Part shown: positions 1 through 64,000 of the stretch, one piece after another
Layout: each line of letters begins with the position of its first letter
How positions within the stretch are numbered: the stretch's first letter is position 1
Position numbers and translations under genes: made by a program
Source: Liolophura sinensis
Lineage: Eukaryota; Mollusca; Polyplacophora; Chitonida; Chitonidae
Length of the DNA stretch: 64,000 nt
Reading direction: 5' to 3'
Assembly (NCBI RefSeq): GCF_032854445.1
Contig: NC_088300.1
Location: 81,150,101-81,214,100, forward strand
Notes under the pieces: model-generated
What the model was told of the DNA's origin: nothing
Database searches by the model: none
The model's input: only the letters and a program-made list of their open reading frames with translations

Positions 1-1870
1 GCTAAGGTTGGAGTTTGATGTCATCCTTATTGGAAGCTAAGCTTGGGGTTTTCTGTCGTCCCTTTTGGGAGCTAAAGTTGGGTTTTGATGTCGTCCTTAT
101 TGGAGGCTAAGCCTGGGGTTTGATGTTGTCCCTATTGGAAGCTAAGGTTGGGGTTTTGATGTTGTCCCTTTTGGGAGCTAAGGCTGGGGTTTTATGTCGT
201 CCTTATTGGAAGCTAAGCCTGGGGTTTGATGTTGTCCCTATTGGAAGCTAAGCTTGGGTTTTGATGTCGTACCTATTGGGAGCTAAGCGTGGGTTCTTAG
301 GTTGTCCCTATTGGAAGCTAAGCTTGGGTGTAGATGTCATCCCTTTTTGAAGCTAAGCCTGGGTTTTGATGTCCCTATTGGAAGCTAAGATTTGGTTTTT
401 GTGTCGTCCCTATCAGAAACTAAGCTTGGGTTCTGATGTCCCTATTGGAAGCTAAGATTTGGTTTTTGTGTCGTCACTATTGGAAGCTAAAATTGGGTTT
501 TGATGTTGTCCCAATTGGAAGTTAAGCTTGGGTTTTTAGGTCAGCCCTACTGGAAGCTCAGCTTGGGTTCTGATGTCCTCCCTGCTGGAAGCTAAGCTTG
601 GGTGTTGATGTCATTCCTTTTTGAAGCTAAGATTGGGTATTTAGGTCGGAAGCTAAGATTTGGTTTTTGTGTCGTCACTATTGGAAGCTAAAATTGGGTT
701 TTGATGTTGTCCCAATTGGAAGTTAAGCTTGGGTTTTTAGGTCAGCCCTTTTGGAAGCTCAGCTTGGATTCTGATGTTCCTATTGGAAGCTAAGCTTTGG
801 CTTTTGTGTTGTCACTATTGGAAGCTAAGCTTGGGTTTTGATGTCATCCTTATTGGAAGCTCAGCTTGGGTTTTCATGTCATCCCACTTGGAAGCAAAGC
901 TTGGGGTTTTGATGTCGTCTCTAATGGAGGCTAAGCTTGGGGTTTTGATGTCATCCCTAATGGAGGCTAAGCTTGGGGTTTTGATGTCGTCCCTAATGGA
1001 GGCTAAGCTTGGGGTGTTGATGTGGTCCCTAATGGAAGCTAAGCTTGGGGTTTTATGTTGTCCCTATTGAAAGCTAAGCTTGTGGTTTTGATGTCCCAGT
1101 TGGAAGCTAAACTTGGGTTTTGATGTCCCAATTGGAAGCTAAGCTTGGGTTTGTTTTTTTGTCATCCCTATTGAAAGCTAAGCTTGGGTTCTGATGTCGT
1201 CCCAACTGGATGTTTTTTTTTTTTTTGTTTTTTTTTTGATTGGTGTTTTACGCCGTACTCAAGAATATTTCACTTATACGACGGCGGCCAGCATTATGGT
1301 GGGTGGAAACTGGGCAGAACCCGGGGGGGAAACTCACGACCATCCGCAGGTAGCTGACAGACCTTCCCACATACGGCCAGAGAGAAAGCCAGCATGAGCT
1401 GGACTTGAACTCACAGCGACTGCATTGGTGAGAGACTCCTGGGTCATTATGCTGCGCTAGTGCGCTAACCAACTGAGCCACGGAGGCCCCTTGTCCCAAC
1501 TGGAAGCTAAGCTTGGGTTTTGATGTCCCAATTGGAAGCTAAGCTTGGGGTTTTGATGTCCCAGTTGGAAGCTATGCTTGGGTGTTGATGTCATCCCAAC
1601 TGGAAGCTAAGCTTGGGGTTTGATGTCCCAATTGGAAGCTAAGCTTGGGTTTTGATGTCCCAATTGGAAGCTAAGCTTGGGTTTTGATGTCCCAATTGGA
1701 AGCTAAGCTTGGGTTTTGATGTCCCAATTGGAAGTTAAGCTTGGGTTTTTATGTCCCAATTGGAAGCTAAGCCTGGGTGTTGATGTCATCCTTATTGAAA
1801 GCTAAGCTTGGGTTCTGATGTTGTCCGTATTGGAAGCTAAGCTGGGTTTTGATATTGTCCCTATTGGAAA
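1..1870. repeat. Minisatellite, about 28-36 bp unit, ACSS3 intron
   Basis: Degenerate tandem array of 'ttggaagctaagcttgggttttgatgtc'-type units with or without a 'gtccctat' extension; most units carry AAGCTT. It continues off the left edge and is interrupted at about 1213-1490 by a SINE. Copies are heterogeneous at the left and more uniform at 1500-1780. No exon is seen in it. Confidence 0.9.
1213..1490 (-). mobile_element. tRNA-headed SINE
   Basis: Minus-strand SINE. The head reads ggggcctccgtggctcagtt and continues with tRNA-like A/B-box spacing ('...gtgagttcaagtcc'); the tail on the plus strand reads T-run then 'gattggtgttttacgccgt'. It is inserted in the left minisatellite. Same family as the copies at 1954, 23967, 39458 and 49431. 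Confidence 0.85.
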
Positions 1871-1953
1871 ACTGTCCTTGATTTTCTCAAGTAGCTGAAG
1901 GGTTGGTGAAACTTGAGAGTACATTGTCTTTATACATATTGTATATAAAGGAA

Positions 1954-2143
1954 GGGCCTCTGTGGTCGAGCTCGCCAACGCGGCGCAATGACCCAGGAAC
2001 CTCACACTAAAGGGTCGCTGTGAGTTCAAATCCTCTCCTCGGGGTTCTGCCCGCTTTCCTCCCACCATAATGCTGGCTGCCATCAGCATAAGTGAAATAT
2101 TCTTGAGAACAATGTAAAACACCAATCAAATAAATAAATAAAT
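1954..2143 (+). mobile_element. tRNA-headed SINE, internally shortened
   Basis: Starts gggcctctgtggtcgagc and ends in the family tail accaatcaaataaataaata. The middle (Arg-rich box between the promoter and the 'ttctgcccg' segment) is shorter than in the full copies. Confidence 0.8.
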
Positions 2144-2493
2144 GTATAGAGCCCAGAATGCTTTACTTGTAATTTTCACCTAAAATTTATAGTTAATTGT
2201 AATAAATCCCATTTAGGCTGCCTCCTACCTCAGTTCAAATCTCAGGACATGTTTTAGATGTGGCAGTGAATCAAAATCTTTAGACTACAGTTATTATATC
2301 AACACAAACATTTCCAACCCAAAAAACACTTAAAAGAGAACATTTTCAAACAAAGATGGGTCATTTTGTAATTTTTGTTCAGTCAACATTAGCAGACAAA
2401 CCCTGTACAAGTCAATTTTTTTTCCAACCACTACTGTATAATGCTTGCTTCCTTTCCAGAAGTCCACGTGCACCTCAACATCTGTGCCCTTAC

Positions 2494-2637
2494 CTTAGGG
2501 AGGCCCGTGGTACCTGAGGTATAGAGGAGGTAGATGGGGTCCATGGCAGGCACGGGGACAGGATCTACAGGACGGGCGTGGGTCATCTCCTCACTGTACT
2601 CAAGGTCTCGACCTTTCATCAGAGATGCTTTCTCAAA
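2494..2637 (-). CDS. ACSS3: ACSS3 coding exon 5 (AMP-binding P-loop)
   Basis: Acceptor ttttag|TTTGAG, donor CCTAAG|gtaagg. Ends in YTSGTTGLPK, the phosphate-binding loop of adenylate-forming enzymes. The 75-bp minisatellite begins about 23 bp upstream of its acceptor. Confidence 0.95.
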
Positions 2638-5600
2638 CTAAAATGGTGTAGAACTTCGAAATGTTACACATCATGTATTGCTCAGAATGGGATCAGCTTT
2701 TCGTATCCACGCAAACTCATATTCTAGGAGGTGAAATGTTACACATCATGTATTGCTCAGAATGGGATCAGCTTTTCGTATCCATGCAAACTCATATTCT
2801 AGGAGGTGAAATGTTGCACATCATGTATTGCTCAGAATGGGATCAGCTTTTCGTATCCACGCAAACTCATATTCTAGGAGGTGAAATGTTACACATCATG
2901 TATTGCTCAGAATGGGATCAGCTTGTCATATCCATGCAAACTCATATTCTAGGAGGTGAAATGTTACACATCATGTATTGCTCAGAATGGGATCAGCTTG
3001 TCATATCCATGCAAACTCATATTCTAGGAGGTGAAATGTTACACATCATGTATTGCTCAGAATGGGATAAGCTTTTCGCATCCACGCAAACTCATATTCT
3101 AGGAGGTGAAATGTTACACATCATGTATTGCTCAGAATGGGATAAGCTTTTCGTATCCACGCAAACTCTTATTCTAGGAGGTGAAATGTTACACATCATG
3201 TATTGCTCAGAATGGGATCAGCTTTTCGTATCCATGCAAACTCATATTCTAGGAGGTGAAATGTTACACATCATGTATTGCTCAGAATGGGATAAGCTTT
3301 TCGCATCCACGCAAACTCATATTCTAGGAGGTGAAATGTTACACATCATGTATTGCTCAGAATGGGATAAGCTTTTCGCATCCACGCAAACTCATATTCT
3401 AGGAGGTGAAATGTTACACATCATGTATTGCTCAGAATGGGATAAGCTTTTCGTATCCACGCAAACTCATATTCTAGGAGGTGAAATGTTGCACATCATG
3501 TATTGCTCAGAATGGGATAAGCTTTTTGTATCCACGCAAACTCATATTCTAGGAGGTGAAATGTTGCACATCATGTATTGCTCAGAATGGGATAAGCTTT
3601 TCGTATCCACGCAAACTCATATTCTAGGAGGTGAAATGTTACACATCATGTATTGCTCAGAATGGGATAAGCTTTTCGCATCCACGCAAACTCATATTCT
3701 AGGAGGTGAAATGTTACACATCATGTATTGCTCAGAATGGGATAAGCTTTTCGTATCCACGCAAACTCATATTCTAGGAGGTGAAATGTTGCACATCATG
3801 TATTGCTCAGAATGGGATAAGCTTTTCGCATCCACGCAAACTCATATTCTAGGAGGTGAAATGTTACACATCATGTATTGCTCAGAATGGGATAAGCTTT
3901 TCGCATCCACGCAAACTCATATTCTAGGAGGTGAAATGTTGCACATCATGTATTCCGGCCAATACAACTTGCAACTCACCAAATGCAACTTTTAATTCGG
4001 CCAATACAATTTAGAACTCAGCAAATACAACTTTTAACTTTGCCAATACAACTTGCAGCTCACCAAATACAAGTTTCAAATCGACAAAAATAACTTTCAA
4101 CATGGACCAATTTAACATTCAGCTCACCTGTCCGTACTGCCAGTATGCATTGATTGTACATATACGCTGTATTTCAGTAATAACATAGAGCTCATCACTG
4201 TCTGTTTGAACATAATGCCTGACTGTGACCATGAGAACAATAGGATTTCTATCACACAGGAATCTCCTGTTTGTTCACTCACTGTAACTACACATCAACT
4301 GAACAGCTGCACACTGCAATAGCAAAAGGTTCATCCATCTTATCTAGTATGCACTGAAAAAAAATTAAAATCTTTCATGACACATTACACCCTAGAGTAG
4401 ACTGAGCCAAGGACAGGAGACAGACGCCTGGCCAAACCTATGGTTCATATAAAGAAGCATTAAATGGTAGCATATTTTTATTCGCAAATACATGAGTACC
4501 GTACTTCTGTTTCCCCTGAGCTCACCTCGGGGCGGTCGTAGATAATACAGCTCTGGGGTTTGTGATCGCTCAGGTTGATGGCTTCGTCCAGGATGGGCTT
4601 GTATCGGATGGTTTTACCTGGTTCCACTCCACAGTTCACGCTGACAATGATTCGTGGCTACAACACACATCATAGCAAAGAGCTGGTATCTTCGAGCACT
4701 GGGTGGGACACAAGGCTAACATACATGTACTCTATGACTGCGTGAGGCAAGTCTTTATCCTCAGCTCTCATTAAGTCAGTTGTGGCTTTCTGTCAGCAGA
4801 TTTGTAAGGCTTCCAGGGGCTAGCAGGCTGTGGCCATTTCTCTACTGGTCGTTTACAGGTTTACATAACACACAGAGTTTCCTACCTTTGACTGACCTAG
4901 AATCAAGAGAATCTGGATATAGTTGTATTGTTACTCTGTGGAGGATATGGTAACACATGATGTCAGTACTTGACTCCTAGCCCAATATGAGGGTTACTGA
5001 CGCCATATATTTTCGTATTCTATCACAACCAAACAAGGGGAGATAGCCTAGTCAACAGATACAGGAATATCTGCAGGATAATGGCTGCATGATACGGGAA
5101 TATACATGTCCCTCACGAGACTAATACAGTCCAATGAAAAGGGGAGGATGTTGTTTGGTGCGAGATAAATATAATACATGCATAATTTTGAGTTCTCTCT
5201 TTTTGAGCTCTACTAATGGGAAAACAGTTGTCTACATCTAACCCTGATCACCTGAGTGATGGCAGGCATTATTGCCATGCAGTACTGACCTTAGCATGAT
5301 TGATACGAACGGAGAGTTCTTTAGCAGCAAATCCTCCAAAGACGAGCGCGTGTATGGCCCCGATACGGGCACTGGCTAACATGACCACAATGGCCTGGGG
5401 AATCATAGGCATGTAGATTATGATTCTATCACCCCGCTGCACCCCATATTTTGTCAACAGTCCAGCAAATGTCTTCACCTGCACCAATAATACAGACATA
5501 AAGTTACTGCAGTGAGGGTGATGAATGTACATGATGACCATGGATACAGTGAGGTTGATGAATGTACATGATGACCATGGATGCAGTGAGGTTGATGAAT

Positions 5601-8437
5601 GTACATGATGACCATGGATGCAGTGAGGGCGATGAATGTACATTACGACCATGGATGCAGTGAGGTTGATGGATGTACATGATGACCATGGATGCAGTGA
5701 GGTTGATGAATGTACATGATGACCATGGATGCAGTGAGGTTGATGAATGTACATGATGACCATGGATGCAGTGAGGTTGATGGATGTACATGATGACCAT
5801 GGATACAGTGAGGTTGATGAATGTACATTATGACCATGGATACAGTGAGGTTGATGAATGTACATGATGACCATGGATGCAGTGAGGTTGATGAATGTAC
5901 ATTATGACCATGGATGCCGTGAGGGTGATGAATGTACATGATGACCATGGATACAGTGAGGTTGATGAATGTACATGATGACCATGGATACAGTGAGGTT
6001 GATGAATGTACATGATGACGATGGATGCAGTGAGGTTGATGAATGTACATGATGACGATGGATGCAGTGAGGTTGATGAATGTACATGATGACCATGGAT
6101 GCAGTAAGGGTGATGAATGTACATTATGACCATGGATGCAGTGAGGTTGATGGATGTACATGATGACCATGGATGCAGTGAGTTTGATGAATGTACATGA
6201 TGACCATGGATACAGTGAGGTTGATGAATGTACATGATGACCATGGATACAGTGAGGTTGATGAATGTACATGATGACCATGGATACAGTGAGGTTGATG
6301 AATGTACATGATGACCATGGATGCAGTGAGGTTGATGGATGTACATGATGACCATGGATGCAGTGAGGTTGATGAATGTACATGATGACCATGGATACAG
6401 TGAGGTTGATGAATGTACATGATGACCATGGATGCAGTGAGGTTGATGAATGTACATGATGACCATGGATGCAGTGAGGTTGATGAATGTACATGATGAC
6501 CATGGATGCAGTGAGGGTGATGAATGTACATGATGACCATGGATGCAGTGAGGTTGATGGATGTACATGATGACCATGGATGCAGTGAGGGTGATGAATG
6601 TACATGATGACCATGGATGCAGTGAGGTTGATGAATGTACATGATGACCATGGATGCAGTGAGGTTGATGAATGTACATGATGACCATGGATACAGTGAG
6701 GTTGATGAATGTACATTATGACCATGGATACAGTGAGGTTGATGAATGTACATGATGACCATGGATGCAGTGAAGTTGATGAATGTACATTATGACCATG
6801 GATGCCGTGAGGGTGATGAATGTACATGATGACCATGGGTACAGTGAGGGTGATGAATGTACATTATGACCATGGATGCCATGAGGGTGATGAATGTACA
6901 TGATGACCATGGATACAGTGAGGTTGATGAATGTACATGATGACCATGGATGCAGTGAGGGTGATGAATGTACATTATGACCATGGATGCAGTGAGGTTG
7001 ATGAATGTACATGATGACCATGGATGCAGTGAGGTTGATGAATGTACATGATGACCATGGATGCAGTGAGGGTGATGAATGTACATGATGACCATGGATG
7101 CAGTGAGGTTGATGAATGTACATGATGACCATGGATGCAGTGAGGGTGACGAATGTACATTATGACGGAAACTTTCATCCCAAAAAGAGCAATTTCAGGT
7201 ACATAGAGACATTAGAAAAAAATACTTTTTGAGCTTTTACGATCCAACCTTCCAAACAAACCTAAAAACACCTTCTCTAATCAATACAATTCTCAGAATC
7301 AGGCAAAATGTGCAACTTTGTCACAGGTGAAATTTAAGGTCATTTCACCTTTTGTCAACTAACTTTTGTTATCATTTTCCTTTATTCTTTTTTAAGGGGT
7401 GGTGAGAAAATGTATTCACAATGTTAAGCAGTCAACAATGTTTTAGTCCAAATTTTACCTTTTTTGACATCATAAAACTTACTCTGGACACTGAATGATA
7501 AGAAACCACCACTACTGGTACCCATTATCTTAACAAAGGTATCAGTAACATGCATTTATTAAACTACACAACATCGCACCTCCTGCAGAAGTTCATTGTA
7601 GGAGATTTTGGCGATGCTGTCTGTGATTGGACTGTCATAGATGATGGCTGTCTGCTCCCCATGACCAGCTTCCACATGACGATCCAGACAGTTGTACGTG
7701 GTGTTCAGTTCCCCTCCTGGAAACCTTCAGATCAAACCAGGCTTGTTTACTTATGGAAAGCACAGATTAAACAACACAGAGTTCAGTACTAGTATGATTA
7801 TGAAGGCTTACTTCACCAAATACAACGTTAGACTTGAATTACCACTTGGTCAGTCATTGTTAAATTGTTATCAATGCTAATGAACGTTTAATTCATTCAA
7901 AATACATTTACACATTAGCATTTATTTCAATACCAATTATAAAATTATCTATAACAAAAGCGAAGGTGAAGTGCCACGCCCACGTCACACCCGCGAGAAT
8001 TTCCATGCAAACTTCACACGTCCTCAATAATCAAAAGACTTAAAGAAGCTCAAAGAAATATTAAACCTTTTTTACCATTGTGTAAAGGGTGGGTTGCTGT
8101 TGTCTAGGACCTTGTTCCATTTCTTGTGCCAGACGATTTCCTCGGCAGCGGCCGCCCAGAACTCTTCAGGTGAGTTGATTGCCCCCGCGAAGGCCTCGTC
8201 GTACGGTGTGTGCGAGGACAAACTGCACAGAGCTCTGCCCGGGAAGGTCGACCTGTGCGGGCGGACCACAGCATGGGCATAACACCGTAATGAGCACGAT
8301 AACGTACCCTTCTTTCTCACCGCGTGCTCGACTTTCTGCTTCCTTCCAACTGGCGATCTCCTCCAAAGTTTAGCATCTCGGAAAGCTGAGGGTATGACCC
8401 TGTGTACTGCATTTTGCAAACTTGCCATCTTTAACAT
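2494..8437 (-). CDS. ACSS3: ACSS3-like mitochondrial acyl-CoA synthetase, 5' half (spliced, partial)
   Basis: Spliced gene, exons in order 8437-8076, 7724-7580, 5478-5290, 4657-4526, 2637-2494, all with AG/GT borders and matching phases, giving 324 codons; the rest lies left of the window. Members of this family activate short-chain acids, ACSS3 preferring propionate, to acyl-CoA through an acyl-adenylate in the mitochondrial matrix. Seen: an Arg/Lys-rich, acid-poor N-terminus (residues 1-40) suited to mitochondrial import; an N-terminal ACAS segment with FW and WHKKWNKVLD; the IYMPMIPQA and ARIGAIHALVFGGF blocks; and the AMP-binding P-loop YTSGTTGLPK at residues 315-324. Similarity along the whole stretch fits ACSS3 better than ACSS1/2. 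I chose the Met at 8437 (MLKMASLQ) because it starts the basic presequence; an in-frame Met at 8524 is an alternative. The three internal introns from 2638 to 7579 carry minisatellites or unique sequence; none of the exons is broken. Confidence 0.9.
2660..3955. repeat. Minisatellite, 75 bp x about 17, ACSS3 intron
   Basis: Very regular array of a 75-bp unit beginning gaaatgttacacatcatgta. Because 75 is a multiple of three, a stop-free frame of about 444 codons runs through it on the plus strand; that frame is a by-product, in an intron of the minus-strand gene. Copies differ mainly at cag/aag, cgta/cgca and acgc/atgc positions. It is followed by 'gccaatacaactt...' short degenerate repeats to about 4110. 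Confidence 0.95.
4526..4657 (-). CDS. ACSS3: ACSS3 coding exon 4
   Basis: Acceptor gttgtag|CCACGA, donor CCCGAG|gtgagc. Encodes PRIIVSVNCGVEPGK through HKPQSCIIYDRPE, as in the ACSS3 region between the GAIH block and the P-loop. Confidence 0.95.
5290..5478 (-). CDS. ACSS3: ACSS3 coding exon 3
   Basis: Acceptor ggtgcag|GTGAAG, donor GCTAAG|gtcagt. Encodes IIIYMPMIPQA, then ARIGAIHALVFGGFAAKELS, a hallmark block of the short-chain acyl-CoA synthetase family. Confidence 0.95.
5495..7166. repeat. Minisatellite, 37 bp x about 45, ACSS3 intron
   Basis: Units of 'gatgaatgtacatgatgacc atggatgcagtgaggtt' type, ending 17 bp upstream of the exon-3 acceptor. Variants are gggt/ggtt, gcag/acag, atga/atta and gaat/ggat. 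37 is not divisible by three, so several overlapping frames stay open; none resembles a protein. Confidence 0.95.
7580..7724 (-). CDS. ACSS3: ACSS3 coding exon 2
   Basis: Acceptor ctgaag|GTTTCC, donor CAGGAG|gtgcga. Encodes FPGGELNTTYNCLDRHV and the IIYDSP block. The nearer AG (after gtttcc) would break the WFPGGELN continuity, so the upstream AG was chosen. Confidence 0.88.
8076..8437 (-). CDS. ACSS3: ACSS3 coding exon 1
   Basis: Encodes the putative mitochondrial presequence and the start of the ACAS N-terminal domain (YDEAF...SPEEFWAAAAE...WHKKWNKVLD). Ends ACACAATG|gtaaaa in phase 2 (TG|G, Trp). The open frame continues upstream to 8524, so the 5' limit is uncertain. Confidence 0.8.
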
Positions 8438-9329
8438 GTTCCTGGCTACGACAGCTTTTATATGTGAGGTTATGGTCGGATCGAGAGTCAAAGGCTGAGG
8501 TATAGGGCAAGCCACAAACACCAAATCCGAGTCAAAACATGTCGGGTTATGATTTCAATCCAGGTCGCTGCTACAAACTAGTTTTACACAACCAAAGTTA
8601 CGCTGACATCCAACTATGAAGTATTCAAAATAGCATGCTGACAGAAAGCATTACTGGATGCGCACAGCCACGACGTTAATAGTACGCTGAACTCGTTTCG
8701 GTCTGGGACCAGTAAACAGTTACAGCTCACATCCCCTGCGTAACCCGTCTAAACGGGGTCACTGCTCACTGGCAATGGGAATGTACTACTGCAAGGTTGG
8801 GGGACCTTTATAAACTTATTAACACAAGACAAAATAATCCCTTTGAGAACTTTTTATGGCAGTTTCAAACGTAACCCCGTAAACTGTGGACAGTCCCTGT
8901 GTAGCTAGTGCACAACTGTCTTTGCACATCACCTTATGTCAGTGTGAGCTAAGTAGGACACACAAACCATCCAGCATGACCAGCTTTTTGACAGAGTTAT
9001 TCCCCACTACCTGTGGACATAACGCATATAGCACCTGCAGTGGAAAGGAGAAAATCTGTTTATGTGCGCAAACTAGTGTGCACTGATGGTATTACAGGCT
9101 GGTATTACATGAAAACTTGCCACGTTGCAGCAAACAGTTGGCCAATATAATACCTTATTCATAGATATAAATATATAAATTCATTCAGGGCTATTTTACA
9201 TACAGGTACTGGTTGGCAGTCAGATGTAGATGCATATGATTGGAGGAACAGAACATACTAGTCTCTAAATAATAGCTTGTGTTTTGTCACAAATGGTGAA
9301 GTTTGCTTTGTTTGTAAACGGCTGCACAT

Positions 9330-9695
9330 ATAAGGCCAGATTTCTCAAGACTGCAAAATTGACAGGACGGGTAGATCCAGGATCAATCCTTGATCGAGTC
9401 ACACCTAAGACTTTAAATGAGGAAGTTGTCACTTCCTCGCTTGGCGTTCAGCATGAAGGGGATAGTGCAACGGCTGGTTGACCCGTATCAGTATAATGGC
9501 TCGGGCGGGGCAGCTTACTTGCCTTCGGTAAGTCGTCTCAGTGAAGCAGCACTAAATAAAAGAGCGGTGGAAATCCGTCCTGCAACAAGGAGGCACATTA
9601 CACGTACATGCACCCTAAGGATTCCTTCGTCGTCATATGACTGAAAAATTGTTGAGTACGACGTTAGACCCCAAGCACTCGCACTCGCAAAATTG
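9330..9695 (+). mobile_element. Second SINE-like family (full or near-full copy)
   Basis: Contains gcatgaaggggatagtgcaa, 'ggttgacccgtatcagtata', 'cagtgaagcagcacta' and ends 'actgaaaaattgttgagtacgacgttagacccc', a tail type widespread in molluscan dispersed repeats. The family name is not certain. A reverse fragment of its central part recurs at 15063-15127. Confidence 0.65.
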
Positions 9696-11318
9696 AAGGT
9701 CATGACAATAGTTGTTTAAGCTGTTATTTTCCTGTGTATAGATCAATACAGGACTGACAGCAACTTTAAACCGTCTTACTTCATTAAAAAGATGCTTTAA
9801 ATACCTGTATGCAGTTTAGCAATATTATAAGACTGACCATATGCCAAATCTTGTGTCCAGTGAAAACAGTGTAAGAGCCTGCATTAACAATAAATTCTAA
9901 TCAGCTTTTACATTGTAGTTCACAGAGTCAAAATGCATTCGCTATTGTAGTAGTTGAGTGATACGGAGAGTTAACTGTCCCACTTTTCACAACACAGGCA
10001 GCTCATCAGCTATAACATACACTGTACATCTACACTGAACCTGAACTTTATGCAGTCTGACTATAGGCTGGGCAAGTACATGTAGCTGAAACTACCACAG
10101 TTTACCTGTGAGATTGAGAGCCTCTCCTCAAACCACTCACCTGTGACAGGTCATCGTCACAATCAGTCCATACCAACTCAGCACTGCATCACAAGCTTAC
10201 TTTAAGATTTATACTTTTCATTTAGCCAAATTCAGGTATTTATTAACATACATGTAGCTCAACTCCTAGCTTCTTGTGAAAAACTAAGGTATTATTATAC
10301 ACTTGACTTCCACCAATAAGGTAAACACATGCTGCTCGACCTGCTGAAACATCTCTGTCCCACACAGAAAACTTTGTCAGTTACTCGTCAATGGCCAGTA
10401 GTTTGCTCCGGGTAATCCAGCTTTATCCAACCTTAAAACTGACATTTCTCCAATTTTATTACCGTAAGTGAAATATGCTTAAGAGCACTGTTCAACACCA
10501 ATGACATAAATCTGCAGAAAGCAGACCATTTGGTTTTCTTTTTGCATCTAAGGCCATTCTTAAAAATTCTTTGTTGGGTATAGCCCAATCCATTAAAAAA
10601 ATAGGTTAGTCGTCAGAAGGGAGCTATCATTATTTTTTATTCTGTATATTGAAAAAAAACAGGAATCTGAAAGAATTAACGCTGAGAGATACATAAAGCA
10701 AAGCTTTAGCCTAAGCTTCTTGCTTTATTAACTTTGTCCTTACAAACATCACTGTCACTGTGCCCTACATCTAACATACACGTATTTCTAACGGTGTCTA
10801 CTGTGTTGGCAAACAAACCTGTGGTAGAGATATCTGAAATTTTGCCATCTGAATACCCTGTTGATATGATTTCGCATATTTATCAAGCCAAATGGTTACA
10901 TTTTGATTTAGCGGTAAGCAGAGAAGTGTTGACTTTGAAGGGCGAGTCTGTAAATGACTGTATCAGAGCCATCATCCTCATACATGAACTATGTCCATAC
11001 ACTATACCTTTAAAACACGGATCACGAGTACAGAAAGCTTATGTATCATTCTTCCTGTATGCTAGTCTAGCTACCAGAGGAAGGGACTGAGACATGTCTT
11101 ATTTGATATGAAAACAGATGCTTTGTTGTGTGATCCAGTGATATACCACGCACACATGCACAGTACCCACCAATGTTGACTGCCATTCTGAAGGCAAACT
11201 ACAAGACCAGTTGACAGCATACCACTAGGGACACTCTGGAAAACAATCAGTTTGGGTTGTATCATGTCTACAAATTAGTTACAAAAATTGCACATGTTAA
11301 AACTGCTGATTTCAAAAT
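9696..11318. other. Intergenic/3' flank between MCM9 and ACSS3, no gene seen
   Basis: AT-rich unique sequence without a supportable exon. It holds a SINE tail fragment near 10464-10513 (taagtgaaatatgcttaaga ... caccaatgacataaa). The short open frame at about 10734-11090 has no recognisable similarity. Confidence 0.5.
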
Positions 11319-11324
11319 TTTATT
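11319..11324 (-). terminator. Candidate MCM9 poly(A) signal
   Basis: AATAAA on the minus strand about 62 nt after the MCM9 stop codon. The position fits a short 3' UTR, but AATAAA is common in AT-rich DNA. Confidence 0.4.
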
Positions 11325-11385
11325 TTTTTAAATATCATTAGCTTCTTTGACATTCATGTGAACAAAATCGTAACCATCAAAAGTT

Positions 11386-12950
11386 TCACTTCAATCTTGG
11401 TTTTTTGTTTGAACATATTGGCGTTTCCAAATCTAACTCATCCTCGGAAATGTCACCATTTGTGCTGGAAAAAAATGAGGACCCATTCAGTTGAGTACAG
11501 GGCATCCACTTGGGAAGAGATACAGCTGAGCTACTGGTCTGACTTGAATTGGCAGAGTTATCTCCCCTAAAAAATTGACCACTAGGTGGTGCTGTAGGTG
11601 TACTTTTCTGCACATTTGTTGCGTTCTTCAAAGTCCTTTTGGGGAAACCCCTTCTCAAAAGTTCTGCTGCTCTTTTCATATTTCTAGCAGGGTTGATGTT
11701 TGAATTCTCCTGACTGAAGGTTTTATTTGAACATTGTTGTTCTTGTTGTGGATTGTCCAGCAGATCAGAATCTAAAGAATTGTCTAGCCACAATTCACCA
11801 GAAAACAAACTAGCAGAAATATTAGGAGGGGCATTTGTCCACAACTTTTCCGTGTTTTCCACCTTGTCACCAAAACTGTCCGTCTGCTTGTCCCTTACAC
11901 TTTCCTCGAAGGCAAACTGATGGAGTTTACTGATGGTTTTCTTTGAGACCCCTGACCTACATATAGGCGCACTGTCATTTGGAGGTTTGGATATTGGTGT
12001 TGATGCTGCATGGCCAAGTTCCTTATCAAGGTCACTAAGAAGGTCACCATCAAGTCTAGCTTCCTTTCTCATTGGCATCTTATCAGTATACGCAGATTCC
12101 AAATTTCTGCCCACAACTAATTCATCCTCTGTTTTATCATTTATATCATCCAGAAAATCACAAGTTCCATTCATATTCTGAGAAATACTAAAATTTAAGT
12201 TTGACCTCACAGACTCAAAATGACCATCTTCCTTTCCACTCTGATTCTGTGTTTTTGACATCCTCGCTTTTCCCGAATGTGACACACATGTAGCTTGCAA
12301 AGAGTTAACAGCCCTTTTATCAGCTATCTCTGTACTTGTGTGATTGAGTTTTGATTTTGATTTAGGTTTGAACTTCCACTGGCTGAATGAATGATCATTA
12401 CTGACAGATGCTGCTTGTTCGGTCTCAGTACTCTGTTCTCCAGATTTATCACAAGTATTGTCAGGCCTTTTCAGTCGTCCATTTCTTTTCTGTATCCTGA
12501 CATTCCCTCTCTGGAACAACCTCTGCTCCGTGCTTTCAGTTAGGAGGTCTGTCAATGACGTATCCAAGAGAAAAGACTCGTCTTTTGACTCATTGTTATT
12601 GTTGGTTCTCACATGACTTTCCTTGTCAATATTAACAAGGAGATCCTTCCCAGAATTGTCTCCCCTGATCTGCTCACTTCTGCCCATGATGTTTTGTCTA
12701 GCTGTGGTAACATCTGTATGAGGTTCACTGGAATTGGTCTCCCTTCCTGGCACCTGCTTCTTGTGACTCCCGGATTCCTTCTTAGCCTTGCTGTTCGCGG
12801 ACTGTCCCTCCCTGCTGTTCCCACCCACACTTGGCCCAGGAGATGTTCCACCTGATCCCTGGCTTCCTGACAACTGCTCCTCAGCTGCCAGTCTTCTCAA
12901 CTCTTCCTCCAGTAAATCACCCAGGCTTAATCTGTTCAGGACTATCTCCA
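11386..12950 (-). CDS. MCM9: MCM9 exon 19 (C-terminal tail, stop codon)
   Basis: Acceptor gtcttcag|TGGAGA; one 521-codon exon ending TGA at 11386-11388. The first 25 residues ([20 protein letters not shown]) match the helical end of the MCM9 core; the rest is low-complexity and polar. Two short segments resemble the sparse conserved motifs of vertebrate MCM9 tails: [11 protein letters not shown] (about 831-840) and [11 protein letters not shown] (about 978-988). The protein ends in a basic KKPRLK, a plausible nuclear-localisation signal. The extent and length match MCM9 rather than other MCM proteins. Confidence 0.93.
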
Positions 12951-15900
12951 CTGAAGACATTCAACAAAAAATAACATTGATATGGCATGGCAATGTGAAC
13001 TGCAATGTTATCATGACTGAGTGTAACCTGCAATGTTATCATGACTGAGTGTAACCTGCAATGTTATCATGAGTGAATGTGCAGGTAGGATAATAAGGCA
13101 TGTAGGATAATGAGGCAGGTAGGATAATCAGGCATGTAGGATAATGAGGCAGGTAGGATAATGAAGCAGGTAGGATAACAAGGCCTGTAGGATAATAAAG
13201 CAGGTAGGATAACAAGGCATGAGGATAATGAGGCAGGTAGGATAACAAGGCATGTAAGATAATGAGGCAGGTAGGATAACAAGGTATTAGGATAATGAGG
13301 CATGTAGGATAATGAGGCATGTAGGATAACGAGGCACGTAGGAAAACCAGGCATGTAGGATAATGAGGCAGGTAGGATAACAAGGCATGTGGGATAATGA
13401 CGCATGCAGGATAACATGGCATATAGGATAATGAGGCAGGTAGGATAACAAGGCATGCAGGATAACAAGGCAGGTAAGATAATAAGGAAGGCAAGATAAT
13501 GAGGAAGGTATGATAACAAGGCATGTAGGATAACCAGGCAGGTAAGATAACAAGGAAAGTAAGATAATGAGGCAGGTAGGATAATAAGGCAAGTAGGATA
13601 ACCAGGCAGGTAAGATAACAAGGAAGGTAAGATAATGAGGCAGGTAAGATAATGAGGCAGGTATGATAACAAGGCAAGTAGGAAAATGAGGCAGGTGCAT
13701 GCAGGGTACCAAGGCAGGCCGGATTATGAGGTAGGGAGGACATGGAGGCGATGTGACTGGGTGGTCAGGTCAGTCAGGTATAAATGAATATAGCTGATGA
13801 AAGGCAGACTGTAAACCTCACCCTGCAGTTTGTACTCCTCCTCGGGCTGGTCCGGAAATGAGGTGTGGAGAGCATTGATGCCCCCCATGAGGGCCGCTCC
13901 CTGTAATGAACACACAGCCACATGTGTACACTGTATTTGTAATTAACTGGTGTGGATCAGTTAGTGATGAAGCAGAAGTCCAGTCACATCTAAACAGACA
14001 CAGTTTTAAAGCTTCTGACCTAAATCTTGTAAAGTTACCATTATTCAAACTAGAAAAACCGCCAGCTTAAAACTGGTCCTGTTTGATGATAAAGTATGAA
14101 GAAACAGTGGAGCAGATTGAAAACATCCCATATTACATCATTTCACTTGGGTAAGACTGAGAGCAGATGCAGTTACAATAAGTTTACCTGCATGGAAGAC
14201 TCCATTAGTGTTACAGCCACCACTGCATCAAGCACTGTCACCTTGTCTCGAAACATCAGCCGAGCATGAGCTGAACAACAGAAACAATTCTCACTATTCA
14301 TGTATTTCACCAAAATACATGTTGTAGTGGCCCAATCAACAGTAACCATGGATCAATGTCTACTGCAATAATACTTGTGGTTATTTTACATAGCGCTTAC
14401 TCTCTGAGACTGTGATCGTGTTTGAGTTTGAAGCGAGAAATGTTTTCCTTGAGAGAGGTTTGTAGTTAGTCTGTTTTTATCTTCAAAGAGAGTGAGTTTG
14501 TATTTACCTTGAGAAAGTTAGACATGCCTTTGTGTTTACCTTGAGAAAGTTAGATGTGAGTGTTTACCTTTTATGGAGAGTTTGAAGTGAATTTGTATTC
14601 ACCTTGAGAGGGCTTGAAGTGAGTTAGTGTTTATCTTTGAGAGAGATTGAAGTGAGCTTGTGTTTTCCTTAAGAGAGGTTTGTAGTTTAATAGTATATGT
14701 TTACTTTGAAAGAGATATTGTGAGTTTGTGTTTACCTTGAGAGAGGTTTGTAGTTTAATAGTATATGTTTACTTTGAAAGAGATATTGTGAGTTTGTGTT
14801 TACCTTGAGAGAGGTTTGTAGTTTAATAGTATATGTTTACTTTGAAAGAGATATTGTGAGTTTGTGTTTACCTTGAGAGAGGTTTGTTGTCAGTCTATGT
14901 TTACTCTAATTTATTTGTTCTTTATTTGATTGGTGTTTAACACCGTACTTAAGAATTTTTCACTTATATAACGGCAGCCAGAATAACGGTGGGAGGAAAA
15001 CAGGCAGATCCCAGGGAAAACCTGCAACCATGCACAGGTTGATGGCAGACCTTCAAGTAAGCCGCCCCACCCGAGCTGTTATACTGATACGGGTCAACCA
15101 GTTGTGCACTATCCCCTTCATGCTTACCTTGCGAGAGATTTAGTGACTTTATGTTTAGCTTTAGAAAGTCAGAAGTCAGTTCGGCTTTACCTTAGGAAAG
15201 TCTGAAGTGAGTTTGTGTTTACTTCAAAGAAGCTTGTAGTGACTGAGTTTCAGTTACCTTGAGAGAGTCTGATCATACTTTCTAGCAGCCTAACTGTTGT
15301 CCTTGCTGCATTACGGTGGTCCGCTCCTCTCTGGGCGCGGTAATACTCCTGTAGCACTCTACAACAACAACAAGAAAATCACCATCATCATAAAACACCT
15401 CTACACAAATACATACTCACATAACAGCTCTGCATGAAGACATCCTCACAGAACAGATCCTCACCTTTATTTATTTATATATTTAATTGGTGTTTTACAT
15501 CATACTTAACATTTCACTTACATGACAGAGACCAGCATTATGGTTGAAGGAAACAGCGCAGAGTCTGGGGGACCACACGACCATCCATGGTGGGCTGCTA
15601 GCCGACCCATCCTCGCATACAGTTCTGCATAAATACACCCTCATATAACACCTCTGCACAAACACCTCCCCCCCCCCAACAGAACAGCTCTGCACAAACA
15701 CACCCCCACAGAACAGCTCTGTACAAATACAACCCCACAGAACAACTCTGCACAAATAAACCCTCACATAATGGTTCTACACAAATACACCCTCACAGAA
15801 CAGCTCTATGCAAATACACCCCCACATAACAGCTATGCACAAACACACCCCCACAGAACAGCTCTGCACAAACACACCCCCACAGAACAGCTCTGCACAA

Positions 15901-18900
15901 ACACACCCTCACAGACCAGCTCTGCACAAATACACCCCCACAGAACAGCTCTATGCAAATACACCCTCACATAACGGCTCTGCACAAATACACCTCCACA
16001 GAACAGCTTTACACAAATAACAGCTCTGCACAAACACACCCTCACATAACAGCTCTGCACAAATAAACCCTTACATAATGGTTCTACACAAATACACTCT
16101 CACATAGCAGTTTTGCATAAACAAACCCTCACCTAACAGTTCTACACAAATACATCACATAACAGCTCTGCACAAATACACCCCCACAGAACAGTTCTAC
16201 ACAAATACATCATTGCACAACAGCTCTGCACAAACACACCCTCACGTTACAGCTCTGCACAAATACTCCCTCACAGAACAGCTCTGCACAAATACATTCT
16301 CACATAACAGTTCTACACAAATACATCACATAACAGCTCTACTCAAATACACCCTCACATAACAGTTCTACACAAATACACCCTCACATACCACCTCGAC
16401 ACAATGCACCCTACATAACAGCTCTACACAAATACACTCTCACATAACAGCTCTACACAAATACACTCTCGCAGAACAGTTCTACACAAACATCCTCACA
16501 TAACAGTTCTACACAAATATATCCTCACATAACAGCTCTGCACAAATATACCCTCACATAACAGCTCTGCACAAATGCATGACTGTCACATAACCTATAG
16601 ATTATCATGTAACAAACTACAGGTAGCTACCTGCCGGCCCCATCTGTCAGCTTAGGGGAGATACTTTTGATGTAGGACAGGTACACCTGCATTTTTTCCA
16701 TGCTCCACAGACTCTTCACATCCATGTCACCTGAGTAGGACACAGGCAAATATGAGATAATATAATGTGATAGAGGAAGTTCAGACATGTAATCTTGTTA
16801 GTCAGAGCACACATATACAGTACTAGTAGAAGGGAACCTGGCTAATCAGAGCACACACATACAGTACTAGTAGAAGGGAACCTGGTTAGTCAGCACACAC
16901 ACATACAGTACTAGTAGAAGGGAACATGGCTAGTCAGGGCACACATATACAGTACTAGTAGAAGGCAGCCTGGCTAGTCGGAGCACATACACACAGTACT
17001 AGTAGAAAGGAACTTGGCTAGTCAGGGCAAACACATACAGCATTAGTAGAAGGGAACCTGGCTAGTCAGGGCCTCCACATAAAGTACTAGTAGAAGGGAA
17101 CCTGGCTAATCAGAGCACACACACATACAGTACTAGTAGAAGGGAACCTGGCTGGTCAGAGCCCACACTTACAGTACTAGTAGATGGGAACCTGTTTAGT
17201 CAGGGCCCCCACATAAAGTACTAGTAGAAGGGAACCTGGCTAGTCAGAGCACACACATACAGTACTAGTAGAAGGAACCTGGCTAGTCAGAGCACACACA
17301 TACAATACTAGTAGAAGGGAACCTGGCTAATCAGAGCACACACACATACAGCACTAGTAAAAGGGAACCTGGCTAGTCAGAGCCCACACATGCAGTACTA
17401 GTAGATGGGAACCTGGCTAGTCAGGGCCCCCACATAAAGTACTAGTAGAAGGGAACCTGGCTAGTCAGAGCACACACATACAGTACTAGTAGAAGGGAAC
17501 CTGGCTAGTCAGGGCCCACACTTACAGTACTAGTAGAAGGGAACCTGGTTAGTCAGAGCACACACACAGTACTAGTAGAAGGGAACCTGGCTAGTCAGAG
17601 CACACACATACAGTGCTAGCAGGAGGGAACCTGGCTAGTCAGAGCAAACACACACACAATACTAGTAGAAGGGAACCTGGCTCGTCAGAGCACACACACA
17701 CACAATACTAGTAGAAGGGAACCTGGCTAGTCAGAGCACACACAATACTAGTAGAAGGGAACCTGGCTAGTCAGAGCAAACACATACAGTACTAGTAGAA
17801 GGGAACCTGGCTAATCAGAGCACACACATACAGTACTAGTAGAAGGGAACCTGGCTAGTCAGAACCCACACATACAGTACTAGTAGATGGGAACCTGGCT
17901 AGTCAGAGCACACACACAGTACTAGTAGAAGGGAACCTGGATAGTCAGGGCCCACACTTACAGTACTAGTAGAAGGGAACCTGGCTAATCAGAGAGCACA
18001 CACACAGTACTAGTAGAAGGGAACCTGGTTAGTCAGGGCCCACAGAGTACTAGTAGAAGGAAACCTGGCTAGTCAGAGCACACACACAGTACTAGTAGAA
18101 CGGAGCCTGGCTAGTCAGAGCACACACATACAGTACTAGTAGAAGGGAACCTGGTTAGTCAGGGTCCACAGAGTACTAGTAGAAGGGAACCTGGCTAGTC
18201 AGAGCACACACATACAGTACTAGTAGAAGGGAACCTGGCTAATCAGAGCACATACATACAGTGCTAGCAGAAGGGAACCTGGCTAGTCAGAGCACACACA
18301 TACAATACTAGTAGAAGGGAACCTGGCTAGTCAGAGCAAACACACACACAACACTAGTAGAAGGGAACCTGGCTCGTCAGAGCACACACACATACAGTAC
18401 TAGTAGAAGGGAACCTGCCTAGTCAGAGCACACACACATACAGTACTAGTAGATGGGAACCTGGCTCATCAGGGCACACACATACAGTACTAGTAGAAGG
18501 GAACCTGGCTAGTCAGAGCACACACATACAATACTAGTAGAAGGGAACCTGGCTAGTCAGAGCAAACACACACACAATACTAGTAGAAGGGAACCTGGCT
18601 AGTCAGAGCACACACACACACTACTAGTAGAAGGGAACCTGGCTAGTCAGAGCACACCCACATACAGTACTAGTAGAGGGGAACCTGGCTCGTCAGGGCA
18701 AACACACACACAATACTAGAAGCAGGGAACCTGGCTAGTCAGAACCCACACATGCAGTACTAGTAGATGGGAACCTGGCTCGTCAGGGCACACACATACA
18801 GTACTAGTAGAAGGGAACCTGGCTAGTCAGAGCACACACATACAGTACTAGTAGAAGGGAACCTGGCTAGTCAGAGCAAACACACACGCAATACTAGTAG

Positions 18901-21900
18901 AAGGGAACCTGGCTAGTCAGAGCACACACACACACTACTAGTAGAAGGGAACCTGGCTAGTCAGAGCACACCCACATACAGTACTAGTAGAAGGGAACCT
19001 TGCTCGTCAGGGCACACATACATACAGTACTAGTAGAAGGGAACCTGGCTGGTCAGAGTACACCCACATACAGTACTTATAGAAGGAAACCTGGCTCGTC
19101 AGGGCACACATATACAGTACTAGTAGAAGGGAACCTGGCTAGTCAGAGCACACACATACAATACTAGTAGAAGGGAACCTGGCTAGTCAGAGCAAACACA
19201 CACACAATACTAGTAGAAGGGAACCTGGCTAGTCAGAGCACACACACACACTACTAGTAGAAGGGAACCTGGCTAGTCAGAGCACACCCACATACAGTAC
19301 TAGTAGAGGGGAACCTGGCTCGTCAGGGCAAACACACACACAATACTAGAAGCAGGGAACCTGGCTAGTCAGAACCCACACATGCAGTACTAGTAGATGG
19401 GAACCTGGCTCGTCAGGGCACACACATACAGTACTAGTAGAAGGGAACCTGGCTAGTCAGAGCACACACATACAGTACTAGTAGAAGGGAACCTGGCTAG
19501 TCAGAGCAAACACACACGCAATACTAGTAGAAGGGAACCTGGCTAGTCAGAGCACACACACACACTACTAGTAGAAGGGAACCTGGCTAGTCAGAGCACA
19601 CCCACATACAGTACTAGTAGAAGGGAACCTTGCTCGTCAGGGCACACATACATACAGTATTAGTAGAAGGGAACCTGGCTGGTCAGAGTACACCCACATA
19701 CAGTACTTATAGAAGGAAACCTGGCTCGTCAGGGCACACATATACAGTACTAGTAGAAGGGAACCTGGCTAGTCAGAGCACACACATACAATACTAGTAG
19801 AAGGGAACCTGGCTAGTCAGAGCAAACACACACCCAATACTAGTAGAAGGGAACCTGGCTAGTCAGAGCAAACACACACACACTACTAGTAGAAGAGAAC
19901 CTGGCTAGTCAGAGCACACACACATACAGTACTAGTAGAAGGGAACCTGGCTAGTCAGAGCAAACACACACCCAATACTAGTAGAAGGGAACCTGGCTAG
20001 TCAGAGCACACACACACAATACTAGTAGAAGGGAACCTGGCTAGTCAGAGCACACACACACACACACTACTAGTAGAAGAGAACCTGGCTAGTCAGAGCA
20101 CACACACATACAGTACTAGTAGCAGGGAACCTGGCTAGTCAGGGCATACACATACAGTACTAGCAGAAGGGAACCTGGTTAGTCAGAGCACACACACATA
20201 CAGTACTAGTAGAAGGGAACCTGGCTAGTCAGAGCAAACACACACACATACAGTACTAGTAGAAGGGAACCTGGCTAGCCAGAGCAAACACACACAATAC
20301 TAGTAGAAGAGAACCTGGCTAGTCAGAGCACACACACACACAGTACTAGTAGAAAGGAACCTGGTTAGTCAGAGCATACACACATACAGTACTAGTAGCA
20401 GGGAACCTGGCTAGTCAGAGCATACACATACAGTACTAATACAAGGTTCGGTCGGGGGAACTGACCATCTTGATTGAAAAGAGAGAAAAAATGTAAATAT
20501 GTTTGTTGTGTAAATATACCAATATTATTACACTTCATAACCATCTTTGTGTAGTTACCTGATGGCTTTTTGTCCTCCAAAATGTAGTTAGAAACAACCC
20601 TGTCCCACTCCTCATTCTGCGAGTCCAGCAATACTAGTACCAGATCAAATCTGCTCAATAGGGGACTGGCCAGGGCAATGTTCACGCTGATTGACTGCAA
20701 ACACAGACATTAACATCACTGAATGAGTTACGGCCACGGCGATGTTCACACTGACAGACTGCAAACACAGACATTTACATCACTGACTGAGTTACGGCCA
20801 CAGCGATGTTCACACTGATTGACTGCAAACACAGACATTTACATCACTGAATGAGTTACGGCCACAGCGATGTTCACACTGACAGACTGCAAACACAGAC
20901 ATTTACATCACTGAATGAGTTACGACCACGGCGATGTTCACACTGACAGACTGCAAACACAGACATTTACATCACTGAATGAGTTACGGCCACAGCGATG
21001 TTCACACTGACAGACTGCAAACACAGACATTTACATCACTGACTGAGTTACGGCCACAGCGATGTTCATGCTAACAGACTGCAAACACAAACATTTACAT
21101 CACTGAATGAGTTACGGCCACGGCGATGTTCACACTGACAGACTGCAAACACAGACATTTACATCACTGAATGAGTTATGGCCACAGCGATGTTCACACT
21201 GACAGACTGCAAACACAGATATTTACATCACTGACTGAGTTACGTCCACAGCGATGTTCATGCTAACAGACTGCAAACACAAACATTTACATCACTGACT
21301 GAGTTACTGCCACAGTGATGTTCACACTAACATACTGCAAACACAGATATTTACATCAATGACTGAGTTACGGCCACAGCGATGTTCATGCTAACAGACT
21401 GCAAACACAAACATTTACATCACTGAATGAGTTACGGCCACGGCGATGTTCACACTGACAGACTGCAAACACAGACATTTACATCACTGACTGAGTTACG
21501 GCCACAGCGATGTTCATGCTAACAGACTGCAAACACAAACATTTACATCACTGACTACTGCCACGGCGATGTTCACACTAACAGACTGCAAACACAGATA
21601 TTTACATCACAAACTGAGTTACGGCCACTGCGATGTTCATGCCAACAGACTGCAAACACAGACATTTACATCACTGAATGAGTTACGGCCACAGCGATGT
21701 TCACACTGACAGACTGCAAACACAAACATTTACATCACTGAATGAGTTACGGCCACGGCGATGTTCACACTGACAGACTGCAAACACAAACATTTACATC
21801 ACTGAATGAGTTACGGCCACAGCAATGTTCACACTGACAGACTGCAAACACAAACATTTACATCACTGAATGAGTTACGGCCACGGCGATGTTCACACTG

Positions 21901-24900
21901 ACAGACTGCAAACACAGACATTTACATCACTGACTGAGTTACGGCCACAGCGATGTTCATGCTAACAGACTGCAAACACAAACATTTACATCACTGACTG
22001 AGTTACTGCCACGGTGATGTTCACACTAACAGACTGTAAACACAGATATTTACATTACAAACTGAGTTACGGCCACAGCGATGTTCATGCCAACAGACTG
22101 CAAACACAGATATTTACATCACCGACTGAGTTACTGCCACAGCAATGTTCATGCTAACAGACTGCAAACACAAACATTTACATCACTGAATGAGTTACGA
22201 CCACGGCGATGTTCACACTGACAGACTGCAAACACAAATATTTACATCACTGACTGAGTTACTGCCACAGTGATGTTCACACTGACAGACTGCAAACACA
22301 AACATTTACATCACTGACTGAGTTACGGCCACAGCAATGTTCACACTAACAGACTGCAAACACAGATATTTACATCACTGACTGAGTTACGGCCACAGCG
22401 ATGTTCATGCTAACAGACTGCAAACACAGACATTTACATCACTGACTGAGTTACGGTCACAGCGATGTTCATACTAACAGACTGCAAACACAGATATTTA
22501 CATCACTGACTGAGTTACGGCCACAGCGATGTTCATACTAACAGACTGCAAACACAGACATTTACATCAATGACTGAGTTACGGCCACAGCGATGTTCAT
22601 GCTAACAGACTGCAAACAAGATATTTACATCACTGACTGAGTTACGGCCACAGCAATGTTCATGCTAACAGACTGCAAACACAGATATTTACATCACTGA
22701 CTGAGTTACGGCCACAGCGATGTTCATGCTAACAGACTGCAAACACAGATATTTACATCACTGACTGAGTTACGGCCACAGCGATGTTCATGCTAACAGA
22801 CTGCAAACACATATATTTACATCACTGACTGAGTTACGGCCACAGCGATGTTCATGCTAACAGACTGCAAACACAGATATTTACATCACTGACTGAGTTA
22901 CGGTCACAGCGATGTTCATGCTAACAGACTGCAAACACAAATATTTACATCACTGAATGAGTTACAGCCACAGCGATGTTCATGCTAACAGACTGTAAAC
23001 ACAGATATTTACATCACTGACTGAGTTACGGCCACAGCGATGTTCATGTTAACAGACTGCAAACACAAATATTTACATCACTGACTGAGTTATGGCCACG
23101 GTGATGTTCACACTAACAGACTGTAAACACAGATATTTACATCACTGACTGAGTTACGGCCACAGCAATGTTCATGCTAACAGACTGCAAACACAGACAT
23201 TTACATCACTGACTGAGTTACGGCCACAGCGATGTTCATGCTAACAGACTGCAAACACAGATATTTACATCACTGACTGAGTTACGGCCACAGCGATGTT
23301 CATGCTAACAGACTGCAAACACAGATATTTACATCACTGACTGAGTTAAGGCCACAGCGATGTTCATGCTAACAGACTGTAAACACAGACATTTACATCA
23401 CTGACTGAGTTACGGCCGCAACGATGTTCATGCTAACAGACTGCAAACACAGACATTTACATCACTGTCTATTATTTAATGCCGTAATAGTCACTCCATC
23501 CTTGGTATTCTGCTAAGCTCTGTTTAGGTACTCCAGCAGATACCATGGTTGCCTAGTTGTCTGTTTGGTTATGATGTACCCACATCTTTAGCATTACTTT
23601 GGCTACATCACAATACTGTGTCTTTGTGGCAGGTTCATCCCTGCACCATGAAACTCAGTGCTGCCTTACCGAAAAAGCATGCCAATGGGCTGGTTCATCC
23701 TAGCACCATCAAACTCAAAGTGCTGCCTTACCAAAATAACATGTCAACAACACTGCACACCTCTTCAAGTCACAAAGATACATGTGACTTGATGAGATAT
23801 TGACCCTGGACCAAACAATAATTGGTTAATCCCCTATTTTTTGGCCAACCTGTTTTTCAAACTTCATCAGAGAGGTTCAAGCTCTTGCACAAGATGGAAA
23901 GAATGCTGACAATTATTATGAATGTGAAATATATCCAACACATCTTTCCAGGAACTTCACTGATGTGGAGGCCTCTGTGGCTCATTTGGTTGGTGCGCTA
24001 GTGCAGCCTAATGACCCAGGAGTCTCTCACCAATGCGGACGCTGTGAGTTCAAGTCCAGCTCATGCTGGCTTCCTCTCCGACCGTACGTGGGAGGGTCTG
24101 CCAGCTACCTACGGATGGTCGTGGGTCTCCCCCCTGGCTCTGCCTCGTTTTCTCCCACCATAATGCTGGCCGCCAGAGTATAAGTGAAATATTCTTGAGT
24201 ACATGTACGGCGTAAAACACCAATCAAATAAATAAATTAATAAATAACGGGCACTGATGAAAACGGAAAGATGATAAAGGGCTGTGGTCAGAACGGAATT
24301 TATTTATTTATTTGATTGGTGTTTTACGCCGTGCCGGTCAGAACGGAAAGGTGATAAAGGGCTGTGGTCAGAACGGAAAGATAATGAACGATTGGGAACT
24401 ACAATATATCTTCCTGTTGATGAAATATGCCTGCATGCAGTGGTTTATTTAAATGTTTTTTTGATTGGTTTTTATCGCTCCTCTGACCTCCTGACTTAAA
24501 GCTGTAGTCAGAGACAGGGCTGCATTGGAAGACGCGATCGCTCTGGCCACGGACCTGGCAGTTTTAGCGATCCAGAGCTTTAATAGTTGTCTCAGAGAAG
24601 CAAATGTAGAAAGTTACATTAGGAGGCCCTACCAAATAAATCACTGATGTGACACCATACATGTGCCTATAAGCAGTCCAGGTGATCAGAGTAATAGGAC
24701 ATATGGAGAAAATGCAGACAGGCTGATGGGAAGCTGTCAGACAGGCTGATGGGAAGCTGTCAGACAGGCTGATGGGAAGCTGCCAGACAGGCTGATGGGA
24801 AGCTGTCTGACAGGCTGATGGGAAGCTGTCAGACAGGCTGATGGGAAGCTGTCAGACAGGCTGATGGGAAGCTGTCTGACAGGCTGATGGGAAGCTGTCA

Positions 24901-27900
24901 GACAGGCTGATGGGAAGCTGTCAGACAGGCTGATTTGAAGCTGTCAGACAGGCTGATGGGAAGCTGTCAGACAGGCTGTAGACTCCAGCAAAGGCATTGC
25001 CGTTTGCATGTGCATTTCTGTTTAGACCTAGTACTGTATACATGTATGTACATGGATTTGACCTACCTGGTTAGGATCATATCGCCCTTTGGGGTTTGTG
25101 GCAGCCAGGATGGTAGTTCTTGTGTTCAGCTTACACACCAGCCCAGCCTGCAGTGATGAAGGAAGAACAAGCTTGACTTCCCATAATATTATGACTTTTC
25201 ACATATAGGTAAATCAGTTGTAATCTGCAGGATTAGCTCATGCATGTGTGTCGTCCTCCAGAAATCAACAACATCTAACCGCCTAAAACATTTCTGCTAC
25301 TCTTTTTCTATTAGGTTTTCTTATATAAAGTCACATAACAACAGGAATGGCCTGATAGCATCAACACATCCACAACAATATGCACAGAACACCTTTACAC
25401 GTCTAAGCAGTTACGTTGAATAACTTTGGGGAGATCTCATTTATTTATTTCATTGGGGTGTAGCGCAATACTCAAGAATATCTCACTTTTGGAAATTTCA
25501 AGTCTTAATCTTAATCCCACAATATATTTACATGTTGCCGACCTTGGCGACACTGATGGTTTGCTGCTCCATGGCCTCATGTATGCTGGCACGGTCATGT
25601 TCCCGGATACTGTTAAATTCATCTATGCAGCACAACCCTCCATCAGCCAACACCAGGGCTCCAGCCTCCAACTGCCACTCACCGCTGTCCTGTATATACA
25701 CAGACACAAAGGAAAACACTTGTAAACAAAATGTAATAATAATGTAAACAAAATTAAGAATGCTATAAATCTCTGCAAGCCTAAAAGTAGTAGAGTATAA
25801 CAACTGACTTAATTAGCCCATCACAAGTATTACAACAAACCCCAGATACGAATGATGACAAATTTAAATCTTAGCTATTTCAACTCTCATTTAAACAGGT
25901 GGTCAGATGTTGATTTACCTTGACCGCTGTAACAGTCAGTCCTGCACTAGTGCTCCCTATCCCAGTGGTCAACACTGACCGAGGTGTGATCTTGGAGGAA
26001 TACTTCAGGAACTGCGACTTTCCAGTTCCTGCAAAATAAACACAACAACCAACAGACTTTGTCAAATTTACATATCTTGGTATGCATAATAAAAATCAAA
26101 AGATTCACCTATTTCACTATCACTATAATTTCTACAGGCTAGCTGCACTAAGCAGACAGGACAGAAAATCCCCCCACTCTCATCCCCACCCCCAGGTCAT
26201 CGCAGCCCCACCCCCTTCCACCCCAGTTTACCTGGATCTCCCACTAACAGCATGTGGATTTCCCCCCTCACACGGCTACCTGAAGCATTGTTTCTCTGAA
26301 AAATACAAAAATTTACAGTTCACTTCATAAAGAAGTATCATAATTCAGTTTATCTAAGCTGTGTGGAAATTCCCATCTTTTCGAGCCAACCTCAACACAG
26401 AAGGAGCAAGTAACATACACAATAGGATTTATCTATTCCATTGATGTTTTACACTGAAGTCAAGAACATTTCACTAATACATTGATGGCCAGCATTATAG
26501 TGGGAGGACACCAGGGCAGAACTCGTGGGAACCCATGACCACCGCAGGTTGCTGACAGACCTTCCATCGTACTGCCATGATATACGAGGTGCAGATTTCA
26601 TCCTTGCCTTGGACTGGGAATTTGCAGGTTCTCTTGGTGGTAATAAGGGATTGGTGACCTCTCCACACAAGACTGACTATCATCGAATAAAAAATCTCAA
26701 GGAGACGTTCAACACTGCAAGTATCAAATAACTAAATGAAGAGATTTTTCGTTGTAATCTGGCAGATCTGCGTGGTAATCTTGGCAGATCCGTGTGGTAA
26801 TCTGGGCAGATCTGTGTGTAATCTGGGCAGATCTGTGTGGTAATCTGGGCAGATCTGTGTGGTAATCTTGGCTGATCTGTGTGGTAATCTGGGGCAGATC
26901 TGTGTGGTAATCTTGGCTGATCTGTGTGGTAATCTGGGCAGATCTGTGTGGTAATCTTGGCAGATCTGTGTGGCAATCTTGGCAGATCTGTTTGATAATC
27001 TGGCCAGGTCCTGTGTGGTAATCTTTGCAGATCTGTGCAATAATCTGGGCAGATCTGTGCAGTAATCTGGGCAGATCTGTGCAGTAATCTGGGCAGATCT
27101 GTGTGGCAATCTTGGCAGATCTGTGAGGTAATCTTTGCAGATCTGTGTGGTAATCCGGGCAGAAGAGATTTTTGTTGTAATCTGGGCAGATCTGTGTGGT
27201 AATCTTGGCAGATCTGTGTGAGAATCTTGGCAGATCTATGTGGTAATCTTGGCAGATCTGTGTGGTAATCTTGGCAGATCTGTGTGATAATCTGGGCAGA
27301 TCTGTGTGGTAATCTTTGCAGATCTGTGTGGTAATCTTTGCAGATCTGTGCAGTATCTGGGCAGATCTGTGTGGCAATTGGGCAGATCTGTGTGGCAATC
27401 TTGGCAGATCTGTGTGTAATCTTTGCAGATCTGTGTGGTAATCTGGGCAGATCTGTGTGGCAATCTTGGCAGATCTGTGTGATAATCTGGGCAGATTTGT
27501 GTGCTAATCTGTGGTTATCTGGAAGATCTGTGTGGTAATCTTGGCAGATCTGTGTGGCAATCTGGGCAGATCTGTGTGGTAATCTTGGCAGATCTGTGAG
27601 GTAATCTTTGCAGATCTGTGTGGTAATCCGGGCAGAAGAGATTTTGTTGTAATCTGGGCAGATCTGTGTGGTAATCTTGGCAGATCTGTGTGAGAATCTT
27701 GGCAGATCTATGTGGTAATCTTGGCAGATCTGTGTGGTAATCTTGGCAGATCTGTGTGATAATCTGGGCAGATCTATATTGGTAATCTGGGCAGATCTGT
27801 GTGGGTAATCTGGCAGATTTGTGTGGTAATCTGTGCAGATCTGTGTGGCAATCTGGGCAGATCTATGTGGCAATCTCTGCAGATCTGTGTGGTAATCTTT

Positions 27901-30900
27901 GCAGATCTGTGTGGTAATCTGTGCAGATCTTTGTGGTAATCTTTGCAGATCTGTGTGGTAATCTGGGAAGATCTGTGTGGTAATCTGGCAGATTTGTGTG
28001 GTAATCTTTGCAGATCTGTGTGGTAATCTGGGCAGATGTGTGTGGTAATCTGGCAGATTGTGTGGTAATCTGGGCAGATCTGTGTGGTAATCTCGCAGAT
28101 TTGTGTGGTATCTGGGCAGATCTATGTGGTAATCTGGGCAGATCTTTGTGGTAATCTTTGCAGATCTGTGTGGTAATCTGGGAAGATCTGTGTGGTATCT
28201 GGCAGATTTGTGTGGTAATCTTTTGCAGATCTGTGTGGTAATCTTTGCAGATCTGTGTGGTAATCTTTGGCGATCTGTATGGTAGTCTGGGCAGACCTGT
28301 GTGGTAATCTAGCAGACCTGTGTGGTAATCTGGGCAGACCTGTGTGGTAAGCTTTGCAGATCTGTGTGGCAATCTGGCAGATTTGTGTGGTAATCTTGGC
28401 AGATATGCGAGGTAATCATGGTAGATCTGTGTGGTAATCTGGGCAGATCTGTGTGGTAATCTGTGCAGATCTTTGTGGTAATCTTTGCAGACTTGTGTGG
28501 TAATCTGGGTAGATCTGTGTGGCAATCTTGGCAGATCTGTGTGGCAATCTTGGCAGATCTGTGTGCTAATCTGGGCAGATGTGTGTGGTAATCTGGGCAG
28601 ATGTGTGTGGTAATCTTGGCAGATCTGTGTGGTAATCTGGGCAGATGTGTGTGGTAATCTGGCAGAGCTGTGTGATAATCTGGGCAGATCTGTGTGGTAA
28701 TTTGGGCAGATCTGTGTAGTGATTTTGGCAGATCCGAGTGATAATCTTGGCAGATCTGTATGGTAATCTGGGCAGATCTGTGTGCTAATCTGGGTAGATC
28801 TGTGCGGTAATCTTGGCAGATCTGTGTGGCAATCTGGGCAAATCTGTGTGGTAATCTTTGCAGATCTGTGTGGTAATCTTTGCAGATCTGTGTGGTAATC
28901 TTTGGCGATCTGTATGGTAGTCTGGGCAGACCTGTGTGGTATTCTAGCAGACCTGTGTGGTAATCTGGGCAGACCTGTGTGGTAAGCTTTGCAGATCTGT
29001 GTGGCAATCTGGGCAGATTTGTGTGGTAATCTGGGCAGATCTGTGTGGCAATCTTTGCAGATTTGTGTGGTAATCTGCAAACTTGTGTGGTAATCTGGGC
29101 AGATCTGTGTGGCAATCTTTGCAGATCTGTGCAGTTATCTGGGCAGATCAGTGTGGTAATCTGGCAGATTTGTGTGGTAATCTGTGCAGACCTGTGTGGT
29201 AATCTTTGCAGATCTGTGTGGTAATCTGGACAGATCTGTGTGGTAATCTGGGAAGATCTGTGTGGTAACCTTACAGACTTGTGTGGTAATCTGGGCAGAT
29301 CTGTGTGGCAATTTTGCAGATCTGTGCAGTTATCTGGGCAGATCAGTGTGGTAATCTTGCAGATTTGTGTGGTAATCTGGGCAGACCTGCGTGGTAATCT
29401 TTGCAAATCTGTGTGGTAATCTGGGCAGATCTGTGTGGTAATCTGGCAGATCTGTGTGGTAACCTTGCAGACTTGTGTGGTAATCTGGGCAGATCTGTGT
29501 GGTAATCTTTGCAGATCTGTGTGGTAATCTGGGCAGATCTGTGTGGTAATCTGGGCAGATCTGTGTGGTAATCTTGCAGATTTGTGTGGTAATCTGGGCA
29601 GATCTGTGTGGTAATCTAGCAGACTTGTGTGGTAATCGGGGCAGATCTGTGTGGTAATCTGGGCAGATCTGTGTGGTAATCTGGCAGACTTGTATGGTAA
29701 TCTGGGCAGGCCTTTGTGGTTATCTGGGAAGATCTGTGTGGTAATCTTGGCAGACGTGTGGCAATCTTTGTAGATCTGTGTGGCAATCTTGGGAGATCTG
29801 TGGTAATCTTGGCAGATCTGTGTGGTAATCTTGGCAGATCTGTGTGGTAATCTTGGCAGATCTATGTGGCAATCTTGGCAGATCTGTGTGGTTATCTTGG
29901 CAGATCTGTGTGGTAATCTTGGCAGATCCGAGTGGTAATCTGGGCAGATCTCTGCGGTAATCTTGGCCGATCTGTGTGGTAATCTTGCAGATTTGTGTGG
30001 TAATCTTGGCAGTATAGTATAGTATTGGCATCATATAGTATAGAGGATTTTATGTGATACAATACAGCTGTGAACACACCTGCCAATGCCTCCATTGTAA
30101 GGCCAGTCACAACACCTGTGGCAGGAACAACGTTACGTTGCACACGCTTCGTACATGTACGATGTCCACAAAATGGTACATTTACGTGGACAATAAAACA
30201 TGAACAGTTTTGTCATGACAGCACCTTATGGAATGTTCACAGAGAAACTTTACAGTCATGCTGCAAATACTGATCTAATTATTTACAAGATTAATGAGAG
30301 AAACTATGCTGATACCACAAAGTAAGATTTAACCACAATCTGGTCAGTTTACCTGTACGCCACCAGTCAGTGCCAGGGTTACTGCCAGCTTGACAACATA
30401 CAGGCCATACACCTGTGGACAGAGACTGGCCAGGATCTGATTTCTAGCGGTCAGTGGAGAGTTCTTGTGCTTCTCCCAGAATTCTTCAAACTCAGCTTTC
30501 TGTTGGCCAAATCAAATAGCGTTCATGTTGTATCATGTGATGGCCAAAACAAATAGTGCTCATGTTATAACATGTGCTATCTTACACAGATTTGATAAAC
30601 ATTTTCAACAGATACCTGTATCTGAGCAATATGTAAGACAGATACAAATAGTGTAGATTAGTCAATATTATTGCATATGCAAAAATATTACTATTACAAT
30701 GTATATATCTACTGTTGCTGGAAACATATACGTGTCTTTTCTTGATTTGGGAGAAAACTATATTTGTAGTTCAGACATGTCTGTTCATTCTGCAAATGTC
30801 TGAAGCCAACACACTGGAGACAAACTAGAGCAGTCTCTGTATACCAGGCTCAGTTGTCCTCCAGTCCATGTAAGCTGTTACATGTACATTCTACACAGGT

Positions 30901-33900
30901 ACATGTATACAATGTATATCATACTGGCTTACATGACCTCACAGTTTGAGGAGGTTGTACAGTTTGAGGAGGTTGTACAGTTTGAGGAGGTTGTACACAC
31001 AATTCCACACAACTATTCCATTCTATCTGCCCTAGTGCTTACATGACCTCACAGTTTGAGGACGTTGTACATTCTACACAGGTACATGTATACAATGTAC
31101 ATCGTACTGGCTTACATGACCTCACAGTTTGAGGAGGTTGTACATTCTACACAGGTACATGTATACAATGTACATCGTACTGGCTTACATGACCTCACAG
31201 TTTGAGGAGGTTGTACATTCTACACAGGTACATGTATACAATGTACATCATACTGGCTTACATGACCTCACAGTTTGAGGAGGTTGTACAGTTTGAGGAG
31301 GTTGTACAGTTTGAGGAGGTTGTACACACAATTCCACACAACTATTCCATTCTATCTGCCCTAGTGCTATAACAGTGCCTTACCCATTCTGGAGTGACCA
31401 GTATACTATTCCTCTGACCATTAGTGACAAGCACATGGTTGGCCCGAATGACCACTTCTATGTCACACCTGACGTCCATCACAGCTGGCATCCACCGCCT
31501 CAACACTATACCACTACAACAGATTAGTCTTAGCAATATCAATTAACATCTCAGCAAGCCTCAACAATATCAACTTACGTGTCAACAAGTCTCCGCATTA
31601 TAGACTAATGTGTCAACTAGTCACAGCACTGTAAACTAATGTGCCAACAAATCTCAGCAATATAAACTAATGTGTCAACAAGTCTCAGCAATATCAACTA
31701 AATGTGTCAACAAGTTTCAGCAGTATACACTAATGTGTCAAAAAGTCTCAGCACTGTAAACTAATATGCCAACAAATCTCAGCAATATAAACTAATGTGT
31801 CAACAAGTCTCAGCAATATCAACTAAAGTGTCAACAAGTTTCAGCAGTATACACTAATGTGTCAAAAAGTCTCAGCACTATAAACTAATGTGTCAACAAG
31901 TCTCAGCAGTATAAACTTATGTGTCAACAAGTCTCAGCAATATCAACTAAAGTGTCAACAAGTCTCAGCAGTATACACTAATGTTTCAACAAGTCTCAGC
32001 AATATCAACTAATGTGTCAACAAGTCTCAGCAGTATACGCTAATGTGTCAACAAGTCTCAGCAGTATACACTAATGTGTCAACAAGTCAGAGCAGTATAC
32101 ACTAATGTGTCAACAAGTCTCAGCACTATAAACTAATGTGTCAACAAGCCTCAGCAGTACACACTAACGTGTCATCAAGTCTCAGCAGTATAAACTAATG
32201 TGTCAACAAGTCTCAGCACTTTAACCTAACGTGTCAACAAGTCTCAGCAGTATACACAAATGTGTCAAAAAGTCTCAGCAGTACACACTAATGTGTGAAC
32301 AAGGCTCAGCACTATAAACTAATGTGTCAACAAGTCTCAAAACATGCCAACCTGCTGGTACATTGCTTTAATAACACAAAGCAATTCTCTGCCATGTGGT
32401 TTCTTGCATTTCTGCTTCATGTTAATACCATAAAAACAAAACATAGTCACATTCCAAAATACAACATGCTTTCAACATTAAATGCTGCTTTAATCCATTT
32501 TCAAAACAATTTTGACAACAAAACCATGATCAATCTGTCTTATGAGATCATCAAGGTGATTTTATCTGTTCATGCATGTTATTATGATGATATTAGTAAT
32601 CCGACCTTGGACAAGACACACTTGTAGAGCACACAAACTTGACATAATCTCTACCATTACCTTCATACACACAGCATGGTCATGCCCACCAAACAAATGT
32701 GATCTAAGATTCATTGTTCTCCGAACGAATCTAACTTTGTTAACCCTATCACATCCTACATGTAAGCCCAGGATAAACCTGCTCACAAGCGCCCACCAGA
32801 TGATGTAGATGTTCACACCACCAATTTGAGCTATGACCTTATCCCCACGAGCTCACCAAATGATGAGATCCTCACACCGTTCACTTGAGCTAACTATAAC
32901 CTTGCTCCCACAAGCTCACCAGATAATGACATCGTCCCGGCTTTACAGCTGTCCACCAGGTCGTCCTCCAGGGTTATCCACATGGAGCGCGGGATTGTTC
33001 CCACCGCCAGCCGCTGAACCTGCTCCTGCAGCTTTATCTCTTGGTAATTCCGACATTTCATTGGTGGAGCACCTGGAAGAAAGAAAGGTGTCAAACTGAA
33101 AATCATCATCAAACTATGTTTTGAGTGTTTCAATGCAGACCTTAAGACTTTGTCACTTGCACAATGGCAATCAGGTTTGCAGATAGAGGAAATTTGCAGA
33201 GATAATCAAATAATAAAAATTTCAAACATTTACATTTGTACAGTACAGCTCAGGCTAAAAGTCAATTGTTTACCGCTCATATCGCGCTCCCAGATCCTGA
33301 ATAACACTCCACTGACACGTGACAAGCCCTCTACTGAGCTGTGTCAGAGACCTGCTGAGGTGCGTAGGATTATCGTCGAAGGTGTGAACAAAGTTCCATC
33401 TACAGACTAATCCTAGCTAGTTTGCAAGTGAAGGTGTAGTCCCCGAGTATTCAGCTAAGTGAAAATATACTAGCCGTGAAAAGCGGGAAGTTTATTTTGC
33501 AATATGTAACCTACCTCGGCAAAACAAAATCAGTTCATTAAGGGAGTAAATATGCAATCAAAGTCATCGACTGGTACTGACAGTCAGCATGCTAATTTTG
33601 ATATACACTTATGTTATGCCATATAAAACCTTGCAGCAAATATTTTATATCAAACTCGACAAATCTTCAAATAAACTTTACAAAACAACGCGACTTTCTT
33701 GTGAATAAAGCGTGTGCAATACCACCATGACCACAACGCCTCCCAGTACCACCATGACCACACGCCTCCCAGTACCACCATGACCACACGCCTCCCGCCT
33801 ATGACATCACTGCAACACACAGACAGCAGTCTCGTGTGGCCATACCTGATCCTTCAGTCATGTCTTATCACTTGTTGCACTTGTATAAAAAATACATCTT

Positions 33901-36900
33901 CATAACATCATGTATTTATATAACTGTAACAATCGTGTAAGCCTTATATCGAAAAGAAGCAGGCATTAGCGAGCTGCAGACTTTTCACCGTAGGCTACCC
34001 AAAATAGCTGGTGTATTTTTTTAATTTGACTGGTGTGTTAACGAAGTTTTCAAGATTAGTGTACATTATTGTGAACAGACATAACTGCTGACCAAAATGC
34101 CACCCCAGAAATAATACAAAAGAGGAATTTACACAGAAACAGCGAATCTAGCTCCAGCAGTTTTGAGAGATTGATTCCATCTGCAGGTTGAGAAAGCCAG
34201 CGTGAGCTGGACTTGAACTCACAGCGACCCCACTGGTGACAGGCTCATGGGTCATTACGCTGCGCTAGCGCACCAACCAAATCAGCCCGTTTTATTGTTT
34301 AAGGTTTTCCAAACCATACTGTGTGTGTCAGTTAATAAAGTATGACACTTGTGAGTATTATTTTCTTACTCCAATACAACATGCCTATTGTTCTTCAATT
34401 TTGGCAAAGTGTCACAGCTGGACACTAAGTCTGCATGAGTTCTTGTTTGAGGTCTCTGCGTGAAACTTCTGAGTACTTTAATTAAGCTTACAGTACTTCG
34501 CTTTGCTGTTGCTGCTAACACTCAAGGTATTTTTTTACACAAATGTAGTATACACCAAAACATTAGTGTCCAAACCGAAAAAAAAACAACAATTCGTAAT
34601 CATGTTTTGATACACATATAAGCAATTCACATACATTTTGCTTCAACTTATATTCAAGTTTACAAATAAACTTCTCTTCTCAAACTACAAATTTTCCACA
34701 AAGTTATATTATAGAGACAAAATTTAACTTGTCCTTAACGTGTTTTTCATTTTTTCCCACATTTGTACATGGAATTTGTATTGTAACACCTCACTGTTGT
34801 TGTTGTTGTTGCACGACATATCAGCATCAAAATGTCAATTTAATCTTCTATATTACTAAGCAGCAAATAATTTTTCACTGGCAAATGACTCTCACAACAA
34901 GGAAAACCCTCTATGGAAGAAACAAAGACATTTGTCCATTTTGAAGGGAGATGAAAAATGATCTAGTTTGCGCTGTCGTGGTGATCCATTACGAATCTTG
35001 CATGGACTCACTAGTAAATCTCTACATTCAAAGAAGATTGCCATGTTGCAATAATAAAGGCACACATCAGGTATTTTACTTCAGTTTCAGGTAATGTGTT
35101 TGTCTTTCAAAAATTGTTTTACATCATTCTAACGAAGAACTAAATTTTCCGTCGTCAACTTTCTACAACCAGCACATAGGCCTACCAATGATCAGCCACG
35201 TGGGTGTGATCAGTCACAGTGGATAGATCACGGACTCTGTAGGTGACTGTCTGTCCTGGAGCTCTTTACAGGCGCTCTACAAACTCCCTACAAGGCCTCT
35301 AGGAACGCGCTAATCTCCTACCTGGTTTTGACTTTTAGCCTGAGCTGTACTGTACTTGGGTATGGTAAGGGTATATCCATAATACATTTATAAAAACGCA
35401 ATCTTTAATTAGCGATGATTTAACCTCAAATGCAAAATCTCAAATGGTTTTTGTCATGTCTATATTATTTATTTACTTGGTGTTTTATAAGTAGGATAGG
35501 AAAGTTCTGAAAAACAGAAAATGTTATTTGTAAAAGTCTATCACTTCGGTGCAGACAGTAAGATTTGTACGATACTCACCTCTGTCACTGACCGGAGCAA
35601 AGTTTGTAGACTTGCACTGTTCTGCTTCATTAGGACATCTTGTTGGACGACACAAGGAGTAGTGCTGCTGAAAGTCGGCCTGGTCAAAGATGAGACACAA
35701 AACATCTACTAACTCTCAGAAGTCCTTATTGTTAATGGCGAACACCACACCAACCTATTTTACATTTTTATTTATAATTTATTTGTTTGGTGTTTAAAAT
35801 TATACTCAATGATATTTCGCTTATATGACAACAGTCAGCTTTATGAGTGCAGGAAACCCAAGTGCTTAGAATAAACCATCGGTCTGAGGTAACTAACTCA
35901 CAATCATCTAGATTTTCATCTACAGAGCAAGCTCAGTTTGTGCCATATTCAGGAAGCCAAGTTATCTCCCGTAACGATCGCCTGAACAGACCTACAATAG
36001 GCCGCCTCTGAATTACCTCCCTTGTCACAGCAGCTACATGTATAGCATAACACAAGGTTAATTTAGGAGCTGTGACACTATGACGAGCTAGACCACTACT
36101 GCTCTCAATTGCCTTCAGTTTTTCTTTAGACAGTCTCCTGACTGAATTCATTAGTCAAGTGTTTTATATTATTAACGATTCATCAAGGTTTTATTTTTCT
36201 GCCACTTGATTGTTGTTTCACATCACGGTTAAGAAACTGACTCTGATGGGAGGAGAAGTGTCTGGTGTAAACCACTAACCTTTGGCAAATTACTGACGAA
36301 CTTACCCACATGACTTACAGATATGCCCACATACAGCTGTATTGGTGGAAGACGAGTTATCTGACACTGTGCAGATATGATCATATGATCACTGTCGACG
36401 GCTTGTCACTCAGACAGTTAACATCCAGCATGGCATCATGTTTGTGTGTTATACATGTCACAGACTATCACTAAGTAACAAACTTCTTACAACCCGCTTC
36501 ACTTATCTGTTTACGTTTCCTCAGAGATTGTCTTACCTGCACAGTCAACATATGTTTACAATTCTTCAGAGGCTGCCTTACCCGCACAGTGAACATACGT
36601 TTACAATTCCTCAGAAACTGCCTTACCCGCACAGTGAACATACGTTTACGTTTCCTCAGAGACTGCCTTACCTGCACAGTGAACATATGGTTACATTTCC
36701 TCAGAGACTGTCTCACCTGTACAGTGAACATATGTTTACATTTTCTCAGAGAATGTCTTACCCGCACAGTGAACATATGTTTACATTTCTTCAGAGACTG
36801 CCTTACCTGCACAGTGAACATATGGTTACATTTCCTCAGAGACTGTCTCACCTGTACAGTGAACATATGTTTACATTTCCTCATAGACTGCCTTACCTGC

Positions 36901-39900
36901 ACAGTGAACATATGGTTACATTTCCTCAGAGACTGTCTCACCTGTACAGTGAACATATGTTTACATTTTCTCAGAGAATGTCTGACCCGCACAGTGAACA
37001 TATGTTTACATTTCTTCAGAGACTGCCTTACCTGCACAGTGAACATATGGTTACATTTCCTCAGAGACTGTCTCACCTGTACAGTGAACATATGTTTACA
37101 TTTCCTCATAGACTGCCTAACCTGCACAGTGAACATTAGAGACTGCCTTACCTGCACAGTGAACATATGGTTACATTTCCTCAGAGACTGTCTCACTTGT
37201 ACAGTGAACATATGGTTACAATTCCTCAGAGACTGTCTCACCTGTACAGTGAACATACATTTACAATTCCTCAGAGACTGCCTTACCTACACAGTGAACA
37301 TATGGTTACAATTCCTAAGAGACTGCCTTACCTGCACAGTGAACATATGTTTACATTTCCCACACAGGTAATCCTTCTCATACTCTAGGATCTTGGGCAC
37401 AGTTGTACGGATAACAGTTCCTAAAGCAACAAGTTTTTCGCTATTAATAAACATGTAATTATAAACAAATTAAACTGTATTTTATCTTTTTTAGAACAAA
37501 CATAGAAAAGTAGTACATGTAGTTACTATTCTATACAATGTAGTTAAGAAAGTATATGTAGTAGTTACTAATCTATACAATGTAGTTAAGAAAGTATATG
37601 TAGTAGTTACTAATCTATACAATGTAGTTAAGAAAGTATATGTAGTAGTTACTAATCTATACAATACAGTTAACCAATCAGTAGTTACTAATCTATACAA
37701 TACAGTTAACCAATCAGTAGTTACTAATCTATACAATATACAATATAGTTAACCAATCAGTAGTTACTGATCTATGCAATACAGTTAGTGGCTACTCATC
37801 TACACAATACAGCTACCTGTGATGGATAGAAAGCTGTCCACATCAGATGTTTTGGGTATGTTGGTTCGTGTGAGCTCTGGGCAGACTGGCAGCGCTGTGA
37901 TCCGAGCATGAACATTATCTTTCAAAGTCTAAAAATAAACAATTTCTTATATCAGTATTGATATTACACTGACAAAAATAACAAAAAATCTCTGATAAAT
38001 AGCAATAATGCATAGAATGATAACCATCAAAATTGAAAAATATTCCACGTGAAAAATTCTTTCCTAATCACACCAACAGTTGAAATATCAATATGCATAA
38101 TAACAATATGCATAACATCAATATCCGCAATGTACACCGTGCTACCATAAATGTACACCGTGCTACCATAAATGTACACCGTGCTACCATAAATGTACAC
38201 CGTGCTACCATAAATGTACAAGATCCTATCACAAATGTACACCGTGCTACCATACATGTACGTGCTACCATAAATGTACACCGTGCTACCATAGATGTAC
38301 ACCATGCTACCATAAATGTACACCGTGCTACCATAAATGTACAAGATCCTATCGCAAATGTACACCGTGCTACCATAAATGTACACCGTGCTACCATAGA
38401 TGTACACCGTGCTACCATAAATGTACACCGTGCTACCATAAATGTACAAGATCCTATCACAAATGTACACCGTGCTACCATAAATGTACGTGCTACCATA
38501 AATGTACACCGTGCTACCATAGATGTACACCATGCTACCATAACTGTACACCGTGCTATCATAAATGTACAAGATCCTATCATAAATGTACACCGTGCTA
38601 CCATAGATGTACAGCGTGCTAACATAGATGTACACCATGCTACCATAACTGTACACCATGCTATCATAAATGTACAACGTTCTACCATAAATGTACACCG
38701 TGCTACCATAAATGTACAAGGTCCTACCATAACTGTACACTGTGCTATCTTAAATGTACAAGGTCCTACCATAAATGTACACCGTGCTACCATAAATGTA
38801 CAAGGTCCTACCATAACTGTACACGTGCTATAATAAATGTACAACGTCCTACCATAAATGTACACCGTGCTACCATAAATGTACAAGGTCCTATCATAAA
38901 TGTACACCGTGCTATCATAAATGTACAACGTCCTACCATAAATGTACACCGTGCTACCATAAATGTACAAGGTCCTACCATAACTGTATACCGTGCTATC
39001 ATAAATGTACGTCCTACCATAAATGTACACCGTGCTACCATAAATGTACACGGTCCTACCATAACTGTACACGTGCTATAATAAATGTACAACGTCCTAC
39101 CATAAATGTACACCGTCCTACCATAACTGTATACCGTGCTATCATAAATGTACGTCCTACCATAAATGTACACGGTGCTACCATAAATGTACAACGTCCT
39201 GCCATAAATGTACACTGTGCTACCATAAATGTATGTAGTTCCTGTAACACTGAAGAAGTTGTTTGTCACTCACCATTTGGTCAGCTGTATCCTTGTAGGC
39301 ATCCAGCAGTGTTTTCTGAGCATTAACCAGGCCTGTGTCAAAGAGAGCGAGAACCTGGGCAGGATGGGAGAGGAGGCCATCACAAAGTAAGACACTGCTC
39401 TCAAAAAGAGTCAAGGCACTGGCAACAAAACAGTCATGGTACAGGTAGGAAGAAAGATTTATTTATTTATTTATTTGATTGGTGTTTCATGCTGTGCTCA
39501 AGAATATTTCACTTATACGACGGTGGCCAGCATTATGGTGGGTGGAACCTGGGGTAAACCCACGACCATCCGCAGGTTGCTGGAAAACCTTCCCACTTAC
39601 GGCCGGAGAGGAAGCCAGCATGAGCTGGAACTCACAGCGACTGCATTGGTGAGAGACTCCTGGGTCATTGCGCTGAGCTAGCGCGCTAAACAACTGAGCC
39701 ACGGAGGCCCCTGGAAGAAAGACATTGGCAACAAAACAATCATGGAACAGATGACAAGAAGGCATTGACAACAAAACAGTCAAAGTACAGGTAGGAAGAA
39801 AGACAATGGCAACAAAACAATCATGGTACAGATGGCAAGAAGGCACTGACAACAAAACAGTCATGGTACAGATGTTAAGAAAGACATTGGCAACAAAACA

Positions 39901-42900
39901 GTAATGGCACAGGTAGGAAGAAAGACACTGGCAACAAAACAATTGTGGTACAGATGACAAGAAGGTACTGACAACAAAACAGTCATGGTACAGATGTTAA
40001 GAAAGACATTGGCAACAAAACAGTAATGGCACAGGTAGGAAGAAAGACACTGGCAACAAAACAATTGTGGTACAGATGACAAGAAGGTACTGACGACAAC
40101 AAAACAGTCAAGGTACAGGTAGGAAGAAAGACACTGGCAAGAAAACAATCATGGTACAGATGGCAAGAAAGGCACTGACAACAAAACAATCATGGTACAG
40201 ATTGCAAGAAAGGCACTGGCAACAAAAGAATCATGGTACAGACGACAAGAAAGACACTGGCAACAAAACAGTCAATGGTACACATGACAAGAAGGTACTG
40301 ACAACAAAACAGTCATGCTACAGGCAACAAAACAATCATGGTGCAAATGGCAAGAAATGCACTCACAACTAAAAAGTTATTGTGCAGACAGCAAGAAAGG
40401 CACTGGCAACAACATAATCATAGTACAGATGGCAAGAAAGGTACTGGCAACAAAAGTCATGGTACAGATAGGAAGAAAGGCACTGGCAACTGAACAGTTA
40501 CTGTAGAGACAGCAAGAAAGGCACCAGTACTGAACAGTTACTGTACAGATAGCAAGAAATATAAGCGTCATGTCCTACATTCGTATACCATTCGTAGTCT
40601 GTAAAGGGTATTTCAAGTCTATAACAGCAAGATCCATTTCCAAAACAACGTTTAACACTAGCTCCCAAAGACAAAATCATGTAAGAAATTATACAAATAG
40701 GAAATAAAGCCATTAACACACAAGAGAGAAGTGGGCATCAGTTTTCAATGATGCTGGGCAGACAATGGATATTCGAGGCATGAATTCCATATCAAAGTTC
40801 AAATTTCTAGTCCATGAATGAGTTCCAGGTCAAATAACATTTGAACAAGGTATCTCAATTGCGCTTTGATTACAACTGTTCATAAAGGCATCATGCAGAT
40901 GTAATGAGCATGGCTGCCTTTACAGCCCCTAGCCCCAGGTTAAGCGGTATTAGATACAGTTCGAAAATGACGAGCTTTAGGCCTACAGACCTTAGCCGAA
41001 CAGATTGTGATTCAAAAGTAGCAGACGATTACATCTTTCTCGTTAATATGTAAGGATCTCATACTACAAGAGGCGCCATCTATGATGTTTTATTTGATGG
41101 AGTATCCTTGACAAACTAGTTTTTGAACTAACTTGTGACGCAGATTAAAGTCATCACAATTTACACAAGATCTGACAAATGCTACAAGGGGAGATATGTA
41201 TACGCCATATGCAGGACCCTTTGGTATATTGCTATCTAAATAAGGATAATTTAAAATATCAAAATTGAAGTTATCCCTTTTGTCGTAAAGGCGGCGTGAA
41301 AGGTGACCTTGTTCATCATCGTACAGATATAGATCCAAATAAGATGTACCATCAGGACTATCTGTTGTCTCCTTTAAATCCAATGAAGGCGGATAGATTT
41401 CCTTCACCGCTTCAGCAATATGGGGGTTATTTAACGCCAGTAGATCATCAATATACCGCTTGGTAAATGAAAAGGATTGGGCTTTAAAGATATTACTTTT
41501 AAGTAATTTCTGCATATAGTCGTATTCACATGAAAACAAGTCTGCCAAAAGAAGCGCACAATTAGTACCCGTTGGAATAACTATACACTGTTGGTAAATG
41601 GTATCCCCGAATTTCACATAGATGTTATTAATGAGAAGTTCAAGTAATTCAATAAATAATGTAACATCCCATGAGTGGTAATCTTTATAAATAGTAGAAC
41701 TAAAAAGCCTTATTGCTTCTGACATTAATGTAACAGTGAAATGTTTTAGTAAATACCGAGACAATTACCGATGATATTAACGACAACAATAAACGATGAT
41801 AAAGGCACTGGCAACCGAACAGTTACTGTACAGATACCAAGACAGGCACTGGCAACCGAACAGTTACTGTACAGATAGCAAGACAGGCACTGGCAACCGA
41901 ACAGTTACTGTACAGATAGCAAGACAGGCACTGGCAACCGAACAGTTACTGTACAGATAGCAAGACAGGCACTGACATCTGAACAGTTACTGTACAGATA
42001 GCAAGAAAGGCACTGGCAACCGAACAGTTACTGTACAGATAGCAAGACAGGCACTGGCAACCGAACAGTTACTGTACAGATAGCAAGACAGGCACTGACA
42101 TCTGAACAATTACTGTACAGATAGCAAGACAGGCACTGGCCACTGAACAGTTACTGTACAGATAGCAAGAAAGGCACTGGCAACCGAACAGTTACTGTAC
42201 AGATAGCAAGACAGGCACTGGCAACCGAACAGTTACTGTACAGATAGCAAGACAGGCACTGGCAACTGAACAATTACTGTACAGATAGCAAGAAAGGCAC
42301 TGGCAACCGAACAGTTACTGTACAGATAGCAAGAAAGGCACTGGCAACCGAACAGTTACTGTACAGATAGCAAGACAGGCACTGACATCTGAACAATTAC
42401 TGTACAGATAGCAAGAAAGGCACTGGCAACCGAACAGTTACTGTACAGATAGCAAGACAGGCACTGACATCTGAACAGTTACTTTACAGATAGCAAGAAA
42501 GGCACTGGCAACCGAACAGTTACTGTACAGATAGCAAGACAGGCACTGACATCTGAACAATTACTGTACAGATAGCAAGACAGGCACTGGCAACCGAACA
42601 GTTACTGTACAAATAGCAAGACAGGCACTGACATCTGAACAGTTACTGTACAGATAGCAAGAAAGGCACTGGCAACCGAACAGTTACTGTACAGATAGCA
42701 AGACAGGCACTGACATCTGAACAATTACTGTACAGATAGCAAGAAAGGCACTGGCAACCGAACAGTTACTGTACAGATAGCAAGACAGGCACTGACATCT
42801 GAACAATTACTGTACAGATAGCAAGAAAGGCACTGGCAACCGAACAGTTACTGTACAGATAGCAAGAAAGGCACTGGCAACCGAACAGTTACTGTACAGA

Positions 42901-45900
42901 TAGCAAGACAGGCACTGACATCTGAACAATTACTGTACAGATAGCAAGAAAGGCACTGGCAACTGAACAGTTACTGTACAGATAGCAAGACAGGCACTGA
43001 CATCTGAACAATTACTGTACAGATAGCAAGAAAGGCACTGGCAACCGAACAGTTACTGTACAGATAGCAAGACAGGCACTGACATCTGAACAATTACTGT
43101 ACAGATAGCAAGAAAGGCACTGGCAACCGAACAGTTACTGTACAGATAGCAAGAAAGGCACTGGCAACCGAACAGTTACTGTACAGATAACAAGACAGGC
43201 ACTGACATCTGAACAATTACTGTACAGATAGCAAGAAAGGCACTGGCATCTGAACAGTTACTGTACAGATAGCAAGACAGGCACTGACATCTGAACAGTT
43301 ACTGTACAGATAGCAAGAAAGGCACTGGCAACTGAACAGTTACTGCACAGATAGCAAGACAGGCACTGGCAACCGAACAGTTACTGTACAGATAGCAAGA
43401 AAGGCACTGACATCTGAACAATTACTGTACAGATAGCAAGAAAGGCACTGGCAACTGAACAGTTACTGCACAGATAGCAAGAAAGGCACTGGCATCTGAA
43501 CAGTTACTGTACAGATAGCAAGACAGGCACTGACATCTGAACAATTACTGTACAGATAGCAAGAAAGGCACTGGCAACTGAACAGTTACTGCACAGATAG
43601 CAAGAAAGGCACTGGCAACCGAACAGTTACTGTACAGATAGCAAGACAGGCACTGACATCTGAACAATTACTGTACAGATAGCAAGACAGGCACTGACAA
43701 CTGAACAGTTACTGTACAGATACCAAGACAGGCACTGGCAACTGAACAGTTACTGCACAGATAGCAAGAAAGGCACTGGCAACTGAACAGTTACTGTACA
43801 GATAGCAAGACAGGCACGGGCAACTGAACAATTACTGTACAGATACCAAGACAGGCACTGGCAACTGAAAAGTTACTGCACAGATACCAAGACAGGCACT
43901 GGCAACTGAACAGTTACTGCACAGATAGCAAGACAGGCACTGGCAACCGAACAGTTACTGTACAGATAGCAAGACAGGCACTGACATCTGAACAATTACT
44001 GTACAGATAGCAAGAAAGGCACTGGCAACTGAACAATTACTGCACAGATAGCAAGAAAGGCACTGACATCTGAACAGTTACTGTACAGATAGCAAGAAAG
44101 GCACTGGCAACCGAACAGTTACTGTACAGATAGCAAGACAGGCACTGACATCTGAACAATTACTGTACAGATAGCAAGAAAGGCACTGGCAACCGAACAG
44201 TTACTGTACAGATAGCAAGACAGGCACTGACATCTGAACAATTACTGTACAGATAGCAAGAAAGGCACTGGCAACCGAACAGTTACTGTACAGATAGCAA
44301 GAAAGGCACTGGCAACCGAACAGTTACTGTACAGATAGCAAGACAGGCACTGACATCTGAACAATTACTGTACAGATAGCAAGAAAGGCACTGGCAACTG
44401 AACAGTTACTGTACAGATAGCAAGACAGGCACTGACATCTGAACAATTACTGTACAGATAGCAAGAAAGGCACTGGCAACCGAACAGTTACTGTACAGAT
44501 AGCAAGACAGGCACTGACATCTGAACAGTTACTGTACAGATAGCAAGACAGGCACTGGCAACCGAACAGTTACTGTACAGATAGCAAGAAAGGCACTGGC
44601 AACCGAACAGTTACTGTACAGATAACAAGACAGGCACTGACATCTGAACAATTACTGTACAGATAGCAAGAAAGGCACTGGCATCTGAACAGTTACTGTA
44701 CAGATAGCAAGACAGGCACTGACATCTGAACAGTTACTGTACAGATAGCAAGAAAGGCACTGGCAACTGAACAGTTACTGCACAGATAGCAAGACAGGCA
44801 CTGGCAACCGAACAGTTACTGTACAGATAGCAAGACAGGCACTGACATCTGAACAATTACTGTACAGATAGCAAGAAAGGCACTGGCATCTGAACAGTTA
44901 CTGTACAGATAGCAAGACAGGCACTGACATCTGAACAATTACTGTACAGATAGCAAGAAAGGCACTGGCAACTGAACAGTTACTGCACAGATAGCAAGAA
45001 AGGCACTGGCAACCGAACAGTTACTGTACAGATAGCAAGACAGGCACTGACATCTGAACAATTACTGTACAGATAGCAAGACAGGCACTGACAACTGAAC
45101 AGTTACTGTACAGATACCAAGACAGGCACTGGCAACTGAACAGTTACTGCACAGATAGCAAGAAAGGCACTGGCAACTGAACAGTTACTGTACAGATAGC
45201 AAGACAGGCACGGGCAACTGAACAATTACTGTACAGATACCAAGACAGGCACTGGCAACTGAAAAGTTACTGCACAGATACCAAGACAGGCACTGGCAAC
45301 TGAACAGTTACTGCACAGATAGCAAGACAGGCACTGGCAACCGAACAGTTACTGTACAGATAGCAAGACAGGCACTGACATCTGAACAATTACTGTACAG
45401 ATAGCAAGAAAGGCACTGGCAACTGAACAATTACTGCACAGATAGCAAGAAAGGCACTGGCAACTGAACAGTTACTGTACAGATAGCAAGAAAGGCACTG
45501 GCAACTGAACAATTACTGCACAAATAGCAAGAAAGGCACTGGCAACTGAACAATTACTGTACAGATAGCAAGAAAGGCACTGACATCTGAACAGTTACTG
45601 TACAGATAGCAAGAAAGGCACTGGCAACCGAACAGTTACTGTACAGATAGCAAGACAGGCACTGACATCTGAACAATTACTGTACAGATAGCAAGAAAGG
45701 CACTGGCAACCGAACAGTTACTGTACAGATAGCAAGAAAGGCACTGGCAACTGAACAGTTACTGCACAGATAGCAAGAAAGGCACTGGCAACTGAACAGT
45801 TACTGTACAGATAGCAAGACAGGCACTGACATCTGAACAATTACTGTACAGATAGCAAGAAAGGCACTGGCAACTGAACAATTACTGCACAGATAGCAAG

Positions 45901-48900
45901 AAAGGCACTGGCAACTGAACAGTTACTGTACAGATAGCAAGACAGGCACTGGCAACTGAACAATTACTGTACAGATACCAAGACAGGCACTGGTAACTGA
46001 ACAATTACTGTACAGATAGCAAGAAAGGCACTGGCAACTGAACAGTTACTGTACAGATAGCAAAACAGGCACTGGCAACTGAACAATTACTGTACAGATA
46101 GCAAGAAAGGCACTGGCATCTGAACAGTTACTGTACAGATAGCAAGAAAGGCACAGGCATCTGAACAGTTACTGTACAGATAGCAAGACAGGCACTGGCA
46201 TCTGAACAGTTACTGTACAGATAGCAAGAAAGGCACTGGCATCTGAACAGTTACTGTACAGATAGCAAGAAAGGCACGGGCAACTGAACAGTTACTGTAC
46301 AGATAGCAAGAAAGGCACTGGCATCTGAACAGTTACTTTACAGATAGCAAGAAAGGCACTGGCAACTGAACAGTTACTGTAGAGATAGCAAGAAAGGCAC
46401 TGGCATCTGAACAGTTACTTTACAGATAGCAAGAAAGGCACTGGCCACTGAACAGTTACTGTACAGACAGCAAGAAATGATATTTATACCTTAATTATCC
46501 ATCTACAACCATGTTAAACTCCATGCAACATGTGTGTTTCTCCATCACATCTGTGCTTACAGTTGAATCAAATTAAATGCTGTGGTCTATTTTCAACATT
46601 TTCTGATATACACAGGGATACATACAAATCAAAATTTTACAAACTGAAATTCAAAAATTGATTTTTTTTTCTGATCAAAATGTATGATCAAACATGTAAA
46701 TACAATTAATAAAGCAACTTTTTTAAAACAAAATCTCTTTTATGTTCTATGATTCATTTGTACATATAGTGTACAAATAATATTTTTATTTTAGAGGTTT
46801 CTTTTTCATCTTCCAAATACTGTTTATTTAATACAGCAGTTTACATATTTCTTTTACATATATCTTTTCTGCTTTATTTTCCAAGAGAAAATGGCCTTTT
46901 GCTACATCCCTTAACCTTCTCAATTCTGTATTAACTTTTGTCCTTTTTGGCAGGCAGGCACATTACATTCGGCTCACTTCAAAGTGGACTTGTTGCCCAT
47001 TTTGACAAACAAACACATTACATTCGGCTCACTTCAAACAAAGTGGACTTGTTGCCCATTTTGACAAACAAACACATCACATTTGGCTCACTTTAAACAA
47101 AGTGGACTTGTTGCCCATTTTGACAAACAAACACATCACATTAGGCTTACTTCAAACAAAGTGGACTTGTTGCCCATTTTGACAAACAAACACATTACAT
47201 TCGGCTCACTTCAAACAAAGTGGACTTGTTGCCCATTTTGACAAACAAACACATCATATTAGGCTTACTTCAAACAAAGTGGACTTGTTGCCCATTTTGA
47301 CACACAAACACATTACATTCGGCTCACTTCAAACAAAGTGGACTTGTTGCCCATTTTGACACACAAACACATTACATTCGGCTCACTTCAAACAAAGTGG
47401 ACCTGTTGTCCATTTTGACAAACAAACACATTACATTCAGCTCACTTCAAACAAAGTGGACTTGTTGCCCATTTTGACAAACAAACACATCATATTAGGC
47501 TTACTTCAAACAAAGTGGACTTGTTGCCCATTTTGACACACAAACACATTACATTCGGCTCACTTCAAACAAAGTGGACTTGTTGCCCATTTTGACACAC
47601 AAACACATTACATTCGGCTCACTTCAAACAAAGTGGACTTGTTGCCCATTTTGACACACAAACACATTACATTCGGCTCACTTCAAACAAAGTGGACCTG
47701 TTGCCCATTTTGACAAACAAACACATCATATTAGGCTTACTTCAAACAAAGTGGACCTGTTGCCCATTTTGACAAACAAACACATCACATTAGGCTTACT
47801 TCAAACAAAGTGGACCTGTTGCCCATTTTGACAAACAAACACATTACATTCGGCTCACTTCAAACAAAGTGGACCTGTTGCCCATTTTGACAAACAAACA
47901 CATCATATTAGGCTTACTTCAAACAAAGTGGACTTGTTGCCCATTTTGACACACGAACACATTACATTCGGCTCACTTCAAACAAAGTGGACCTGTTGCC
48001 CATTTTGACAAACAAACACATCATATTAGGCTTACTTCAAACAAAGTGGACTTGTTGCCCATTTTGACAAACAAACACATCACATTTGGCTCACTTTAAA
48101 CAAAGTGGACTTGTTGCCCATTTTGACAAACAAACACATCACATTAGGCTTACTTCAAACAAAGTGGACCTGTTGCCCATTTTGACAAACAAACACATTA
48201 CATTCGGCTCACTTCAAACAAAGTGGACCTGTTGCCCATTTTGACAAACAAACACATCATATTAGGCTTACTTTAAACAAAGTGGACCTGTTGCCCATTT
48301 TGACAAACAAACACATTACATTCGGCTCACTTCAAACAAAGTGGACTTGTTGCCCATTTTGACAAACAAACACATCACATTAGGCTTACTTCAAACAAAG
48401 TGGACCTGTTGCCCATTTTGACAAACAAACACATTACATTCGGCTCACTTCAAACAAAGTGGACCTGTTGCCCATTTTGACAAACAAACACATTACATTC
48501 GGCTCACTTCAAACAAAGTGGACTTGTTGCCCATTTTGACACACAAACACATTACATTCGGCTCACTTCAAACAAAGTGGACCTGTTGCCCATTTTGACA
48601 AACAAACACATCATATTAGGCTTACTTCAAACAAAGTGGACTTGTTGCCCATTTTGACAAACAAACACATTACATTCGGCTCACTTCAAACAAAGTGGAC
48701 CTGTTGCCCATTTTGACAAACAAACACATCATATTAGGCTTACTTCAAAGTGGACTTGTTTACTTGAAATACAAAATAGTAAAAACTATGATCTTTGCTT
48801 CGACTGATTTCTTGCCTTACTTTTTCTTCACAACTGAATAAAATTTAAACTCGGATTTGAATGGAATTTCTTACGATGTGCTGATCTGACATTTTTATAT

Positions 48901-50384
48901 TATCATGCCTACAGGACACAGGTACATGTAGATCTAACCACTGACCAACCAAGCATGCATAATATGGGGACAACTACAAACAGCGCCCTCTATGATACTT
49001 AGATTAACTGTGTATTAACCTTGCTTTGCTTTTAACTGAACAATTAAAACACTGCACACTGCTAGGATAATGAATTTAAGCCAAGACAACATCTGTGTTC
49101 GATACATAACGACTCATTTTACTGTTAGCTTCAGTAACATGTGTGAACATGGAGCGGCTAGGTTATGCAAATTAGGCCATATACAGTGTTGTGTTATACA
49201 GTGTTATACAGGCCAACTGTCTGAGAACATTTATAATTTGTTCTGGAAAGATTAGCTCTAAGAATTCAGTTTTTCAACATTCTGTTATATTTAGAACCGG
49301 ATTATTAAATTTGACATGTATGAATCCTTGATTTACCTGCCTTAGTGCTCATAAAAATCACTCCTAATGATATCCTAACCTTTATCATTACAAAAAGTAA
49401 TGTACATTTGTCAATTTCATTTACTATAGTTTTATTTATTTTTTGTACTTATTTGATTGGTGTTTCACCCCGTACTCAAGAATATTTCAGATATACCATG
49501 GAGATCAGCATTATCTATGGTGAGAGGAAACCGAGCAGAGCCGAGGGAAAACTTACAACCATTCACAGGTTGTTGGCAGACCTTGCCGCATACGGCCAGA
49601 GAGGAAGACAGCACGAGCTGGACTTTAACTCTCAGCGAAAGCATTGGTGGGAGGCTCTTGGCTCATTGGGCCATGCTGGCGAACCAACCACCTTGGCCAC
49701 TGTTGTTTTATTTAATGCGAAAACAGAAAAGAAAATGTTTAAATAAACACAGCACAAGGCGGCATCTAGTGTAGCGTATAGCTTATGTCAGGCTTACTTG
49801 ACTGTGACAGAATAATGCTCCCCATCATCTTCAGCCTCCAGGATTTCCAGCAACTCTCCTCGATGTTCATCTAGTACATAGGCCTTAAATAATGCTTCAA
49901 AAGAATCAGTGGAATGAATGCAATGTAGCTTGCAAGGAATACGTCAATAAAGAGACAACTAACACTCAACAACGATTTTGAGACATAATGTGTCAGACTA
50001 TGGCCGACATCACCACTACAGATGAGGTGACTGCCGGGTTCTTGTTGTCAAATTAATACTTTTGAACATTAACATATGCTGGCAAAACATTGTTTCGCTT
50101 GTTTGCTTATTTTTTTGTTGTGAAGGCATTCTTTGTACATTGCAATGTACATTCTGAACGTTTGTAGCACAGATACAATGGTTGTAGGCCTATACAACAT
50201 CTAATTTTATACCGCACGTGTAATTTTGACCAGGCTAATCGTGTCAAAAATTGGACCCGTAATGACTAAACATTCAAATGGCAGCCTTAATTTCATGACG
50301 TAAATAGCAGGAATCACAACCCTGCAGACACAGTAACCACAAACCGGAAAATTCTTCACTGCCGCTACCATCTCCCATTTTCAT
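11386..50384 (-). CDS. MCM9: MCM9 DNA helicase (19 coding exons, apparently complete)
   Basis: Exons 1-19, high to low: 50384-50345, 49894-49798, 39418-39274, 37928-37817, 37420-37332, 35679-35580, 33072-32920, 31513-31384, 30499-30353, 26295-26232, 26028-25919, 25689-25543, 25147-25067, 20694-20559, 16730-16631, 15358-15258, 14270-14188, 13900-13822, 12950-11386. Phases chain throughout if one base missing in exon 7 is allowed for, giving about 1159 codons, close to vertebrate MCM9. MCM9 works with MCM8 as a nuclear helicase in homologous recombination and interstrand-crosslink and mismatch repair. Seen: N-terminal MCM domain (1-290); zinc ribbon cysteines (CGKC in exon 5, CRPTRC in exon 6); Walker A GDPGTGKS (about 356-363); Walker B CCIDEFN (416-422); sensor AATNPKG; arginine finger SPLLSRFD (482-489); and a long, Ser/Asn-rich, probably disordered tail (639-1159) with conserved-looking WKFKPKSK and LHQFAFEE motifs and a basic end, KKPRLK. 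Nearly all the long introns are tandem repeat. Confidence 0.93.
13060..13740. repeat. Minisatellite, 17 bp x about 38, MCM9 intron 18
   Basis: Degenerate units of 'aggataatgaggcaggt' type between exons 18 and 19. Stop-free frames through it give Leu/Tyr/Pro-rich nonsense. Confidence 0.92.
13822..13900 (-). CDS. MCM9: MCM9 exon 18
   Basis: Acceptor attacag|GGAGCG, donor CTGCAGG|gtgagg. Encodes [20 protein letters not shown]. Confidence 0.96.
14188..14270 (-). CDS. MCM9: MCM9 exon 17
   Basis: Acceptor gttcag|CTCATG, donor ATGCAG|gtaaac. Encodes [20 protein letters not shown] and MESSMQ. Confidence 0.96.
14400..15257. repeat. Exon 16 donor-derived array, MCM9 intron 16
   Basis: Irregular units of roughly 35-70 bp. 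On the minus strand each holds a near copy of CTCTCTCAAG|gtaaacacaa, the exon 16 end plus 5' splice site, followed by 'actcactt' type spacer. A SINE-like insertion splits it at 14909-15127. The proximal units (15130-15257) are more diverged than the distal 14700-14890 units. Confidence 0.8.
14909..15127 (-). mobile_element. Chimeric SINE fragment
   Basis: 14909-15062 is the antisense of the SINE tail and body (tttgattggtgtttaacacc ... ggttgatggcagacctt). From 15063 it changes abruptly into antisense of the second SINE family (gggtcaaccagttgtgcact ... ccccttcatgc), found sense at about 9440-9520. Confidence 0.7.
15258..15358 (-). CDS. MCM9: MCM9 exon 16
   Basis: Acceptor gttgtag|AGTGCT, donor CTCTCAAG|gtaact. 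Encodes [20 protein letters not shown] and [10 protein letters not shown], the AAA+ lid. The end of the exon with its donor recurs in the downstream array. Confidence 0.95.
15465..15612 (-). mobile_element. SINE, 3' part
   Basis: Family tail and body in antisense (aattggtgttttacatcata ... gaccagcattatggttgaagg ... ccatccatggtgggctgctag); the tRNA head is missing. Confidence 0.7.
15613..16590. repeat. Minisatellite, about 28 bp x 34, MCM9 intron 15
   Basis: Units of 'cacataacagctctgcacaaatacaccct' type with agaacag/ataacag variants and a C-run near 15668. Confidence 0.92.
16631..16730 (-). CDS. MCM9: MCM9 exon 15
   Basis: Acceptor ctactcag|GTGACA, donor GGCAG|gtagct. Encodes [20 protein letters not shown], matching the LWSMEKMK segment of MCM9. 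Confidence 0.95.
16790..20450. repeat. Minisatellite, about 44 bp x 80, MCM9 intron 14
   Basis: Units 'tactagtagaagggaacctg gctagtcagagcacacacatacag'; length varies by the CA run. Contains a recent internal duplication of about 630 bp (about 18502-19120 and 19131-19750). It fills intron 14 almost entirely. Confidence 0.95.
20559..20694 (-). CDS. MCM9: MCM9 exon 14 (arginine finger)
   Basis: Acceptor gtttgcag|TCAATC, donor CCATCAG|gtaact. Encodes [20 protein letters not shown] then [24 protein letters not shown] is the MCM arginine finger. The acceptor and first 27 nt are the template of the 64-bp array upstream. Confidence 0.97.
20695..23470. repeat. Exon 14 acceptor-derived array, 64 bp x about 43, MCM9 intron 13
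   Basis: On the minus strand each unit holds 'ctgtgtttgcag|TCTGTCAG' followed by TGTGAACATCGCTGTGGCC. This is a near copy of the exon 14 3' splice site and its first 27 nt (SISVNIALA in the gene, SVSVNIAVA in the repeat). The true acceptor is the last, gene-proximal unit. 64 bp is not a multiple of three. Confidence 0.93.
23967..24247 (+). mobile_element. tRNA-headed SINE, full length
   Basis: Best full copy: ggaggcctctgtggctcatt head, B-box-like 'gagttcaagtcc', body 'ggatggtcgtgggtctcccc', 'cataatgctggccgcc', tail 'cgtaaaacaccaatcaaataaataaattaataaa'. Confidence 0.88.
24297..24333 (-). mobile_element. SINE tail fragment
   Basis: tttatttatttatttgattg followed by gtgttttacgccgtgcc: 3' end of the SINE in antisense. 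Another similar scrap is near 24443-24480. Confidence 0.6.
24715..24982. repeat. Minisatellite, 23 bp x 11, MCM9 intron 13
   Basis: Near-perfect 'caggctgatgggaagctgtcaga' units. Confidence 0.95.
25067..25147 (-). CDS. MCM9: MCM9 exon 13 (sensor 1)
   Basis: Acceptor actgcag|GCTGGG, donor AACCAG|gtaggt. Encodes [20 protein letters not shown], the sensor-1 Asn block of MCM AAA+ ATPases. Confidence 0.96.
25437..25492 (-). mobile_element. SINE tail fragment in MCM9 intron 12
   Basis: tttatttatttcattggggt then gtagcgcaatactcaagaatatctcact; a diverged 3' end only. Confidence 0.5.
25543..25689 (-). CDS. MCM9: MCM9 exon 12 (Walker B)
   Basis: Acceptor atatacag|GACAGC, donor GCCAAG|gtcggc. Encodes [20 protein letters not shown] and EQQTISVAK: Walker B with the catalytic Asp-Glu. 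Confidence 0.97.
25919..26028 (-). CDS. MCM9: MCM9 exon 11 (Walker A)
   Basis: Acceptor tttgcag|GAACTG, donor GTCAAG|gtaaat. Encodes (G)[17 protein letters not shown] and [17 protein letters not shown], the ATP-binding core. Confidence 0.97.
26232..26295 (-). CDS. MCM9: MCM9 exon 10
   Basis: Acceptor ttttcag|AGAAAC, donor GATCCAG|gtaaac. Encodes [19 protein letters not shown]; the Walker A loop is split between this exon and exon 11. Confidence 0.96.
26427..26570 (-). mobile_element. SINE, 3' half
   Basis: Antisense tail and body (cattgatgttttacactgaa ... ggccagcattatagtgggagg ... gttgctgacagacctt), truncated before the tRNA head. Confidence 0.7.
26750..30012. repeat. Minisatellite, 22 bp x about 148, MCM9 intron 9
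   Basis: Units 'ggcagatctgtgtggtaatctt'; AGATCT in most. Single-base unit-length changes shift the register often. Larger duplicated blocks are visible: about 27155-27320 repeated at about 27625-27770, and about 28270-28390 repeated at about 28920-29010. Long frames on the minus strand ([14 protein letters not shown] type) are periodicity, in an intron. Confidence 0.95.
30353..30499 (-). CDS. MCM9: MCM9 exon 9
   Basis: Acceptor ggccaacag|AAAGCT, donor GTACAG|gtaaac. Encodes [20 protein letters not shown] then [17 protein letters not shown], the entry to the AAA+ domain. Confidence 0.95.
30910..31375. repeat. Duplicated block near MCM9 exon 8 donor
   Basis: Repeats 'cttacatgacctcacagttt', 'gaggaggttgtacattctac' and 'acaggtacatgtatacaatg' in 3-4 copies of about 70-95 bp; 'attccattctatctgcccta' occurs at both ends, about 330 bp apart, the right copy next to the exon 8 donor. 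Confidence 0.8.
31384..31513 (-). CDS. MCM9: MCM9 exon 8
   Basis: Acceptor tgttgtag|TGGTAT, donor GAATGG|gtaagg. Encodes [20 protein letters not shown] and VIRANHVLV, the OB-fold end of the MCM N-terminal region. Its acceptor and first 14 nt appear to seed the 31-bp array upstream. Confidence 0.93.
31514..32340. repeat. 31-bp array seeded at exon 8 acceptor, x about 26, MCM9 intron 7
   Basis: Units 'tctcagcactataaactaatgtgtcaacaag'. In 31-bp register the first unit is the exon 8 junction itself: cctcaacactata is exon 8 (antisense) and the AG acceptor aligns with the 'cta' of the unit. Similarity decays over the first units and then the array becomes uniform. Confidence 0.75.
32920..33072 (-). 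CDS. MCM9: MCM9 exon 7 (contains an apparent 1-nt deletion)
   Basis: Acceptor cttccag|GTGCTC, donor ATCTG|gtgagc. Encodes [23 protein letters not shown] and [12 protein letters not shown]. After the GCC codon only GGG (minus strand; ccc at 32936-32938) is present, whereas the conserved continuation needs four G to read GDDVII and to join exon 8 in phase. The rest of the exon and gene look intact, so a sequencing or assembly homopolymer error is likely. A weak donor within the exon (ACGAT|gtcatt) would also restore the frame, at the cost of about five residues. Confidence 0.88.
33715..33800. repeat. Short tandem repeat, about 30 bp x 3
   Basis: Three copies of 'taccaccatgaccacacgcctcccag' type in MCM9 intron 6. 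Otherwise 33400-35570 holds AT-rich unique sequence and one SINE scrap. Confidence 0.7.
34185..34290 (-). mobile_element. SINE head fragment
   Basis: Antisense tRNA head: gccagcgtgagctggacttg, aactcacagcgacc, then ctgcgctagcgcaccaacca. The 3' part is absent. Confidence 0.7.
35580..35679 (-). CDS. MCM9: MCM9 exon 6 (second zinc-ribbon cysteine set)
   Basis: Acceptor tgaccag|GCCGAC, donor GACAGAG|gtgagt. Encodes [16 protein letters not shown] and a further Cys, which matches the region between the CxxC of exon 5 and the NYQE block of exon 7. Confidence 0.9.
35770..35880 (-). mobile_element. SINE tail fragment
   Basis: Diverged antisense tail (aatttatttgtttggtgttt ... tatttcgcttatatgacaac ... 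gtgcaggaaaccc). Confidence 0.55.
36520..37331. repeat. Exon 5 donor-derived array, 45 bp x about 18, MCM9 intron 5
   Basis: On the minus strand each unit reads AAATGTAAACATATGTTCAC then TGTGCAG|gtaaggcag. This is the end of exon 5 (KCKHMFTVQ) with its 5' splice site, followed by tctctgagg. Unit 45 bp equals 15 codons and stays in the exon frame. A 157-bp-scale internal duplication (order of gg/gt variants) is visible. One short unit occurs at 37130-37140. Confidence 0.95.
37332..37420 (-). CDS. MCM9: MCM9 exon 5 (first zinc-ribbon cysteine pair)
   Basis: Acceptor gctttag|GAACTG, donor TGTGCAG|gtaagg. Encodes [20 protein letters not shown] then KCKHMFTVQ. The last 30 nt and the donor are repeated about 18 times immediately downstream (36520-37331). 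The donor closest to the exon joins exon 6 in frame; the next unit has an in-frame TAG at 37287-37289. Confidence 0.92.
37500..37815. repeat. Minisatellite, about 36-40 bp x 7, next to MCM9 exon 4 donor
   Basis: Units 'tagttactaatctatacaat' plus 'gtagttaagaaagtatatg' or 'acagttaaccaatcag'. The last copy abuts the exon 4 donor (minus strand CAG|gtagctgtattgtgtagat), so the intron side of that splice site may belong to the array. Confidence 0.85.
37817..37928 (-). CDS. MCM9: MCM9 exon 4
   Basis: Acceptor tttttag|ACTTTG, donor ATCACAG|gtagct. Encodes [20 protein letters not shown] and VDSFLSITG, strongly MCM9. Confidence 0.96.
38120..39237. repeat. Minisatellite, 21 bp x about 53, MCM9 intron 3
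   Basis: Units 'cataaatgtacaccgtgcta' + c with aagatcct, aaggtcct and aacgtcct variants grouped in higher-order patterns. Deletions of single 5-6 nt pieces change the register. Confidence 0.95.
39274..39418 (-). CDS. MCM9: MCM9 exon 3
   Basis: Acceptor gttgccag|TGCCTTG, donor CAAATG|gtgagt. Encodes [12 protein letters not shown] and [18 protein letters not shown] of the MCM N-terminal domain. Its acceptor and first bases are the source unit of the 41-bp array that lies upstream in intron 2. Confidence 0.92.
39419..40558. repeat. Exon 3 acceptor-derived array, proximal part, MCM9 intron 2
   Basis: Units 'aaaggcactggcaacaaaac' + 'agtcatggtacagatggcaag'. The first unit is the exon 3 splice acceptor itself (minus strand gttttgttgccag|TGCCTT). 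It is separated from the next copies by a SINE at 39458-39711. Proximal units keep the aacaaaac form of the real junction; the distal array has aaccgaac. Confidence 0.93.
39458..39711 (-). mobile_element. tRNA-headed SINE, full length
   Basis: Antisense copy from 'tttatttatttatttatttg' tail to 'gagccacggaggcccc' head, inserted 40 bp upstream of the exon 3 acceptor, between the first and second array units. Confidence 0.88.
40559..41800 (-). mobile_element. Retroelement fragment inserted in the 41-bp array
   Basis: About 1.24 kb of unrelated DNA between array units (left border after tagcaagaaa, right border before aaaggcactggcaacc). Carries one open reverse-transcriptase frame. No terminal repeats or clear target duplication were recognised. 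Confidence 0.75.
41090..41764 (-). pseudogene. Reverse transcriptase fragment (YIDD type, possibly Penelope-like)
   Basis: Open frame of 224 codons without the RT N-terminus. Seen: [15 protein letters not shown] (palm motif region), [14 protein letters not shown] with the catalytic Asp pair, [30 protein letters not shown] and [13 protein letters not shown]. The last three blocks are typical of a group of animal RTs often placed near Penelope-like elements; I am not certain of the class. No endonuclease domain is seen. Lying in an MCM9 intron on the same strand, it is a truncated dead copy. The intact frame suggests moderate age. Confidence 0.75.
41801..46478. repeat. Exon 3 acceptor-derived array, distal part, 41 bp x about 114, MCM9 intron 2
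   Basis: Units 'gcaagacaggcactggcaac' + 'cgaacagttactgtacagata'. Minus strand: ctgtacagtaactgttcggt tgccag|TGCC, i.e. decoy 3' splice sites upstream of MCM9 exon 3. Two subfamilies (ggcaacc/ggcaact versus gacatct) alternate. A block of about 35 units (from about 43200) is duplicated at about 44635-45450. Confidence 0.95.
46975..48766. repeat. Minisatellite, 59 bp x about 30, MCM9 intron 2
   Basis: Units 'cattttgacaaacaaacaca' + 'ttacattcggctcacttcaa' + 'acaaagtggacttgttgcc'. Two linked variants (ttacattcggctcac and tcatattaggcttac) alternate in a higher-order pattern. No exon similarity seen. Confidence 0.95.
48767..49430. other. Unique intronic sequence, no gene seen
   Basis: AT-rich remainder of MCM9 intron 2 between the 59-bp array and the SINE; no exon or repeat recognised. 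Confidence 0.5.
49431..49698 (-). mobile_element. tRNA-headed SINE, diverged
   Basis: Antisense copy (cttatttgattggtgtttca tail, cagcattatctatggtgagag body, gctggactttaactctcagcg head region), 100 bp downstream of the exon 2 donor. Confidence 0.8.
49798..49894 (-). CDS. MCM9: MCM9 exon 2
   Basis: Acceptor cttttgaag|CATTAT, donor GTCAA|gtaagc. Encodes [19 protein letters not shown] and EHYSVTV, matching the extreme N-terminus of MCM9. Confidence 0.88.
50345..50384 (-). CDS. MCM9: MCM9 exon 1 (start codon, tentative)
   Basis: Proposed from [13 protein letters not shown], ending TTTTCCG|gtttgt, which joins in phase to exon 2 (G|CA, Ala). A start at the second Met (50378) is equally possible. 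No other upstream ATG gives a joining phase in the near 500 bp, but a transcript is needed. Confidence 0.5.
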
Positions 50385-50869
50385 CACTGATAATTCTAAG
50401 GCGGAGCATGACTCATAACTTATGTATCACAAACTCATATTTCACTTGGAATTTCCCGCCAACTCGCCACTACATCTTGTAGTAGTGCAGAAAATATTTA
50501 GTTTAGTAGTAATAGCGTTTGATTTAGCTCGCATCCAGTTTGAAGTTTAGTCTATCTAAAGTACTCTTTTTAAAACAAAAATTGAATTATTATTGTCCTC
50601 ATTTGCTCGACAATCTGCAAGAAGATGTCGGAGATATGATTATTGAGGAGTAGTACTGGTCAGGCTACATTCATGACCAGCACGTTGACATCCAATTTAG
50701 CATTATTTAGCATCTACTAGACTAAATTAGTCGACTGATGCATTTCACTTTCTTGCCTCCATCGTAAAAGAACGCGCCCTGTTGCCGGCAAGTCTGAACC
50801 GTGTTTTAGGGAGTTGTGCAATGGAATGAATATGATCTGAGTATTTAACTTAAAACTCTGTAGCTGGCC
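50385..50869. promoter_or_regulatory. Putative bidirectional promoter, MCM9 / CHD1L
   Basis: About 485 bp between the tentative MCM9 start (minus) and the CHD1L start (plus). No clear TATA box at a fixed distance; ccgccaactcgcc and gaacgcgccctgttgccggc are the GC-richer parts in an AT-rich surround. 5' UTRs and promoters of both genes must fit here unless there are distant non-coding exons. Regulation itself is inference. Confidence 0.5.
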
Positions 50870-50963
50870 ATGGATCGCATAAAGGAAAAACTGGAGATTT
50901 TAGATGGAAAAAATGTCAAGACTCATGTCAAACAGGAAGCCCTGGATAAACTTGGCTTGACAG
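50870..50963 (+). CDS. CHD1L: CHD1L exon 1
   Basis: ATG in gccATGG context; ends TTGACAG|gtgatc in phase 1 (G|AT, Asp). Encodes [20 protein letters not shown] and ALDKLGLTG. Confidence 0.85.
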
Positions 50964-53900
50964 GTGATCATCGAGAATCCCTACAAGTAGTCCTGTACCT
51001 ATATAGTCGGACATTTCGTAACATGAGTGATCGATGGACCGTGATCGATGGACCGTGAGAATATCATGCTCTGGATCCATTGTGAGCGTGTGACCAGTCT
51101 GATTTGTCTCTAACGTACAATAGTTAAACTGTAAAGTGTCAGGCTTATAAAAACTAATTTGCATCTGTAAATTGAGTTTAGCCAAATGCAATGTAGATAC
51201 ATGTTGATAACATGGTCAGATGGTCACATTGCAAGTGTACCTTGGTATATGTACAGGCCACACCAGAACCTCCCCAACCAACCTCCACCCCCACCCCACC
51301 TTTTCCCCTTTTTTGTGGAACTATAAAACATATATGTGTGACAAATTGAACAACTCCTTGTCAATTTTGTCACACTGTGTGATGTAAAATGAACGTAATC
51401 AAATCCATGCAGTCACAACAGATACTAATTCAAAACCTTGTCTAAACAAATCCCCCCTCCCCCCAGTAGGTATGCCCGCAGTGCATTTGCACATATGAAC
51501 AGCAATCAGGAGAAATATAAAGTATGCCTCAAGAATGAAAAATATTTTCTGATCTCTCTTCATTCTTAACACCATATACTTTTCCCACAGTGCTGGTACC
51601 ATACCCTATCTTGTATCCCTGAATTTGTATCAAGACATCTAGTTCATGTTACAGTACTGCCAAGTATTTGTATCAGGACATCCAGTTCATGTTACAGCAG
51701 TGTATTTGCTTCTCTTACAGATATACAACTTAGACAATATCAGATTGATGGAGTCAATTGGCTCATAGAGCGTTTCCATAGAGAACATGGTTGTATCCTT
51801 GGAGACGAGATGGGGCTCGGCAAGACTTGTCAGGTGATGATAATTGTTACTATAACAGTCTGAAGATGTGTTTGTAGTGTTAAAATTTATGGCCTCATCT
51901 CAGACCACTATATGAACAAAAATGGGGCCAACTGTATGCTTATATATATATTCACCTCTAACCTGTCAGCTGAGATTTGTGATTGTGTACAGGTACATAT
52001 ATACTCACCTGTACAATGTCAGGTGAGATTTGTGATTGTGTGCAGGCACATATATGCTCATTCACCTGTACCACATCAGCTGAGATTTCTGATTATGTAC
52101 AGGTACATATATATTCCCCTGTACTCGGTCTGCTGAGATTTGTGATTGTGTACAGGTACAAATATATTCACCTGTACAATGTCAGCTGAGATTTGTGATT
52201 GTGTACAGGTTCACATAGATTTATCTGTACCATGTCAGCTGAGATTTGTGATTGTGTACACGTACATATATTCACCTGTACCCTGTCAGCTGAGATTTGT
52301 GATTGTGTGCAGGTACATATATATTCACCTGTACCCTGTCAGCTGAGATTTGTGATTATGTGCAGGTACATATATATTCACCTGTACCATGTCAGCTGAG
52401 ATTTGTGATCGTGTGGAGGTACATATAGATTCACCTGTACCCTGTCAGCTGAGATTTGTGATTGTGTACATGTAGATATATATTTACCTGTACCCTGTCA
52501 GCTGAGATTTGTGATTGTGTACAGGTTCACATAGATTTATCTGTACCATGTCAGCTGAGATTTGTGATTGTGTACAGGTGCATATATATTCACCTGTACC
52601 CTGTCAGCTGAGATTTGTGATTATGTGCAGGTACATATAGATTCACCTGTAGCCTGTCAGCTGAGATTTGTGATTGTGTGCAGGTACATAGATATATACC
52701 TGTATCCTGTCAGCTGAGATTTGTGATTGTGTGCAGGTACATATAGATTCACCTGTACCCTGTCAGCTGAGATTTGTGATTGTGTACATGTAGAGATATA
52801 TTTACCTGTACCCTTTCAGCTGAGATTTATGATTGTGTACATGTAGATTTATATTTCCCTGTACCCTGTCAGCTGAGATTTGGGATTGTGTAGTTGTACA
52901 TATATATTTACCTGTACCATGTCAGCTGAGATTTGTGATTGTGTACAGGTACATATACATTTACCTGTGGCCTGTCACCTGAGATTTGTGATTATGTGCA
53001 GGTACACATGTATTCACCTGTACCATGTCAGCTGAGATTTGTGATTGTGTGCAGGTACATATATATATACCTGTACCCTGTCAGCTGAGATTTGTGATTA
53101 TGTGCAGGTACACATGTATTCACCTGTACCATGTCAGCTGAGATTTGTGATTGTGTGCAGGTACATATATATATTCACCTGGAACCTGTCAGCTGAGATT
53201 TGTGATTATGTGCAGGTACACATGTATTCACCTGTACCATGTCAGCTGAGATTTGTGATTGTGTGCAGGTACATATATATATACCTGTACCCTGTCAGCT
53301 GAGATTTGTGATTGTGTGCAGGTACATATATATATATATTCACCTGGAACCTGTCAGCTGAGATTTGTGATTATGTGCAGGTACATATATATTCACCTGT
53401 ACCCTGTCAGCTGAGATCTGTGATTATGTGCAGGTACATATATATTCACCTGTAACCTGTCAGCTGAGATTTGTGATTATGTGCAGGTACATATATATTC
53501 ACCTGTAGCCTGTCAGCTGAGATTTGTGATTGTGTACAGGTACATATATATTCACCTGTAGCCTGTCAGCTGAGATTTGTGATTGTGTACAGGTACATAT
53601 ATATTCACCTGTACCCTGTCAGCTGAGATTTGTGATTGTGTGCAGGTACATATATATTCACCTGTACCCTGTCAGCTGAGATTTGTGATTGTGTACAGGT
53701 ACATATATATTCACCTGTAGCCTGTGAGCTGAGATTTGTGATTGTGTACATGTAGAGATATATTTTCCTGTACCCTCTCAGCTGAGATTTGCGATTGTGT
53801 GCAGGTACATATAGATTCACCTGTACCCTGTCAGCTGAGATTGTGATTGTGTACAGGTACATATAGATTCACCTGTGTATGTAACAGCTTAACGCCAATT

Positions 53901-56900
53901 CGTTCTTCCAAGAATATCACCGATTTTAATGAACAAGCTTGAATCGTGGTACAGCAGTTGAACAAGACTTGAACCCGCATATAGTTGTGATCACATATAG
54001 CTCAGAAACATACGATTGACTGCAAAGAAAACAAACATAAACCTGCATAAAATGCCTTCACTTAGTACGCGCCTTTGATATATGCCATAGTATGTAGGCG
54101 CCAGGTGGCCATTACTGTTAACTGTACTTACTGTATAACACTGATTACATTTACCATTTGTTGTGGTTGTAGTGCGATCTTTGGCGGGAAAGAACAGAAT
54201 TAATGAAACAATTATTTTCAATGAACATAGTTGTCTGTTACGTGCAAATATCACAGGCCAGGAGAGAACATATCTTTACGAAACATATAGGATGTCAATG
54301 CATTTGAAATACCGTTTTGTAGACCATTACACCGCTTTCATAGTGTCAACAAGTGGACCACATTTTGTCTGTCAGTGTCAAAGTTCACATCGCGCCGCAA
54401 CACCTTCCCGGTTGTAAAACCATAAAAGCGAAACAACAGACTTTCATTGCACGCTATAATACATGAAGACATTAAAATATAATTCAGAGCCAACAAATGT
54501 TCTTTGGCCTTTAAACACTGGCCCCCATTTGTGTCAGTTTCGGGGCACAATTACACAGTCTTGCCATTAAAGGCAAATCAAACACAAAAATCCACTGAAT
54601 GTCAGAATGTTAGTTCGAGGAAGTTTAGGTATCGTCCATCTGAAGAACCAAGCACAACTTGTCAACTGGACCTCGCAGATTCCCTGCCTTGGTTCTGACT
54701 TCCACACTCCTTACAAACCTCCTTACGAATCCTGGACGACACTGAGAACACGTCCAAGGTTCCACGAGTTCCTCGGTGAATCCTCGGCAATCAGGACCAC
54801 GTCATTGACACGAGCATTCCCTGTGGCGCATTCCACTTTTGTCTTTCCTGTAACAATGGTAAGTATTCCTTCACCCAGTGTTTCCAGAATACATCTGCAC
54901 AGTACTGAACCTGACGCCACTTACATCAAACAAAACTGTCTTTCTTGTCAAAGATCCTTGGAGGCATTTGTTCTCCTGGTCTAAGCACCAACAGGTGATT
55001 TGGTGTCAGAGCGTCAATGTCACTTGGATTACTATAGGTCACACTGATAGGCCTGCTGTTCAGGATTGCTTCGATCTCACAACACAGGGTCTGAAGACCT
55101 TCGTCGTTCATCTTGATTGTCTGCTGTTGCAGCAAAGAATAAAGCACTTTCCTTACACAACGGATAATTCTCTCCCAAACACCTCCGAAGTGGGAGCTGG
55201 CAGGAGGGTTGAATTCCCAGTGAAAACCTTTCTGAGCCAAAGTTTTTCCAATTTTACTTTTGTTCCACTTGATGATTTCTTCTCGGAGTTCCCGTTCAGA
55301 TCCTACAAGGTTACTGCCATTGTCAGATCTCATGACCTTAAGGGGTCCTCTTCTTTACAGGAACCTCCGGACTGCGTTAATACAGGAGTCTGTATCCAGT
55401 GAATGAGCTACTTCCAGGTGGACTGCTTACACTGCCAGGCAAGTGCAAATCACTCCATAATGCTCATGGATGCTTCGTCCTTGTTTGATCTGGAATGAGC
55501 CGAAGTAGTCAACTCCTACTTGGGAAAATGGAGGATCACCAGCAGATACCCTGTCACGGGGAAGATCCGCCATTTTTTGTTGGCATAGTCGACCTTGGTA
55601 CTTGCAACACACAACACATTTAGAAACTAGTCTCTTGACACCAAGGATCCAATACTTTCATCGCAGTGAGGTGAGTATGGCATTCTTTCCAAGATGTCCA
55701 ACTGTCTCGTGTGTGGCGCACAAGGAGCTGAGACACAGGAGAGGATTTCGGTAACAGAAGCTGTTCCTCATAGGGAATGATGGCGCGCCTCAACCGTCCG
55801 CCGACTCTAAGAAACTGTTCCTCCATGAACGTGTCCATCTTGTACGTGGCACTGGACTTCTTGATTATTGCATGACCATTTTGTGGGTCAGCTTGTAGGG
55901 CTGTCATCTCCTCGGAGAAAGTCTGTCGCTGGACATACTTGATAATGGCATTCTCTGCCTTTGGTAGAACATCTGATGAAAGGTTTTCTTTGATGCCGTC
56001 TTTGGAAGCTGACAACATGGCCATCTTTAAGGCATTCAACTCACTATTGATGAACTCCTGCTGTCTAACAGGATCGGTCTCTTTGAGGCGAGCTTCTTGT
56101 GCAAAGCTGAGTCCTTGTGCAAATGCACAATGCGTTGCAAGTTTTTGATGGCAACTAGAATCCAGCCCACTGTTGCTTTCATTTTCGGCCATGAGGAAAA
56201 ATAATTCAGAAGTCCATCCATCATAGAGTATTTATGATCAGACACTGTCGCCATCACAGGTTTCTTTACCTCTGGATCTATGGATGAGAGGGCCAGCTGT
56301 AATTCTTGACACTGAAGCCATTCATGTTCTCCTTTCCATAGGAATGTGGGTCCATTCACCCAGGTTTCACTTTCAGTGAACTTTGCTATGTTTGATCCTC
56401 TTGAAGCAGAGTCTGCTGGATTGTTCTTGGAATCCACATAGCCCCACTTCCTTAAGTCGGACGCTTCCCTAATGAGTGTCACTCTATTGGCCACAAAGGT
56501 ATGAAAGCGACTTTTCTCGTTGGCGATGTAGCGAAGTACAGACATGCTATCTGTCCAATGAAATACCTTGTTCACTGCATACTGCAGCTCTTTCAGGATC
56601 ATGTGATTAACACGAACTGACAATGTGGCAGCAGTCAATTCCATGTGTGGAATTGTGACAGTCTTTAATGGAGCAACCCTTGATTTGCCCATCAACAGAG
56701 TGCGGTGCACCTTGCCCTCAACGTTGGTCAAGCGAAGATACGATGCCGTACCATATCCATTGTCACTGGCATCGGAAAAGTTGTGGACTTGGCAGGAAGT
56801 CACTGGACCAAAGTTTTCTGGTTTGTAACATCTCAGCAGCGTCAAACTTTCTAAGCATGGCAACTCACTTAGCCGTTGGTTCCATTTTTGTAAGCTGGCA

Positions 56901-59900
56901 TCAGAGAGTTTTTTGTCCCAGTCAAGATGCTGATGGCAGAGGTCCAGTAGGATTTGTCTTGCTGTAAGCACAAATGCAGCTGCTAGACAGAACTCACTAC
57001 AGACAACACCTGTCGTCTTGTAAAACAACAATTACCACTCACAATCCTGAATCCAAGATGGTTGGTCTCCATACACACCAAGAGCTCTTTTGGATGGAAG
57101 GCTGTCCTTGTCTAAGTCCAGCAATTTTACTTCTTTAGCTCTGTCAGCAATGGGCACTGACTCCAGAACTTGTGGGCTGTTACTCACCCATTTAGTCAAG
57201 TTGAACCCTCCCTTAGAACACATCTCACTTGTCTTATTGATTAGGTGAATGGCTTTCTCTTCTGTCTCAACGGAAGTCAAACAGTCGTCCACAATAGACT
57301 TCTTGAAACTTCTTATAGGCTTAATTTCACATTTCATGGCTTCTCAGCTGTATGTTGGGTCATTAGCTTTTCTTGCTTCTTGCTTGACAAACTGTACGAG
57401 CTGATCAAACTGTACCACCTGTTTTCTTGCCTTTGTTTGGTCCACGATGTTTCGCCATTTGTCGTGGTAATATATGGGAAGCTTGGCCACCAGCTGTTTT
57501 TAGTTTGCCGAGTACTCAAGAATTCTGACAGCTTCAATGCTCTTAACAGCGTTTTGGCATTGTCAGAAAAATACAAAAGTCATCCAGAGCTTTGGGATTA
57601 TCAGGTTTGATGTGTGGCCAGTTTATCACCTTGTTAATGTATGCATTGGCAATAGCTTCTTGATCGCCATATGTTTCTTCGAGTTCTTGTACGGCTGCCT
57701 TGTACCCAATCTCGGCAGGTAAATAGCTGAAACCACTCACTACCCTGTTAGCTTCACCAGTGGTAAATTGCTCAAGATAACTTGTAAGGCTGCCTTGTAC
57801 CCAATCTCGGCAGGTAAATAGCTGAAACCACTCACTACCCTGTTAGCTTCACCAGTGGTAAATTGCTCAAGATAACTTGTAATGCTGCCATGTACCCAAT
57901 CTTGGCAGGTAAATATCTGAAACCACTCACTACCCTGTTAGCTTCACCAGTGGTAAATTGCTGAAGATAACTTGTAAGGCTGCCTTGTTCCCAATCTCGG
58001 CAGGTAAATAGCTGAAACCACTCACTACCCTGTTAGCTTCACCAGTGGTAAATTGCTCAAGATAACTTGTAAGGCTGCCTTGTACCCAATCTTGGCAGGT
58101 AAATAGCTGAAACCACTCACTACCCTGTTAGCTTCACCAGTGGTAAATTGCTGAAGATAACTCATATGTTCACGGTCGTCTTCCGAGGGAATGATAACCT
58201 TGATGGTGAACTGGCGAATGAATCGTCTATACTGTAGTGGGTCTCCAGTGAACTTTGAGATTTCTGCTGTAGGTTTCTTTATCTGACAAACCATTGACAG
58301 AACTAAATCTTGATTGGCTGAAAAGGCAGTGTTCTGCATTTGTCTGTCATATTGAGTTGATGTGAAGAGAGTGTCAAATATGCCCATGTTGTCTTGCCTG
58401 CCTTGGGAAATATCTGGTCTTTTTACATATGTGATATTTCTTGGGATATGTGGCAGCGCATCAGGGTTAAGTATGTATTTGATAACATTGGCTGGTTTTG
58501 CTTTGGCAGAAACAAAACTTTTCACTGGTAATTGTGGATCAAAATTCAACTCTTTTCTCAACTCTTGTAGATCGAACTCATCAAGCGCCTCTGACTTCGC
58601 TTCATTAACAGCCATCTCTATGCTTAAATTTAACTCTTCTTGCTTGAGTTGTAGTTTAAGCCTTTGAATCTCTAGTTCTTGTTTTCTTTTGAGTGTAGAC
58701 GCTCTGGCCAATAATTCAGCCCTTCTTTGCTTTTCTTTGAGTTTAGCCGATGACAGTGAGCTGGCAACTTTGGAAACGGATTGCGGACCAGTTTGAGAGA
58801 CGCTGTCTTCAGGCTGTACATTTGAATATCCAGACACTGAATATGTTTGAGCATTGTCTCTGAACCAGCCCTCAACACTTGTTTTAAAACTTTTCATAAC
58901 ACCAAATTCTCTGTCAAGCAGCTTCTTTTCATGTACATCTGCTTCAGAGAACATATCTGAGTATTCATCACATACTCTATATAGCTGGGAGTATGTATTC
59001 AGCCATTCACCATATTGTTCTTTTAATACTTGATGGTGATGTGGCTTGGCACATTAAATTGTTTATTACTGTGCATTTATCTTGCAACTGACTGAAAACA
59101 CTTAATATTACCCCTTCTTTGTTTTCTCTCCAAAATCATAAACCCTTCTGTGTTGATTTCCTTGGGCGAGCACCAGTCCTAATAGCTGTGTCTTTCATGT
59201 CCCCCTCATGTGGAGCCTCATCCTTGAATGTTGCAGTCTGTATACTTCTAGGCAGAGCTGAATCCATAATTTATTTTAGCGGCGATTCTCTAAATCGTGC
59301 GTGATGAAAGAGTGTCAGTGATCAAAAACGTCAGTGAATGTATGTAACAGCATAACGCCAATTCGTTGTTCCAAGAATATCACCGATTTTAATAAACAAG
59401 CCTGAACCATGGTAAAGCAGTTGAACAAGACTTGAACCCGCATATAGTTGTGATCACATATAGCTCAGAAACATACGATTGACTGCGAAGAAAACAAACA
59501 TAAATCTGCATAAGATGCCTTCACTTAGTACGCGCTTTTGATATATGTCAAAGAATGTAGGCACCAGGCTGTCGTTACTGTTAACTGTACTTACTGTATA
59601 AAACTGATTACATTTACGAGATGTTGTCGTTGCAGTGCGATCTTTGGCAGAAAAGAACAATATTAATGAAACAATTATTTTCAGTGAACATGGCCTTTAC
59701 AACCTGTACCCTGTCAGCTGAGATCTGTGATTGTGTTGAGGTACATATAGATTCACCTGTACCCTGTCAGCTGAGATCTGTGATTGTGTTGAGGTACATA
59801 TAGATTCACCTGTACCCTGTCAGCTGAGATCTGTGATTGTGTTGAGGTACATATAGATTCACCTGTACCCTGTCAGCTGAGATCTGTGATTGTGTTGAGT

Positions 59901-62325
59901 TACATATAGATTCACCTGTACCCTGTCAGCTGAGATCTGTGATTGTGTTCAGGTACATATAGATTCACCTGTACCCTGTCAGCTGAGATCTGTGATTGTG
60001 TTCAGGTACATATAGATTCACCTGTACCCTGTCAGCTGAGATCTGTGATTGTGTTCAGGTACATATAGATTCACCTGTACCCTGTCAGCTGAGATCTGTG
60101 ATTGTGTTCAGGTACATATAGATTCACCTGTACCCTGTCAGCTGAGATCTGTGATTGTGTTCAGGTACATATAGATTCACCTGTACCCTGTCAGCTGAGA
60201 TCTGTGATTGTGTTCAGGTACATATAGATTCACCTGTACCCTGTCAGCTGAGATTTGTGATTGTGTAGGTGTACTTTCCTGACCTAATGCTTTATTTTAG
60301 TTTTGTGATGTGATGTGATGTATCTATCCCTACATTCTCTGATGACAACTGTAACATGTGTCTCTACTTATTAAGTATATTTACCATTTCAGAGTATTTC
60401 CTTTATTGTTTACCTTCATGGAAATAATTTGGCCAAAGCCCCGTGTTTGATTCTGGCTCCTCTTTCTGTGACAGGAAACTGGCAAACAGAGCTCCAGAAG
60501 TGAGTCAGTGTGTGTCTGTGTGCAAGTGTGTACTGTGTATGTGTGTACTGTGCAATGCCTATGTATGTGTGTACTGTGCAATGCCTGTGTATGTGTGTAC
60601 TGTGCATTTCCTGTGTATGTGTATACTGTGCAATGCCTGTGTATGTGTACTGTGCAATGCTTGTGTATGTGTGTCCTGTGCAATGCCTGTGTCTGTGTGT
60701 ACTGTGCAATGCCTGTGTATGTGTGTACTGTGCAATGCATGTGTATGTGTGTACTGTGCAATGCCTGTGTACTGTGCATTTCCAGTGTATTTGTGTACTG
60801 TGCACTACCTGTGTATGTGTGTACTGTGCAATGCCTGTGTCTGTGTGTACTGTGCAATGCCTGTGTATGTGTGTACTGTGCAATGCCTGTGTGTGTGTAC
60901 TGTGAAATGCTTGTGTATGTGTGTACTGTGCAATGCCTGTGTATGTGTGTACTGTGCAGTGCCTGTGTATGTGTGTACTGTGCAATGCATGTGTATGTGT
61001 GTACCATGCAATGCCTGTGTACTGTGCATTTCCTGTGTGTGTGTGTGTGTACTGTGCAATGCCTGTGTATGTATGTATCAACAAGAGAAAAAACAACAAG
61101 CTGTTTTGCCATAAAAAATACAAAAATACAGACATGGAACATGGTTCTTTTAGGTTTGCTCCTGGGCTGGAAGTGATGACATATATGGGAAACAAAGACT
61201 TCCGAGAGAATCTACGACATAAAATTACAAGGGGTAAAAAGAAAGGAAAGATCCCCTTTGACGTCCTGCTCACAACATATGAGGTAATGGTGCTTTGAGA
61301 TAAGTCAATAAAAATTGTCCATTTGTTATGGTCGTAATCAGTCATGCGTTCATAAAAGCTATTGATTTAGCTTATTTCACCCTATACCTTCAAGTTAACA
61401 CGTAGTGCATTGATTTAGCTTATTCCACCCTATACCTTCAAGTTAACATGTAGTGCATTGATTTAGCTTATTTCACTATATACCTTCAAGTTAACATGTA
61501 GTGCATTGATTTAGCTTATTTCACTATATACCTTCAAGTTAACATGTAGTGCATTGATTTAGCTTATTTCACTCTGTATCTTCAAGTTAACATGTAGTGT
61601 ATTGATTTAGCTTATTTCACTCTGTATCTTGAAGTTTACATGTAGTGTATTGATTTAGCTCATTTCACTCTATACCTTCAAGTATTTATATCTTTATATA
61701 CAAACAAATTCAGTGGTATTGGTGCTTTGTATAGCGCGAAAAAGAGAAAATCTGCTAGCGCTGTGGAAATACCACCCTCCTCCCCCTCACACCCATCCCC
61801 GCTGAAATATAAAGCCAGCCAATCAGAATGGTGATATTTTAAATACTTGTTTCTCATTGGCTACCAAGTCAAGAAGAAGTTAATTAAACATCGTGTTATA
61901 GTGAGGTTTAGTTTCATGATTCCCGTCTGATGAATTTGTTGGCAAATGAATTTTCAAATGACGAAAATTTGAAAATTATTTCATTATTTTCATTGATTGG
62001 CAAAGTACAGGGACATCTCAGCACAGTATATTGTTTTATTCTCTTTTTTTTTCTTAAAGTGTCACAAAAAATGTTTAGTCTCTTCTCAATTCTGTAAATA
62101 TCAACTGTTGTTGTACAAAATTTGTCTCAACTTTGAATATGCATATCTTTTCTTTGTAAATTTGTTTTGGTGAATGCACAAAACTGTTTTTGTTTCCTAT
62201 TCTCATGACAGATTCTTCTGAAGGATGAGTCATTTCTTGGACATCTGTCCTGGTCATTGTTGGTTGTGGATGAAGCTCACAGACTGAAGAACCATGAGTC
62301 TATCCTACACCAGGCACTGTGTCAG
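50870..62325 (+). CDS. CHD1L: CHD1L / ALC1 chromatin remodeler, 5' end (spliced, partial)
   Basis: Exons 50870-50963, 51721-51833, 60393-60499, 61154-61283, 62212-62325 with matching phases, 186 codons, continuing right of the window. CHD1L is a nuclear SNF2-family ATPase recruited and activated by poly(ADP-ribose) through a C-terminal macro domain (not in view) at DNA breaks. Seen: [16 protein letters not shown], helicase motif [10 protein letters not shown] (about 59-67), motif Ia-like [12 protein letters not shown], the [10 protein letters not shown] segment, VLLTTYE, and motif [12 protein letters not shown] (166-175). The short N-terminus before the LRQYQ block and the lack of chromodomains point to CHD1L rather than CHD1 or SMARCA members. 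The start is the first ATG after an AT-rich leader, and the following 31 codons resemble the short ALC1 N-terminus. Introns 2, 3, 4 and 5 carry tandem arrays. Confidence 0.92.
51721..51833 (+). CDS. CHD1L: CHD1L exon 2 (motif I)
   Basis: Acceptor tcttacag|ATATAC, donor TTGTCAG|gtgatg. Encodes [18 protein letters not shown] and [14 protein letters not shown], the SNF2 ATP-binding motif. Confidence 0.96.
51940..53875. repeat. Minisatellite, 53 bp x about 36, CHD1L intron 2 (left part)
   Basis: Units 'gtacatatatattcacctgt' + 'accctgtcagctgagatttg' + 'tgattgtgtacag', heterogeneous. It resumes at 59707 after the LTR element. The 'TGTCAGctgag' core faintly resembles the exon 2 donor TTGTCAG|gtgatg, and one early unit reads gtcaggtgagatt; descent is not established. 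Confidence 0.93.
53876..54242 (-). repeat. 3' LTR of the BEL/Pao element
   Basis: Starts tgtatgtaacagcttaacgc on the plus strand. About 365 bp, similar throughout to 59339-59701, with many substitutions and small indels; the inner border is approximate. Confidence 0.85.
54723..56035 (-). pseudogene. Integrase remnant (BEL/Pao pol)
   Basis: Split over several frames. Seen: [10 protein letters not shown] and the zinc-binding-type region (about 55660-55830), the core with VGVDYFG, then SDNGSNL and [11 protein letters not shown]. These give the Asp, Asp, Glu of a retroviral-type integrase, followed by LNSRPI and TPNHLL. A C-terminal NDVVLI block is near 54800. Breaks near 55620, 55430 and 55340. 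Confidence 0.85.
56036..57337 (-). pseudogene. RT C-terminus and RNase H remnant (BEL/Pao pol)
   Basis: 57337-57032 begins just before the RT catalytic motif (IVDD, about 57289) and covers the end of RT; the RT fingers and palm N-terminal to it are gone. 57031-56036 has [29 protein letters not shown] and NPADSASRG, the four acidic blocks of RNase H. One frame break joins the parts. Confidence 0.85.
57543..58954 (-). pseudogene. Gag-like remnant (BEL/Pao, DUF1759 type)
   Basis: Starts near 58954 with a charged, coiled-coil-prone segment ([20 protein letters not shown]), then [16 protein letters not shown], the landmark of BEL/Pao gag. The frame is disrupted by five tandem copies of a 95-bp segment (57694-58163), after which gag-like sequence ([20 protein letters not shown]) continues in another frame and stops at 57543. 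Confidence 0.82.
57694..58163 (-). repeat. 95-bp tandem duplication inside gag, x5
   Basis: Units begin gctgccttgtacccaatctc and include ggtaaatagctgaaaccact. The segment encodes the [10 protein letters not shown](E/K)IGYKA part of gag. 95 is not a multiple of three. Confidence 0.92.
59339..59701 (-). repeat. 5' LTR of the BEL/Pao element
   Basis: Starts tgtatgtaacagcataacgc and ends ggcctttaca on the plus strand: TG..CA termini. Followed by target duplication ACCTG. Confidence 0.88.
59707..60275. repeat. Minisatellite, 53 bp x about 11, CHD1L intron 2 (right part)
   Basis: Continuation of the 51940-53875 array, but almost uniform, with 'gagatctgtgattgtgttcagg' and 'tatagattcacctg' variants that are rare or absent on the left side of the LTR element. 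Confidence 0.94.
60393..60499 (+). CDS. CHD1L: CHD1L exon 3
   Basis: Acceptor catttcag|AGTATT, donor CCAGAA|gtgagt. Encodes [15 protein letters not shown] and [17 protein letters not shown]. Confidence 0.94.
60530..61075. repeat. Minisatellite, about 25 bp x 21, CHD1L intron 3
   Basis: Units 'tgtgtactgtgcaatgcctg' + 'tgtatg' with cattt/caatg and ctgtg variants. All six frames stay open for long stretches by composition. The same unit reappears inside the intron 5 array. Confidence 0.93.
61154..61283 (+). CDS. CHD1L: CHD1L exon 4
   Basis: Acceptor ttttag|GTTTGC, donor TATGAG|gtaatg. Encodes [19 protein letters not shown] and [10 protein letters not shown]. Confidence 0.95.
61365..61690. repeat. 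Minisatellite, about 48 bp x 7, CHD1L intron 4
   Basis: Units 'gtagtgcattgatttagctt' + 'atttcactatataccttcaa' + 'gttaacat'. Confidence 0.92.
62212..62325 (+). CDS. CHD1L: CHD1L exon 5 (DEAH box)
   Basis: Acceptor catgacag|ATTCTT, nearest donor TGTCAG|gtaaat. Encodes [20 protein letters not shown] and HQALCQ. The exon end and donor are repeated downstream, so the donor actually used is open: four more (exon ends at 62364, 62403, 62442, 62481) would lengthen the protein in frame by 13 residues each. Confidence 0.9.
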
Positions 62326-64000
62326 GTAAATGAGGAATCTATCCTACACCAGGTACTGTGTCAGGTAAATGAGGAATCTATCCTACACCAGGCACTGTGT
62401 CAGGTAAATCAGGGATCTATCCTACACCAGGCACTGTGTCAGGTAAATCAGGGATCTATCCTACACCAGGTACTTTGTCAGGTAAATGAGGAGTATGCAT
62501 GTACTGTGCAATGCCTGTGTTTGTGCCTGTGCACTGTGTCAAGTAAATCAGGGATCTGTCCTACACCAGGCACTGTGTCAGGTAAATGAGGAATCTATCC
62601 TGCATCAGGCACTGTGTCAGGTAAATCAGGGATCTATCCTACACCAGGCACTGTGCCAGGTAAATCAGGGATCTATCCTACACCAGGCACTGTGTCAGGT
62701 AAATGAGGAATCTATCCTACACCAGGTACTGTGTCAGGTAAATGAGGAGTATGCGTGTACTGTGCAATGCCTGTGTTTGTGTCTGTGCACTGTGTCAAGT
62801 AAATCAGGGATCTATCATACACCAGGCACTGCATCAGGTAAATCAGGGATCTATCCTACACCAGCCACTGTGTCAGGTAAATCAGGGATCTATCCTACAC
62901 CAGGTACTGTGTCAGGTAAATGAGGAGTATGTGTGCACTGTGCAATGCCTGTGTTTGTGCCTGTGCACTGTGTCAAGTAAATCAGGGATCTATCCTACAC
63001 CAGGCACTGTGTCAAGTAAATCACGGATCTATCCTACACCAGGCACTGTGTCAAGTAAATCACGGATCTATCCTACACCAGGCACTGTGTCAGGTAAATG
63101 AGGAATCTATCCTACACCAGGTACTGTGTCAGGTAAATGAGGAGTATGCGTGTACTGTGCAATGCCTGTGTTTGTGTCTGTGCACTGTGTCAAGTAAATC
63201 AGGGATCTGTCCTACACCAGGCACTGCATCAGGTCAATCAGGGATCTATCCTACACCAGGCATTGTGTCAGGTAAATCAGGGATCTATCCTACACCAGGC
63301 ACTGTGTCAGGTAAATCAGGGATCTATCCTACACCAGGCACTGTGTCAGGTAAATCAGGGATCTATCCTACACCAGGCACTGCATCAGGTAAATCAGGGA
63401 TCTATCCTACACCAGGCACTGCATCAGGTAAATCAGGGATCTATCCTACACCAGGCACTGTGTCAGGTAAATCAGGGATCTATCCTACACCAGGCACTGT
63501 GTCAGGTAAATCAGGGATCTATCCTACAACAGACACTGTGTCAGGTAAATCAGGGATCTATCCTACACCAGACACTGTGTCAGGTAAATCAGGAATCTAT
63601 CCTACACCAGGTACTGTGTCAGGTAAATGAGGAGTATGCGTGTACTGTGCAATGCCTGTGTTTGTGCCTGTGCACTGTGTCAAGTAAATCAGGGATTTAT
63701 CCTACACCAGGCACTGCATCAGGTAAATCAGGGATCTATCCTGCACCAGGCACTGTGTCAGGTAAGTCAGGGATCTATCCTACACCAGGCACTGTGTCAG
63801 GTAAGTCAGGGATCTATCCTACCACAGGCACTGTGTCAGGTAAGTCAGGGATCTATCCTACACCAGGTACTGTGTCAGGTAAATCAGGGATCTATCCTAC
63901 ACCAGGCACTGTGTCAGGTAAATCAGGGATCTATCCTACACCAGGTACTGTGTCAGGTAAGTCAGGGATCTATCCTACACCAGGTACTGTGTCAGGTAAG
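62326..64000. repeat. Exon 5 donor-derived array, 39 bp, CHD1L intron 5, to window end
   Basis: Each unit ends 'ctatcctacaccaggcactg' + TGTCAG|gtaaatcaggga, i.e. the last 26-30 nt of exon 5 (SILHQALCQ) plus its 5' splice site; 39 bp equals 13 codons. About 35-40 units are in view. Five units carry a 55-bp type insert made of the intron 3 repeat (starting near 62489, 62745, 62924, 63142, 63632). Several units after 63750 have the stronger donor gtaagt. Confidence 0.95.

Follow-up and report, generated by a model that had tools for sequence, protein, structure and literature searches.

Tandem repeats of minisatellite type that lie over exon–intron boundaries have been described in lancelets, where they are called 'mirages' and, in the accessible parts of these accounts, occur at both 5′ and 3′ boundaries. 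Many copies, though not all, retain AG or GT, and copies at the boundary escape homogenization of the cluster; regular splicing is undisturbed, and length is unstable between alleles or cells (PMC3087553). Lancelet units measure 10–160 bp, with 3–6 copies in BflGb6, and the evidence given in the sections available comprises RT-PCR for the globins and length and somatic instability for Adh3 (PMC3087553, PMC3902484). In humans, downstream repeat units of a minisatellite in IFI6, reported in 1995, serve as splice donors and give rise to three mRNAs (as cited in the accessible text of PMC4526556). Human segmental duplications contain internal tandem repeats whose units average about 30 bp. Some lie at exon–intron boundaries and affect splicing, and the repeats have been linked to recent paralogues and to intron formation (PMC2812944, available portion). 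Minisatellites in the first intron are also found in earthworm metallothionein, and the accessible text makes no mention of repeat units that contain a junction (PMC12783039). For molluscs, no report of junction-spanning repeats was recognized among the papers listed from the open-access literature, as far as its texts were available; in the part of the L. japonica genome paper at hand, the main text has no words that start with 'tandem' or 'satellite', and the repeat table gives one line to simple repeats and microsatellites (PMC11068029).

Here, we describe arrays of this kind in a chiton (Mollusca). These splice-junction repeats are real and belong to a known kind, which is extended to a phylum from which no report was recognized among the papers listed. 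Judged by the available parts of the lancelet papers, the chiton arrays resemble mirages in having units that span the boundary, in affecting both boundary types, in mostly retaining AG or GT and in their overlapping unit sizes. They differ in occurring in a mollusc, in numbering up to four strict cases per gene and in reaching dozens of copies rather than 3–6; moreover, they are known from genome sequence alone, whereas the lancelet cases come with RT-PCR and instability data. They share with the earthworm an intronic minisatellite in a spiralian, but the chiton units contain the junction. Unlike the human boundary repeats, which the text consulted ties to recent paralogues, they lie in conserved genes with open reading frames.

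The locus and its gene models

The window, by which we mean the whole 64-kb stretch of DNA analysed, contains three genes, where the initial annotation had recognized two:

11386..49920, minus strand: MCM9, 18 exons modelled; 49920 is a placeholder for the start of the first exon
51721..62325, plus strand: CHD1L, four exons modelled within the window; earlier exons lie outside the model
2494..8554, minus strand: ACSS3-like acyl-CoA synthetase, five exons modelled within the window; the gene continues below coordinate 1

MCM9 and CHD1L were identified through their resemblance to solved chains of the two proteins, and their exon borders were set by tblastn together with splice signals. The MCM9 model forms a single open frame through to a stop codon, intact over 17 junction pairs. 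Its least certain call is the exon 6 donor, for which frame consistency was preferred over a better-looking neighbouring donor. CHD1L was traced by tblastn to 78324 in the flank. The AMP-binding acyl-CoA synthetase gene at the low end of the window is one that we take to be ACSS3; three exons were tried, of which two gave a match to Pfam PF00501 (AMP-binding), one exon matches acetyl-CoA synthetases in the PDB, and the model end at 8554 is the edge of an open frame rather than a proven start. All modelled introns in the window are GT–AG, and the intron caller applied to the flanks and to the CCT genes accepts GT–AG introns only.

Several mobile-element-like sequences are interspersed with these exons. 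SINE-like copies, presumably of a type widespread in mollusc genomes, are scattered at 1251–1490, 23830–24240, 39480–39711 and 49457–49771, one of them between the MCM9 exon 2 acceptor and its array. An open frame of 224 residues in MCM9 intron 1 (41093–41764, minus strand) is retroelement-like by eye and gave no match in a Pfam search. A CHD1L intron contains a 53-bp array in two parts (51944–53876 and 59702–60266), which are separated by about 5.8 kb of inserted DNA. The minus strand of this insert codes for a Pao-type retrotransposon peptidase domain (PF05380), and, as judged by eye, sequences that resemble each other lie close to its two ends.

Junction-spanning arrays within the window

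Arrays were found by TRF and junctions were placed by the in-frame gene models; in addition, each 90-bp junction segment (45 exon and 45 intron bases) was aligned to its own intron. Six junction-spanning repeats result, four at donors and two at acceptors, comprising five repeat families and one old, diverged duplicate:

36508..37360, minus strand: MCM9 exon 4 donor array, 45-bp unit, about 18 copies, junction between 37332 and 37331
20678..23467, minus strand: MCM9 exon 13 acceptor array, 64-bp unit, about 43 copies, junction between 20695 and 20694
39413..40559, minus strand: MCM9 exon 2 acceptor repeat, junction between 39419 and 39418
41801..46477, minus strand: main block of the same 41-bp acceptor family, in MCM9 intron 1
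14576..15267, minus strand: MCM9 exon 15 donor, diverged family of about 32 bp, junction between 15258 and 15257
32793..32936, minus strand: MCM9 exon 6 donor duplicate, 63 bp, 73% identity
62299..64000, plus strand: array at the CHD1L donor between 62325 and 62326, 39-bp unit, extending past the window to 64680

The unit at MCM9 donor 4 consists of 29 exon and 16 intron bp, and GT is retained in 18/18 copies; that at CHD1L 62325 consists of 27 exon and 12 intron bp, with GT retained in 56/57 copies over the window and flank parts. At MCM9 acceptor 13, 27 exon bp fall within the alignment and AG is retained in 41/41. The exon 2 acceptor has a composite layout, in which an exon-side copy (39413–39457, with 6 exon bp) is followed by the SINE-like insert and then by the 41-bp array at 39713–40559; over both blocks of the family, AG is retained in 122/130 copies. 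MCM9 donor 15 is the weakest strict case: 10 exon and 14 intron bp recur in five gapped matches, the best of 29 bits, the nearest TRF arrays begin 35.5 bp off, and ungapped scans of the intron found no second copy. The donor 6 duplicate carries 36 exon bp and is absent from the TRF output. Two further arrays are near misses:

30504..30576, minus strand: MCM9 exon 8 acceptor, two-copy 37-bp repeat, edge 4.5 bp from the junction
31526..32339, minus strand: MCM9 exon 7 acceptor, 31-bp array, edge 12.5 bp from the junction

The introns of the window hold about 27 independent arrays, the donor 6 duplicate included, and those of the ACSS3-like gene within the window have no spanning array, four strict ones lying just outside. 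The initial annotation had counted six junction arrays among about 20, three at 5′ and three at 3′ sites. The in-frame models bear out the six, one of them a duplicate that TRF missed; the total was too low, and the even division gives way to four donors and two acceptors.

Occurrence beyond the window

Junction-spanning arrays recur outside this locus, in both flanks and in genes on other scaffolds, so that the general pattern proposed from the window does extend beyond it. The wider sample consists of CCT genes, some tRNA-synthetase exons and the flanks of the locus.

In the CHD1L flank, donor 70459 lies inside a 47-bp array and acceptor 67632 inside a 132-bp duplication of 1.8 copies, with fainter indications of spanning repeats at donors 72243 and 75269. 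The ACSS3-like flank contributes nine further introns, four of which have strict junction-spanning arrays. Three are at donors, given here in window coordinates:

about -3784: ACSS3-like donor, 126-bp unit
about -9664: ACSS3-like donor, 77-bp unit
about -21152: ACSS3-like donor, 95-bp unit with 11 exon bases

The fourth lies at the acceptor of exon 8, an exon whose position was set by eye; it consists of roughly 33 units of 87 bp, each containing about 40 exon bases. Exon 8 appears, again by eye, to finish in an AG/GCAAGT donor (a GC–AG intron). The donor at -20199 is a weak case, and two ACSS3 exon pieces were rejected as false, being copies within the 77-bp array.

Among the CCT genes, named by similarity to human sequences, 4/77 called introns have spanning donor arrays, in CCT5, CCT6 and CCT3 (two). 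Thus three of eight CCT genes are positive, all on scaffolds other than that of the window, and no acceptor-spanning array occurs in the 77 introns. This set includes six introns with a negative call score; one exon pair was uncallable, two gaps were too large, and the Pfam matches on C11 were omitted as they yielded no multi-exon CCT model. For the 66-bp donor of CCT3, placement at a deeper copy scores -5.5 and placement at the exon end 10.1. As a control, shuffled CCT introns gave 2/308 false calls. Among tRNA-synthetase exons, no spanning array was found in four well-called introns or at exon ends called alone. Donors and acceptors called alone numbered 38 + 38; the one match retained is the 60-bp donor of CCT3, found again with the CCT introns. 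Two matches at C8:53412069 were dropped, the Pfam match there having an internal stop and ends inside arrays, and in the CCT intron analysis the array at that acceptor was devoid of exon bases. As side observations, an array in CCT3 (scaffold C8) terminates exactly at an acceptor and has no exon bases, and arrays in CCT8 and CCT6 begin within 2 bp of a donor.

Strict units overall range from 32 to 132 bp, and the largest family has about 130 copies. Four weak or diverged donors do not enter the strict total: MCM9 donor 6, CHD1L 72243, CHD1L 75269 and ACSS3 -20199.

Comparison with chance expectation

In the genes of the window, 61% of intron bases belong to arrays. A naive null based on present intron length was rejected because the arrays themselves fill most of the introns. 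Instead, every array was collapsed to one unit and its position of birth randomized. Collapsing shortens introns by 59% in the window genes and by 16% in the CCT introns; over 123 introns, the median collapsed intron measures 487 bp and the median array unit 36 bp, and with introns this short and units of this size, junction overlaps are often expected by chance.

For the window alone, six cases are seen against 1.4–3.7 expected on collapsed introns (P = 0.002–0.14). By the strict count, 15 of the 78 arrays in 123 introns span a junction and 63 do not. When arrays are placed within their own introns, 9.1–12.3 are expected (ratio 1.2–1.7, P = 0.018–0.21), and with lenient edges the excess under this null is not significant (P = 0.2); when introns are pooled, 6.0–7.7 are expected (ratio 2.0–2.5, P = 0.0005–0.007). 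Removal of arrays of fewer than 2.5 copies leaves 14/62, with ratios of 1.5–3.0 (P = 0.0001–0.064). ACSS3 introns 5–13, obtained after the test had been set up and with collapsed lengths entered by hand, show four cases where 1.8 or 1.4 would be expected (P = 0.069 or 0.035). In the CCT sample by itself, 4/23 arrays span a junction against 2.5–3.6 (P = 0.22–0.50), or, for arrays of at least four copies, 4/10 against 0.9–1.6 (P = 0.006–0.048). Runs with units of 13–14 bp (46840, 51027) were excluded from the nulls, and a 22-bp two-copy repeat at 25721 was counted in the window null and is absent from the later ones.

The excess over chance is thus probably modest rather than large, at 1.2–3.0 fold according to the null, and part of it may stem from extra attention to junctions, since these were scrutinized more than other positions (alignment contributed MCM9 donor 15 and acceptor 2), which biases the count toward an excess. 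The impression of far more arrays at junctions than expected was overstated, given the array content of these introns. What is left of the idea that arrays nucleate at junctions is this enrichment, with P between 0.0001 and 0.2 depending on the null, which lends the idea weak support.

Array density is 0.52–0.70 in the window and the CHD1L flank (scaffold C6), 1.3 Mb from the scaffold end, and 0–0.35 in 17 other stretches. A relation between density and proximity to the scaffold end is suggestive only (Spearman -0.41, P = 0.08, 19 stretches).

Splice signals in the copies

Interior copies in four window arrays retain the splice dinucleotide in 18/18, 40/40, 41/41 and 122/130 cases; the CCT6 array retains GT in only 8/19. 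Copies that keep GT or AG were scored against the real site with a simple weight matrix. Over eight donors, 89/125 copies equal or exceed the score of the real site, including 44/56 at CHD1L 62325, 24/25 at CHD1L 70459 and 8/8 in the 66-bp array of CCT3; at MCM9 donor 4, just 5/18 reach the score of the real donor. Over three acceptors, 31/134 copies match the real site, with 26/42 at MCM9 acceptor 13 and 5/91 at MCM9 acceptor 2. Because copies equal the real site at several arrays, strength cannot discriminate there and position must do so; at other arrays, strength may help to select the true site.

The junction copy is less like the consensus than the mean copy at MCM9 acceptor 2 (0.83 versus 0.92) and acceptor 13 (0.88 versus 0.94), and more like it at MCM9 donor 4 (0.98 versus 0.93) and CHD1L 62325 (0.95 versus 0.92). 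Anchoring by the exon part, whereby a conserved exon copy would keep an array recognizable for longer, was considered and rejected, as exon parts of the units are no better conserved (0.910–0.933, against 0.917–0.953 for intron parts, in four arrays).

Donors and acceptors

Donors outnumber acceptors by 11 to 4 in the strict count (P = 0.12), so that the bias check suggested at the outset gives a leaning in the sampled genes that falls short of significance. Leaving out MCM9 donor 15 gives 10 versus 4 (P = 0.18), adding the four weak or diverged donors gives 15 versus 4 (P = 0.019), and adding the doubtful CCT3 acceptor as well gives 15 versus 5 (P = 0.041); the donor excess is therefore no more than suggestive. 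It would be in keeping with first-come splicing, where the true donor would be transcribed ahead of its copies and the true acceptor behind them, so that donor duplications would perhaps be safer than acceptor ones.

Origin and retention of the arrays

The account that we favour, and hold to be rather likely, is that these arrays are mirage minisatellites, in which the founding unit straddled a junction and expanded into the intron, while the copy on the exon side keeps the exon intact. Tandem duplications would arise about at random in array-prone DNA, and because introns would have been short before expansion, a sizeable share of units would cover a junction. The exon-side copy would preserve the original exon and be picked by the spliceosome, and the remaining copies would stay within the intron and be removed with it. 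Gene models built on the exon-side sites yield open reading frames, and from reading frame and protein similarity we infer that these are the sites used. A neutral account of this form, combining random duplication in short introns with tolerance, most likely explains most of the pattern. Against this account stand the arrays in which most copies fall short of the real site (MCM9 donor 4, MCM9 acceptor 2 and the three acceptors taken together) or lack GT (CCT6), and MCM9 exon 6, where the frame-consistent donor differs from the best-looking one; furthermore, the excess persists under most nulls (P down to 0.0001), and random placement may therefore not be the whole story. Junctions might instead promote the birth of arrays, as the initial annotation suggested, with splicing factors such as U1 or U2AF, R-loops or the splice-site sequence favouring slippage or unequal exchange. 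The 1.2–3.0 fold excess over 123 introns and the four ACSS3 cases would agree with such promotion, which we nevertheless consider unlikely, in that 63/78 arrays lack a junction, the own-intron null with lenient edges gives P = 0.2, uneven scrutiny favours an excess and the lengths of the ACSS3 introns were entered manually.

It is less probable still that the arrays are functional, their extra sites yielding regulated alternative transcripts as in human IFI6, with which they share minisatellite units bearing splice donors. Four copies lie in frame ahead of the stop at CHD1L 62325 and likewise in the 66-bp array of CCT3 (where the frame check started at a deeper copy), the ACSS3 acceptor unit of 87 bp is divisible by three and has long open stretches, and 8/15 strict unit lengths are multiples of three (one-sided P = 0.09). 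Unlike IFI6, however, 6/8 donors examined meet a first in-frame stop within 66 bp past the real site, so that use of a downstream copy would be predicted to truncate the protein, and the poor retention of GT in CCT6 also argues against a function. An artefact of assembly or haplotype in repeat-rich DNA is highly improbable. HiFi coverage is 14X according to the accessible part of the genome paper (PMC11068029), multi-kilobase arrays are hard to assemble, and the number of copies could be in error; the units themselves, however, are not readily explained as an artefact, as the MCM9 frame holds over all its junction pairs and like structures occur on other scaffolds. Beyond the mirage account, a broader proposition would be that spanning arrays are widespread in chiton genes, are born or kept above chance and affect donors more than acceptors because whichever site is transcribed earliest wins; duplication would keep the true donor ahead of its copies but put the true acceptor behind its own. 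We regard this proposition as doubtful at present.

Significance

The arrays extend to a mollusc a phenomenon known from lancelets and humans, at an apparent frequency sufficient for statistics. Arrays with multiple sites, several of them at donors with copies of equal strength, of which a single one leaves the exon unchanged, allow position to be separated from strength without engineering. The chiton arrays also bear on the proposal that duplications of boundaries give rise to new introns. If the first transcribed site does win, the genome would hold many natural experiments in splice-site choice, in which donors would often be accompanied by decoys of equal strength.
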